DNA of 64,000 nt, taken from assembly GCA_037349105.1 (NCBI GenBank), contig JAYJMM010000106.1:992001-1056000 (forward strand), given 5' to 3'. The DNA comes from Limnomonas spitsbergensis. Taxonomy: Eukaryota; Chlorophyta; Chlorophyceae; Chlamydomonadales. Each line of letters begins with the position of its first letter. Positions within the stretch are counted from its first letter, which is position 1. Position numbers and translations under genes: made by a program. The notes under the pieces were generated by a model that did not search any database, was not told the origin of the DNA, and saw nothing but the letters and a program-made list of their open reading frames with translations. This document shows positions 1 to 64,000 of this stretch, in pieces.

Positions 1-49
1 GGTGCAAAAAAGTGTGGACAAGGGATATCTGTATCTGTGGTGCTTACAG

Positions 50-3000
50 GTGCAATATGTGGAGAGGGCAGGGAATGAGCTCAACAGCTTTGCCGCCATT
101 GCTGCGCACGGGCCACCTCCCCAGGTACGGATTTGGTCCCCCAGATCAGGAGTGTTTTGAATATTTGAAAATATTTGAATGAATAAACACCGGCGATTAT
201 AATTGGCTTCCCTCGTGCATGGATGTTTTGTTAATTTACGTTTCTACCCTTGAGTTATAAAAAGGACAACAGCGCTGCATTCCAGCCTGACACTGGCGCT
301 GACAAACGAGCATTAGCAATTCAATTAATCCCTTGCCGGAAACAACATTAATCTTGGAGGAAAGCAATTTGAATCTGCTGTTTCGAGCTTTCAGACATTA
401 TTTCCCCTCTGTTATTGTTGCAGCTCATGTCATGCTTCTTCTTTTGCCATTTGCTGGTTGTTTTTCTTCCGCAGTGTCTGCCATTCTTCATGCCAAGTTC
501 ATCTGTTCCATAGATTCAACTAATGCGTTCTTCCTGCCTTATTCTTCGCTTTCTTTTGTGGTCGCATCAGGCGACTGGAGGTGCGTCCGGCGCGGAGGAC
601 GGCGAGAGGCTGTCAGGAGAGGAGGATGAGGACGACGAGGAGGACAGCAAGAGCACCTCCGCCTTGAACATGGTCAGGTCAGGGCAGCGCTTGCGGCTAC
701 CTGCGGCCAAACCGCTCGGTCGGGGGTTCTCCGTTTGGTCCATTCTGAAGGTGATTAAGGCCTGTAGAACATAGAACCTGAAATAGAACCTAGAACCTGA
801 AGGCAGCTTATCCCTGAAGGTGGCTGAACCCTGAATCCTTGACCTTGAAGGTGGCTTGACCCTGAAAGTGGCTGAATCCTGAAGGTGGCTGAACCCTGAA
901 AGTGGTTTATCTCTAGAGGTGGCTTGACCCTGAAGCTGGCTTGACCCTGAAAGTGGCTGAACCCTGAATCCTTGACCCTGAAGCTGGCTTGACCCTGAAA
1001 GTGGCTGAACCCTGAATCCTTGACCCTGAAGGTGGCTGAACCCTGAAAGTTGCTGAATCCTGGAGGTGGCTGAACCCTGAAGGTGGTTTATCCCTAGAGG
1101 TGACTGAATACTGAAAGTTGCTGCATCCTGGAAGTGGCTGAACCCAGAAGGTGGTCATCCCTAGAGGTGGCTGTACCCTGAATCCTCAACCCTGAAGGTA
1201 GCGAATACTCAACTATGAATGTGCCTGCTTCAGTTTTGTTTAAAGCATGCCAGACCGTCTTTGAAGCAAGCTGGGATGCCCCCTAGTTTAGGGTTAAGTT
1301 TCTTTTTTGAAGTCAGCTGGGATGCCCCCTAGTGGACAGCCAAGAACCTTCTGGGACCCAAATTTTATTCTTAGTGCGCTCTAGCAATCCCGATGATTCT
1401 CTAAAGCGTGACGCGCACCCCGCGACTTGCGCTGTCAAGAAGATGAACTTGAACAGCTGCTAAGAAAATGGGCTTGTGCTGCTAAGGAAATGTACTTGGA
1501 CTAGGACTTTTTAAAGTCAGCTGGGATGCCCTCTAGTGGAGAAGTACTTTGGGGACTTGTGCTGTCCAGAAAATGAACTTGGACAGCCTACCCAGTGCCC
1601 TTGGTATGAAAATGCTCCGTGAGCCCCCTTTGCTCGCCCCCTCGCTTTCAGATGAGGCCAAGGGCTTTGGAATCTTTCACCCCTCTGCCTTAAAGGATCT
1701 CCCAGACCCTTTGCCTGATCTGAAGACGACCCAGTGCGCTTGCCATGCATTCCCTTTGCTCGCCCCCTCGCTTTCAGAACATGATTGGCAAGGACCTGAC
1801 CAAGATCACCATGCCCGCCACCATCAATGAGCCTCTGGACATGTTACAGAGGTGGGTCTTGTGTGAAGGACAGGCTATAGGTGAAGGACATGTTACACAG
1901 GTGAGTGATAGCCTCATGGTGAAGGACATGTTACAGAGGTGGTTACAGCGTGTAAAAGGATCCTCATTCCTTCAAACCCTATTTACGTGCCCTAGGAGTG
2001 GGTTTTTAGGTGAAAGACATGTTGTAGACCTAGGGTGCAGCAAATCTGAGGACCCCTAAACCCTATTTACATGCTCTGAGGGTGGGTTTTAGATGAAGGA
2101 CCTGTTACAGTGGTGGGCACAGCGTGTTAAAGGAACCCTAAACCCTCGTCGCATCCTCCAGGAATTGGATTTAGGTGAAGGACATGCTGCAGAGGTGGGG
2201 TTCAGAAAACCAGGACCCTAATTCGGAGGCGCGCCCCCCACCCATCCCCCCTCGGTTCGCCTTGCAGGCTGGCGGAGACGTTTGAGTACCATGGCCTCGT
2301 GGACAAGGCGGCTGGAGAGCAGACGGACAGCGCCACACGCATGATGTTGGTGGCTGTCTGGCAGCTCAGCTGCTACAACAGCCAGGTATGAAAGCTCACA
2401 CTGTTTAAGAGTTTGGTGTGAATGACATCGCCACACGCATGGCGCACGATGTTGGTGGCAGTCTGGCAGCTTAGCTGCTAGAACAGCCAGGTGTGAAATC
2501 CCACGCTTTTAGAGCTGGGTCTGAATGACAGCGCCACACACATGACGCATGATGTAGATGGCAGTCTGGCAGCTCATCTTCTAGAACAGCCAGGTGTGAA
2601 CGACAGCGCCAAGTGCATGCTATCCGCGGTGGTCGGGCAGGTCAGCTGCTTTTTGATAGCCCAGGCGTGATTCGCATCCCCTCCACCCCTGCAAAGCCCC
2701 TGCTTTTGCCTTTGACTGCTTTGGGGCCTGAGCGTGACTTATCTTCATGCTCTGCCCCTCCCGCTTTTGCTCTGACAGCCTGAGCGTGACTTATCTGAAT
2801 GCTCTGCCCCCCCCCCGCTTTTGTCTTGACAGCCTTAGTACGACCTCCAGACCATCACCCTTTGAATGGCCCCACTGTTGCCTTCAACTGCTTGAGCCTG
2901 AGCGTGCCTTATCTGAACGCTCTGCCTGTCTACTTTGTCTTGACAGCCTAGGCGTGACCTCCAGCCCTCACTTCATTCCCCTGCATGGCCCCACTGTTGC

Positions 3001-6000
3001 CTTCGACTGCTTGAGCCTGAGCGTGCCTTATCTGAATGCTCTGCCTGTCTACTTTGTCTTGACAGCCTAGGCGTGACCTCCAGCCCTCACTTCATTCCCC
3101 TGCATGGCCCCGCTGTTGCCTTCGACTGCTTGAGCCTGAGCGTGCCTTATCTGAATGCTCTGCCCCACCCCCCTGCTTTTGTCTTGACAGCCTTAGTGCG
3201 ACCCCCTGCCCCTCAACCCCCTGCATGGCCTCCGCTTTTTATTTTGAATGCTTGAGCCTGGGACCGACAAACCTGAATGTTGTGCACCCCCCTCCCCCCC
3301 CGCGCTGTCTTGACAGCCTAAGCGTGACCTCAAGCCCTTCACCCCCCTGCATAGCCCTTGCGTTTGCCTTTGACTGCTTGAGCCTGAGCGTGCCTTATCT
3401 GAATGCTCAGCCCCACCCCCCTGCTTTTGTCTTGACAGCCTTAGTGCGACCTCCAGCCCCTCAACCCCCTGCATAGCCCTTGCGTTTGCCTTTGACTGCT
3501 TGAGCCTGAGCGTGACTTACCTGAATGTTGTGCCTGTCCTCTTTGCCTTGACAGCCTAAGCGTGATCTGAAGCCCTTCAACCCCCTGCTGGGGGAGACCT
3601 ACGAGTGGCAGTCACAGGACGGCTCAGTCAAGTGAGTGAGGACACACCTGGAGTGGCAGTGAGTGAGGGCATGCCTGGAGTGGCAGTCCCAGGACGGCTC
3701 AGCAAGGGCAGTGAGGGCACACCTGGGTGGATTTGGGATGAGGTTTTCCCAGGACCGCCCATTCAAGTGAGTGAGGGCACACCTGAGTGGATCTGGGATG
3801 AGGTTTTCCCAGGACCACCCAGTCAAGTGAGTGAGGGCACACCTGGGTGGATCTGGGATGACGTTTTCCCAGGACCGCCCAGTCGAGTGAGTGAGGGCAC
3901 ACCTGGGTGGATCTGGGATGAGGTTTTCCCAGGACCGCCCAGTCGAGTGAGTGAGGGCACACCTGTGTGGATCTGGGATGAGGTTTTCCCAGGACCGCCC
4001 AGTCGAGTGAGTGAGGGCACACCTGGGTGGATCTGGGATGACGTTTTCCCAGGACCACCTAGTCAAGTGAGTGAGGGCACACCTGTGTGGATCTGGGATG
4101 AGGTTTTCCCAGGACCGCCCAGTCGAGTGAGTGAGGGCACACCTGAGTGGATCTGGGATGACATTTTCCCAGGACCGCCCAGTCGAGTGAGTGAGGGCAC
4201 ACCTGGGTGGATCTGGGATGAGGTTTTCCCAGGACCGCTCAGCAAGGGCAGTACGGGCACACCTGAGTGGATTTGGAATGAGGTTTTCCCAGGACAGCTC
4301 AGCAAGGGCAGTACGGGCACACCTGGGTGGATCTGGGATGAGGTTTTCCCAGGACCGCTCAGCAAGGGCAGTACGGGCACACCTGAGTGGATTTGGAATG
4401 AGGTTTTCCCAGGACAGCTCAGCAAGGGCAGTACGGGCACACCTGGGTGGATCTGGGATGAGGTTTTCCCAGGACAGCTCAGCAAGGGCAGTACGGGCAC
4501 ACCTGAGTGGATTTGGAATGAGGTTTTCCCAGGACAGCTCAGCAAGGGCAGTACGGGCACACCTGGGTGGATCTGGGATGAGGTTTTCCCAGGACAGCTC
4601 AGCAAGGGCAGTACGGGCACACCTGGGTGGATCTGGGATGAGGTTTTCCCAGGACAGCTCAGCAAGGGCAGTACGGGCACACCTGGGTGGATCTGGGATG
4701 AGGTTTTCCCAGGACAGCTCAGCAAGGGCAGTACGGGCACACCTGGGTGGATTTGGAATGAGGTTTTCCCAGGACAGCTCAGCAAGGGCAGTACGGGCAC
4801 ACCTGGGTGGATCTGGAATGAGGTTTTCCCAGGACAGCTCAGCAAGGGCAGTACGGGCACACCTGTGTGGATCTGGGATGAGGTTTTCCCAGGACAGCTC
4901 AGCAAGGGCAGTACGGGCACACCTGGGTGGATTTGGGATGACGTTTTCCCAGGACAGCTCAGCAAGGGCAGTACGGGCACACTTTAACGGTGGATGTTCA
5001 TGCGAACCCCTTTGCATGTTGCATTCGCCTTGATTGTTTCCATCATGGCCAACGTACGTCTGATTTCGGTGATCAATGTGACATTGTTTCCCTCATGCCT
5101 CATTCCCTAGGTACCTCTGTGAGCAGGTCAGCCACCACCCGCCGGTATCAGCTTACCATGCACATGGAGGCGGGCCGTCTGGGAAGCCATGGGAGGTGCA
5201 GGTGAGGCCATGCATGGGAGGTGCAGGTGGGACCATGCATGGGAGGTGCAGGTGAGGCCATGCATGGGAGGTGCAGGTGAGGCCATGCATGGGAGGTGCA
5301 GGTGGGACCATGCATGGGAGGTGCATGTGAGACCATGCATGGGAGGTGCATGTGAGACCATGCATGGGAGGTGCAGGTGAGACCATGCATGGGAGGTGCA
5401 GGTGAGACCATGCATGGGAGGTGCAGGTGAGACCATGCATGGGAGGTGCAGGTGAGACCATGCATGGGAGGTGCAGGTGAGACCATGCATGGGAGGTGCA
5501 GGTGAGACCATGCATGGGAGGTGCATGTGAGACCATGCATGGGAGGTGCATGTGAGACCATGCATGGAAGGTGCAGGTGAGACCATGCTTGGGAGGTGCA
5601 GGTGAGACCATGCATGGGAGGTGCAGGTGAGACAATGCATGGGAGGTGCAGGTGAGACCTTGCATGGGAGGTGCAGGTGAGGCCATGCATGGGAGGTGCA
5701 GGTGAGGCCATGCATGGGAGGTGCAGGTGAGACAATGCATGGGAGGTGCAGGTGAGACCATGCATGGGAGGGGCAGGTGAGACCATGCATGGGAGGTGCA
5801 GGTGAGACCATGCATGGGAGGTGCAGGTGAGACCATGCATGGGAGGTGCAGGTGAGGCCATGCATGGGAGGTGCAGGTGAGGCCATGCATGGGAGGTGCA
5901 GGTGGGACCATGCATGGGAGGTGCAGGTGAGACCATGCATGGGAGGTGCAGGTGAGACCATGCATGGGAGGTGCAGGTGAGGCCATGCATGGGAGGTGCA

Positions 6001-9000
6001 GGTGAGGCCATGCATGGGAGGTGCAGGTGGGACCATGCATGGGAGGTGCAGGTGAGACCTTGCATGGGAGGTGCATGGGAGTTCATGCATGGGGCCTGTA
6101 TGCATCATCTGGGCTCCTGATTCTGTGTAACTGCCTCCGCAGGGCGAGTTTGAGATCAAGACCAAGTTCTGGGGCAAGAGCATAGAGCTCATCCTCCTGG
6201 GCTGCGAGTCCCTCAAGCTGCATGAGTTTGACGAGGAGTACAGGTGGGAGAAGGAAATACGGGTGTGTGTGGGGGGGGGGGGGGGCTTCCATCCCTCCTT
6301 GCTGGCTGAGCCCCTACTCCATTTTCCTGTGGGATTTAGGGTGTAGAAAATGCCATAGCAGCCAACGAGGACTACATGAACGTAAGGGGGTGGGCAAGCT
6401 CGATGTTCACTTAAGCTGCACTGGCATTTTCTACGAAGACATCATGCACCTCCTTCCTGTCCTTTATGTTCCACACCTCCACACCCCTACACTTGTGTAA
6501 CAACTTTCAGTCCACACTGTCCAGTCTGCCTTTTCCGTCCATCGTCTCTGATGATTCCTTGAAAACAGTCCGCCCAACCGCCAGCTCGCATCTCCTCCTG
6601 TTCTTAATGATCCGCCAAAGCCCCATTTCCCCTTCAAGGTATACGGACCGGGACTTGGGCGTCTCTTCAACCTGTACTTCCCCAAATCCAACCTGTACTT
6701 CCATGGGCGTTTTTCTCATTCTTATTTGAGGCTAAAAACTTGTGTTTGTTTTTTGGCTACCAGTCCACCTTAAGCAGGCCGCCCCGCGGCCGCAGAAGGC
6801 TTGATTGGGACAAACCTGGACCGGGTTATGATTGGTTGTCTAAGTGGCATGGCTGGCCACAATGGGGCCGCTAGCCAGAGGCCGGAGTGTAGCTGACATG
6901 TAGCTGATTTACGAAAATGAAACACTGGTTTTAACAAAAGTTTTTATCGGCTGCAGGTGGAACCGCGCAACCATCTGCGTCCAGGACATCATCATGGGCA
7001 ACTTCTGGGCCGAGGTGTATGGCAAGGTCAACATTGTGAACCGGAAGACGGGTGAGCCAGGCGGGTGATGCACGTTCGTAATTTATTAGTTAGGAGTGAA
7101 ATTACTTACGGTAGCGGTATGTTTGATGTGCGTAATTAAATTGTAATTAGTTATGTTAAAGATCGAATTATCTGAAGTTTAACATTGTGAACCGGAGGAA
7201 TGGTGAGCTATGCATGTGATCAAAGTTCGTAATTTATTAGTAGGGGTAAAATTAGTTGCGGTTTCAATATGCATGATGTGCGTAATTAATTTGTAATCAG
7301 TAATGTAAAAGATAGCCTGCTCGTTAAAGAAGGGGGAAAAAACAGCATCAAGGAACAGAAAGCATGCCTTATGGGCGCTCGCCAATTCGAGGATTGAGGC
7401 CTTGGAAAATGTGTTTTTCGTGTCCGCAATCTTCTCTATTACATCTGTGCCCGCTCATCCCTGCTGTGGTGCCAGCCAAGAGCAGGTGATGTTGCCGAGC
7501 CCTCCAAATCGCGTCGATCTGCCGGCCCCTTTTCAATGTCGCCCCGGCCCTTACCATCTCCCACACCCGCCCCTTGCTGTGCCACTTGCCGCGAACTAGT
7601 GACGTGGCTGTGATCAAAACTCAAGTGGTGCAGAGGACCACTGGGTGATTCCTGGGCCCTTATGTGTCCCCACTCGCTACCTGATGTATGTGAATCCAGA
7701 CCTCCAAATGAGTCATGTCCGCCTGCCCCTTCTTAATGTCGTCCCCTCTGAATTGGGTGACGTCAAGGACTAGGAGGTGTATAATATAGTGCTGACGTTG
7801 TCCACGCTGGGCATGGGGCCACGGAGTGCGCATCATGCCAGCAGCTTCGGCCGCAGACCAAACTACGGCGGCTTCATCTGCAATGGCCAGGCTGAAGCGC
7901 TGTAGGCCCTGCTCACCGCGGGCCAGCGTGCCGCTATAAATGTGTGCCTTACCAGCTCTCCATGTCAGGATGGTTCGGCTGGTTCTTGCTGGCTGGGCAG
8001 CGTCAGGCTGACCTCCCCTCACGTCTATGCCGCAGCGGTATCGGCATAATATCGTCCCCTCTGAATTGGGTGACGTGGCTGTGTTCAAGACTCAGCTCGT
8101 GCAGAGGACGACTTGTGGGTTTAGATTTGATGTCTGCCTGCCCCTTCTTAATGTCTTCCCCCCCCTCTCAATCAGGTGACGTGGCTGCACTGAACCTTAA
8201 CCCTAAACCCTACCCACCCCCTCTCAATCAGGTGACGTGGCTGCACTGAATCTCAAATCGTGCAAGGGGCGGCAGGCTGACCGCGGCAACTTTGAGGGCA
8301 GCGTGCGCAACGGGGCTGGCAAGGAGGTGTATAAGCTGTTCGGCAGCACTATGGACAAGGTGGGCCAAGTTGAAGAATCCTTGTGTACAAGCCGTCACAC
8401 CTAAAAGGTGGATGGTTCGTCTTAACCCCAAAGTCCTTAGAGACCCCATTTCATGCAGTCGCCACTCGCCAGTTTGCCACACTTCCTCGGCTCATTGGCT
8501 CATCGCTCATTTTAACCCTACAATCTGACAGACCTCGTTTGAGATGGTTGATTCACTCTTGGGGCTCATACTTTGATTAAATCCTGGGCTCAGTAAGAAC
8601 AGTGTCAAACAAGATCCCAACCTGGGGATCCCAGCCCTTATGACTTTCTTCAACACCTCCCTCATCACCTGAGTATGAACATTTGCGTACAAGGTCCCGA
8701 CCTTCAGGATTGCTGGTTTGTTTGGATTTAATTGATGATTTGTTTAAATTGGATTGATGTTTGCTGAAACACCGAGGTCTGAATGCAGTGGTCGCCACAC
8801 TTGTGTGGATGGTTTGTTTCAGCCCTGGACAATTAAGCGGAGCACCCCTCACACTTCCACACCGCGGCGCGCAGGTGTACGCCCAACTGACACCGGAGGC
8901 CGCGGCTGCTAGGGGAGGCAGTACAGAGCCGGTGCTGATGTGGCAGAAGGACCCTTACCCAGAGGACAGCGAAGTGCAGTACAATTTCACAAAGTGAGCT

Positions 9001-10612
9001 GCAGGTTTCGGGTTAAGTTTAGGGTTTAGGTCAAGGTTGCGGTACAGAGGCGTACTGCAACCACTACTGATCATGATGCTCTGGAATTGTCACTCCCCAC
9101 CAACGTGCTGATGTACAGACAAGAGTGCATCTCACAACTACCACCTCGAACCGGCCAAACGATCCTCTCTACCCCGCCTAGATCCCGGGGTGCCATGTTC
9201 CTGCTCTCTCACATAGGAGGATGGCATGGCTGCACCATGGTCCAGGCTGTGCATGGTAGCTGGAATCAAGATAAGTCATTGCCTTCCAGCCCCACGCGGC
9301 CGAGCGTTCAGCAGGGCCCAGCGGGCATGTACAAATCTAAACCACCACCCCACCCAAAATTTCAAACCGCAGATTTCCCATCGCAGCCTGATCGGCTTAT
9401 TTTTCAAGCCATTAATCCTGAACTGTGAACCACTGCTTTGCTTTTGCCCCCCCCCCCTCTGGGGAGGTAATAGTTCTGAGCCACACTCCTCTCCAATGCG
9501 CTGAAGGAATTTTGCAGATGAACAGATGTACAGATGTACGGATCCCCCCCTCACCCCCTCACCCACTTTCGTACCGCAGGTTTGCCATTGCCCTGAATGA
9601 CCCCGGGGATGTGATTGTGCCGAGCCTTGCACCAACAGACGCTCGGTTCCGGCCCGACCAGCGAGCGCTCGAGGTTGGTGACTGGGTGTGTGGACAGGAG
9701 TGTAAATTGGTGACTGGGTGTGTGGACAGGAGTGTGAATCAGACCTCGTCGAGGGGGATTCAGGTTTGAGGGTGACAGATTGAAGGGTGTGGGTCAGGCC
9801 TCTGTCCCTAGCACAGACATAGATGCATGGATGCATGGCAGAGGGGTGCATGGATGCATGGATGCATGCACGGCAAAAGGGTGGGGGGCTGCTGGGAAGC
9901 CAGTGCTTCAACAAGCTGGGTGGTCTGGGCTGCTGAGTCCTCCCTGTATCGCGTGTACTTCTTGTCCGGTGCAAATGTACCGCTTGTACATCTTGTAGGT
10001 GGGTGAGTTTGAGCGAGCCACGACGGAGAAGCTGCGTCTGGAGGAGAAGCAGCGGCAGGTCCGCCATGCGCTCAAAGACGCCGGGCAGGAGTACCGCCCG
10101 CTGTGGTTTGAGCAGCAGGCAGCCCCGCCTCCCGTCAAGGTGGGGATGAGAGGTTTGGGGTCGAGGAATCGGGTCAAGGCACCTCGAGTACCGCCTGCTG
10201 TGGTTTGAGCAGCGAGTAGGCCCGCCTTCCGTCAAGGTGGGGATGAGAGGTTTGAGATCTTCTCATGACCAGGACTCTTGCCACCCGTAGTTGTCGCATA
10301 TCTCATATTTGGTCTCCTCATGACCAGGACCCCTGCCACCCGTCGCTCTTTCTTCATGCATGGGGCCTCCTCATGACCCAGACCCTTGCCAACCGTTGCT
10401 CTTTTAGTCCTTTGTCGCATGTGTGGCCTCCTCATGACCCCGACCCTGGCTGCTTGCCCCTCCTCTGTCTTTCGCAGTCTGGTTATCGATCTGCTCCAAA
10501 GCCAGCAATGACGCGGTCAGTGGAGGAGGAGGGTTTTGTGTGGGCGTTCAACAACGAATACTGGCAGAGGCGGAAGGCCAAAGACTGGACAACCTGCCCA
10601 GACCTGTATTGA
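50..10612 (+). CDS. Oxysterol-binding protein-related protein (ORP), 5' partial
   Basis: Lipid-transfer protein of the oxysterol-binding family. Thirteen exons: 50-124, 571-750, 1778-1851, 2268-2385, 3555-3631, 5111-5201, 6143-6243, 6957-7051, 8232-8359, 8875-8993, 9580-9673, 9999-10139, 10478-10612. All junctions are GT-AG and all phases agree, giving 475 residues before TGA. In order: an acidic stretch (about 40-55), LPAAKPLGRGFSVWSILK (68-85), LTKITMPATINEPLDMLQR (92-110), KPFNPLLGETYEW (155-167), the family signature EQVSHHPP (179-186), DIIMGNFWAEVYGK, RFRPDQRALE and EKLRLEEKQRQ. The signature His pair contacts PI4P in known members. Members exchange sterol or another lipid for PI4P at membrane contact sites; the ligand here cannot be told. 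A PH domain, if present, would lie upstream of the window. The introns hold arrays derived from the exon edges. Identity is secure; the start is missing. Confidence 0.93.
751..1200 (+). repeat. Intron array seeded by exon end CTGAAG|GTG
   Basis: The exon ends in CTGAAG followed by the donor GTGATT. The next 450 bases reiterate ctgaaggtggctgaacc and variants (ctgaagctggcttgacc, ctgaaagtggctgaacc) in units of roughly 16-32 bases. The shared core is the exon end plus GTGG. The minus-strand reading frame over 913-1158 is only a product of this repeat. Confidence 0.8.
1385..1777 (+). repeat. Duplicated 3' splice region before the third ORP exon
   Basis: The pyrimidine tract and acceptor tttgctcgccccctcgcttt-cag occurs at about 1629-1651 and again at 1756-1777, just before the real exon (1778). 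Looser copies of aagatgaacttgga-type sequence, resembling the exon start, lie at about 1439-1580. Two usable acceptors are therefore present; only the second continues into a frame that fits the family. Confidence 0.6.
1852..2215 (+). repeat. Serial copies of the third ORP exon's end and donor
   Basis: The exon ends ctggacatgttacagag|gtggg. Five looser copies of the form gaaggacatgttacagaggt follow (about 1884, 1921, 2012, 2095 and 2178), spaced 40-90 bases. Several keep a GT at the donor position. They fill most of the 416-base intron. Confidence 0.75.
2418..2670 (+). repeat. Three decayed copies of the fourth ORP exon's 3' end
   Basis: About 70 bases of exon end, from gacagcgccacacgcatgat to the donor after aacagccag, recur at about 2425-2495, 2528-2600 and 2605-2670 inside the following intron. 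The copies carry substitutions and in-frame stops, so they are not alternative exons, but at least two keep CAG|GTGTGA at the donor. Confidence 0.8.
2740..3554 (+). repeat. Serial copies of the fifth ORP exon's acceptor and start
   Basis: Seven diverged copies of cttgacagcctaagcgtgac plus flanking pyrimidine-rich DNA (about 2774, 2830, 2939, 3058, 3184, 3310 and 3432) precede the true exon at 3555. Spacing is about 110-125 bases. Each copy includes the AG acceptor and the first 10-30 exon bases, then diverges before the KPFNPLLGETYE coding part. Confidence 0.8.
3640..4985 (+). repeat. 60-bp minisatellite in ORP intron, about 22 units
   Basis: The unit resembles the exon edge caggacggctcagtcaa|gtgagtgagg with added sequence. 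Two subtypes lie in separate blocks: about nine units with cccagtcgagtgagtgaggg, which keep the donor-like AGTGAGTGAG, then about thirteen with ctcagcaagggcagtacggg, which have lost it. Because 60 is divisible by three, several reading frames stay open on both strands for 300-470 codons; none resembles a protein family. Confidence 0.92.
5186..6078 (+). repeat. 25-bp minisatellite in ORP intron, about 35 units
   Basis: The unit gggaggtgcaggtgagacca + tgcat repeats the end of the exon at 5111-5201 (gggaggtgcag) plus its donor (gtgagg). Nearly every unit holds CAG|GTGAGA, CAG|GTGAGG or CAG|GTGGGA, good 5' splice site sequences, so the real donor is followed by some thirty equivalents. Variants (gtgaggcca, gtgagacca, gtgggacca, gcatgtgag) are intermixed, which suggests repeated homogenisation. 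Open frames on the minus strand are by-products. Confidence 0.93.
6768..6945 (+). mobile_element. SINE-like short dispersed repeat, copy 1
   Basis: About 178 bases inside an ORP intron. Core features are gcttgattgggacaaacctg, a ggcatggctggccacaatgg block and a tail gtagctgacatgtagctga. Clear relatives occur at 45110-45292 and 57540-57690 (same strand) and at 20560-20915, 21655-21830 and 50500-50720 (opposite strand). No coding capacity. Confidence 0.7.
7020..7325 (+). repeat. 150-bp duplication of exon end in ORP intron
   Basis: The end of the exon at 6957-7051 (aacattgtgaaccggaagac, then ggtgag) and the following AT-rich DNA recur once from about 7180 (aacattgtgaaccggaggaa, tggtgag), followed by the same order of cgttcgtaatttattag and gatgtgcgtaattaa. 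A direct duplication of about 150 bases that spans the splice donor. Confidence 0.8.
7600..8250 (+). repeat. Serial copies of the acceptor before the ninth ORP exon
   Basis: Variants of gggtgacgtggctg, which is the start of the exon at 8232 with its AG, occur at about 7598, 7756, 8068, 8176 and 8231 (the real one). Some copies extend through ctcaagtcgtgcagagg, matching ctcaaatcgtgcaagg of the exon. The rest of 7052-8231 holds no gene that I can see. Confidence 0.7.
9184..9345 (+). repeat. Dispersed repeat family D, copy in ORP intron
   Basis: Contains gatggcatggctgcaccatg, gcatggtagctggaatcaag and ccccacgcggccgagcg in that order. The same order occurs at about 11305-11420 and 13195-13372 outside the gene, with 75-85 percent similarity by eye. 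No coding capacity and no clear ends. Confidence 0.7.
9674..9760 (+). repeat. Short duplication after the eleventh ORP exon
   Basis: The donor-proximal stretch ttggtgactgggtgtgtgga is repeated directly about 36 bases later. It starts at the exon-intron boundary (ctcgag|gttggt), so this is a small case of the edge-copy pattern. Further on, 9820-9880 is a gatgcatg-rich simple repeat. Confidence 0.65.
10180..10445 (+). repeat. Exon-end copy and minisatellite in last ORP intron
   Basis: Positions 10180-10251 repeat the last 60 bases of the exon at 9999-10139 (gtaccgcctgctgtggtttg to cgtcaaggtggggatgagag), donor included. From 10264 to 10445 a unit of about 57 bases starting cctcatgaccaggaccct repeats three to four times. 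Confidence 0.8.
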
Positions 10613-10760
10613 CAGGGTGGGTAGGGTGGCTGTAGTGGGCCATAGACTGGACAACGTACCCAGACCTGTCTGGACAGGGGTAGGGTGGCTGTAATAGGCC
10701 AAAAAGTGTGAGGCGTGTCCTGACAAGTATTGACCGGGTGGGAAAAACTGGGATAGACCA
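10613..10760 (+). repeat. Copies of the ORP terminal exon end beyond the stop codon
   Basis: The last coding bases, gactggacaacctgcccaga then cctgtattgacagg, recur as tagactggacaacgtaccca + gacctgtctggacagg (about 10645-10680) and more loosely near 10700-10740. TGTAA, the usual chlorophyte polyadenylation hexamer-like signal, occurs at 10690. The edge copying here involves no splice site. Confidence 0.7.
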
Positions 10761-11530
10761 CAGACAAGGATTTGTGCCCATGATACCAATACTGGGTGGG
10801 GGGGGAGGCTAAAAATTGGAAGACGTGCTTTTTTTGCCGGGGTACCGAATGGGGGTAAAGAAGTGGGGTTTAAAATTAGGTCGGCGATAAGGGAGCCATT
10901 ATCAGCCGTTGGGGATGGAAGCCAGGATCTGGTCTTGGGGGTACCGCATGGGGGTTGATGATGGAAGGAGGGGATTGTGGGATCTAGCGGCCATGAACAA
11001 GCCATGTGGATTGAGGGAGGGGGTTGCTTATTGATTGCAGCCATTGGGCTGTTTTACGTTTATTAACTTTGACATAGGCTAGGGCAGGAAGGGTACGTGC
11101 CATGCTCCTGGACACTGGGACGAGGTATCTCGCAAGTTGGGAGGCCGTGAAAGACTGAAGACCCAGGGATACCGGCTCTGATACCTCCCGACTGTTCACG
11201 AACGGCACCTTTGCCCCCTAAAACTGTAAAAGCCCGAGTAGAGACTGCGCTGGTCATGATCTGTAAACTCTCTTTTCAGTGAGAGGGATTCGCCGGCCTC
11301 TCATGATCTGGAGGTCGAACATGAATGTCTGGCTGTGCATGATAGCTGGAATTGAGGTCATTCCCTACCAGCCCCACGCGACCGAGAGCTCGGCAGCGCC
11401 CAGTGGGTATGCACCGTTATAAACACTAAGGTCAGTGATATGACACCTCAGAGCCATGTTCTGATGCATGGAAGTGGAATGTGGCTCCAGAATTGTTTTC
11501 ATTGGCGATTAAAAACGTGAAATGGATAAT
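10761..11530. other. Intergenic, no gene seen
   Basis: Holds only short open frames without family resemblance and one copy of dispersed family D (about 11305-11420: gctgtgcatgatagctggaa and ccccacgcgaccgagagctc). Confidence 0.5.
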
Positions 11531-12000
11531 GTCAATGACGTTACACCTCTGGGCATTGCTCAAATAAGGCTCGGCCGCGTGGGCGCCTAACAAAAGTGTT
11601 GGGAGGAAACTTGGAAAGAAACACAGAAGGGGCAGGACAAAAGAAAGGGGGGAAACAGGGAAGGGGCAAAACAAAAAGCTGGAAAACACAAAATACAAAG
11701 GAAGATCCAACCTTTCAAAAAATCTACGACTCTACAATATCTACCACGTCGTCCACAAAGGCGAGGGCATCCCGCCCAAGCCTACCCCGGTATAACTCCA
11801 AAAAGTCTCTAGAATCGTTAGGAGGACCTGCCCATCCCCGCTCATAAAGTTGATCCTGCACGCCGGGGCATTGAAAACAAGCATGCAGCGCGTCCTCCAC
11901 ATGGTCATGGATAATGGAGATCTGACGGAGCAGGTAGTGACAGACCGTTGATGGGTTGACTCTTTGGAAACGTGGCCAGGACACATGTGGACCCCTTAGG
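11531..12000 (-). mobile_element. 3' fragment of a non-LTR retroelement
   Basis: On the minus strand a short reading frame (about 11985 to 11724) reads VEDALHACFQCPGV then LYRGRLGRDALAFVDDVV. The HxCxxC arrangement resembles the zinc-binding C-terminus of LINE-type reverse transcriptases. A 3' untranslated part follows and ends at 11531 in a terminal block (on the plus strand: tcaatgacgttacacctctg ... ctcggccgcgtgggcgcc) shared by many fragments in this window. 5' truncated, as is usual for non-LTR copies. Confidence 0.65.
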
Positions 12001-12190
12001 GTCAATGACATTACACCACTGGTCCCTGCTGACAAGTCTCGGCCGCGTGGGTGCCCAATTGTGAAGTTGGAAGAAGGCCCAGAAGGTAAGTCAATGACGT
12101 TGCACGTAGACTCTGGGCCTACGTCATTGACATGTACTCTGGGCCATGCTCAAAAGGCTTGGCCCCGTGGGCGCGCAACTGTTTGATCGG
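12001..12190 (-). mobile_element. Two short retroelement 3' termini
   Basis: Two incomplete copies of the terminal block: gtcaatgacattacaccact ... tctcggccgcgtgggtgccc (from 11998) and a composite from 12088 to 12183 ending cttggccccgtgggcgcgca. No coding part is attached. Confidence 0.6.
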
Positions 12191-12299
12191 GAGGGAAATA
12201 AACTGTTGGCCAGGGGGAAAAGGAAAGAAACGAGCAGAAAAGGAGAAGGAAAGGACTAGTTACCAAAGAAACGGGCAGAAAAGGAAAAGGACACGGCCG

Positions 12300-12897
12300 A
12301 CATTTGGAGGAAAGTTGCGTGTGTGCTTTCAGTGCCCTAGCGTGAAGGAGAGGCTGAGGGCGAGAGGTTCGGCAGCCCCTCTGGAGGGCGCCACGGATTT
12401 CAGCAGTTGTACCAGAGAAGGCATGTGTGGGAGGCTCTGGCTTTTGTTGAGGAAGTGGTAGACTTTGTTGAGGGCTAGTTTTGGGGACTGGCTCTTTCAC
12501 TTTGTGTCTCCCTCTTGCTTTCAGGGGCAGGGACCTTCGGTTTGCGTTTCCGTTTTCTGGGAGGGGGGGGTCCTTTATGCTCCTCTCCCCCTGCTCCTCT
12601 CTGTCATTCCTCTTGCCCTCAGTTATCTTCCTTTTTCGTCCCTACGAGACAGGAACTAGGAAGAGGCCCTGGCTTTTTGTGGAACTTGTTATTGTGTTTT
12701 TGAAGGCTAGTCTCTTTAGGGGTAGTGGATACGGTTTGCCTGGCCTTTTTGTTGTTTGGAAGGTGAACTTTCTTTCCTTTCTTTCCTCCTGTGTTTTCTC
12801 CCATGACTTTCCTAGCTCACTTTGTGTTTGCCGACGTGGCTGAGCTTTATTTAAGCAGCGCTTAGATGTGTAACGTCATTAACAGGTGTGATGTGCC
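12300..12897 (+). mobile_element. 3' fragment of the same retroelement, plus strand
   Basis: Begins in coding sequence reading VCFQCPSVKERLRARGSAAP, then frames drift (degenerate), followed by a pyrimidine-rich 3' untranslated part and the terminal block gccgacgtggctgagc ... gatgtgtaacgtcattaaca. It lies tail to tail with the minus-strand termini at 12001-12190. Confidence 0.65.
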
Positions 12898-14993
12898 CTA
12901 CAGCAACTACAGCCCCCCCTTCCCCACAATTGAGAATCTCACAATTTCATTTGGACCAGGACAGGGCATACTGATGTTATGCTTTGATGGACTGTAAAAA
13001 TTTCACAAATAGAGTCATCCCCCCTCGGGAAAGTGTTACCTATCAGGCAGCTAACTGTTTCTGTATCACGTCCATGCGCTTGATCAGAATGTCCTATGCA
13101 TCAAATGTGATCTGTTTGACAGTAAAACCTGAACTTCACAGAAAAAACGCCAGGGGATCCTGTCTAGGACACCAGGTTCCAAGTACCTGTCCCATTAGAA
13201 AGGATGTGGGCACCGTATGGGATTCCTGGGTTCCATGTTCCTACCCTCTCTAAGAGAAGGATGACATGGCTGCACCATGGTCCTTGCTGTGCATGGTAGC
13301 TGGAATTGAGCTTGCTCATCCCTACGGGCCCCACCCGGCCGAGTGCTCAGCAGGGCCTGTCGGGTATGCACCATCCAGAGACTCGGTCAGCATTTCCATG
13401 GGGCACTGGGTCCTTGGGGCACTGGAAAGACGTGGAACCTATCTTCTTCCACTACTAGCAGGTCAATGACATTACACCTCTGGGCCACGCAGAAAAGGCT
13501 CGGCCGCTTGGGCCACAATTAGCATGCAAACACATGAACACGAGCAAAGAACATTGCATCATAAACACTTCCGAAAGTAATACTGCACTGTTATGCACAC
13601 TGTTCGAGTAATTTCGAGTAACTTCGAGGTGCCTATAATATAATAGAATTCAAACATATTGGTTGTGAGGAGCAATGCTTGGTCATGAACATATATAAAG
13701 CATGCTCGTTACCGATTGCTGTACATTAATTTATGGAAGTGAAGGGCAGGCTTTGACAGGAATCAAACTAATAAAATTTGATGACGCACAACTGCACAAT
13801 CTCTCTGATCTGGATTAGAAGTTTCGCATATTCATCATACGAAGCCTAAGCCAAATGCAGAAACCTTTCCAGGCAATGCAAACTCTAAACCCACCAATGT
13901 CCAAAGAAAGGCATAAGAAGAGTGAGGTAAGTTTAAGTCTAGATAAATCCATATCTCAAGCGTTTGAGAGTCAGGGTTCCAGCCTACCATATAAGCCCAG
14001 TAGGATTATTGCATTGCCAGCAAGAGATGTACAGCGAGGGAGCGAATGACAAGCGTTATCCTCAGGAGTCCTTTTATTCAGGGCTTCTGCATATGTGCAC
14101 CTAAATATCCTGGCAGTGGCTGCTGAAGTAGCAGCATGTGACATCATACAGAAGAGTCTGCTGTCATGTGCTATCCTAGCAAGGAGGCTCTGAGGAGGGA
14201 GCCAGCGGGGATGCCCATGCATGGGACGATGCTGGCTTCAGCGCTGTCCTCCCTCGTGCCGATCTGCCCACAATCTGTGCGCGAGATCTGACAACTCGCT
14301 TCCGCTTGCAGATCTCCTCCACTCTGCTGACGGGCATCGAGGCGGCAGCAGTTTCTGCCTGCAGCTCCTCAAAGCAGCCAGCTGATGCTGCTGGGGAGAT
14401 CACGTGTGTCTCACCCGCCTCTTCTGACACGGCAGTCCAGACGAAGCAGCATGAGGACACGATCGTCACAGCTACACTCATCCTTTGGATCAGTCTGGAC
14501 ATGCCAGCAGAGCTTGACATGGGGCTGGCAGGGGTGCGGGCGTGAATAGGGGGGCGGCCTCTGCCGGCGCCGCTCCAAGAGGAAGAGGATGAAGACCTGA
14601 TGTTAAATCCACCGTTCATGATGTTTCTGTAGCACAGGAAAGGCAGGGAACAGGAAATCTTTAGTACGGGAACGCGGATATTATAGAGGCATACAAATGG
14701 ACAAACTTCAGCCAACAGCTGCTGGGTTCCAAATGCCAGCTTGATGTTTGGTGTGCATCGGGAGTCCAAGCATCAGGAGTCCATCAGGTTGCGTTTGGAG
14801 AATGCTGTTCCAGTGGGTTTGGATCAGGTCGGCTCTGATACAGATGCCAGGTTGATAGTCTGCTTCGGATTGTCAGCTTGAACCATGGGCTGCTTTTGCA
14901 AGCTCATCACATGTAGGAAGGCATCATACATGCCACAAGTCAGACAGTTGACTACCAATTGGAAAACATGGCCGCACTGTCAGCTTGGCTCAC
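12898..14993. other. Intergenic with dispersed repeats
   Basis: A copy of dispersed family D lies at about 13195-13372, directly followed by a retroelement terminus (gtcaatgacattacacctct ... ctcggccgcttgggcc) at 13460-13520. The rest is AT-richer and carries no recognisable gene. A minus-strand frame (14769-14176) with a Ser-rich start could be an exon, but its phase does not join the candidate upstream of it. Confidence 0.45.
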
Positions 14994-15617
14994 CCCTGTG
15001 ACATGTTCAACCATGTCATCACATGTTGGTGCATTGACAAGGAACCTTCTTAAACACCTCAAGTGACAGGACACCCTGATGGCGCAGTGGCCTGCAAGCT
15101 CGACGAAGCCGTAAGTGATGATGCGTTTCAGCGTCACACCATTTTCGACATGACAGGTTGTCTTCATCGAACTGACGACACCAACCTGCTGGAAGATGCC
15201 TTCGGGGGAAAGCGCACGGACGCGGTAGGTTGACGGTCGACGAGCGTCAGATGCGGACAGAGAGCCAATTGAGATTGAACTGCTGAGAGATTCGCTGCCC
15301 TTGTTCCTGGATGGAACTGGCCTGATGGCAAGGTGTTCCCTGCGCTCTCGCAGCTGAGAAGGGGTTGACGCACGTGAAGCCCTGGAAATTGAAGTGGAGG
15401 ATTGGGGAGCTTCAATACATGAGCTATTCATGTGAGGTTGTGCAAGCAAGGTGTTCTTCAACAGGAGGGGCGGGAGAGTCCTAGCCTCCGGCCTAGTCTC
15501 AGCACGCCATGAATGTGCAGTGCAGTGCACATGACGCGGGCGCTCGCAGCCTTCAACAAACAGCTGCACCCTGAAGTGTGCGAGATGCGTGATCAAATCA
15601 TTGTTGTAATGCCGCAT
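14994..15617 (-). CDS. Candidate coding exon, unknown product
   Basis: An ATG-started minus-strand frame of 208 codons up to a good donor (GTCACAGGG|GTGAGC at 14994/14993). Composition is protein-like: a Ser/Arg-rich middle (SLSSSISIGSLSASDARR) and a segment GIFQQVGVVSSMKTTCHVEN. I recognise no family. A possible partner exon starts at 14626 after a clean acceptor but in an incompatible phase, so either a small exon is missing or this is a chance frame. No sign of the edge-copy arrays around it. Confidence 0.25.
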
Positions 15618-16469
15618 TAGGGTCAGGCGGGAAAGGGAGCAGAACAGCGTGCGTTGCTGTTTTTTTGAACTTCATCTCTGCGTCCGACAGCCGTGATACA
15701 TGGTGGCTTCAGTGACTTACCTACGATGTAGATAGCGAAAGCGGTGGTCGTGTTCAACGATTAAGAAGATCAGGTGAGATTACCAAGACTGCAGGTGGTC
15801 AGATTGGTAGATTCACGCACAGAAAAGAGAAAGGCAATGTTTAACGGTTTGCGAGGAATACAATGTAAAGAAATGGAAACGAGTAAGCAAGGGTAAATGT
15901 GATCCTCGAAATGTCCAGCTCGATTCTACCGAAATTGGGTTCCGGAGGGAGCCCACCAGGCAGGCGTTCACACCACGATTCACACCCTGCGTCCCCGTCC
16001 CGCATGGACCCATCGCAACACCGAGCCAACAGATCCAGACCGCCATCCCTGTCGACTACCAGCAAATGGCTGGCCAGAGTTTTGAGTGGCGGGTTGGTGC
16101 GGCGTGGCGTCTTTTGTGTGGACTACACAAAGTGTGAGGCTGGCCTCCCAAGTCCCAACCATTGAAAACCTGAGACGGAAACTCAGGCTCTGGCCCTGCC
16201 CTTGAGGGCAGCCTCTCCACCCTCATGACTAGGACCCAGTCCGGGCCTCCACACCCTGGTGGCTTTTGATGTTTAACTTGAACCTTTGGGTCACAGTGCC
16301 CCGTCTCGCCCTTGTGTGATTTAGTCCCTCATGGACTACGGTAAACCATAGGTTAAGGCAATAAGGCTGTGCTTGTCCTGTTTGCTGTTTTGCTGCGTGT
16401 TGAGAGGGCCTCAGGTTGGTTGGGGTATTTTGGCTGCTAGTGTGCGAGCTGTGTCATTGCGGGCGGCGG
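15618..16469. other. Intergenic, nothing recognised
   Basis: No gene seen. The stretch ggactacacaaagtgtgagg + ctggcctcccaa at about 16119-16150 recurs at 49537-49570, so it is a minor dispersed repeat. Confidence 0.4.
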
Positions 16470-16645
16470 GTTAATAACGTTACACCTCTGGGCCATGCTG
16501 AAATGTAGCTCGGCCACATCGGCAAACAAAGAGACAGCTAGGAAAGTCGCGGGAGAAGGCAGAAGAGGACAGAAAGGATAGCAAGTTCACCCATTGAACA
16601 AGAAGAAAAAAGTCGGGCAAACCAGGTGGGCGGGGGCTGAAGGAT
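16470..16645 (-). mobile_element. Retroelement 3' terminus
   Basis: Reverse complement of the 3' end seen at 12740-12897: same order of pyrimidine-rich tail, tttgtttgccgatgtggccg-like block and terminal cagaggtgtaacgttattaa. Non-coding fragment. Confidence 0.6.
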
Positions 16646-16824
16646 GCTTTCCGGCGATACCTCAAAAGCCCCTTTCCCTCATAGAGTTAAGGCGGCTCCT
16701 TCTCTGGCTTCATGTCGGGGTTCCGTCTCCTTCCTCCGGTTGGCTGCAGTTTTACGGCTTGGGTGGAGGCTTCTTGCAGCCGTTATGGCAGGGTTACTGG
16801 GGGTATAGCGTGCACTAATTAAAG

Positions 16825-17885
16825 GTGTCAGTGACATAACACCTCTGCGCCCTGCTCAAAAAGGCTCGGCCGCATGGGCGCCCAACTGTCCCGTTGGGGG
16901 AAAAGAAAAGGAACTGAAGGTAAGAGGGGAAATGGAAAGAAGAAGAAGAACACCATGGAGAAAGAAATACCCCCCAAAAAGGAAAAGGCTGCCCGAAGAA
17001 TTCCCGCCCCTATCAAGCCTTAAGCAAGAAAGCAAGAGAGGGGGGGAATTGGGGGGGGGGGGGAACCTATTATGCAAGAAAGGCACAGAAAAGCAACAAA
17101 CTAGGCCTCAGCAACGCCCACCACTTTATCAACAAAATCCAGAGCCTCCCACCCAAGCCTGTCCTGGTACAACTGGTGAAAGTCCGCGGCGCCCTCATCC
17201 TGGGGCCTGTCCAACCAATTTCCCTCAGCCTCTCCTTCACGGAAGTGCAATGGAAGCAGACATGCAGCGCATCCTCCACATGCTCACCATTTCCCCTTGC
17301 CCCACACCACTAGCAGCAGCATGTCTCACGTTGTTGAACGCTCCGCCGTCCTCTCGTGTCAGCCGTGCTAATCGCACCAAGCCACAGCCGAAAGTTCGTG
17401 TGCACACAAGCGCACGCCCTATTGCTGGTGCGGCTCCTAGCTTGCGCCAACACGTCGCCTGCCATAGACTGGAACCAAGCGCGGTAGGCGGCCGCAGACC
17501 TGTGCTCGGTGGCGGGGTCACTGGGGTCTCCTCTGCAAGTCGCCTGAAGCTGCACCTGCTTGTAGGCTGCGTCCACTAGGTGTAACACCTCTGGGACGGG
17601 GTGTGGCTGCGTGTCAGAGACTGCCTCACACAGTTCGAGGACAGCTGCTCCATGCTCCAACTCCTTCAATGCCTCCATAAGCTCACCGCACCATGTGCGC
17701 CCTCCGGTGTTCTGTCGAAGCGTGAGCTGCGTGTCGTCCGCCATGCCTGCTGCCATGAGTGGGCTGTCTTGCTGTGCTGCAGATGCCACCGCTGCGTTGT
17801 AGAAGCGGGGCACGTGCTGCCACCAGTCTCGTTGTAACGGCTGGATCTGCAGCTCCCTCATGAGAGTCATGACCCCCCTAATAAG
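16825..17885 (-). mobile_element. Larger retroelement 3' fragment with C-terminal coding part
   Basis: The minus-strand frame 17903-17310 reads LMEALKELEHGAAVLELCEA, then VLHLVDAAYKQVQLQ, HRSAAAYRAWFQSMAGDVL and LGAISTADTRGRR; a second frame (17279-17070) continues with EDALHVCFHCTSVKERLREIG. The same series occurs on the plus strand at 32395-33000. The 3' end with the terminal block is at 16825-16885. At least one frameshift separates the two parts, so the copy is dead. Confidence 0.7.
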
Positions 17886-17958
17886 AGGTGTCAATGACAC
17901 CAAAATCTCTGGGCCCTGCTCGAAAAGGCTCGGCCGCGAGGACGCCCAACTGCCCCCC
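17886..17958 (-). mobile_element. Solo retroelement terminus
   Basis: Terminal block gtcaatgacaccaaaatctc ... ctcggccgcgaggacgccca, placed directly at the 5' end of the larger fragment, as if one copy had inserted beside another. Confidence 0.6.
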
Positions 17959-20559
17959 TAATTAGAGGTGTGTAGAGGCAGGGTGTTGGCAGGGTAGCTG
18001 TTCTTCATTTCTGACCTAAATTGAAAATTTTACGCATGAGTTATTGCGGCCATGCGAGTGCCTGTTGGTCATGTGCATTTTCTTTTCCTGCGCGCCTTTT
18101 CTCAACTGACGATGAGGGCCACATGCGCACCCGAGCTGTTTTTACGTTTACTTGTGTTTGCATCTCTGATTTTTGAAGGCTGGGCGGCTGGCCTCACATC
18201 TTGTAGCAGGGTCCAAATAAAATAACCCCCCCTGCTTTGTAGTAGAGTCCAAGCAAAATAAAACTCAGAAAACAGTCAGCTGAGAAAAACGAGCAGGAAC
18301 AGGAAAGGTAAACAACCAACAAACACTAACACGGTCGCGATAAGTCAGCATCAAAAAATATATTAAGGTCTGAACGATTAGTTCTCCAGTTCTCCACCTC
18401 GAGACCCCTCTAGCTAAAGCACACTACCACCAGAAGCCCACCCCAAAAGCGGCTGCAAACGTCTCCACCAAAGCCGGAAAAACGGCACCCAACCTTCAGA
18501 AAATTACAAGAGCTGACAGGAATCCATAAAGGGGAAGTGACGCCAGAGCCAGCGCCAGGAAAAATAGGCCCATTGTTTTGGCCCTTTTGCGACCCCTCGG
18601 CAAAACCCCGGCGAAAATGGGAGTTTTGCCGACTATGCCCCCGGCGTCAGCCGTCTTTTTTCATATTCTTACGACTCTCTCTCCGGCAATATATATATTT
18701 CTGAATAGGCTTATATTGGCTCAGATAGCGACATGGGGCATTTTCCTGACGGTGAATAGATAAGAGAAGTCGCTGCTCCCGCCAATGCTCCCTACCCCAC
18801 GCCTGCGAAGACACAAAATAAGTGGTACCCCACCTTGGCACAGCGGCACCCCTCTAGAAAGAGCATGCTATGCCACCAGAAGCCCTCCCATAAGCGGCTG
18901 CAATCAACTATATGACGTTCGGCCCGAGCGGAAGAAAATTCGGTGTGTGTGGGCGGGGGAGATGGTAATTTTTCAGGGGGGGAGAGAGAAGTTACAATAA
19001 GGGCGAGTAATCGAGTCAAATTTAGACTATGCCGCAATTCCATGACATCAGTCACCTCATTGTCCCAGACGGACTGTCTGTGTAGAAATAAAGACAACGC
19101 CGATGCCGTGTGGATTGGGGGGGAATGGAACTGCGGCGCGTCTGTAGTAATGGGGAGAGGCATGTCGGCAATGCTCTAACTGCAGTCAGAAATCGCTGTT
19201 CAAGAAGACTTCGCTTTTATGCCTTGCTTGCTGAATATGTTTAGAAAGGTAAACAAAATGTAAAAACGTGGTCGTGAGAGACAGTACGCCAAGGATACCC
19301 TGAAATCCTGGATACACAATACATGGCGTATTCGGGGTATCCTTGCCGCACTGCCCAAGCAAAATAGCACCTTTGCGTCAGAGGCGTCAAAATTTTATGC
19401 AGCCTCACGACTACGTTTTGATGATAATTAACCAATGAGCAGGCAGGAAAAAGGGGGAACAGTGGTCAGGGTCGTATTCTCGGCACGACGTAAAGAAAGA
19501 TGGGAATGGGCACATGTGACAGGCCGACCTGTAATGGATGGAGAATAGCATGAAGACCTGGTTTTAAAATTTAAAACAGAGAAGCAGCTACCTAGGAAAG
19601 TCAAGACGAGAAATGTAACCGCTTTCGGTATGCTCAACATTCATGTCTTTCGGGGGTAAAGGGTGGAAAAGCTGCTAGAATCAAAATAATTCATATCCTG
19701 AAGGTGCGCCAGGAGATGTGGCGGAAGGAAAAAAATTGTTTACCCCAGATTTTTATTCAAATAGACGGATGTTTTCAGTGTGTTTACAGCGTTTATACGC
19801 GACTTGCTTATCGGGATTGACTTTTTTCTTTAACCCACACTGAACAATGTTATGCTGTCTGGCCTTCAATTAGTAGGATCTAAATAATATTTAGCTGGCT
19901 GATTGAACGTGAAGAACCATTACCCTTCACGCCCCCCCCCCCACCTTAAATGTTATTTTAATACAGGTTCGCGCGGAAAATGATTTTAGCGCGTTCAGTC
20001 AACAAAATTTGGCTCGTGATCCAGAAACAGGGAGGTGGGTCGAGAAGCTGGTGAGGGATGCGGGGACGATGGCAAAAGGGGGGTTGCATGAGGAGGAGAG
20101 TTGTCTTCATGTCTTGATGCAACGGCATTTGATATCATGTCGACCGCACTGCACATCGCGCCAAAGTGCCCCTACACCCTTGGGCCTCCGATAGTGTCCC
20201 TTTTGGTGACCCTATAGCCCTGTGTCCATTTCCATCCTGAACCCGGTGCGACATGTCGCTAAAATTTGGAAACCACAAGGCAGGCAAGCAATTATGGTGG
20301 CAAACTGGTAACTGCCGATGGCTGGGTTCCGGTGCTCCTCTGAGGCTCTAACAGAATCGGCAAAAGCCCCCTCCGGCCATCCCATGGTCAGAATACAAAA
20401 ATATGCACACAGCTGATAAGCCCGTTCTGGACAGCAGGAGAAACTAGGAAGCAAAAGGCCTGATGGGGGCTGGGGGAGCTGCTGTGAGGTTAGTTCTTAC
20501 TTCTTGCTGTGAGGTTGGCAAATAAAAAGCCCCTTTCCTCCATTTTTGGGCCCCCTCCC
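17959..20559. other. Long gene-free stretch
   Basis: No gene recognised in 2.6 kb. It holds a 45-base repeat seen twice (ccaccagaagcccaccccaa near 18429 and ccaccagaagccctcccata near 18872, both followed by agcggctgcaa), an imperfect fold-back at 19262-19415, and a poly-C run near 19933. Confidence 0.45.
19262..19415. repeat. Imperfect inverted repeat
   Basis: Left arm aaaacgtggtcgtgag (19262) then cagtacgccaaggatacc; right arm ggtatccttgccgcactg then ctcacgactacgtttt. The inner arms pair almost fully, while the outer arms are separated by unpaired DNA on the right side. It may be a small fold-back element remnant. Confidence 0.45.
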
Positions 20560-20915
20560 GCCCCCCCTCTGTTACTGTTTTCTTGTCTCAGGCTCTCAGC
20601 TGCACACTAGCTACACTTTGACCTCTGGCCGGAGACCCAAGGTGTGGCCTACGCCTGGGCCGTAGGCCGGTCCATGTTAAGTCCCAATCGGGCGTTTGGC
20701 GGCAGCGGGGAGGCCTGCCAATGGTGGTCTCGTAGCGGAAAGAGAAATCCTACCCTCGCCCCTGCGGGAACGCACCAGTCCGGGATCACCTTGTGATCGC
20801 AGGCGGAGAATCTAATATTCGTTTCTGCCTTGACACGCGTTGAAGCTCGACGGGATACCAACTTTCCCGCCGACAGTGTGTAATCCACTCAACCACCCAC
20901 CCACCCACTGACAGA
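20560..20915 (-). mobile_element. SINE-like repeat, longest copy, with tRNA-like head
   Basis: Read on the minus strand from 20915: gtgggtggttgagtggatta resembles a pol III A box, gtatcccgtcgagcttc about 35 bases on is a weak B-box candidate; the family body follows (cgcccgattgggacttaaca, cggcctacggcc, ggccagaggtcaaagtgtag). Other copies lack the head, as 5' truncated SINEs do. The tRNA likeness is by eye only. Confidence 0.5.
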
Positions 20916-21284
20916 GCGCATTCAAAACTCATCTTCTCGACAAGAGGCATCATCACATTCAACATCCACTAAATTAGTCTTCTTACCTCTAATATCTGGT
21001 AATATTTATAATACCCGAGTAACTGACATGGAAGCCACTCGGTTCAATCGACCTTATCTTGGAGGTCGCGGCTGCCGGGCGCATCGCTCAAGCATCAGCC
21101 GACATGTGAAATGCAGAGCTGCGGATTCGATTTCGAAAACTCCCGACCCAGCCCCAGCTGTGCATCGACTCACGAGAAGGCTCCACCTCTCCCATGCAGC
21201 TGCCATGCCCCTCCTCCTCTGCTTTCAGGTACGGAACTCTCGCCCTGCTGCCGGTGCAGCCAGCATGACATCTCATTTGATCAT

Positions 21285-21425
21285 TGGTGTGTATCAGGCA
21301 GTGCAGATCAGGCTAGCCCTGTCACACTTCAGTGCTTGTGTGATTCAGCTACAATTCAGCTACATCATGACCTGTGGCTGAAGGGGCTCGTGCAGCAAGC
21401 CCTGCTGCTTGCTTAAATCACTGAC
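21285..21425 (-). repeat. TAGCTGAATTG-tail repeat fragment
   Basis: Contains attcagctacaattcagcta and ggctcgtgcagcaagccctg. Relatives: 43130-43200, 50378-50440, 51040-51190 and 27630-27740. The 11-12-base unit (gtagctgaaat) is the same as the tail of the SINE-like family. Confidence 0.55.
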
Positions 21426-21654
21426 TGTAAGCCGGTCCATGGTTCTTCCCCATCAGCCCTGTCTTTGACTGCCCAGACCCCTTCCAAAGAGCAGATATGG
21501 TGTGCACCATACCCCTTTTAGTGTGCGCATACGAAAATATCCCCCCCCCCCCCCCACCGGAACCCGCTCGATGCATTTCCCGTGTCAAACCCTGGATGAC
21601 AGCTCAGTGCCTGAGTTGATTCTTTATCACGACCCAGCTAAATGTCATCGGCAC

Positions 21655-21830
21655 TCCCACCTCTGGCTCATTTGTGGCATGCCGTGCTGCTTTAGCCACC
21701 AGCCGTAGGCAGGTCCAGGTTTGGTCCCAATCGGACCTTATAAGGCTTTGGGGCGACCTGCCGAAGGTCAACTCGTAGCCGAAAAAATGAACGCTGGAGC
21801 TGATCTTGCCTGCCTCCTTATATGGTAAGC
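21655..21830 (-). mobile_element. SINE-like repeat copy
   Basis: Contains caccagccgtaggcaggtcc, ggtttggtcccaatcggacc and cgacctgccgaagg, in the reverse orientation of the copy at 6768-6945. Between 20916 and 21655, apart from the tail fragment above and a poly-C run near 21541, I see nothing. Confidence 0.65.
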
Positions 21831-22369
21831 CTGGTGCTTGCTTCAACAACTCAAGCTGTCTCTCCCTGATCAATGTGGGGCCGGCGCTGGGAATGCTCTC
21901 CTCCTTGTCTCTCTCCCTAGGGTAACCCTCGGCCCATGCTGCACTGTTTCCATAACCCTCATGCCTCTGCGGGACGTAGTTTTCTTTCCTTCTTTCTGGA
22001 ATGGTCAGCTCCTTTCGTTCTGACTTTCTCCCTCAATCTTATGGCTCTTCGCGTCCCGAATTGTTTCTCCCCTTATGGCTCCCCGCGTCCCCCATGCTTG
22101 TTGACTGTGACTGGTGCGCTCTTGTCTGTTTCATTTAAAGTTGGTGGTCTCCCTCAAGCTCGATCTGCCTGGCCCTTTCGCAGAAGGCTGTGGGTGGTTG
22201 CGTCAACTGTGCAGCAACAAGTGTGCAGTGCCTGCCTGCCTGCCTGGGCTAAACTTAGCCTATCAAGCTTTTTGTTTTATGCACCCAAGACCTGGCAACT
22301 CCCCGTCCTGCCTTGTACGGAATGGGTATTCCATACCTTAGGACATGTTCACATGTCCGTTTCTCTTCT

Positions 22370-22990
22370 CCTCGGACTGCTTGACTACCGCACTGATCTC
22401 ACGGCTCTTCACGTCCCCACTTCTGCTGCAGCGATAGGCTCAGACCCGGTCACGCCACAACTCAGCAACGCCTGCAGTTATTTTTCTCCTTTTGATGCTA
22501 TTCCCCAATTTTACACCTTCCACATCCCCACATATGCTGCAGTGTTACGTTCAGACCCGGTCACTTCCTGACCCAACTGGGGCTGGGGCTGGGGCTGGGG
22601 CTGGGGCTATTTCATTGTTTGACAAATTGAAGCTTTCTTCAATCAGATCCGGTCACTCCCTGACTGTTGGGGCTGTGGCTAGCTTTGTTTTACTGTTTTA
22701 TTCTGTTTTATTCTTTGAAGCTACCCCCAGATCGTGCTGCCTTCCACATCTACACTGCTGCTGCAATGCTACGCTCAGACCTGGTTACTCCCCAACCCGG
22801 CAATGGCTGGGGCTGGCTTGGTTTCACTGTTTATTTTTTGACGCTATCCCCTGATGGTACTACCCTCCCTCAACTAATCACTTCTGCTGCAGTATTACGC
22901 TCAACCCGTCACTCCCTGACCTGACTGGGGCTGGGGCTGGGACTGGGGCTGGGGCTGGGGCTGGGGCTGTTTCACTTATTCATTGTTTTA
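22370..22990 (+). repeat. Serial 115-150 bp units upstream of the methyltransferase exon
   Basis: Four units share ctgctgcag-ttacgctcagacccggtcac plus cttcacgtcccc-type flanks (about 22424, 22532, 22758 and 22889). They alternate with GGGGCT runs at 22575-22612 and 22927-22970. Their AG-containing core resembles an exon start, so an unrecognised upstream exon may lie here. The preceding 21831-22369 shows no gene. Confidence 0.6.
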
Positions 22991-23063
22991 CTCAACCCTC
23001 CCAATCTTGGACTCTTATCCTCCCGATCTCACCACTCCCCACGTCTTGCCTTTTCTGCCTCAG

Positions 23064-26000
23064 GCCACTGCATCTGCATCAGATGCCACCAACCCGGTTG
23101 CGTCACTGGTGTCCAGCGCGTCTGCAACAGCGGCATCCAGCCCAGCTGCGTCACTGGTTTCCAGCGCGTCTGCAACCGAGGCATTCAGCCAGGCTGGACC
23201 TAGGAACACCCCCCTCAGCACCGCCGTTGAGGCCCCCAACGAGGATGTTGATGACACCTCGGTTGACGGCGCAGGGCCCACGGGGCCTCTCACCACCCAG
23301 GAGATCTACGCCAGGCAAGTTTTCCCACACTTGTGCAAACAATAAATGTACTGCAGGCAGCCATATCATGACCCTACAGAATATAACAGCCTCGTCCACG
23401 GCCTCTATCCAGCCATTCATCGCCATAGATTGTGACCGTAATCCAGCAGGTGGACCTTAATGTCCTCCTACCTGCCTCATGCACAAAGCCCAGGGTGCAC
23501 AAGCATGTGCCCATATCGAAACCCACAAATGTCACAAATATCAAATGTACCCCCCCTGCCCCCCTGCCCCTCACACACCACCCTCTGGCACGATTTCTGA
23601 ATTGCAGGTACCCCTATCGCAACCCGCAGACATCCCCCCTCCACCCTGCCCCTCACACTCACACCACCCTCTGGCACGATTTCTTAATTGCAGGTACCCC
23701 TATCGCAACCCGCAGACATCCCCCCTCCACCCTGCCCCTCACACTCACACAACCCGCGGCGCAATTTCTCAATAGCAGGTACCCCTATCGCAACCAGCAG
23801 ACATCCCCCCTCCACCCTGCCCCTCACACTCACACAACCCGCGGCGCAATTTCTCAATAGCAGGTACCCCTATCGCAACCCGCAGACATCCCCCCTCCAC
23901 CCTGCCCCTCACACTCACACAACCCGCGGCGCAATTTCTCAATAGCAGGTACCCTCTATCGCAACCCCACAGATAACCCCCCTGCCCCCTGCCCCTCAAA
24001 CTCACACTCCACGCGGTACAATTTCTCAATTGCTGGTACTGCTATTGGAAATTAGGAACCCGACAGACATCCCCCCTCCCCCCTGCTCCTTAGACTCACA
24101 TAACCTGCGGCGAAATTTCTCAATAGCAGGTACCCTCTATCGCAACCCCACAGACATTACCCCCCCAAGCTGCCCCCTGCCCCTCACACTCCACGCGGCA
24201 CCATTTATCAATCGCAGGTACCCCTATCGCAACCCCACAGACATCGCCGCCTTCGTCCGCGACCGCTCTCCCGCTGGCGACCCTGAGGCCGTCCTGGCAG
24301 CGATTGATGAGTTCTCAGTTGCCTACCCAATGTCAGTACTTATTATAGTTTCACGGTATCCACCCTGTCGCCTTCAGAGAAAGGGCCTTATTGGGGCCGT
24401 GGGCCGGACGGCATGCTAAAAAAGACAGTCGTCTTTACAGCAGCGTCGTATCCACCCTGTCGCCTTAAGAGAAAGGGCCTTATTGGGGCCGTGGGCCGGA
24501 CGGCAAGATAAAAAGACAGTCGTCTTTACAGCAGCGTCGTATCCACCCTGTAGCCTTTAGAGAAAGGGCCTTATTGGGGCCGTGGGCCGGACGGCAAGAT
24601 AAAAAGACAGTCGTCTTTACAGCAGCGTCGTATCCACCCTGTCGCCTTCAGAGAAAGGGCCTTATTGGGGCCGTGGGCCGGACGGCAAGCTAAAAAAGAC
24701 AGTCGTCTTTACAGCAGCGTCGTATCCACCCTGTCGCCTTCAGAGAAAGGGCCCGAGGGGACTGTATGGCAAGCTAGAAATGTCAGCTATCAGGGGAGAC
24801 CTCTGGAAATGGGGTGTCCCAAAGGCAACCACCCTGTAGCCTTCAGAGAAAGGGCTAGAGTGGACCAGATGGCTTGACATGTCAGCCATAAGGGAAGGTG
24901 CTGGTTAGGGGGAATCCCATTGGATCCTGATGGATCTTGATGGATCTGATAATATGTGATCAATCAATGTCAATGGGACATGTTGGATCTCATGGGATCC
25001 TATGGATGCTATTGAACCTCATTGGATCCTGATGGATCTAATTGGATCTCACGGGATCCCAATGGATCTAATTGGGTCCCGTTGGAAGTTTAAGGAGATG
25101 TCGTTTCTGACCGGCCACATTTTCAGCTGAGGGCCCCAATGCTACATTGTGTACACAATTCTGAAGGTTGCAGATCTAGATCCTGCAATCTTGCTTAGTC
25201 CAAACCCTGGACTATGCATCCTAAACCTTAAATTTCGAGCTTCGATATTTAAAGGTTCTCCGGGGACCAAATGCTTGCCCTTTTTTTTCGAATCTACTGT
25301 TGACCTTTTTCCTCCCTTGGCTTGGACAAGAGACTCGACTTTTAACCCCTTACATGCATTTTATATTTTTATATTTACCCACATCCTGCCGTTCCGTCCT
25401 GTTCATGAACAAGATGGGTCCTGGGGCACTGCACCTGAACCCCCTTTTGTGTACCTGTATTCATGTTTTAATCCCATCCACCCCTACCATCCAGTTCAGG
25501 TACAGAATCGGCCTCGAGAAGGGTCCTATTTCGGAAGAAGAGTGCGGGGCCCTTAATGTAATCTTAGTTTCCACCATTTACCTCCTTTGGACCTCCTTTA
25601 CCCTTTTATGCACTTACATCTTGCCCCTACCCTGTTCAGGTACAAGATTGATCCAGTGAGGGGGGAAGTTTTCTGTTACACCCCCATCCTGCTCCACCAC
25701 CCTGTTCAGGTGCGAGTATCCCGTATATGTCTAACCCTTCTCTAAACATCACATCCCGCCCTTCTGCCTGTTCAGGTATAAGATTGGTCCCGAGAAGGGG
25801 GCTATATTGGACAGCCTTGTCCGCACATTGCAGCCGGACCTGGTGGTGGAGCTGGGGTCCTTCGTTGGATATAGTGCGGTAAGGATCGAGCACAAAAAGC
25901 AATGACGAAGAAATCCTGACACAGGAACCAGTACAGGAGGAAGAAACCCAATAAATATGGGCACTTAAGGTAGGGTACCATTGTTAAACCAGGGTTAAAC

Positions 26001-29000
26001 CAGATGAAAACAATACTAGCAACGTTCAAAGAACCTCCAGATTTGTTTTCGTTGTCCCTGTTTTCTGGAAGTTGTGCTGGAAAACGTACCGTATTGTTAG
26101 TTTGTTACTCCAATTTCGTTTTTACCACGACATTTAAGAGGGCATGAATTACTGTTTTATTTAATATTGCGTCATTTTCACGGCAAAATTATCATTTAGG
26201 TCCAAACGCCGTCACAAACATCAATACGTCATTTTTGTGACTGACTTTGTGTGTGCACACACGATTGATCACAAGCCTAGCTTCCTAGCCCTTGGAATGG
26301 CCCGAGCTGCCGTCCCTTCTCATTAAACGGGCACCTCTTCCCCACTCCGCTCCCTCAGCACGAGTTGAATTGCCGTGGTGCCGTCCATCGGCCCCTGCGG
26401 TACTCCCCTCTTGCTTGCCTCTCGCTGGGTCCTGTCTAGGTGAAGGATTAAGATGATAATAATTGTCTTGCTTGCCTCCCCCTAGCTCTTGTTCCTTGTC
26501 TAGGTGAGGGTTATGATTCGATAATCGATTCACCTCTCTCGCATGCCTCTCCCTCGCTCCTTGTGTAGGTGAGGGTCAGGATAGATATCATTGCCCCTCT
26601 TGCTTGCCTGTTGCATGTTCCTTGTCTACCGGTTGGTGAACTATGAAGATTCTGTCAGATGATTGTATCCCTCCTGCTTACTCCTTGTTTTGTTTAGGTG
26701 AGGATATCTCGGCTGTTGAAGCCGGGCCAGGGCAAACTGGTGTGTGTGGAGGCCGACCCACAGGTGAGAAATAATCCCAGGAATCCTCGAACCCCAAGCT
26801 TGTGCCCCTTGAGGCCAAGCCAGTGCAAGCTGGTGTGCCTACAAGCCGCGGCCCAGAGGTGGATAGCAATGCCGGTGAGTATTGAACCTCAAACTAGCGG
26901 CTGTTGAGGCCAGGCCTGGGCAAGCTGGTGTGCGTAAATGCCGACCCGCAGGTGGAAAATTAAAACCAGCAATCATTGAATCCCAGACTTGTGCCTGTTG
27001 AGACCAGGTAGTGGCTAGGCCAGGGCAAGCTGGTGTGTCTTAAGGTCAACCCACATGTGGAAAATCATCCCAGTGGACAATGAACCCTAAACTGGCGCAT
27101 ATTGAGACCAGGCCAGGGCAAGCTGGCGTGTGTAGGGACGGACCCTCAGGTGTGACAGTATTCCCATGAGTGCTGATTATTTCCCATGATCAGAACCCTA
27201 GACCCTTAGACCCCACGAGCAGAAGCAGCAATTGACGGTTTTGGAGCATATAGGAGAACAGAAAAAGGTGGGGGGTGGGTGGGGGCAATCAAGTGCTTTC
27301 ATGACATGGTTCTGTTGCCCGTCGACAACAGTTTAGTCAGTCAGTACTTAAACCCCGGTTGGTTGCAGAGCAGCTACTTTTTGGATGCTCTTGCCATAGC
27401 TACATGAATGGCCGACGATGGATACGTGTATCATGGTAGTACAGCGTTAACACTGACTGAGCCGATGGGTGCCACACCATGATCGGCCTGCAGCCTGAGG
27501 CCCATTAATCACCGCTCGTTGTAATGTTTGAGAGCAAGTAAAACAACTGTCTAAACAATAAATGAAATTAAAACTTAAGGTCCAAGCAGCAGGCATTTGC
27601 TGCGTGAGAGTTTCCACTCAGAAGCCGTGGCGCAGCTGGATTTTAGCTAATGAGTAGCTGAATTGTAGCTTATGCGTGGCTGAATTGTAGCTGATGCGTA
27701 GCTGAATTGTAGCTGATGGGTTCTGGAGCAGCCGGTGAAGGCCATGATGACAAACGTCACACATTTCGCGTTCTGACACTTCTGCCATGCTGCTGCTTGG
27801 TGTGTGGGGGCCACTGACGCGATAGATAATTTAATCAAAGACGAGGGTTGCGCTCGTAGCAGGACTTAACCATACGGTACACATTTTCTCTTTCGTGCCG
27901 TATTGCAGATTGTTGCGGCCATTAATGCTTCACACTTTGTGCTTTACCGGTGCTTTATCTCTGCCTTACGGCTGCGCCGTGTGCAGAGGCCTTTGACGCT
28001 GCGCCTAAGCATGCTGGACTCAGGGCCCGAGTGGTTCTGGAGCCATGTATGCTTGCCACCATGTCATGTTATTTTTGCCTCCCGCCGTAATTTGCTGAGG
28101 CCCTTGACGCGGTGCTAGCCTCAGCACAGCCTTAGACATAAAGTGGTTATGGAGCCATTATTGCTCGTCACCATGTCACGTCTTCGTATCCTGTCATCTT
28201 GCCGCAGTGTGCCGGGGCCCTTGATGCTGTGCTTAACTGTGCAGGCCTCAGAGACAGTGTGGTTCTGGAGCCATTAATGTTTGTCACCGCCTGCTTGTCA
28301 GCTATGCCATGTAATGTAATCCTGGTGTCGTGCTGCAGTGTACGGAGGCCATAGGTGCTGTGCTTCTTCAGCACAGCCTCGGGCAAAGAGTGGTTCTGGA
28401 GCCATGAATGCTTACCACCATGTCATGTAAATATGTAATCCTGCTATCTTGCAACAGTGTGCGGAGTCCCTAGATGCTGTGCTTGCTTCATCACGGCCTC
28501 AGATGTAGAGTGATTTTTGAGCCATGAATGCTTGTCAGTTGTCACCATGCCCTGTCTTTGATCCTGCTACCCTTTTGCAGTGTGCCGAGGCCCTCGATGC
28601 GGTGCTGAAGCATGCCGGCCTCAGAGACAGAGTGATTCTGGAACGGGGCCTGGCAGGGGACGTGGTGGGCGGCCTGAAGGCGAAATACGGCCAGGCACAA
28701 CTCTTGTTTGAGGTGAGTTAGGAACAGCTCCTGTTTGAGGTAATAGGGCAGGGGAGGGGGGACGTCTGCATGCGATCCATCTCCTGTTTGTTGCGGCGAG
28801 CTCAGAACAGCTCATGTTTGTGGAGAGTCAGAAACAACTATTGTTTAAGATGCTAAGGCGAGGACAGGGGGACAGTGCAGCATCAGTTTGTTGCACAGAG
28901 GCGACTAGTTTAGGGTGTAGGGTTTAGCGACCGTAAGGCGAGGACAGGGGGGCAGTGCAGCATCAGTTTGTTGCACAGAGGCGACTAGTTTAGGGTGTAG

Positions 29001-31774
29001 GGTTTAGCGACCGTAAGGCGAGGGCAGGGGGACAGTGCAGCCTCAGTTTGGTGCACAGAGGGGACTAGGTTAGGGTTTAGGGTTTAGCGACCGTAAGGCG
29101 AGGACAGGGGGGCAGTGCAGCATCAGTTTGTTGCACAGAGGCGACTAGTTTAGGGTGTAGGGTTTAGCGACCGTAAGGCGAGGGCAGGGGGACAGTGCAG
29201 CCTCAGTTTGGTGCACAGAGGGGACTGGTTTAGGGTTTAGGGTTTAGCGACCGTAAGGCGAGGGCAGGGGGACAGTGCTGCCTCAGTTTGGTGCAAAGAG
29301 GGGACTAGGTGTCTAAGCAACTAGACAGGGACAGGGCAGGGGCGGGACCCCAGCTCCTGTTTGAGGCAAGTTTGGATCAGCTCCTGTTTCAGGTGTTGAG
29401 ACCAGGATGGGGGCGGGGTGCAGCCCCAGTTTGATCTCCGGATGTGACTAGGTTTCTAGGCAACTAAGCAAGGATGGGGCGGGAGGAGGGGCAAGCAGTC
29501 GCGGGTCCTGTTTACTAGCGGCCAGGCGACTAGGCAACAAGGAAGCAGGCAAGAATGGGGCAGGAGATGCCCGAGAAGGGGCTTGTCTTCAGCCGCTACC
29601 GCTCCTGTTTGATGTGTACAGGCAAGTAGACAACAAGGAAGTAGACAAGAATGGGGGCGGGAGGAGGGGATGGTGCTCCCAGCTCCTGTTGATGGAGCGG
29701 CTAGGCAACTAGGTAATAAGGAAGTAGATGAGGATGAGGCAGGATGAGGGGCAGGCGGTCCCAGCATTCCATGCTGGGCTCCTTTTTCATCAAGAACCGC
29801 TCCAGTGTGATGTAAAGAGGTGACTGGGAAACTGGCTGACCAGGTACAATCACACTTTTATACAGGACCACTGCAAGGCCTGTTACTTGCCAGATCGCTT
29901 GGTGGATGAGTCATCGGGTATAATGCGTCCATACTTACGTGTCCATACTTGTGTGTCCACACTTATGTGCCCATATGCCCATTATTACAGGACCACTGCA
30001 AGGCCTGTTACTTGCCGGACCTCCTCATAGCTGAGTCATCGGGGCTGATGGCGGCGGGGAGCTGGTAAGAGGGAAACGAAAGATTAGGGTTTAGGATGCT
30101 AATGAGGGAAATGGTTAAAAAATATGTTTTTGATCGACCTCCTAGTAACTGAGTCACAGGGGCTTGTGTCCTTGGGGAATTGGTAAGAGGGGAATGGCAG
30201 TTCAGGATTTAGGGTGCTAATGAGGGAATGGCTATTTAGGGTTAAGGGTGCTAATGAGGGAATGGCTGTTTAGGGTTAGGGGTGCTAATGAGGGAATGGC
30301 TGTTTAGGGTTTAGGATGCTTATGAGGGGAATGGCAGTTCAGGATTTAGGGTGCTATGAGGGAATGGCTGTTTAGGGTTAAGGGTGCTAATGAGGGAATG
30401 GCTATTTAGGGTTTAGGATTCTGATGAGGTGAATGTTTGGAGTTGAGTCATTGTCAGACCTCTTGGTGTCCGAGTCATCTGAGAGTGTCACACCGCTTCC
30501 TTAACCTCCATGCACCTGATATGATGCCTTCATAACAGGACCAATGCGGACAGCATCATATATGCTGGCGCACAGGATGCCTGCACCTTTGTTGCGGGAC
30601 CATTGCCCAAAATGGTGCTGAGCCTCCTCGGCCCATCCGCGCTGCTGTCTCAACCCTTACACCTCCGTCAGGCATTGTATTTTCAATCATTGATTATGTG
30701 ATGTTTGATCCCCTGGCCTGCCACAGGACCATTGCAGATAGCATTATGCATCCTGGCACCCCGGGTCAGCACTTAGCAGATGCTCCTCGGCCCATGCTGC
30801 ACTGGCGCACCTTTTTCTTAACCCTCACGCCTCTGCGCGTCAATTTATTTATATTTCTGGATTACTGGGTTGTGTGATGTCAACTCCCCTGTCCTGCCAC
30901 AGGACCATTGCAGATAATGTCATTTACCCTGGCGCCCCATACCTGTTGGAACATCTAGCAGGCACCGGCCCGGCTGGCACAGCAGCAGGTGAGGCTAGGG
31001 TTCGGGAATTTGGGGTGGAGGACTGGAGGGCGAGGCAAAGGTGTGAACGTGTGTGAATGGTCCTGTGGGTAAGGACTGCAAGTACATATTGGGTTAATGG
31101 GCTTGAAGGTTTAAACCCTCAACCCTTGTGTGGGGGGGAAACATGCAGCCGGTAATGGGTGAGTGTTACCCGTATAATAATTAGTGTGTGGGAAATGGAG
31201 GTATACCAATTACAGAGACTCTGACAGATGGCGGATTTGATGAATGGCTCCTCTAGGTGCTTTTCTGAACTTGGATTCCGGTATTGAACAATGGGTTGGT
31301 CAAGTGCATCTAATAAGTTGACAACCCGCCAGGACAGGAATGCGTCACCAATCCCACTCTACACTTCCATGGTAGCACAATCCCACTCCACACTTCCATG
31401 GTAGCACAATCCGGGTAAGCCTTTGCCGTATGGTTCCGTATGGTGCCATATTGCACTAGCTTGGTAATCCAATTGGGCTTCACCTGTGCCGTATCAAGCC
31501 GTATCTTGCTACCTTGCACACTTCTGCAGACTCCTCTGATGACACAAGCAGAACAAGCAGGCGGTACGAGGCAGTCATAGTTCCGGCACGGTACGAGTAC
31601 GACCAGGCCTGGAACCCGAATTGGACCCCGAAGCGGGACGGCATGTCCGTGGCGGTGCTGCTGGAGGGGTTGGACAGCGGCGGTATTGAGCGGGAGAGAC
31701 GGCGGTTAGGGGAGTTCTGTGCTCTGCAGCCGGGCGGGGCGGCAGGGCTGACGCGCCTATCCCCTATTGCTTGA
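23064..31774 (+). CDS. Catechol O-methyltransferase-like enzyme
   Basis: SAM- and Mg-dependent O-methyltransferase of the COMT family. Eight exons: 23064-23314, 24218-24331, 25776-25878, 26698-26763, 28581-28712, 29991-30064, 30903-30988, 31530-31774. Phases agree throughout; intron 1 uses a GC donor (CAG|GCAAGT). About 356 residues, longer than the ~220-residue core because of an Ala/Ser-rich, then acidic N-terminus (1-84). SAM motif I is VVELGSFVGYSA (about 145-156); LVCVEADP supplies the ribose-binding acid. DHCK (about 223) and ADN (about 249-251) match the metal ligands Asp141, Asp169 and Asn170 and the catalytic Lys144 of rat COMT; rat Trp143 is Cys here. Substrate unknown. The true start may lie in an unseen upstream exon. 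The neighbouring introns hold exon-edge copies. Confidence 0.88.
23595..24217 (+). repeat. Seven copies of acceptor plus exon start in COMT intron 1
   Basis: The true exon begins gcag|gtacccctatcgcaacc. Upstream copies of caggtacccctatcgcaacc occur at about 23605, 23690, 23778, 23863, 23948, 24032 (decayed) and 24129, about 85 bases apart, each followed by cagacatc and a C-rich spacer. All but the decayed one keep a usable acceptor. Only the last runs on into coding sequence. Confidence 0.9.
24356..24865 (+). repeat. 91-bp tandem repeat in COMT intron 2
   Basis: Five units starting tatccaccctgtcgccttca, with gggccgtgggccggacggca and gacagtcgtctttacagcag, at 24356, 24448, 24539, 24630 and 24721, plus partial units to about 24865. 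Units are over 95 percent alike, hence recent. Unlike the other arrays here it does not copy an exon edge as far as I can see. Confidence 0.9.
24905..25095 (+). repeat. Degenerate GGATC-rich minisatellite
   Basis: Irregular repeats of ttggatcctgatggatct with variants such as attggatctcacgggatccc. Non-coding, in the second COMT intron. Confidence 0.75.
25385..25780 (+). repeat. Copies of the acceptor and start of the third COMT exon
   Basis: The real exon starts ctgttcag|gtataagattgg and continues cccgagaagg. Earlier versions: gttcatgaacaagatgggtc (25399), gttcaggtacagaatcggcc (25493, followed by tcgagaagggtcctattt), gttcaggtacaagattgatc (25634) and gttcaggtgcgagtatcc (25703). Spacing is 70-140 bases. 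The copy at 25493 retains about 40 exon bases. Confidence 0.85.
26430..26700 (+). repeat. Copies of the fourth COMT exon's acceptor
   Basis: ttgtctaggtgaggatat-like sequence (real site tttgtttag|gtgaggatatc at 26698) appears as tgtctaggtgaaggattaag (26431), tgtctaggtgagggttatga (26498) and tgtgtaggtgagggtcagga (26564), each preceded by cttgcctctccctcgctcct-like DNA. From 25879 to 26430 I see no other feature. Confidence 0.75.
26780..27160 (+). repeat. Four copies of the fourth COMT exon's 3' end
   Basis: The exon's ccgggccagggcaaactggt ... gccgacccacag|gtgag recurs at about 26806, 26903, 27012 and 27098, some 95 bases apart. Each copy carries gcaagctggtgtg and most keep CAGGTG at the donor position. 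The copies are degenerate in coding terms. Confidence 0.85.
27161..27960. other. Middle of the long COMT intron
   Basis: No gene. A TAGCTGAATTG-type array lies at 27630-27740 (ctgaattgtagctgatgcgt and variants), the same unit as the SINE-like tails. Confidence 0.5.
27965..28580 (+). repeat. Five copies of the start of the fifth COMT exon
   Basis: The real exon starts cag|tgtgccgaggccctcgatgc. Earlier copies: gtgtgcagaggcctttgacg (27977), ttgctgaggcccttgacg (28094), gtgtgccggggcccttgatg (28206), gtgtacggaggccataggtg (28338) and gtgtgcggagtccctagatg (28457), spaced 112-132 bases. Several extend about 60 bases into the exon (gcctcagagacagtgtggtt). Four retain an upstream AG. Confidence 0.88.
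28713..29340 (+). repeat. Exon-end copies and 80-bp array with telomere-like heptamers
   Basis: The exon end caactcttgtttgag|gtgag recurs as aacagctcctgtttgaggta (28724) and looser forms. From about 28855 to 29300 an 80-bp unit (ccgtaaggcgaggacagggg, cagtttgttgcacagagg, tttagggtttagggtttagc) repeats about five times; each unit carries TTTAGGG-type sequence. Confidence 0.85.
29341..29800 (+). repeat. Degenerate tail of the COMT intron 5 array
   Basis: Loose repeats of cagctcctgtttga(ggtg), ggcaactaggcaacaaggaa and gggcgggaggagggg. They extend the exon-end copies above. No coding potential in a consistent frame. Confidence 0.6.
29860..29925 (+). pseudogene. Upstream copy of the sixth COMT exon
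   Basis: An almost complete second copy of the exon at 29991-30064: acaggaccactgcaaggcct, gttacttgcc, then gatgagtcatcgggtataatg. It keeps an AG acceptor but diverges after about 60 bases and lacks the donor. It lies about 127 bases before the real exon. Confidence 0.8.
30080..30440 (+). repeat. Exon-end copy and minisatellite in COMT intron 6
   Basis: Positions 30136-30190 repeat the end of the sixth exon (gacctcctagtaactgagtc ... gggaattggtaagagg), donor included. A unit of about 33 bases, gctaatgagggaatggctgt + ttagggtt, repeats about eight times to 30440 and again contains TTTAGGG-like sequence. Confidence 0.82.
30530..30780 (+). repeat. Two upstream copies of the seventh COMT exon's start
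   Basis: The real exon is cacag|gaccattgcagataatgtca and on. Copies: acaggaccaatgcggacagc (30536) and cacaggaccattgcagatag (30722). Both keep the acceptor and 35-45 exon bases (catcctggcaccccggg against taccctggcgccccata). The DNA between copies also matches (ccctcacgcctctgcg). Confidence 0.85.
31345..31515 (+). repeat. Dispersed repeat family B (CCGTATC type)
   Basis: Units such as ccatggtagcacaatccggg, ttcacctgtgccgtatcaag and ccgtatcttgctaccttg, in the last COMT intron. Other sites: 31940-32095 (+), 41695-41815 (+) and 50145-50370 (opposite strand). Confidence 0.75.
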
Positions 31775-32394
31775 TAGATTGATGACCCTAGATACCGTAG
31801 CCGCGAGGAGCGGTGCGGACGGCGGACTGTGGAGTTCTGTACTCTGCAGCCCAGTGGCACCATTGGGCTGCTGAAGCGCCTGTCTCCTCATACATAGGAT
31901 GGTGCATACCCGCTGGTCCCTGCTTGACGCTCGGCCACGTGGGACTGGTAGCATGGTTGCACAATCCGGCTTCACCTGCAGCGTATCACACCATTTCGTA
32001 CCGTATCGTGCTGCCTTGGTAGTGCAATCCGGCTAATCCTGTGCCGTATCTTGACGTTTCATGCCGTTTCGTGCTACCTTGGCTGGACGGGGATGTGCAC
32101 GCTTCATTCCAATGTCCATGCACACCCAAGACCATGGTGCAGCCTTGCCACCTTCTTATGTGAGGTGGGCAGTTACAAGGAACATGGCCACCTCATCCAA
32201 GGTGCAGCCATGCTCACACCCTATGTGACGGGGCAGGAACTTGGAATCCGGTGCACTAGACAGGGGTTGAGACAGGATCGCGTTGCTCTCCACTTGTATG
32301 GGAATATTATGGATCCATGACTCGGGGGTCCAATGCAGCAGTTGGGAAGGGGGGTGGGCTGACAAGCCTGTCTCCTCATGTCAATGACGTTTCA
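31775..32394 (+). repeat. Copies of the COMT terminal exon past the stop codon, plus family B
   Basis: Positions 31829-31895 repeat the exon end ggagttctgtgctctgcag ... cgcctatcccct as ggagttctgtactctgcagc ... gcgcctgtctcctcat. A second, looser copy sits at about 32325-32378 (aagcctgtctcctcat). Family B units fill 31940-32095. As after the ORP gene, the duplicated edge is the end of the coding region and not a splice site. Confidence 0.75.
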
Positions 32395-33358
32395 CCTCTG
32401 GGCCATGGGCCATGGGTCTGGGTGCATTAGAGGAGCTGGAGCGGGGGGCAGCCACCCCCACCTTGCGCGAGGCAGCAGCTGCCCTACAGCGCCTACCCAT
32501 CACAGAGGTGTTGGCACTCGTTGACGCAGCCTACTAGCAGGCACAGCTAGACGCAAGTGGCGGTGGGGACCCCAGGGACCTTACCTTCGAGCACAGATCT
32601 GCGGCGACCTACCAGGTCTGGTTCCAGTTCACGGCGGGTGCCGTGCTGGCGCAAGCCAGGAGCCGCACTAGCCAGAGGGAGTGTGCTTGTGTGCGCATAA
32701 ATGTGCGACTGCGGCTCGGCGCGATCAGCACGGCTGATACCAGAGGACGGCGCAACGGTCAGCGGCGATAGGCTCGCTGCTGCCAGCGGTGTTGGGCACG
32801 GGGGGATAGCGAGCAGGTGGAGGATGTGCTACATGTTTGCTTCCAGTGCCCTAGTGTCAGGGATCAGGTACGGGAGCGGGGGTGAGCAGGTCCTCCGGGC
32901 GCTGCCACTAACTTCCACCAGCTATACCAGGCTGAGCAGGGGTGGGATGCACTTGCTTTTGTGGACTGTGCTGTGGGCATTTTTGAGGGTTAGTCTCTAG
33001 GGATTCTGAGGCACCGGTGTCGTTTGCCTTTCCGGCCTTCTCTTTTGGTATTTTTTTGTTGTTGTTGTTTGCCCCCTTTTTCGTTTCTTCTCTTCTCCCC
33101 TCTGATCATTGGGGCGCCCTCGCGGCCAAGCAGGGGTGGGATACGCTTGCTTTTGTGGACTTTTCTTTTCTTATAGGCTTTGTTGAGGGCTGGTCTCGAG
33201 TGGAACTCAGGTGTTGGACTTGGTCTTCTTTGCCTTCCCGGTCTCTCCTTTACTTCCTTTCCCCCTCTCTTCCTTTTAGTTCCTTCTTTACTCCCTTCTG
33301 AACAGTTGGACGCCCACGTGGCCGAGCTATGAGTGGGCCCAGAGGTGTAACGTTATTG
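32395..33358 (+). mobile_element. Retroelement 3' fragment with zinc-finger C-terminus
   Basis: Decayed coding part reads GALEELERGAATP, LALVDAAY (stop), HRSAATYQVWFQFTAGAVLA, LGAISTADTRGRR, then CCQRC and VEDVLHVCFQCPSVRDQV, a C-x2-C ... H-x3-C zinc motif as in LINE reverse transcriptase C-termini. Then a pyrimidine-rich 3' part and the terminal block cagttggacgcccacgtggc ... cagaggtgtaacgttattga. Internal stops show it is inactive. It starts with a second terminus (gtcaatgacgtttcacctct) at 32381. Confidence 0.72.
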
Positions 33359-33404
33359 ATCCGCAGAAATGTCCCAGTTCAACAGATTCAGCTTAATTTA
33401 CATC

Positions 33405-34095
33405 AAACACTCCCTTATCTGCACATTCGCACTGCAATGAATGCTTAAGAATTAGCAAATACGGATGAACATGATGAGCTCGTCAGCTGAATGAGCCGGA
33501 GCAACAGCTACAACAGAAGTTGCAGACTTGCAGGATTAGCAGCAGCACCCGGAGGCGAAGCAGCAGCCAGAACACGCAAGGACAATTGAGGTGATGCACC
33601 TGCAGATGCAGGGGGGGGCTGTGTCCAGAAAGGCAGCTGCTGTTGCATGAGCATACAGAGGAACAACCAAAGCAGCAGTAGCAGAAGCAAAAAAAGCCGG
33701 AGCAAGAACAGCTTCAACAGCAACAGGAACAACAACATGGGCAGCGGCAACAACAACAGATGCGACATCCTGGCATCTATGACAAACTGGCACACAATAT
33801 TTGCCTTCTTCACATCTGCACTGCAATAGATGCCTAAGAAATATCAAATACGGATGAACCTAATGAGTATGATCAGCTGAATGAGACGGAGCAGCAGCAG
33901 CAGCAACAGCAACAGCAGCAGCAACAGATGGAGGCAAGGCAGCAGCAAGAACACACAAGGAAACTTGAGGTGATGCAGCTGTAGCTGCAGGGGGGGGGGT
34001 GTCCAGAAAGGCAGCTGCTGTATTAACGGCTGCTGCTTGCATCAGCATAAAGAGGAACAGCCTGAGCAGCAGCAACAGCCACAGAGGCAAGAATA
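33405..34095. repeat. Tandem duplication with CAG/AAC-rich core
   Basis: Two copies about 390 bases apart: cactgcaatgaatgcttaag + aattagcaaatacggatgaa (33428) and cactgcaatagatgcctaag + aaatatcaaatacggatgaa (33819), each followed by cagctgaatgag-cggagca, CAG-rich DNA and a poly-G tract ending ccagaaaggcagctgctgt. Leu-rich or Gln-rich frames here reflect composition. Confidence 0.7.
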
Positions 34096-34212
34096 ACCCA
34101 TCTGAGAGAGGCCTCTATCTAGTGGTTTCCAAATTCCTCATCTCAAACAAGAGGCCATGTGCCGCAGCCTCTGAGTGCCTGCCTGGCCTCCAGCCCGGCC
34201 TGAGACCGACTC

Positions 34213-37200
34213 TCAGCACTGATAGCCCATCTGAGCTAGGCACAGCAGGCCTGCACTGGCTGCTGCGCGGCATGCTGAGTCAGCTCCCGGATCTTCTCCT
34301 CCTGAGGGGAGTTCTTTGCCGGCCAGCGCGCTGCTCAGAGTATCATACGTTTGATCCAGCCACTCCCTGCTGCATGACGGGACCGCTCCCTGCCGTGACT
34401 GGGACAGATGATCCGGGACCTGTCTGGTGCCTGGGGCTGGGAGGCTGAAAGAGGGGTCTTGAGCAAGGACCCACACAGCTGCTGCCAGGGATCGGACGCT
34501 GGAGCCCGGCATAGAGAGGGTGGCCACGGTCTTTAGGAGATTTTTGCGGAGGTTGGCCTGGACAGCAGGAGTAGAGTCATGAGGCATTTACTGTAAGCTT
34601 GACATGCTCTGAAAGAAAGAAAGGCAAGGACACTGAGCCCTAAGGACAGAAGAAAAAACTTGGCCATGAGTTGAAACACCATTCTAAACCTGCTATTATT
34701 TAGTATCATGAGACAAATGGGAAATCAGACGATCGGGAAATGTGGGAAACCAATCACGCGAACAAAGGCCAGTCAGCACTCCGCAGGATGGCATAGTGCC
34801 AGGAGGTCAAGATCTGCCAAAATAGAGGATTGAGTGGGTCCTTGGAAATCGGCAACCCTATGCGCCGAGATTGGCTATCTCAGCTATCCATGGACAGGCG
34901 TACTTGCTTACCGTATCACTGTTGTTAATACCCTACTGACATGTTTTGTTCACACCCTCACCTGTTGCAAAGCTCCAAAGGCCCAGCTGGCGAGCATCCT
35001 CTCATCATCACCCAGGAGGCGCCCGCTTGGAACCCGATCGCGATCCTCATGGTCCTGATGCACTCCAGCAGTCTCCACGAGATCTGGTTGCACCCTCTCC
35101 CACATAGCCGCCAACCAGCCCTGAGGTGGCTGCAGCCTCAGTACCGCTGCGCCCCACACAGTCATCATCGCCTGACGGGGCGTGAAGCCCTGGCCTGATG
35201 GAAGGTTCACAACGGCTGATGAGGGCCCCGCTGCAGCATCAGGCCCGCCTTGTGAGGCAATGCTGGATAAGACCACAGACAGCATGGTGGACAAATCAAC
35301 TGGCATGCGGGCCTCCCTCACGTGGTACTCAGCGATGAACACACGGCAGAAGGCAGCGCTGCCACTGCCATCACCGGGCGAATGCTGCGAGGGCCTGGAA
35401 ACGGAATCCAAGCTAGTATCAAAGGGAGAATTAGCAGGTGTCAGCTGGCTGCTGCCTCCATCATCTCCGTGTTGCTGAACTTGCACGGCACGCTCTGCAG
35501 TGTCCAAGAGATTGAACACATCAATGACGTCTTTCGTGTTGCTGATCTCCTTCCACACACTTGCACACTTCAGAAGCCAGGTACTTGACAGCGGCCAGCG
35601 AAGGTCCAAAATGAGGCTGGCGGCCTCTGACTGTTGCTCCTGGGAAATATATGGCGTGAGTGAAATGTCAGTTTGGCAATAATAGCAGTAAGTACGGGTA
35701 CAAGGCTGAATATTATGGAGAAAATTCAAGAGCTAAAACTGTCGCAAAGCAACATATATTCATATTTGATGCAAGTGGCAGGTGCCCTCCAACCAACGCG
35801 AGCATTAGCATCTAAATACAATCAGGCATGCCTTCCTAGCCATGAGAAAGAAGAAAGGTGCATTGTGGGGATGAAATTGGCTGTTTCAACAAACGATATG
35901 GCTACCTTTGAGAACTTGCTGGATGGGCCCAACATGATGTTCAGGAAGGCGTCCCCTTGAGTCATACCCCCAAGGAAGTCCTCCCTCCATTGGTATGACT
36001 GGATGGTGCGAAGCAGGGACAGGATCTGATCCTGAGACATGAAGGGCGCTGATGCCGTCATGCGTGTGGCCAGGCCTTGAAGCAGTTCCACCTCAGGCTC
36101 CACACTGGTCCCTAGCTGCTGCAACGCTTGCACAGCCATGAGGATCTCAGAGGGCCCAAAGCTGTAACAACCTCGCTCAATGATGTATTGCAGGATCCCG
36201 TTCACCAGGTCATTCAGAGACGGATCGGGGCTGATGGGCCTGTTGGTTGGGGATGATGAGCATGAGGCTGCAATAGCTTCAAGAAGTCTGACAGCTGTCC
36301 TTGCACTGCACTCCTTCACTTGCAAGCACCTGTCCGCCTCCTTGAGAATGAGGCTCCTCAAATCCTGAAGCAAGCCAATTATATCAAAGGAAGATGAGAA
36401 CTTTGCCATGAGAGCTATGACCTCCACATCTGAGTTTCCTATAGACAACCAACGGATGGCGGCAAGGCACAGATGCATCCCTGGTTGCAGTCCTAGGGCG
36501 TCCACTGCCATCAGCAGGTATCCCGGCATGTCTGTATCTGCGCAATCTGCATCCAGCTCTGAGGACCACTGTCCATAGCAATAACCTGGCTGAAATCCAC
36601 GACTAGAAGCAGGGACCTGTTGGGCCGCACTGTCACTGCTGTCAGGCTGTCTGTAGATGCCATGCAGGAGCCACAACATAATGCAGGCGGCAGTTCCCCT
36701 CTGACCAGAGTAAACAGGGCCAGGGGCATGTACAAAGAAACGAACAAGTGGGACGGGAATAGAGGCATCACGAGCAGCTTCAAGCACAGGCAGCCAATCC
36801 ACTATCCAACTTGGCCAGCACTCCGATTGCAGGGCTAGTATGCGCTGCTGGACTGCATTAACCACATCAAGGCCGGGCCCCAGGTGCCGCTGCCTTGAAA
36901 ATGTACGCAGAACTTGCATCAGATCGGGTGCTGACATGCTGTTGATAACTGGAATAGTCAAGGCCAGCAGCGTTTCCACTTCGTAGCTGATGTCTGATGG
37001 GAATTTCCCCTGGGCTGTTAGCTGGACCTGCCCGCTGATCTGCTGCTTGTGCCTGGGAGCGTCAGCCGTGGATGGAGATCTCTTGGCCTGAATGAAAGGC
37101 TGGTAGCCAGCTGCTGGCACTGCACGCAGGAACTGAGAGAGGGCATTTTATAAGTAGCAGCAGTGCCACATGAAGTCCCTAAAAATGCTGTCAATCTCCG

Positions 37201-38420
37201 CGGGCAATCTAGCAAGCTATCAACATGTTAATCAGTCACAGAATTACAAGTATTCACCTTTCTATCTATCCTTTAGACCGGTGTCAAGAAGACAAAAAGG
37301 GAGGGAGATCGATGACGATGTGTGAGAGAGATTTATTATTGGTGTTGGTGCTTTTACTGCGCTGCAGGGTCACAGATATTCCTGCCTCATCTAGCTCATC
37401 ATCAAAAAGTGATGTGAATCCAGGCATTTATACTCTGGTTTTCCTGCATTTAATACATTTTCACAATCCAGAATAACCCGGCTAATTGGGGTTTATATCA
37501 TCAACGGAATCCACATTGTGAGGTTATCAACTAATGACTTGCCTGATGACAAATTTTCGTAAAAAGGCCAGCAGATGGGAACCCTCCCATCTCCTGCCAC
37601 ATTTTGGCCAAGGGGTTAAGCGGCCGATTCCCAGGATTGGGATACTCAAGTGGCAGCATCAACAGAACCTGAAGGATGTGGTCTGGCTCGATAATGTCAC
37701 ACCCTGACACAAGCAATGACAGATGGTCAACAAGGTGGTATTATAAGACGCTGTTATAATGAAAGAATATGCCAGTGTACACCCTTTATAACTAAGGCGG
37801 TATTAATCAGCACCTGCTAGTAGGTACAGCTTGCGGATATCATGCTCCCTTTGGGACGTGAGCATTATCTTAATAAGGATGCATGTAGAGATCATCGCCC
37901 TTGTTCGTATTATGCTGTGCACCAATTGTATGGATGGTTGGGGCATGCATTTCCTGGCCCGTTTTCCTTGCTTGGGCTGGCGTCATGGCCTGTCCACCTT
38001 CCGCTCACCTTCATGGAAGGCCACGAGCCTTGCTTCCTTTAGAAAAACCAGGCCGGACACGGATCCCCAACGCTCATCATCAGATCCGGCTGATGCTGCA
38101 GCTCCTGGCAGCTCCCCTACTTGAGCGCCTTTGAGACTCGAATGCTTTAGCAGCAGAGCCTGCTTGGCATCCTGGAAAGAGATTCCACCCTCCTCCAGAA
38201 GAGCACGTAGCTCCAGTCCGCAGTGGCAGGCTTCTGCTTCACTTCCAGCAGACATCAGTCCTAGGAACAAGTGATAGGCCCCTATCATCTCGCCGCTCAT
38301 CTGGGAACCCTGCTCCGCTGCCAACCTCTTTGCCGCCAGAAGACACTCCTCGGTAGCTGGGGACAGAGTGGTACGAAGAGCTGCAATGGGGCGGACACTA
38401 TGAGACCTGCGCAGGTGCAT
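34213..38420 (-). CDS. Large helical-repeat protein with Clp-N-like N-terminus
   Basis: Five exons on the minus strand: 38420-38009, 37703-37543, 37132-35906, 35639-34962, 34557-34213. Phases match (1,0,0,0), giving about 940 residues. Donors are GT except one GC (CAG|GCAAGT at 37543/37542). The start MHLRRSHSVRPIAALRTT looks like an organelle-targeting peptide; alternatively the exon begins after the AG at 38381. Residues about 20-90 (LSPATEECLLAAKRLAAEQG, AYHLFLGLM, LLEEGGISFQDAKQALL) resemble a Clp N-domain. The body has repeated helix pairs of the FAST/OPR kind: SAPDLMQVLRTFSRQ, FGPSEILMAVQALQQLG, MSQDQILSLLRTIQSYQ. Such proteins usually bind organellar RNA; that role here is inference. 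Introns are short (266-409 bases) with no exon-edge copies seen. Confidence 0.68.
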
Positions 38421-38753
38421 ACGGCATGAAGGGAATTACTGTGTATATCGACGGTAATAACACAAGGTCACAAGCCATCTAGCCAGGAATCCCAGGACAA
38501 AATTATATATGATCATCTAGATTTTTCCAGCCTAAATCTTTCTTTCTTTACTTGAGATGTTCTCTAGCGCACAGATGGGATGTGGGTTTGTTCTCACTTA
38601 ATTTCTGTAAGTCGACTGGCTCTCTAAAACAGGGGGGGGAAATCGTCTTATTGGTAAATACTAAAATTCCTAGGTACCTTGTTTTTGTTAACCCTGTGAA
38701 CTACCTGATTTCGGAAAATTGAAGTCTGCAACACACCCACCTACTGTTGCTCC

Positions 38754-38960
38754 TCAAATTTGGGATGCCGCTGCTGCCAAAGCAATCTCCTGAGGTAGGT
38801 TGCTGGCTGAGGCTGCTGGGTGATCTGCCTGCTGGAGTGAGCTGATGACGTTGCTGCCGAAATAGGCAATTGCATGATAAGGTAGATCGTCGTGCACCTG
38901 CTGGAGCTCGTGTAGCTGCCAGAGAGGGCCTTGGAAGCATGACGTTTCTTGCAAGTATGA
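38754..38960 (-). CDS. Candidate exon upstream of the helical-repeat gene
   Basis: The minus-strand frame reads WQLHELQQVHDDLPYHAIAY, then ISSLQQADHPAASASNLPQE and a TGA. The composition is protein-like and the exon follows a plausible acceptor (cttgcaag). No good donor lies before the stop, so it does not join the gene at 34213-38420. It could be the end of a separate small gene, or chance. Confidence 0.22.
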   Translation of the reverse strand, partial: SYLQETSCFQGPLWQLHELQQVHDDLPYHAIAYFGSNVISSLQQADHPAASASNLPQEIALAAAASQI

Positions 38961-40100
38961 AGCACACTGATGCAAATGTGTAAAATATGTGCCCCGGGCA
39001 AAAACAAAGAACGATGTGAGGTTTATTTTACATGTAAGCCTGACTGATTCTGGTGAATTTATCTGCGTGCCAATGAAGCGAATCGTCAAATAAACTGTTT
39101 GATGATTTCATTGGTCGACGCATCAAAGGGGCATCATCGACCGCAATGGTTTAACCAGGGTTTATCCACCCGTGCATCCATGCATGCGTCAGCCCGTGGT
39201 TGGGATTTCGCCAGGTCTCTGGTTCTCACTATTTATTTCAGCGTGCAGTGTTGGTGTTCGATGTTTTTGTTGGTATTGCGATCCATTGTCGTAGATAGAG
39301 AAGTGTGACTCCTGAGGGAGCGAGCGAGGGAATGAAGGACCACAGCAAGAACCTCGCGGCCAATCACCGCACCCGCCATTGGCTACATATCTTGCATATC
39401 GAGTGATTGAGACTCGAGCAGAAAGCGTGCGTGGGAATTGACCGTCTTGTATAGCTCCTACGACAAGCTGCGGGTGTGTGCGACCCATCCGGTATTTCGG
39501 TGGCTTTCAGCCTGCTGTCAAGGCGCTCATCTCAAAGTCTCAACGCCCGCCCCAGGACAGCACCTTGTTATTTTGTATACGCAGGTGGGATTCAGCAGGC
39601 GGAATACGCTTGCTATGTCATGACAGTCATCTGATAAGCTGCATCCCAGTATATCCCTAGACAAAAAGATAGGAAGGCAAGCATGCTGCTGCCCGATCTT
39701 AAGGACAGACATCGTCCGGGACCCCATGCAACTAAGCTCTGCCGATGTGCCGATGCTCCCCCCCACAGGCGCATTCGCATGGATCCGCAGGGAAGCAGCC
39801 ATGCAGCGGACGGGGACCTAACCTTGTCGGGCCTTGGCCGGTGGTCCCAGCAGCATACTTTGCTTAACCAAGTCCCTGTGACCGCAGGCCATCTAGTTGA
39901 GCAGGTGAAGCGCGCTTAAATAAATAAATAGTGGCATACCCTTCAGCATGGTGAGATGCAGGATGGACTCTGACATATTTCACGACCAGTATTTCAAGCT
40001 CACTGATTGAGTTTAAACGCCAGGGTGCACAATTGCACATGACGTCAAGCAGCACGAAGGGACCACCCCATACGATTGAAGCATATTACTCATGGCCTCC
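38961..40100. other. Intergenic, one weak N-terminal candidate
   Basis: A minus-strand ATG frame at 39802-39527 (MAASLRIHANAPVGGSIGTS and on) looks like a targeting peptide but has no supported downstream exon. Nothing else is recognised. Confidence 0.3.
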
Positions 40101-40335
40101 ATTGTTTTTTGCATGGCCCAGAGGTGTGATGTCATGGACTCATGGCCACCTTCTGCTCCAGCACGTATCTCTCATTCCATATCATGGGTGCATATAATCA
40201 GCTCCTCACACAGGCATTGCCTTTCTTTCCTCTTATGCATTATCCCTTGACTTTCCCAGCTGTCTTTTTGTTTGTCGACGTGGCCGAGCTTCATTTCAGC
40301 ATGGCCCAGTGGTGTTTTGTCATTAACAGGCAGTG
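40101..40335 (+). mobile_element. Two retroelement 3' termini
   Basis: A short terminus (tggcccagaggtgtgatgtc, 40114) and a longer one from about 40240: tttcccagctgtctttttg, gtcgacgtggccgagctt, ggcccagtggtgttttgtca + ttaacagg. Same subfamily as 12740-12897. Confidence 0.6.
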
Positions 40336-41694
40336 CCTATTCCACAAACGTTGTCGAACACTGTTGAGCAGAATTCCTCCTTTAACCTAAAAACGGCCAC
40401 CAGCCTGGGGAACTTGGTGCAACAAGTCCTGTTGATTGGGCCACCAACTGGTAGTAAGCCTCTTAATACTTGCTCCGAATCAGCCCATTATTGGCCACCC
40501 TGCTGCAGCACTCGTCAGGTGGTCTAGCTCGCACTAAAACAAACACTAGTACTGGTAAGGACACGTGTCCCAGCTAAGTAAGCATGCATGGTGTGAAGTT
40601 GGGAATGCACTTCAGAACGCTCAATATACGAATCAACGATATGAAACAATCTGCGCTGCCCCTTGGGATTTGAGTGTTTTGTAAACAACACAGCCTGGCC
40701 ACACCGAGGTCATTATTCAGCTGCGCATCGGAGGCTTAGGGTTATCGGCTTGCAACAACTAAACATTGAACCCTAGCAGTTTCCATTTCGCCTTCAACAT
40801 ACCAACACAGCTTACTGTGTTGCGGCCGTAGGCCAGCCAGGCCGTAACGCTTCTTGCCGCCCCCCGGACAAGTCAAACACATCATGAGAGTGTCAAGTAC
40901 TGTCGACATGTGCTGCCCGCTAAATTTTCAGATGAATCAGGCATCAACATTGGGGTGAAAACCCTTGAACGCTCCTTGAGACACCAGGTTTTTGAATTAA
41001 GCTAGACGTGGCTGGCTGGCACATTGCTAGGTCATCACTGGTGCTTGTTGGGAGCGTGGCCTGTCTCACACTGCCCCTCAGCTTTCACGAGCTGGATATG
41101 ACGGATAAGCACATCACTGAATTTGTGCATATTCTATCTAGATCTTCCCTCGATGTGCACATCACTAGATCATCACCGCTACATCGGGAGACCATCACCA
41201 GTGCATTAGGAGCAGGGTCTGCTGTCATCCCTTCAGCTCCAGCTAGCATCTGGCATTGAGAGCAGCCAGCATCGAGAGCGAGGTCTGCCCGCATCCCAGT
41301 GGCTCTGGGGATTATCTAGTCAATGGCATGATAGGTCTGGGCCCTGCTAAAAAAAGATTGACCGCGTGGGCGCCCAACTGTCCATCTGGGGATTATCTGT
41401 GAAGCCAGCTGAGGAGCTTGCGGGGCCGGGCTGGGGCCTACAGCAAGCAAACAGAAGTTTCAGATGGATTTCAGATTTTGACAGCCCATAAATGACATCA
41501 ATGAAAGGAGAGGTTCAGTGATCAGGGTAAGGGTCAAGAAATCGGTGGCTTTTCAGAAAAGTCCAGGGTGCAGGGTTAGGGCAAGCAAGGCTTTTCAGTT
41601 GGATATCAGATTTTGACAGTCCATTGAATGCCATCAAGGCGCACAAGAGTAAAACGCAGAATGGAACTCAAAGTTCCGGAGGGCGAACCAACAT
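40336..41694. other. Intergenic, no gene seen
   Basis: Only a minus-strand retroelement terminus at 41320-41387 (gtcaatggcatgataggtct ... gaccgcgtgggcgcccaact) and a duplicated phrase gatttcagattttgacag / gatatcagattttgacag near 41467 and 41602. No coding sequence is supported. Confidence 0.45.
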
Positions 41695-41815
41695 CGGTAG
41701 CACAAACTGGCTTAACCTGTGTGCCATACGGTTCATACCAGCATATCACGCCGTAGTGTGCTACTTGATAGTACAATCCGGCTGAATCTGCGCCATATCG
41801 AGCTGTATTATACGA
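41695..41815 (+). repeat. Dispersed repeat family B copy
   Basis: Contains ggtagcacaaactggcttaa, ccgtagtgtgctacttgata and agtacaatccggctgaatct, matching the copies at 31345-31515 and 31940-32095. Confidence 0.65.
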
Positions 41816-43078
41816 CCATGGGACTTATGGAGGCTGGTGGACCAGCAGAAAGGAGGAAAGACACATGTGCTCCAGGAGTTGCTAGCAAGTTTCTGGAACA
41901 TAGCAGCTTGGGCCAGGGCCACATCCGCACCGCCACCATCTCTGCTAAGGTCCTGGACCAGCGCTTTAATTTCATATTAGGGTTCAAAGCCAGTTTGGTG
42001 GCACAGCCTTTTAGGATGTGCAGCCAGTGAGGGACTTCAGTGTCAGGGGGCAGGTGGAGGCGCCTTAAAAGATGTAAGGATGAGTGGGAAACAAGGAAAT
42101 CCGGATTGAAGGCTTTCCAAGGGTGGTCGGTTACATTTATGTGCTGGTTTCTCACTTGAGTCAGCAGCTCTCCCGCTAGCAGGCTGATCCCGAAGGCCTC
42201 AAACGCGCTCCCGCCATCAAGGCTGTCCGTGGCCGAAGGTGCGAACCTAAGGGTAGGTCATTTGAGCAGGAGTGAGGAGTGAAGAGTAAGGAGCGGGGAG
42301 TGAGGAGTGGGGAGTGGGGAGTGAGGAGCGAGGGAGGCGACATCAGATGGACCAGGGGTAAGATGTTAGGGGGTGTGGCTCTACAGGAGTGTGCACACAT
42401 GTTGCTGAGATTACGTCGTACAGGCCTCGCCGCCTCAGTCCTTGCAATTATTTTCTGGATCCTCACATTGAAATAAATACACGAGGGGCATGGCTTTCTT
42501 TATTCTGGCACTTCAGTCCCGCTTGATGGAAGGCAAGGGCAACAAGCGCAGAGGGGTAGAGAGAGGAAGTGTGCGTCAACCTTGGATCCATCGAGTCACG
42601 TACATGACGGTGTTGAAGGAGCTCACAATAGGAGGCAGGACGTGCAGCTTGTTTGCTTACTTGCATTCCTTACTTGCATACCCAAATATTGGAGCAGTGG
42701 CATCGGTAGCCTGCAACTGGTACAGAAGTCCATTGATACGAAAAATAGAAATTTCCGCTGCAGGCCAGGGAGTCAAAGTAACAGAATCACCACTGGTGGT
42801 CCACCCGGAGACAAATAGGCCACATCTGCACTAGTTTAGGGTTTAACTGAAGGGTATCGGATAATCATCACGTCACAGAAATGTTGCAATCTTTGCCTAG
42901 CATGATTAGGTGGACTTATGGTAACAGTGTGGATGGGGCCCCGGCCCCGGCCCCAGGCTGCGTTGTTTTCTGAACCTCCAGGCTCCAATAGCGCCTCCCC
43001 CTCATAGCTTTCCTCCTTTCCTTCTTTCTGGGTGGGCTGATGCATCATGGTGGCAGACCGCAACCTTTGATTACCAGG
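41816..43078. other. Intergenic with a small minisatellite
   Basis: At 42268-42335 an array of gagtgag / gagtggg heptamers (ggagtgaggagtggggagtg). Frames on either side (41808-42155 minus, 42490-42834 plus) resemble no family and show no splice support. Confidence 0.45.
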
Positions 43079-43260
43079 TCAATGATGTTACACCTCTGGG
43101 CCCTACCAGGTGAGGGGCCGTGCTTCTTTTAGGGTGATTAAGCTACAATTCAGCTACATTGTTCTCTACAGCTAGGTAAGCCTGATGCAGCAAGTTCTCT
43201 TCGATCGCTTTCGTCCCTGCCCATAGGCTGATCAAAGTTCAGTCCCCATCAGCCCAATGG
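43079..43260. mobile_element. Retroelement terminus joined to a TAGCTG-tail repeat
   Basis: Minus-strand terminus gtcaatgatgttacacctct at 43079, followed within 55 bases by aagctacaattcagctac and cctgatgcagcaagttctct, the TAGCTG-tail family seen at 21285 and 50378. Confidence 0.5.
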
Positions 43261-45109
43261 TGAGCAGAGGTCTGCCAAAGGAAGCTCGCACTAGATTACT
43301 ACTTGCATCATTTCACTGCACAGAATATAATTAACGACACCCCTGACAGTGGCGCAGGTCAGGGCTGAAGTTGTCAGGCAGAACAACAACATGGCGTGCA
43401 TGCATGCAAGCATGCAATGATGATGCACCCATGCATGCAGAACATCCGTAGTCTAGCTATCGGTACATGGGTAGTTGAGAGCATGCCCCGCATCGCCACA
43501 GCTCAGCTTCTCTGCCCAGCTTCTAATCTGATCACCTACCCATCATAGAAATAAGAATCCGCCAGACGTGTGCTCCTCTGCGGAGTATTTGGCTGAGGCT
43601 GTATCGACAGAGGGTCCACGGCTGGTCGTTCCGGCTGATACAGCAGGACGAGCGCTGGCATGGTCAGAACGGACCGCCTGCTGTGCGCCGTGGCAATTGG
43701 AGAAACGTGCCTTCCATGCTGAGCTGCAGGTGCTCTAGGCGATAACGATGTGGTTGCTGAGGTGGAGCAGATGCCACAGATGCTGTTGGAACCGTGCAAT
43801 GAAGCGAATCGATACATGCTCGAGTTGCTCCCCGTGTTATAGAGCTAATGGCACCGGGTGCCTTCCATGTCTGCATTTAAGAACATCCTATTTTGGATTT
43901 GAAAGAAAGATAATGCAGAGAGGCAGCTAGTGGGTACCACGCTCCAGCTGTAGCGCAAGTTGCACAACTCAGAAGACCCCTAGATTTGCGCTTTAATGAA
44001 TCAGAAAGATGTTAATCTGGAACATCAGAGCGTGCTAAGTACGTTCTGCACATCGCCATACTAACTCCGCATTCACCGTTTCTCAGGTTTAGTGCCGTAT
44101 TCCTCAAGCCAAGGTGCGGGGCTTCCTATGTTGTTCTCCCCTGTCCCGCTGGATCCTCCCCTCTCACCGTTCTGGCCACTAGTAGATCTTTCTACCTGAC
44201 TGATCTGGCCACCAACGATCGAAATACCGAAGCCAACTCTCGATACCTCACCGTTCTGATCATCTGATACATATTCTGATTCAGACGTTTCTGGCTGTTC
44301 TGTTCAACCCCAGACCGCACATTGACCGTACACAAGTTAGGGGACAGAGCACATGTCCTACCATGGCTGCTTGCGCATCTCGCAGCAGGAGAGAACTCAG
44401 GCCATGACCTCAGCAAATCGCGCGAAGCCATGGAGAATAAGCAGTCCCATGCGGTGACTGACAGAGCTACGTAGCAAATTTGAGGGGCTCCCATCCTTAT
44501 TGTCAGCCCATGTGAGGGCAAGCAGGCTGTTGAGGATGAAGATGAGACCTTCGTTCTTTGTGTTTGAAACTGGTAGGACTTTTTGGTTGAGGAAAAATAG
44601 TGTGAGGGGAATGAAGTAAAGAAGAAAGGAGAGGTGTTAGCGGCCAACTACTTCAGTTCCATGTTCTGTCCCCTCCGAATCCCTGACAACATCGTATGTA
44701 AATACCGAGAGAATGTTACTTTATTTGCTGCTGATGACACCTGTTAACTGAATTAGCAGTTGCATTAGGTTACTTATTATGCATTGTCATCATTGCATGG
44801 CATATCATGACACCCGAGCTTTCATGACCTTGCATCCCCTGTCCTAGACCTTCGATGTGTGTTGTGAACACCAAGAATGCAAGAAATACAGCTGCATCCC
44901 GCATGAGCCTGACTGTCTAAAGGGCTAAAGAAACAGTGTAGCGTCCGTGGACCTAGGCCGCATCTGTGTTGGTTTTTACCATCAAAAATGGGGGGAAATG
45001 GGAGAAACAGAAGGCGCTTAAGGAAAGGATGTCTGAGGATTCCCCAGCCATTCTGCAGGTAAGTCCTCAACAACTTGACCTCATAGTCCACAGTGTTTCT
45101 TTCGTCGGC
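43261..45109. other. Intergenic, weak minus-strand candidates only
   Basis: A minus-strand frame at 43817-43552 ends in a good donor (TATGATGG|GTAGGT) and reads SVLTMPALVLLYQPERPAVD near its end; no partner exon was found. GCATGC-rich palindromic DNA lies at 43393-43440. Nothing else is supported. Confidence 0.3.
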
Positions 45110-45292
45110 AAGGAGGCCTCCTTTCGCAGGCCACCCCACGGCTGCGGGCTGCCAGAAGCCCGATTGGGACCAAACCTAGTCCGGCCTGCGACTGGTGTCC
45201 AAAGCGGTATGGCTGGCAACAAATGGGGCCTCGGGCCAGAGACCAACAGGTAGCTGACATGTAGCTGAGTCACGAGAAAATAACACTGATTG
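45110..45292 (+). mobile_element. SINE-like repeat copy
   Basis: Contains gcccgattgggaccaaacct, gtccggcctgcgactggtgt, ggtatggctggcaacaaatg and gtagctgacatgtagctgag. Best-preserved plus-strand copy together with 57540-57690. Confidence 0.7.
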
Positions 45293-45399
45293 TCCACTAG
45301 TACATATATATTCTTCTTCTCTCCTCTTCTTCTGTTTCTTGTTTGAAGAACAGAGGAAATTACACATGCTTCACACAAGGCAGAGAAGAATCAACCCTC

Positions 45400-45565
45400 A
45401 CACTGTCTTTTCTTTTGTGGGGGTCCTTCTCCTCTGTGTTCCTCTATTTCTTTCCTTTCCCCACTTGCCTTTCGTTTCCTTCTCCCAACTTGACTGTTGA
45501 GCGCCCACACAGACGAGCTTTTTTTAGTAGGAGCCCGTAGGTGAAACGTCGTTAACACATCACAA
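45400..45565 (+). mobile_element. Retroelement 3' terminus
   Basis: Pyrimidine-rich tail (ttctttcctttccccacttg), then ttgagcgcccacacagacga and ggtgaaacgtcgttaac. Lies about 110 bases after a SINE-like copy. Confidence 0.55.
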
Positions 45566-46894
45566 TAGTTTCAGAAGGGGTCCTATCATCAACACCTACA
45601 ACAGAAATGCCTTGCATGGGTAAAGCTACTGACATGCATGCCAAGAAAGCGCTCAAATATTTATCTCATCCCACGGTGCGGCAAGCTTGAGCACTTTTGG
45701 CTTGACATGACACAAATAGTCCTGTCCAGGAAGAGCTGAACTGAGCCAAAGCGAAATAGGCTTTGGCACTCAAATCAGGTACCGGTAACAAAAAAAATAA
45801 AAACAGGACATGACTGCCCCCAATTAGAATTCTGCAACACTGAATGCTATGCCTCCATTTAGTCCATTCAGCATGCGCATGTGATTGTATTGAACATAAG
45901 ACAGGACATAGGGGTGCCTCCAAAATTACAAGCATACAGAGCAGGGTCGAGAGTCACTGTCTGTGCCAATTGCGGGGATGGATGGTCACTGCCGTGTTCA
46001 GAATCACCATCATTTGATGCACGCTCATCAGAGTGCGCATCATTAGCCGCCGTAATCCGTGTAGTAATAATAGTACCACTCCAGGGAGTTCTGATTCGTG
46101 TGACTGACAGAGGGGGCCTCAATCGAGTTTGACAAGTTCTCGCCCCTACAGACAAGCAGTTGCAGGCACAGGGCGTTGGTACCATGGGAGCTCCTGCAGA
46201 TGCAACGAACAGGGGCTTTGTGTGTCCTTTCACTTTATTCCCCCTTTTCCTGGTTTTCCCGACCAACTGCCTGGTACTGTAAATCGACATAGGGTCTGCG
46301 CCCCCCCCCAAAACACATTTTTCATTTTTATTGCGCAGCTAGGCAGTAGTTATAAAACGGCCGCGCAGCAGCGGAATTTTTATTTAATTTAACGCCGTGC
46401 AGCAGTTATAATCATTCTAATTTGCGTCCGCGCAGCACCTTCAGCCAACAAAGTAAAAATCAGTAAAAACCCTTGTTTGATGCCAGGAAGGACAGTACAC
46501 AGTCAGCAATACTCAGCATAGTCATCCTACTCCTCTGCCTGTTCCTTACCTCAGAACCTAACCCTCTGGAGAAGACCACCCTGGTCAGTTCATGGCCTCA
46601 GGAAACGTGTGGCTGTTGGGCCCCCGAAACGTCAGCAGTCGGCAGAACCCGTCTCTGCCCCCAGGATCGAGCTTCGCTTAAGGGACGGACGCGTCAGGAT
46701 CATTGAAAGGATGTCAAATCAAACAGTCGCTGATTTTAATGCACAGAGCGCACCCCAAAATACTTGTTTGGGCACCTGACTGACACTCCGCACAGCTGTG
46801 ATTTATTAAATATTATTAGCGCGCAGCCATGTCCGTGCAGGCCAATAATTAATTAATTTTGAGCAGAGTCCCTTTCGACCTACCGTACGGTATG
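45566..46894. other. Intergenic, AT-rich in part, no gene seen
   Basis: Short frames only. Between 46310 and 46450 there are several cgcgcagca-containing stretches (ccgcgcagcagcggaatttt, cgccgtgcagcag, ccgcgcagcacc) that look like a small degenerate repeat; a related phrase, agcgcgcagccatgt, occurs at 46819. Confidence 0.4.
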
Positions 46895-47095
46895 TTTGTT
46901 TATTTCTGCTTTGTTGCGGCTGGGATGTGGACAGGCTTTGAGGGGGTATTTTTCTTCTCCTTTTTCTGTATGTTTTCTTCCTTTCTCCTCTAGCCTTCAG
47001 TTTATTTTCCTTCCGACTGTACAGTCGGTAGCCCACGCAGCCGAGCCTTTTAGTTTGAGAATGGCCCAGAGGTGTTGTGTCACTGACAGGTACCT
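46895..47095 (+). mobile_element. Retroelement 3' terminus
   Basis: Tail ggacaggctttgagggggta, pyrimidine-rich stretch, ctgtacagtcggtagcccac + gcagccgagcc and the end ggcccagaggtgttgtgtca + ctgacagg. Confidence 0.6.
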
Positions 47096-47663
47096 ATTTC
47101 ATGAGCCCAACGACTTGTGGGACAGCTGACTATTTTCAAGAAGCAAATATGAAGCACTGGGAGATACTTGGTTTGATCTGTCCGTGAATATAACCCCTAC
47201 CTATGACATAATGAGTACACAATATCCAGACGTACTGCCCACTCTGTGGGTTCTGGACTACTGAGGTTTGCACTAGCCTCAATACTTGCTGGACAGATCG
47301 ATGTTCTGGAAAACAAAATAGCCATCCATCATCACAGGTTGAGCCTCAAATGGGCTTTTATCTTGCCTGTGACATCAAAAATGTAAAATAAAGGCCTAAG
47401 AATGGTTGAGTGAGCAGGAAAGGGAGATGCCTTGTTTAGGTGCGTGTAGTGGGCTCATGTTTCTTGTGTGCGGACACTTAGTTCATTGTACAGTAACATG
47501 CAGTACACTATTACAACAACATTTCAACCGAAGAGATTTTACTGCCAGCTCATGCACGAGAGAGAAGGTCCATTCTCTTCAGGAATTAATTGGACTGAAG
47601 GAAAGGAAACTACACCCCACCCATCTGAGCCCATGGTTCCCAACCGCCTCAAGATTCAGTTTG

Positions 47664-47862
47664 TGCCGCCCCTGTCAGCCCCCTCAGAAATAAAACTCAG
47701 GCGGCGGACGGGTGGGAATGGCTGATAGGTGAGTCAATTGATTTCAAAACAAGATTTATATAAGACACATCTTGTTTTGGAATCAATTGACTCAACTATG
47801 AGCCATTCCCACCCGTCTGCCACCCGAGTTTCATTTCTGAAGGGGCTGACAGGGGTGACGTA
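47664..47862. repeat. Near-perfect fold-back, arms about 95 bases
   Basis: Left arm from gccgcccctgtcagccccct through gggtgggaatggctgatagg to tcaattgatttcaaaacaag; right arm is its reverse complement (cttgttttggaatcaattga, gagccattcccacccgtctg, aggggctgacaggggtgac) with about 10 percent differences. The loop is about 10 bases (atataagaca). Could be a MITE-like element or a recent inverted duplication. Confidence 0.85.
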
Positions 47863-47865
47863 GAC

Positions 47866-48701
47866 TGCAGCTTGAGGCATCTGGGAAGCCATGAGCTCAA
47901 ACTCCTCCGGGGACAACAAGCCCAGCCCTGGCAGCATGACAGAGGCATCCCTTCCGGCAGGCTAACAGCCAAGGCGCTGGCAGCACGACAGCGTGAAGCG
48001 GAGGCGCTGACCGTGGAGGTGCCCACGGACAGCAAGCCAACAACTGAGGAGTAGTCAGGACACGAGCCGTCACTTGTGTCCTTGCATGCACAACATGATC
48101 GGCACTTAAGCATCACTTAAACGTGCCCTAGATCAGGATTGACTACAGGTTGTGGCCGAGCTTTATGGCATGGCCCAGAGGTGTAATTTCATTAACAGGT
48201 AAAACAGGTGGTGGCAGAGACGGCACTGGAAATCCTCGTTCATAAACTGCATGTATGCACACCGATTCAGCACGCACATCCCTTGATCAGTCAGATCAAG
48301 GATTAATCATTTGCTGCATTTTTAGCCGATGCAAATCCTCCTTTCTGTTCATGCCACCGGGAACCACGCGAAAAGGGTTGTTCCCACTCCATTCCCAGTC
48401 ATCACCTGCATATTTGGTAATTTCTACCAAATTACTGATGTATCAACATACAATGACGCTGCGCAATCTTTACCAGCAATCATGGCTCTGGGCGTAATCT
48501 GGAACCCTGCTCATAGCCGTATATGTTTTTTTGCCATTGCTGACTCAGCATGATGACGAGCTCAAGTTCGGATCCATCACCCGCGGTTCGGATTTGGTAC
48601 GATCCCGATATTCCCTTTTTCTCTAAAGAGCCACGCGATAGCGTCTCAGTTGCCCCAACCCCAAGTCGAACAAACTGCTTCTTTTGTGAACACTGCTAGT
48701 C
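47866..48701. other. Intergenic before the acyltransferase gene
   Basis: Holds a retroelement terminus at 48148-48200 (tgtggccgagctttatggca, cccagaggtgtaatttcatt). No gene or promoter element recognised. Confidence 0.45.
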
Positions 48702-51700
48702 ATGCACCTCCCAATGCGCACAAAAATGCCGCACACAGGCATCCGCCTAGTCCCACCTGCTAGCGCCTCGTCACCGAAACCACGTTGCTGCCCATACATC
48801 CCTCTGAGGTGCCCCAACGCATCCCGCAGCACCTCACCAGACAACGGTTTGGGCCAGAAGGAAGCGCATGTGGAATCCTCCTTCCCCGCGTCTACTGTTG
48901 CCCCCTGGTTGCCCCCTCCCCTGGCGCCTCGCTTGATGCGGATTGGATCCCGGGATTTGCGGCTGGTGGGAAAGACCGAAGCTCCTGTAGGGAAGCAGCT
49001 CTTCATGAAGCACCCCCGCAGCCTCAGGTAAACCAACGACATCAAATACACGCTAAGATGCGCTGCAAAACCATGGATACAGTAAACATATTAGAGCGGC
49101 AAGCTGTTAGGCCATGCAGGTTATAGATAACCCAGGGGTGTGAGGGTTGAGGAAACAGTGCGACATGGGCTGAGGCCGCGTCCGCGCCGTTTGCCTGCTC
49201 ACTAAGCCCTACCTGACCTCCCCTTGCCCCTGCCGGTTACAGAAAGCCTCTTTGGTGAGCCCAAGGCTGGTCCTCGTATGGCGGCTCTGCTCCAGATGAC
49301 AGTCAGGGAGAAAGGTGATTCACTTTCATGCATGGCTGTGGAATTCTGTTTTTGCAGCCCAGACCCACCCACCCACCCACCCATCCCATAGCCTTTCACG
49401 AAAACGCCAGGCAGCGCAAAGCAGAAGGGTGCAATGATAGTAGATAAAGGTTTGAGGTGATGGGTAAAGGGTTAAGCGAGCTGGAAGAAAAGCTCAAACA
49501 AAGATCAAAATTAAGCATGTTCCTTCCTTCTTTGCTGGGACTACACAAGGTGTGAGGCCGGCCGCCCAACGCCAGAATGAGATGCAACATATATAACAAC
49601 AACCTGGGTGCGCATCCTTCATGCCCACGCCATATCCATGTCCAATGTGTATCGGCCAACTGCTTTGTTCTGGACATCCCATTCTCACACACTAACTGTC
49701 ATTCAAATCTGGGCCAGCGCTTTCTGAATTTCCTCCGCCGCCGCCACCCAAAAGTGTATTCCATACTTCTGTCTCATTAGCTGCTCCACACCAGGGAGGG
49801 AGGGAGGCAGACAGCGATTCCACACCTGCTCCACACCTGTCCTCCCACACCCACACCTGTGATCCTCTCCTTAACACCTTGCACAGGAGCCCCGCCCTGC
49901 ATCTTCTCCCCGGCAGTGCATCGTCCCGCCGGATCAGCAGACCTGTCCACTCTGCCGGTCATGCTGTACCTCCCAGATATTGATGGTACAGGTCTAGCGG
50001 CCTACCCCAAGTTTTGGTCCCTGGGCCAGCGCTTTGACCTCAGGGCCTTGTTCCTACCCCCGGATGACGTGACACCCTTTGCAGAGCTAGTGCAAGTGGT
50101 TAAGGTGTGGAGGGCAATGTCTATTTAATTCTTGGGGACTGGATACGGCATGAAACGGCAGAGGTTAGGGCGAATTGTACAACCAAGGTAGAACGATACG
50201 GCACAATACAGCTCGATACAGCTCTGCTTTAGCCGAAATGTACTACGAAGGTAGTCCGATACGGCACAATGCGGCACAGGTTAATGCGGATTGTACCACC
50301 AAGGTATACGATACGGTGCAACACGGCACGATGCGGCACAGGTTTAGCCAGATTGCACTGCCTTGATTTAAGTGTGCTTCTGCTACAATTCAACTACCTC
50401 ATCGCCTGCGGCTGAGATGGCCTGATGCAGCAAGCCTACCTGGCTGACAATGTTTCTTTTTTCTTGACTCAGCTTTAAGTCGGATACACTCAAGCGGCTG
50501 GCCTGAGGCCACATTTGTGGCCTGCCATGCTACTTATGCCACCAGTCATAGGCAGGTCCAGGTTTGGTCCCAATCGGGCCTGCGGGGTGGCGGGGCGGCC
50601 TGCCGAAGTTGGACTTACAGCAGGAAAAACAAGCACTGCCGCCTGAGCCCCTGAATGAAAGCCAGGCAAGGTTTGGTCGCCATCGGTTCAGTGGTGGCCG
50701 CCTACTACAGGGCCTGGTGCTAATTCAAATAAATGTTGCTGAATGAGCAGCAAGATGCACAGCCACTGAGGCAAGGCTCACGTGCACTTGGTCTTGCCTG
50801 TGAACCGCTTTGTGACGGTCAATGACCCCTCTGGGCCATGCACAAGAAGGCTCGGCCGCGTAGGCGTCCAACTGTTCGGATGGGAGAAAAGGATTACTAA
50901 AAGGAAGAGGGAACACAAAATAAAGGAACAAAACGAGAGGCCGGCTTTGTGATAGTGTTTCTTGGTGAGCGCACCAGGCCACCTTTGGGGCGACGCTGCG
51001 ACTGGGTTAATGGGGACCTAGCTTTGACCTGCAGACAGTGCCTGAGCTGCAGGGATCTTTGCACCAGGCCTCTCAGCAGGGCTGCCCATGATGTAGCTGA
51101 ACTGCAGCTGATCTGTAGCTGAACTGTAGCTGAAATGTAGCTGAAATGTAGCTGAAATGTAGCTGACATGTAGCTGAAGTAAGCAAAAATACAGAATGCG
51201 TTTTGATACCATGGCCTGTGGCACCCTGGTTCAGCTTCTGTTTCATATTATCTATTATTTTGAGCAGTCACATCATTTTGGCGAGAATGCCACTTTTAAC
51301 AGCCTTTTTTTACACATACAATACACGGTCCTTTACGTTACATCAACCTTTTGGTTTTGGGTGGATGTATTAACTTTGGAGCTCGAAAATCGAAATCCCT
51401 TCGCATCACTCTTCTGGCTCTCCTGATGGTAACAGAAAGTGAGAACACCACATTGCAAGCATTTCGAACTCAATGTGAATGCGATACGCTGCCTACCCAT
51501 GTTGTACTTCCTTGATCGCACAGGCCCTGCTCGAGTCTGAGCTGGCTGGCCTGCCTGTGTACCGCCCGGTGTACCTCTTGGGCAAGTCGCTTGGCGGGTT
51601 GCTGGCCCTGGCCCTGGCCAGCGATTGCCCGGCAGTGGACAGGGTCATTTGGGTGGGTAGCCCGTCACATATAAATCCAAATAGAAACCCTAAACCCTTA

Positions 51701-54700
51701 ACCTTAAAACCTACACCCTCAACCCTAATCCTTAAACATGGACAGGGTCCTTGTGGTGGGTGGCCCAGCAAATATGAATCCAATAGTTTTGCGTCGTGGC
51801 CATTTGCGTGCTACACTTGGCTGAGCGCAGCTCTCGTGAGCCTGCTTAAACCCAATTTCCTAAGCCCTAAACCCTAAACTCGAACCCTGAACCTTTCAAA
51901 TATCCAGACTCTTTATCCCTGAACCTTTCTTATTCCAAGCCCTTATCCCCAAAACCTTACTCATTTACATTTGAGTTAGAGTCCCTCGCATGGCTCGGAT
52001 CTGCGTGCGAGCCAAACCAGTCAGGTTTCAAAAATGCCATCGTTGCAAGTGAAATCCGAAATCGCATTGTTTTTTTCAATCGGACCTGCGCGCACAGGTC
52101 AACTCCACCACCAGCTTCTTAAAATCGCCTTGGCCACAGCTAGGGCCCCTCCTGGCGGGCCTGCCATCACAGCTGTACAACACTTGGTTCATCGCGCTGA
52201 GTCCTGTGATAACCAACCCGATTGCGATGGGTTTGAACCAAGTCAAACGCGAAGACTTGTTACTGCAACAGGTGCGAAATTCAAATTTCAAATCCCTGAT
52301 CCTGCTCCAGATAGATCACTCTTGACTTGGATTCTCTGGTGTGAATATGTGTGAACAAACGAGAAGTATCAAACTGCCAGCTAGGTGCAACCACGTTCTG
52401 CCATCCACGGTGGCAGCGGATCTAGATCCAATGCAAGTGCCCAAAGATCCAGATAGATCCAACTAGGGGTTCCTCACGTGGTCTTTAGGAAAATATGAAC
52501 CCTGAGGGAGATTCGCTGAGTGAGACAGCCTAGTTCTGTCTGGTGCCCCCTTGCCTCCGCTTCTGTCTTCCGTGCTTGTTTAAATGTTCACCCGTGTCCT
52601 CTGTGTTTGTGCTGCTTTATGCCCCGTTTTGGGCGTTTTTTGTTTTGGTTCTTGAGACTTGTTTCCCCCGGCTCGCTCTGCCTGTTCCTTTTGCAAAAGG
52701 CTGTGGGTGGTTGCGTTAACTTTGTAACAACAACTCTGCCCTCCCCTTTTCTTCTGTAGGCCAGTCAGGGGTCAGGGCCTGCACGGGCATGGCAACCATG
52801 CTGGTTGCCATGCAGCTCTAAATTGAGACCTCATACCGTAGAGTAGCCTTGCCTTCCCGCTACGTTAATGTTTCGGAGGGGTGCGGGAAGTGCGTGAGGG
52901 AAGTATAACATAACTATTAAAGGTCTGAGAACGTCGATTTTGACTTGAAACGTCGTCTTCACCCAAAATGTGCAAGCTAAGGACGACCAGTTCCTGGAGA
53001 TTAGTATGTGTGTGGAGGGAGACAGGCGGGAGGGGAGGGCACTAGAGATGCTGCTGGCAATGGTAGCTGTCTGGTTTGAATGAAAGTGGGGTATCACCAA
53101 TTGCATTGTGCGAGCTAAGGATGACCACTTTCCGGAGATTAGTATGTATGTACCCGCCCCCCCCCCCCCCGGCAGGCCGTTACGCGTCGATTATTATTAG
53201 TTGTATGTGTTGACAAGGAAAACCCAATCCACGAGTGCTGGAAGCACGCCCTGCCCTTCATCATGTCCCTTGGCAGCCTGTCTTAATGCTTGCTAGACGC
53301 ATCATCGGCCTCTACTCATCATAGAACCAGCCACATATCTTTCAGCTTATTTCAATCCTACCCCCCCCCCCCACTCTCCCCCCCCCCGCCAGGCTGGTGC
53401 TCCCCCCTGCGACTTTGGCTTGGTTGCTGCAGCTGTTGCAACAAGGCTCCAAATACGCCCACGCCATCCTCGCCAAGGTGAGCATCATACAGCTTCCAGG
53501 AGTGAAACCAGGAGTCAGAAGCCAGGTGTGAAGCCAGGTGTGAAATTAGGTGTGAAGCCAGGTGTGAAGCCAGGTGTGAAGCCAGCAGCATCGTGGGTAT
53601 TGAATTTTATTCCGCACCTGGTCATCCCCATCTTCTGACCAGGGGCTCCTGACTATTTCCCCTCTCCTATTTTGTGTGGCGTGTTGCCCTTGACATGAAT
53701 GCACTGCTGTCGACTTTAATCCTGTACCAAGTCATCCCCAACAACATCACTGAGGGGCAACAGCACCTCTGACTATTTACCCCCCCTCTCTGTCCCTATG
53801 CGGTGCTCTGCCCCCGAACCAGGTTCTACAGAAGACCCTGTTGCTGAGCTTGGACCTAGTCATCCCCAGCCGTACCCAGGGGTAGCAGCACATATTTTCT
53901 AACTATTTGCCCTCCCTACGTCTCATGCGTATCGTTACCCTTTATCCAGATTCCCCAACCTGCCCTTCTGCAACCCGCTGTCCCCGAACCAGGTTCCTCA
54001 GAAGACTCTGTTGTCGACGGGAAGTCTGGACCTGGTCATCCCCAGCAACACGGAAGGGTCTCGGCTGCAGAGGGCTCTGCCCAAGTGCCGACACAAAGAT
54101 GCCCCTGCGCTCTCATGCGATGCTGCAGACGGGGAAGAAAAACGGGGGGGAGGGGCATTCAATGCCAGGCATTGATGTGACAGGAACGGGCGTCAACCGG
54201 TGGTAACTAAAGCATGTTAGGGTGCGTTAAGATAGGGGGAGAGGAGAAAGGAAGGGGGAAAGGGAAAATAAATGGGGACAGGGGAAAGAAAGGGGGGGGG
54301 GGGAATGGGAGTTGGAGAGGGAAAAGATAGAGAGTGGATAGGAAACGAAAAGAAGGGGTGGGGGGTGGGTCGAACGGGGGAAAGGAAAAAGATGGGGGGG
54401 TGCAGCCAGTCATTTCCAGGGAAATTCAAATACTTTTACCAGCAAGGCCCCATTACTGCGTCCGTGATTTCCGAACACAGTTGGATTGCAATATAATGGT
54501 GTAGACAGGTACTCTTATGAGTGCATGATGCACCCTGAACCCTTAACCCTAGGCCCTAGACACTCAACCCTAACCCTGAACCCCAAATCCTTAACCCTGA
54601 GCCCTGTACACTTAACCTCCACCCCTAACCCTAAGCCCTTTACACTTTAGACTTTACTCTGACCCTAAGCGCATAACCCTAGGCCCTGAACTCTGAAGCC

Positions 54701-57700
54701 TAACCCTAAGCCCTAGACCCTGAACCCTAACCCCTTAGTGCTAAACCCTAACCCTGGACCCTATGCACTGACGACCAATCTGGTACAGGCCAAAGCCCCG
54801 CCCTATTTACTTGTGTTAGGGCGAAAGTCCCTCTCTCAAAACCTATCCCTTAATCCTACTTAATTTTGAGGCACTGCCGTCCTTCTCAAACACAACAAAA
54901 TCGCCTGATCCCTATCATGACTTCAAAATTTGAATTTCAAACTGATAGTGTTCAAATCTTTGCATCCACCGAAAACCCGCTCCAACCAAACCCGAAAAAC
55001 CCCTTCGTACGGCGAGGCAAAAGCTTAACTGACGACGTTCGTAAAAAAAACGAATTTCAATTTGGATTATGTTTGGATCCCTGCCTGTGCCCTCCCTCTG
55101 CCTCAGGAAGCTGGCGTTGACCTGGCCAACATCATTGAGACCGAGGACTTTTACTTGCCCATCCGGAGACTGACCAGCGGCCCGCTCGGCCCTCAACCTG
55201 GCTCGACAGCTCGACGGATCCAAGAGATTCTCCGCTACCGCTCCGGAGGACCTGCTGAGAGATCGACCGGCACAAACTGCTTCCAGCAAGATGCGAGGCC
55301 TTCATAAAAGAAAGAGTAAAACTACGGCCCACAGGGCTGTGAAGTTTTGTTAAGTTTTTGCAGTCCAACAAAGCATCACATTTGATGCGTGGGATATGGG
55401 CCGGATAACGGTACAGGCACATGATACTGTGAGGGCTTAGTGTGGCATGGGCCGAGGCCAATGCCATGCCGTTCCCATCGTCTATCGCCTTTGCCTTGAT
55501 CTGGACTAAAAACAACTTGAATATAGCACATGGATGCATCCTTGGAACGTAAGATGAGACGTGAAACACCGGAAGCTTCGGCTTAATCCCAAACCCCAAA
55601 CCCTAACCCCCAAACCTGAATCCCCAAAGCCTGAATCCCAAACCCTAAACCCCAAACCCAAATCTATTAACCCTATAGCATGAACACTACATCCTAAACC
55701 CTAATATTTATAGGAATCTCTGACGCGCAGCGTTAGTCCGAGGGACTGCGCAGCGCTTTATTGTACTGCCTACTCTTAGAAGCACTGCCCGCATTTTGCA
55801 CCGCTCGCAGGCTGTCGGCGGTGTGGCACGTGGGGGTGCTGCATTTGGGACGGCGGCTGCGATTGAAATGCCGACGGCCCAGGAGGTGGAGGGGATCATG
55901 AACGCCACGGGGCTATCAACACTGCGCCGCCTGTTAAGGATTGGGAGGAAGGGGAGTGGGACGGGGGTGAAGGAGGGTAGAAACCTAAGCCCTAAACCCT
56001 AAAGCATTGACAATGAAGGAGGTGGATGAGATCCTGAATAACACGGGGCTATCAACACTGCGCCGCCTGTTAAGGATTGGGAGGAAGGGGAGTGGGACGG
56101 GGGTGAAGGAGGGTAGAAACCTAAGCCCTAAACCCTAAAGCATTGACAATGAAGGAGGTGGATGAGATCCTGAATAACACGGGGCTATCAACACTGCGCC
56201 GCCTGTTAATCATTGGGAGGAAGGGGAGTGGGACGGGGGTGAAGGAGGGTAGAAACCTAAGCCCTAAACCCTAAAGCATTGACAATGAAGGAGGTGGATG
56301 AGATCCTGAATAACACGGGGCTATCAACACTGCGCCGCCTGTTAATCATTGGGAGGAAGGGGAGTGGGACGGGGTGAAGGAGGGTAGAAACCTAAGCCCT
56401 AAACCCTAAAGCATTGACAATGAAGGAGGTGGATGAGATCCTGAATAACACGGGGCTATCAACACTGCGCCGCCTGTTAAGGATTGGGAGGAAGGGGAGT
56501 GGGACGGGGGTGAAGGAGGGTAGAAACCTAAGCCCTAAACCCTAAAGCATTGACAATGAAGGAGGTGGATGAGATCCTGAATAACACGGGGCTATCAACA
56601 CTGCGCCGCCTAGCAAGGATTAGGAGGAAAAGGAATGGGGGAGGTAGAAGTGGGAGATTGACGGTGGAGGTGCGGCAGAGGAGGAGGACGGGAGAACCCT
56701 TAACCCAAAAACTTTAACCCTGAACTCTTAGGCGAGGAGGAGGTGGAGGAGATCCTGAACACCACGGGCCTATCAACACTTTGTCGCCTGGTGAGGAGGG
56801 GGTGTGTGGAGCAAGGGGGTGAGGAGGGGAGAACTCTACACCCCAAACCCCAAACCTTAAACCCTTAGGGGAGGAGGTGGAGGAGATCCTGAACAACACG
56901 GGCCTATCTACACTTTGTTTCCTGATGAGGAAGGGGGAGGGGGGGTGAGTGGAGCAAGGGGATGACTGAGTGGAGTGGGGGAGGACGAGTAGGAGGAGGA
57001 GGAAGTGGGGTGGGGGAGGAGGAGGAGGAGGAGGAGGAGGAGGAGGAGGAGGAGGAGGAGGAGGAGGAGGAGGAAGTGGGGGAGGAGGAGAGGTACCAAC
57101 CATCAGGTACAAGAGTAGAACAGTGCAACAGTACAGCAGTACAACGGGAGGCGTATATACAGTGCAAGAAAGCACATTGTGAAGGTGTACTACATGATGT
57201 TTGTGGTACATGCATATTTCATCACCAAGGCCTCATGAGGTACTCTGTGCATTTATGTCTCATGATGAAGGAGTTCCTGGAGGACCGGCAGATGCTGCTG
57301 AGGGGCCTGGCACACCCCTTTGCAATGGACGTGAGTTCAAAGCAGGGCAGAGGGGCAGTGAGCATGTGTTCAGGGCAGGGCAGAGGGACTTGCTTTTGTT
57401 TTGTGGGGCTGAGGGTTCGGGGTTTTGGGTTAACCGGTTCAGACGACCTCCTGACTTTGTAAGGCTTGATCCCAGGCTGCCTTTGCGAGAGTCTGATAGA
57501 CTATAGCGGTAGCAATGTCAAGTGTGTCCGTTTTTTGTTACTAGGCCACCTTACGCCCGTCCCACGCCCGTCAAAGGCCCGATTGGGACCATACCTAGTC
57601 CGGCCTAGGGCTGGTGGCCAAAGCAACGGGGCTGGCCACAAACGGGGCCTGCTGACATGTAGCTGAGTCTCAAAGACAGAAACACAGGCCTTAACCCATG

Positions 57701-60700
57701 CTTCGGCCAAAATGGGCGGCTGCGTTCCACACACGCGTTATTGGCGTGTCTATTTTTGATTCATCTATTTGGTAGACCTGCGGGAGGGGTGCGTAGCAAC
57801 AACGCGACGTGGGCTCAACCTTAACTTTTGCACAGCTTTCTGAATCCTCTCTCTTTATTTCACAATTTGAAACTATGTTGATAGTGCCTGAATCCTTTTC
57901 CCCCCTCTTTCTTTCTATTCCTGAACCCTGACTACCGGTATTTGTATATTTCTTTGAATCTTCTCTCCTTGTGCAATTTTGCTGTCCCTATGCTTGCCCT
58001 TGTTCAATAAAGGACAATGCTAACTGTGTCAATGCTGCACCATACCACTTGTGCACAGCCTCTGTTATTGTGTGACAATACAATCTCTTGGGGGGGCGGG
58101 AGGAGGGGTACCCCCCACGCGCTCATGTTGGGGTCCCAGCAGATAAACTGTCATTGTGAAGTGTAACAGGAATGTACCGAAGAGGTACATATTTTGGGAG
58201 ATGGACTCTCTCGACATCATACAATCGAAACTTTCCAAATTGTATGGGCATCGTCTTGAAACGATTCCACCTAGCCACTCCTGTGCAATTGTTCTACTTC
58301 TGTTGTGTTAGGAAATAAAAAAACACCTGTGAAATTTAATATGCAAACAAGTACTTGGATAAATGCTGTTTTCATTTGTTATTTTCTTGTCGTGCAACAA
58401 CAGGGCATGGGCACCTTTCCAGAGCAGGCGGGGGAAACGACCTCTGGAGCTTTCCTCAAGACGTTAGGGGGCGTATCAGTTAGCGGGACAAACCTGTACA
58501 AGTGAGTGGTGCATTTGTTGTGGGACCACCGTGTGCAACCCTGTGCAGTTTTTTGAAGTTTTTACAGGCCAGCAGAGCATCACATTTGATGCATAGGACA
58601 TGTGCCCGTAAACTGGTTCAAGCACTAAATACGCTAACACAGCGAAAGGAAACCAGCGACCCCCCTCACTGGGCTAGCAACCAACACACGGCCACCAAGC
58701 AAGTGGGGAGAGTTGGCACCCGGTTGCAGGTTGGGTTTGTGTCTGTTTGTGACCTTTTGCTGTTTTAGCCAATCACACTATGAAATCCTGTCCCCATACA
58801 CTCAGAATCTAGCTCCATCTTTGACAATTATTTGGTGCGTATGTAGAAGTACAAGTCTGTACTGGTGCATATGTAGAAGTACAAGCCTGTACTGGTGCAT
58901 ATGCAGAAGTACAAGCCTGTACTGGTGCATATGCAGAAGTACAAGCCTGTACTGGTGCATATGCAGAAGTACACGCCTGTACTGGTGCATATGCAGAAGT
59001 ACAAGCATGTACTGGTGTATAGTTAGCGATACAAGCCTGTACACTGCAGTGACGCATATTTCGCGGTACAGACCTGTAGACGTCTGTGGTGTGTATTAAG
59101 CGATACCAATATGTACAACTGTGTGGTGCATATTAAGCAGGCCTGAGCTGTACACGTGAGTGGTGCATATTTAGCGATTCACACCTGTGGACGTGAGTGG
59201 TGCCCATAAAGCATTGCTAGCATGTTCACGTGAGAGGTGCATTTTAAACGGTATTGACGTCATTAATACCGCTTCACGAATGTTGACACGTCACCTTTGG
59301 TGTAGGAATCCATGTGTGCGAGCTCACTAAAAATGTAACGCGCGCATTTATTGACACAATCCCTGTCTTCTGTGTGGGTTTGTGATTTTGTTTAAGGCTC
59401 CTCCTCCTCCTCCTCCTCCTCCTCCTCCTCCTCCTCCTCCTCCTCCTCCTCCTTCTTTTCCCTAATCGCCCATCCCACCGCTGTCCCCATAATCCTCGCA
59501 TCCCGCCACCGACCTAGCCCTCTCCTTGCTATTGACTCCAATTCATCACACTCCACTGACACTGTCTTCAATACGCCCCTCTCTCATATTTCCCCGCAGG
59601 CAGTGGCCCAGGGTGAGACAGTCCTGCTGTACCCTGGAGGCGCGCGAGAGGGCGTGAGCAAGCGCAAGGGGGAGAAGCACAAGATTATGTGGCCAGAGAG
59701 GCAGGTCCAGGGATGTCGAAGGGGACTCTGGGACGCTAAATTCTAAACCCTCAGCCCTAGACTATGGATGTGGGAGGCTAAATCCTAAACCCTCAACCCT
59801 TAGCTGTAAGCTAGGCAGGGCTGGGGCTGGGGGAGGATACTCTGGGCTAGATAGGCAGGTATAGGTCCGGGTGAGGGGACTGTGAGCCAGAGAGGCAGGT
59901 CTAAGGCTGGGGGAGGGGACTGTGGAAAACTGAAAACCCTCAACCCCAAACCCACAATCCTACAGACAGTTTTTTCAGAGTAGCGGCATGTCTTGGGTGT
60001 CCGGTGTAGGATTGAGCCTGTATAGGATGTTGCACGTAGCGTGTATTGGATTTCGCACGTAGCTTGTTCAGGATTTCGCACGTAGCTTGTTCAGGATTTC
60101 GCGCGTAGCTTGTATAGGAATTTGGCAAGCCGGTAAAGGACGTGGGCATGTCTTGGGTGTAGGGCGTAGGTTAAAACATGTATAGGGTTTGAAGTCCGGC
60201 GTCCATATAACCCAAAGACAAAACACTCAACCCTGAAAATTCGCAGGTAGGCCTTTGTCAGGATGGTGGCACGTTTGAATGGCGGGGCCAAGCTCACTGA
60301 GCACAGGAATTTGGGCCCGGCGTCCATTTAAACCGGACAACTTTCTCCTAAACCTCAAAAATCCGGCAGGCAGGAGTTTGTGAGGACGGCGGCAAGTTCC
60401 AGGTGTAGGGCTTAGGCAAACCGTGCATTGAACCTGGGGCCCGGCGTCCATTTAAGCCAGGCCCCCCCCTGAACCCTGCAAAACCTGCTGGCAGGAGTTT
60501 GTGTGGATGGCGGCACGTTTTGGAACGACTGTCATCCCATTTGCGGCAATTGGCGCAGAAGACAGTATGGATATTGTTGCGGATGCACAGGACCTGATGG
60601 CGGCCCCTTTCGTGGGCCCGACGCTGCGGACGAGGCTGGAGGCAGATGCTGCTACAAGACCCAAGGTACGAAATGCCCTGAACCGTATAACCCATTCACT

Positions 60701-61867
60701 TACCCTATACCTGAACCCTATACCCAAAGGTAGAAAATGTTATGGACTCTAATCCCCGAAGTATAGGCAAATCCGGTCACGCATCATCTGATTACCCGTT
60801 TTGCTAATTGACTGTTTCACATTTTGACCGGCCGTGGTTGAACTGGTGGAAATGAGTTGTTGTCTTTTAGCGTGTTGTTGTTGTGTAGGGAAGTTGTTGT
60901 TTTGCAACAATCTTACCATCACCGCCTAGAGCCTGTTTTAGAGGGGGCCAGGCAGAGTGAACCAGGGGAACACCAGCAACAATCAGAAGTAGGGAAATAG
61001 TTAAGGTGAGGAGCCTGATGGAACCAGTGGACCGTGCAGAGCAAAGTTCAGGGTTAAGGATTTATGCCGTCAGGTCTAAGACCGGGTTAAGGGTTTAGGG
61101 TTATGCTCTCAGTAATGAGACCGGGTTAAGGGTTTTAGGGTTATGCTCTCAGTTACACTGTATCGGCCTTTTTGTTACCATTCCTTTAAGTTTGTATGTA
61201 CCATACCCGTATCCGTACCGTACCGTTTGACAGCACCGTATTCACATTCTGGTTAATGCTACTTTCCAGGCGCGCCGTGGTGTCAAGGCGCTGGACCCCG
61301 CACGCAGAGGATCCCGAAGACATCATGACGGACTACCTGCCCGGCCTCATCGTACCCAAGATATTGGCGCACTTATACTTCCTGTTCTGTCGCCCGATTG
61401 AAACGAGGCCGGATATGGCGGGGTCCCGCAACGAGTGTGACGACGTCAGCAAGTCTAATTGGCGCAACTTCAATGAACCTTAACCATGAACCCTAGACCC
61501 TTTGACAGCATCCTGCAGCGAGTGCGACGATGTCAGCAAGCTTTGTTGCAGCTGCACGCTCACAGCTACAAGACCCTAAAGTCTAAGCCAGTAAGCCCTG
61601 TACCCTGCAGCTTGACAGCCACATCTGCAAATACCCTTAACCCTGAACCCTGAACCCTGAATATTGCAGCTGCATGCCCACATCTGTAACAATCCAAACC
61701 CTGAACCCTGAATTCTCCAATTGTACGCCCATATCCGCAATGAGGTGGAGGAGGGACTGAGCTACCTGCTACGCAAGCGGCTGTCCGACCCGTACGCAGA
61801 CTTGGGCAAGAGGTTAATGTACGGTATGAGGCGGGCGGCTCGGGGAAGCGGTAGGCGCCCATGTTAG
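48702..61867 (+). CDS. Phytyl ester synthase-like acyltransferase (PES/ELT family)
   Basis: Plastid-type enzyme with an alpha/beta-hydrolase half and an acyltransferase half; relatives esterify phytol or diacylglycerol with acyl groups. Exons, first seven joined in phase: 48702-49027, 49247-49314, 49887-50104, 51524-51652, 52098-52271, 53218-53279, 53393-53477; then about 53993-54105, from 55107, 55811-55932 or a later copy, to 57330, 58404-58501, 59600-59704, 60495-60665, 61270-61444 and 61721-61867. Key parts: a basic Ser/Pro-rich N-terminus (possible transit peptide), GAPPCIFSPAV, VMLYLPDIDGTG, nucleophile motif LLGKSLGGLLAL (GxSxG), MKEFLEDRQMLLRGLAHPF, VLLYPGGAREG, EFVWMAARFGTTVIPFAAIG, MTDYLPGLIVPKILAHLYF, EEGLSYLLRKR. 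Several late junctions do not resolve (frameshift near 54105, phase clash before 61270, no AG before 61721), so decay, microexons or sequence error remain open. The first exon is the least certain. Confidence 0.75.
50145..50370 (-). repeat. Dispersed repeat family B, in acyltransferase intron
   Basis: Reverse-orientation units: cgatacggcacaatgcggca, ggttaatgcggattgtacca, caaggtatacgatacggtgc. Three to four units. Confidence 0.75.
50378..50720 (-). mobile_element. TAGCTG-tail fragment and SINE-like copy
   Basis: Begins with ctacaattcaactacctcat and ggcctgatgcagcaagccta; after about 60 bases comes the SINE-like body: ggcctgccatgctacttatg, aggcaggtccaggtttggtc, cccaatcgggcctgcggggt. A second partial body (aggcaaggtttggtcgccat) follows at about 50664. 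Confidence 0.6.
50817..51190 (-). mobile_element. Retroelement terminus and TAGCTG array
   Basis: Terminus gtcaatgacccctctgggcc ... ctcggccgcgtaggcgtcca at 50817-50880 with its purine-rich continuation to about 50940, then a clean array of gtagctgaaat at 51090-51180 (about seven units). All within the intron 50105-51523. Confidence 0.65.
51653..52097 (+). repeat. Exon-end copy and telomere-like DNA in intron
   Basis: The exon end gtggacagggtcatttgggt and its flank recur as catggacagggtccttgtgg (51737) followed by matching aaatatgaatccaatag. Around it lie CCCTAAACCCTTAACC-type repeats (51685-51740 and 51850-51960). Confidence 0.7.
52272..53217. repeat. Intron with direct duplication
   Basis: A phrase gtgcaagctaaggacgacca + gttcctggagattagtatgt (52969) recurs as gtgcgagctaaggatgacca + ctttccggagattagtatgt (53106), about 137 bases apart. 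A poly-C run is at 53156-53170. No exon seen. Confidence 0.6.
53478..53992 (+). repeat. Minisatellite and three copies of the next exon's start
   Basis: A 13-base unit (caggtgtgaagc) repeats about six times at 53520-53585. Then decayed copies of the exon at 53993 (cctggtcatccccagcaaca): ccgcacctggtcatccccat (53613), ctgtaccaagtcatccccaa (53722) and a longer one with ccaggttctacagaagaccc + tgttgctgagcttggaccta (53819). All are followed by the same ctctgactatttgccct-like flank. Confidence 0.78.
54230..54790. repeat. G-rich tract and telomere-like repeat
   Basis: 54230-54400 is purine-rich with a long G run (54290-54303). 54535-54770 is a run of about thirty loose CCCTAAA / CCCTGAA / CCCTTAA units (accctaagccctagaccctg). 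No open frame. Confidence 0.85.
55336..55425 (+). repeat. Dispersed repeat family E, copy 1
   Basis: aagtttttgcagtccaacaa + agcatcacatttgatgcgtg matches aagtttttacaggccagcag + agcatcacatttgatgcata at 58557-58600, 3.2 kb away in the same gene. Confidence 0.75.
55575..55715. repeat. Telomere-like repeat
   Basis: About 130 bases of CCCTAAACCCCAAA-type units (aaaccctaacccccaaacct). Confidence 0.85.
55811..56925 (+). repeat. Tandem array of a coding exon, 136-bp unit
   Basis: The exon coding AIEMPTAQEVEGIMNATG + LSTLRRL (55811-55932) is followed by five near-identical 136-bp units (starting 56009, 56145, 56281, 56416 and 56552), each coding MKEVDEILNNTGLSTLRRL, then two diverged copies (56725-56792, EEVEEILNTTGLSTLCRL; 56868-56923, EEVEEILNNTGLSTLCFL). 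Each 136-bp unit also contains aagccctaaaccctaaagc. The copy at 56725 has the best acceptor (ctcttag) and donor (CTG|GTGAGG). Which copy is spliced in is unknown. Confidence 0.9.
57003..57085. repeat. GGA trinucleotide repeat
   Basis: An uninterrupted run of gaggaggagg units of about 55 bases with flanking variants, in an intron. It gives spurious poly-Glu, poly-Gly and poly-Pro frames. Confidence 0.95.
57540..57690 (+). mobile_element. SINE-like repeat copy
   Basis: Contains ggcccgattgggaccatacc, tagtccggcctagggctggt, ggggctggccacaaacgggg and gacatgtagctgagtctcaa. In an acyltransferase intron; the remainder of 57691-58403 shows no feature. Confidence 0.7.
58502..59235 (+). repeat. Array of exon end plus donor, with 30-bp core
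   Basis: The exon ends acaaacctgtacaa|gtgagtgg followed by tgcat. Copies include a 30-bp minisatellite (tgcatatgcagaagtacaag + cctgtactgg, about six units, 58840-59020) and looser ones to 59235 (gagctgtacacgtgagtggt, cacctgtggacgtgagtggt, atgttcacgtgagaggtgca). Several restore GTGAGTGG. Family E copy 2 lies at 58547-58632. Confidence 0.85.
59399..59456. repeat. CTC trinucleotide repeat
   Basis: Uninterrupted ctcctcctcc run of about 55 bases, the complement of the GGA run at 57003, in the same gene. Confidence 0.95.
59705..60494 (+). repeat. Copies of both flanking exon edges in one intron
   Basis: 5' side: the exon end ccagagaggcag|gtcca recurs as ctagataggcaggtatagg (59846) and ccagagaggcaggtctaagg (59887). 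3' side: the next exon's start cag|gagtttgtgtggatggcg is foreshadowed by caggtaggcctttgtcagga + tggtggcacg (60244) and caggagtttgtgaggacggc (60370), with ggcgtccatttaaacc-type DNA between. 60000-60180 holds a degenerate cgcacgtagcttgttcagga array. Confidence 0.85.
60666..61269. other. Intron, telomere-like fragments only
   Basis: gggttaagggtttagggtta occurs twice near 61083 and 61125 within duplicated phrases (tatgctctcagtaatgagac / tatgctctcagttacactg). A short exon of unknown place must lie here if the flanking phases are right. Confidence 0.5.
61445..61720 (+). repeat. Copies of both exon edges around the last acyltransferase intron
   Basis: The exon end aacgagtgtgacgacgtcag recurs as agcgagtgcgacgatgtcag (61519). 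The last exon's start (ttgtacgcccatatccgcaa) is foreshadowed by tgcagctgcacgctcacagc (61546), tgcagcttgacagccacatc (61606) and tgcagctgcatgcccacatc (61667). The three copies have a TGCAG acceptor; the real exon is preceded by CCAA. Confidence 0.82.
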
Positions 61868-62569
61868 AGGCGTGAAGACAGGGGCGGGATGAGGCGCCCA
61901 CCCGGGGGCTGTGAATACGTGGATGGTGGGGGAGGGTGCAACACCGCCATCGCCCCATGCATTATGTGCAATGCTCCATTTCGCTATACTACTAACAAAA
62001 CACAGGGTACACTTCACGCCGTAAAGTTTCTGACACCTGGTCTTGGGACTTGCGAGGAATATGGCGACGAGGTTGACCTTTGTGGCGGACTGTGCTAACT
62101 GGCCGCGGTCAGGCCCGCCCCTGCTACTGGCTCCTAAATTCCGCTTGGAGCCCGCTCTGGGGGTTGCTGCCACCTTGGTCACCACTGCCTTCTTCTGACT
62201 CCTCCACGGCAGGTTCTCTCAGATGTGGTTCTCTCAGTCTGGTGCTTCGTCAAATGCACCCCGCAGAATGTCGTGAGCGGGCTATCCTACCAACCTGGAT
62301 AGAGCTGCCGTGGGTCGAGCGGTTCTCACGCCTCCTGCTTCGGCGGCGGAGTAGTCTTTCTTTCTTTCTCAGATCTGAGCGAGCGGCCCCCTTCGGGCGG
62401 TCCTGCCTCCTGGCAGCGCCTGAGCAACCGTGAGAGCTGGCACGTCCCCTGCCAGCACCCCTGGGTCCTGACCCGCTGGTTTAGCAGAATGCAGTGTGTG
62501 ACTGTTCTCACTGATAATCTGTTCCCTTTCATCTTGTTCTGCAAAGCTGAGGCCGCTTCTTGGACGGAC
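61868..62569. other. Spacer between acyltransferase gene and transposase
   Basis: No clear gene. Fragments such as CCYWLLNSA-like frames with stops may be a decayed 5' part of the transposase downstream, but I cannot show it. Confidence 0.35.
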
Positions 62570-63876
62570 CAAGGTAGCGCTCAGGTCAACTGCAAATAAA
62601 ATGACTGTGGCCAGTTTGCACCTACTGCGGGATATTTTGACACCCGTTGAGGTCTTTAGCAAACGGCTGCAGTCTGATTATATTATGCCACATCAAGTAA
62701 GCAGGAATGCTCGCGATGACAAGAAGCAGCTTTCTGTACTTACTAGTGATGAGCTTGTTATTACCCCCAAGAGCAACCCTGCCCTTTACAAGTTTTTCAG
62801 TGAGCTAGACCCCTCTGACCCTTTCAAGTGGGTGATTGGCAGTGAGTCCATCCAGTTGCCTTCAAGCAACTACTCTTTTTCTGCCTTGCAATCCTGCGGC
62901 GCATCCCCGCCCAGGAAATTATTGATGGCATCGATGCCCGCTTTCCCCCTGAGACGTTGTCTATCATGGACGCGTTCAAGATTTTCGACCCTTCATCTTG
63001 TGTGGGTGTCAACGAGGGCCAGTTGGGTCGCTTGCTTGACACTGAGTGGCGCTTGATCAAGGCGCAGTATGCCATGGATCCAGTAAAGTCATTTTTTGTT
63101 GAGAGTGGTGTTCAGTTTTGCTCGATCCTCGATGAGGAGTTTGCGAACTAAGATGAAGGAGTTGGTGTGGGAAAAGGTGGAATCTTACCCAGAGCTTGAG
63201 TTCATGCAGTGCTGGCTGCAGATTTTTCAGGATAAAGAATCAGCCGCCTTGTGTGCACACTTTGTGCGGTTGTTGCACGTGTGCATGGCTATGCCCATGC
63301 AAACTGCTACGGTGGAGCGTGGATTTAGCGTGCATCGCATTTTCAAGACCCATCTTTCTAATACTTTGCGCATCCTAACCGTCGACTCTTTGATGAGGGT
63401 GAAAATGGCATGCCTCAGGCGTGTGAGGGGCAGTGATTTCAGTTTTCAGAATGTGTCAGAGGATTTGCGTAATAACTAAGGCTGTGGCTGTCACAGTGGC
63501 TGTGATGCGGAGTACCCTCCGAGAGAGAGGTCATGCACCTCTCTTGGTAGCTGAGCTCAACGAGTCAGTTAATGGTATTATAATGAATATGCTGGCCCTA
63601 CTTTGGCTGATGGCGGCATTAATGTTCTGGACCACGATGAGGGTGAGATTCCCCTCGAGGATATCGTGGATAGATGGTCCGGAGAGTGAGGAGTATGTAG
63701 AGGAGATAGAGGAGCCTTCAGAGGACTCAGATGACGACCGGCCCCTAGACCAGCTCACCAACAAGATATTATTGGGCACAGTTTTATTGAGGTGTTGCAG
63801 GATAACAAGGAACCTGCTGCCAAGTGACAAATATTTGTGTTCTATGAAATATTTTTGTGTAAGTACGTACTTATAA
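62570..63876 (+). pseudogene. Broken hAT-type transposase
   Basis: Three frames in series carry one protein. First (from about 62552): MTVASLHLLRDILTPVEVFS, KRLQSDYIMPHQ, YSFSALQ. Second (about 62890-63151): RIPAQEIIDGIDARFPPETL, SIMDAFKIFDPSS. Third (about 63150-63479): MKELVWEKVESYPELEFMQC, then TATVERGFSVHRIFKTHL and LTVDSLMRVKMA, which match the C-terminal dimerisation region of hAT transposases of the ZNF862-like kind. Two frame changes lie near 62885 and 63150. An acidic tail (EEYVEEIEEPSEDSDDDRPL) at 63690-63760 is in yet another frame. No inverted terminal repeats were found, so the element is not delimited. Confidence 0.65.
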
Positions 63877-64000
63877 GTATCGGTAGTAATAATACGTGAT
63901 GTAATACGGTATTAACTATTCCTCCCGGCCGAAGAAAAGATAAGACTGGCTGACTCGGCTGGAAAACAAATATAGATATACATATTCCGGCCGACCAATT

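What the first reader, a model, noticed from the sequence alone, without database searches (positions are those of the whole stretch)
50..61867. Exon-edge copying: intron arrays reiterate the neighbouring exon boundary and splice site
In three plus-strand genes, about twenty introns contain tandem or serial copies of 10-70 bases of the adjoining exon together with its splice site. Copies of 5' splice regions lie downstream of the true donor, and copies of 3' splice regions lie upstream of the true acceptor, as expected if the boundary itself were repeatedly duplicated and only the outermost copy stayed in use. Units range from 25 to 136 bp and from two to about thirty-five copies. I know of no named element type that does this. 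It looks like a general mode of intron growth in this genome and leaves many decoy splice sites.
Basis: partly seen in the sequence, partly recalled or inferred. Interest (0 to 1): 0.88.

Follow-up and report, generated by a model that had tools for sequence, protein, structure and literature searches.

The report
Minisatellites copying exon edges in introns
In an algal genome packed with short tandem repeats, many introns hold repeated copies of the neighbouring exon's edge together with its splice site; this looks like ordinary repeat growth spilling over exon borders, a structure already described in lancelets, but it is common here and leaves many decoy splice sites.

Summary
In 47 introns (26 in the window, 21 gene-finder models elsewhere), the last or first 40 exon bases recur in the adjoining intron at 26 of 94 edges, against 1 of 94 antisense, 4 of 4,324 in other introns and 1 of 129 deeper exon pieces. 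Further introns of one outside gene gave 5 of 14 edges, antisense 0 of 14. Boundary-touching repeat families cover 37% of the 47 introns' DNA.

Repeat density is about flat across boundary and intron and fades within 80-100 exon bases. Array ends fit random placement, decoy GT/AG decay like other sequence, and position-blind duplication gives a similar boundary share, though family counts are 1.5-2 times a uniform expectation. A named precedent exists: amphioxus "mirages" (PMC3087553, PMC3902484). By size and contig number the genome is probably the snow alga Limnomonas spitsbergensis, which has published full-length transcripts. I file it as a new occurrence of mirages, driven by general minisatellite growth; it is uneven between genes.

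The parts
50..10609 (+). Gene 1, oxysterol-binding protein, 13 exons; 12 introns examined
   Evidence: Pfam PF01237 E 2.2e-113; alignment to C. reinhardtii protein; exons 50-124 and 571-750 from the gene finder
1832..2209 (+). Donor-edge family: 20 nt of exon 1778-1851 plus splice site, copied into intron 1852-2267
2326..2650 (+). Donor-edge family: 60 nt of exon 2268-2385, units about 75-103 bp
2653..3588 (+). Acceptor-edge family ahead of exon 3555-3631, unit about 120 bp, 34 exon nt
3603..4982 (+). Donor-edge array, 60-bp unit, about 21.6 copies, after exon 3555-3631; 8 of 22 aligned decoys keep GT
5188..6102 (+). Donor-edge array, 25-bp unit, about 36 copies; 22 of 23 aligned decoys keep GT
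7024..7241 (+). Donor-edge copy, 28 exon nt, lag 151
7734..8256 (+). Acceptor-edge copies ahead of exon 8232-8359
10089..10259 (+). Donor-edge copy, 51 exon nt, after exon 9999-10139
23064..31774 (+). Gene 2, O-methyltransferase, 8 exons, 7 introns examined
   Evidence: Pfam PF01596 E 1.9e-9; open frame through all joins
23353..24274 (+). Acceptor-edge array, 85-bp unit, about 8 copies, ahead of exon 24218-24331
25374..25811 (+). Acceptor-edge copies ahead of exon 25776-25878
26710..27164 (+). Donor-edge copies after exon 26698-26763
27781..28642 (+). Acceptor-edge copies ahead of exon 28581-28712, 62 exon nt
28693..29828 (+). Donor-edge family after exon 28581-28712
29861..30050 (+). Acceptor-edge copy ahead of exon 29991-30064, 60 exon nt
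30018..30438 (+). Donor-edge copies after exon 29991-30064
30535..30938 (+). Acceptor-edge copies ahead of exon 30903-30988
49887..61812 (+). Gene 3, phytyl-ester-synthase-like; 7 introns used
   Evidence: start and end from the gene finder
51636..51783 (+). Donor-edge copy, 17 exon nt
53602..54059 (+). Acceptor-edge copies ahead of the exon at 53993
58478..59253 (+). Donor-edge array, 30-bp unit
59691..59934 (+). Donor-edge copies after exon 59600-59704
60236..60520 (+). Acceptor-edge copies ahead of exon 60495-60665. (This list shows 21 of the 25 window families; four weak ones, two at 9579, one at 53992 and one at 57330, are left out.)

Best explanation
These are minisatellites that happen to straddle exon borders. 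Short stretches (roughly 15-200 bp) are duplicated in tandem anywhere in this genome, and arrays grow by further slippage or unequal exchange (inferred). A duplication inside an exon changes the protein and is lost. One inside an intron is neutral. One across a border is also neutral as long as splicing joins the outermost copies, because a full exon and a full splice site remain; its surplus copies become intron and decay (shown: their splice dinucleotides decay at the same rate as the rest). Introns therefore lengthen, and a large share of the growth carries exon-edge sequence simply because introns are short targets with two borders. Which copy is spliced is inferred from reading frame and homologues, not from transcripts.
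For: About flat repeat profile through border and intron, fading within 80-100 nt of exon (also seen in the looser set). Exon overhang divided by unit length is compatible with uniform (KS p 0.42, 31 of 35 values). 55 interior families against 35 boundary families; 15 introns have only interior ones. Decoy GT/AG intact in 117 of 146 copies, 118.2 expected from copy identity. Unit lengths show no preference for multiples of three (remainder 0, 1, 2: 13, 11, 11). Position-blind simulation gives a boundary share of 0.34-0.68 over five settings, observed 0.39. Tandem arrays also fill tiles without predicted genes (L002, L003, L005, L006, L009): tandem repeats cover 67,102 of 130,000 bases in the first 13 fetched loci.
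Against: 35 boundary families against 17.3 (present intron lengths) or 24.0 (collapsed lengths) expected under uniform placement, a 1.5-2-fold excess. I explain it by shorter ancestral introns and by exon copies decaying more slowly, but neither was measured. The simulation depends on chosen parameters and gives a higher repeat fraction (0.66-0.85) than observed (0.55). The uniformity test has low power and needs at least 5 exon bases to see a family. Copies within one array are not independent.
Confidence: 0.77

Rival explanations
1. Boundary-directed duplication: something tied to splicing or transcription at exon-intron junctions (for example breaks or RNA-DNA hybrids there) preferentially duplicates the junction, and introns grow from their edges.
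For: 1.5-2-fold more boundary-touching families than uniform placement predicts; 24 of 47 introns have one.
Against: No peak at the border in the repeat profile; 15 introns have interior repeats only; exon overhang varies from 9 to 85 nt with no fixed landmark; position-blind simulation suffices.
Confidence: 0.13
2. Intron birth by tandem duplication of exon sequence holding AGGT (Rogers model): these introns began as exon duplications, so exon-edge copies are remnants of their origin.
For: Some acceptor edges here read AG|GT, for example the exon starts at 24218, 25776 and 26698; the model is accepted for other organisms (PMC3443670, passages).
Against: Copied units carry intron-side sequence as well (for example the pyrimidine-rich part of the 85-bp unit at 23.6-24.2 kb), so an intron already existed; 8 of 47 introns have separate donor and acceptor families. 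Presence or absence of these introns in relatives was not examined.
Confidence: 0.05
3. Introner-like mobile elements that bring their own splice sites.
For: None found.
Against: Only 2 of 1,081 intron pairs share sequence and none at matching ends; exon edges match other introns in 4 of 4,324 comparisons; the copies match the local exon.
Confidence: 0.01
4. Assembly artefact from long-read errors.
For: None direct; reads were not available. The probable source paper gives a k-mer genome size of 233 Mb against a 260 Mb assembly (PMC11228838, passages), so some array lengths may be uncertain.
Against: Copies differ from each other in ordered ways (two unit types in 3687-4982) and the same structure recurs in contigs C95, C106 and C110. 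The probable source assembly used reads with an L50 of 32.9 kb.
Confidence: 0.04

Closest known systems
Amphioxus 'mirages' (Adh3, globin, troponin C, PGBD5 genes)
   Same: Minisatellite-like tandem duplications spanning exon-intron boundaries, at both 5' and 3' boundaries, units 10-160 bp, many decoys keeping splice signals (PMC3087553, passages; PMC3902484, one passage)
   Different: Described there in single animal genes; here in a green alga and in 20 to 24 of 47 introns sampled. Splicing and length differences between alleles were tested by those authors and not here.
Intron gain by tandem genomic duplication (Rogers AGGT model; PMC3443670, passages)
   Same: Tandem duplication that creates spare splice sites
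   Different: Here existing introns lengthen; no new intron was shown
Internal tandem repeats altering human gene structure (PMC2812944, seen in a search listing only)
   Same: Tandem repeats inside genes that touch exon structure
   Different: Known to me only from the listing and the start of its abstract
Introner elements (recalled, no call)
   Same: Multiply intron sequence in some algae
   Different: Dispersed copies with shared ends; here copies are local and match the local exon

Membership tests
Mirage (boundary-spanning minisatellite) | Tandem or serial copies that span an exon-intron boundary | tested here: met
   35 boundary-touching families in 47 introns; shuffled mean about 0.7
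Mirage (boundary-spanning minisatellite) | Both 5' and 3' boundaries affected | tested here: met
   17 donor, 18 acceptor families
Mirage (boundary-spanning minisatellite) | Unit length about 10-160 bp | tested here: met
   Median 93, range 15-207, smallest lag taken as unit; 3 of 35 lie above 160
Mirage (boundary-spanning minisatellite) | Many copies keep splice signals | tested here: met
   117 of 146 aligned copies
Mirage (boundary-spanning minisatellite) | Regular splicing is not disturbed | not testable with these tools
   Needs transcripts; open frames and homologues only suggest it
Mirage (boundary-spanning minisatellite) | Copy-number variation between alleles | not testable with these tools
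   One assembly only
Introner elements | Same sequence in many unrelated introns, ends at splice sites | tested here: not met
   2 of 1,081 pairs, 0 at matching ends
Rogers tandem-duplication intron gain | Intron absent before an exonic AGGT duplication | not tested
   No relative's gene structure was compared
   Flat profile; family counts are 1.5-2-fold above uniform but within the range of a position-blind simulation

The most novel reading that the evidence does not exclude
Duplication is coupled to splice junctions in this alga, giving the 1.5-2-fold excess of boundary families, and its spliceosome follows an 'outermost copy' rule that site strength does not explain: at 10 of 28 boundaries with decoys at least one decoy scores as high as the site in use, yet decoys decay neutrally.
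Probability: 0.13. Interest if true: 0.82.

Novelty: new member of a known kind. Interest (0 to 1): 0.55.

Why it matters
It suggests that mirages, known from single lancelet genes, can be a sizeable part of intron growth in a genome. In the 47 introns, repeat families of all kinds cover 55% of bases and boundary-touching ones 37%. Reported mean intron length is 788 bp for L. spitsbergensis and 229 bp for C. reinhardtii (table in PMC11247165, passages). The arrays are also a natural experiment on splice-site choice: near-identical decoys beside the site in use, with published full-length transcripts to read the outcome. Gene finders can be misled: mine called edge copies as exons at 2590-2640, 10189-10236 and 27987-28046.

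Tried and rejected
A first self-trained gene finder collapsed on a tandem array; masking arrays fixed it. A first manual model put the donor of one gene-1 exon at 672; the relative's protein and the gene finder place it at 750, so the row for that intron (16 of 36 edges at p below 0.01 in all) is wrong and one search replaces it. Searches used 59 unfiltered gene-finder introns, some split by decoy copies called as exons (15 donor and 13 acceptor edges, 20 of 59 introns); they agree in pattern but I rest.

Left out: gene-3 introns without two confirmed exons (52272-53392, 54097-57270, 61445-61744); uncertain end or tiny-exon introns of L007, L013 and L015; and all of L001, L004, L008, L010, L011, L012 and L014. 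In one search those gave L001 0 of 3, L008 0 of 4, L010 0 of 5, L012 0 of 2, L014 1 donor and 1 acceptor edge among 3; L004 and L011 had no intron that passed the filter. L007 had 1 donor edge among 7, in an intron I then left out. L013 was not chosen blind: I had seen exon-like units in its arrays before curating it. Considered and rejected: introners, chance, known RNA families (none at the gathering threshold). A genome-wide look with a protein-kinase family was asked 17 times and never answered.

Full report
WHERE THIS IS. The Limnomonas spitsbergensis assembly (Arctic snow alga, Chlamydomonadales) is reported as 260,248,090 bp in 124 contigs, 54.15% GC (PMC11228838: outline, passages and sections 18, 19, 20, 24). 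I take the genome to be that species; this is an inference from size and contig number.

THE GENES. Splice joins were placed by open frame, consensus sites and homologues. The first gene-1 model gives a 424-residue protein covering positions 7-368 of the 368-position oxysterol-binding profile (E 2.2e-113). Aligned to a C. reinhardtii protein (53% identity) it has gaps at four places; of the ten joins covered, only the last (10139/10478) lies in a gapped stretch. Gene 2 gives a 356-residue open frame with an O-methyltransferase domain over residues 120-257. Gene 3 matches green-algal hydrolase/acyltransferases; two of its exons used (51524-51652, 58404-58501) were not among the printed tblastn matches: the first rests on the Pfam match, frame and the gene finder, the second on frame and the gene finder. 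The gene finder made here returned all eight gene-2 exons and, apart from the first and last exon ends, those of gene 1; these exons were among its training seeds, so this is not independent support. The 21 introns outside the window are gene-finder models: L015 holds a protein kinase (PF00069, E 9.1e-55) and L007 an acyltransferase (E 1.9e-5), while the L013 and L016 pieces had no Pfam match. No transcripts were available, so 'donor' and 'acceptor' in use are inferred throughout.

THE OBSERVATION. I compared the 40 exon bases next to each boundary (exon bases only) with the adjoining intron for 47 introns: gene 1 (12), gene 2 (7), gene 3 (7), L007 (7), L013 (4), L015 (10). At score 15 or more, 12 of 47 donor edges and 14 of 47 acceptor edges have a copy. 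Controls at the same score: antisense of the same intron 1 of 94; other introns 4 of 4,324; exon pieces at least 60 bases from the edge 1 of 129. Over thresholds 13 to 18 the counts run from 30 to 20 of 94, other introns from 41 to 1 of 4,324. Twenty of 47 introns are affected: 13 of 26 in the window, 7 of 21 outside (L013 4 of 4, L015 3 of 10, L007 0 of 7). L013 was picked after I had seen exon-like units in its arrays, so L015 and L007 are the fairer outside sample. At the same threshold, seven further introns of the L013 gene, read from the later fetched L016, gave 5 of 14 edges in 4 introns, antisense 0 of 14; some of their exons score low in the gene finder (0 to 4, the last -1). In the looser gene-finder set, 0 of 14 introns in L001, L008, L010 and L012 were affected. 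So the phenomenon is real and not limited to the window, but uneven.

SIZE OF THE EFFECT. Grouping local self-matches into families gives 90 families: 17 touching a donor, 18 an acceptor, 55 interior. 24 introns have a boundary family, 15 only interior ones, 8 none. Boundary families cover 15,219 of 41,039 intron bases (37%), all families 22,698 (55%); one L013 intron alone contributes 4,051 of the 15,219. Shuffled introns give about 0.3, 0.3 and 6 families at the same threshold, and none at score 20, where 14, 16 and 44 real ones remain. In six of the seven further introns there were 6 boundary and 7 interior families (the 85-base last one was not run).

IS THE BOUNDARY SPECIAL? Three tests say no, one count says perhaps. 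First, the fraction of 40-base pieces with a local copy is about flat: 0.34-0.40 at the donor edge and 0.35-0.44 through the next 400 bases; 0.28-0.34 at the acceptor edge, a dip to 0.19 just inside, then 0.30-0.47. On the exon side it is 0.13 for pieces starting 60 bases in, 0.05-0.07 at 80, 0-0.03 at 100 and zero from 120. Second, if junctions were the landmark, the exon part of each unit should have a fixed length; it runs from 9 to 85 bases, and overhang over unit length fits a uniform spread (31 of 35 values, KS p 0.42; four values above 1, where the smallest lag understates the unit, were left out). Third, decoy splice dinucleotides are intact in 117 of 146 aligned copies, 118.2 expected from the copies' overall identity, so they are neither protected nor removed. 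Unit lengths are not biased to multiples of three (13, 11, 11). Against this, uniform placement predicts 17.3 boundary families with present lengths or 24.0 with repeats collapsed, and 35 are seen. A simulation of position-blind tandem duplication with exonic events discarded gives a boundary share of 0.34-0.68 over five settings with starting introns of median 200-400 bp; the observed share is 0.39. Its repeat fractions (0.66-0.85) exceed the observed 0.55, so it shows sufficiency and is not a fit.

BACKGROUND PROCESS. The sampled genome is rich in tandem arrays: 67,102 of 130,000 bases in the first 13 fetched loci, some of them adjoining tiles, including a 28-bp unit running through about 20.6 kb and a 76-bp unit with about 212 copies. 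Boundary arrays look like the part of this that overlaps exon edges.

DECOYS. 40 donor and 10 acceptor copies score at least as high as the site in use. They are concentrated: 25 of the 40 lie in one L013 array and 8 in the 5188-6102 array, and 7 of the 10 in another L013 array; by boundary it is 6 of 14 donors and 4 of 14 acceptors. That such arrays are tolerated suggests that splice choice rests on more than local site strength, or that mis-splicing is low or harmless; transcripts would settle it.

PRIOR WORK. [quoted passage not shown] PMC3902484 (one passage) adds PGBD5 and mentions troponin C. The original amphioxus Adh paper I did not see. The tandem-duplication route to new introns is reviewed in PMC3443670 (passages). 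Searches for exon-edge arrays in green algae or this species listed no such report; they cover only an open-licence library and I judged most papers by listing. The passages and sections I read of the L. spitsbergensis paper do not mention such arrays.

VERDICT. A real and well-controlled pattern; a named kind of structure in a new lineage and at high density in some genes; best explained by general minisatellite growth plus selection on exons and not by a boundary-copying mechanism.

Noticed in passing
window 55881-56629: 136-bp array, 5.5 copies at 97% match, containing exon-like sequence; homologues do not cover this part of gene 3, so the exon in use is unknown.
   Followed up: partly
window 61445-61760: Conserved residues of the last gene-3 exon begin at about 61721 with no AG directly before them, while upstream copies do have AG; the acceptor in use is unclear.
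   Followed up: no
L016:320-2443, window 54532-54763, 55582-55705, 61633-61661: Telomere-like CCCTAAA/TTTAGGG-type motifs scattered in introns, and a 12-bp TAGGGTTAAGGG array of about 177 copies inside a contig.
   Followed up: no
window 50105-51523, 6244-6956, 57331-58403: The interior of the first intron shares stretches (190 bp at 75%, 97 bp at 77%) with the other two; the only cross-intron similarity among 1,081 pairs. Probably a dispersed element.
   Followed up: partly
window 11329-13513, 16809-17957, 32412-33350; L010: Open frames that look related to each other by eye, like pieces of a retroelement; the L010 protein reads like a reverse transcriptase to me, but the Pfam scan of a piece of it found nothing.
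   Followed up: partly
window 23073-23190: 48-bp in-frame tandem repeat inside the first gene-2 exon: duplication tolerated in coding sequence when in frame.
   Followed up: no
window 34950-37147: Long minus-strand open frames in a stretch without local duplications; not identified.
   Followed up: no
L005-L007: One 28-bp unit fills about 20.6 kb of contig C75.
   Followed up: no
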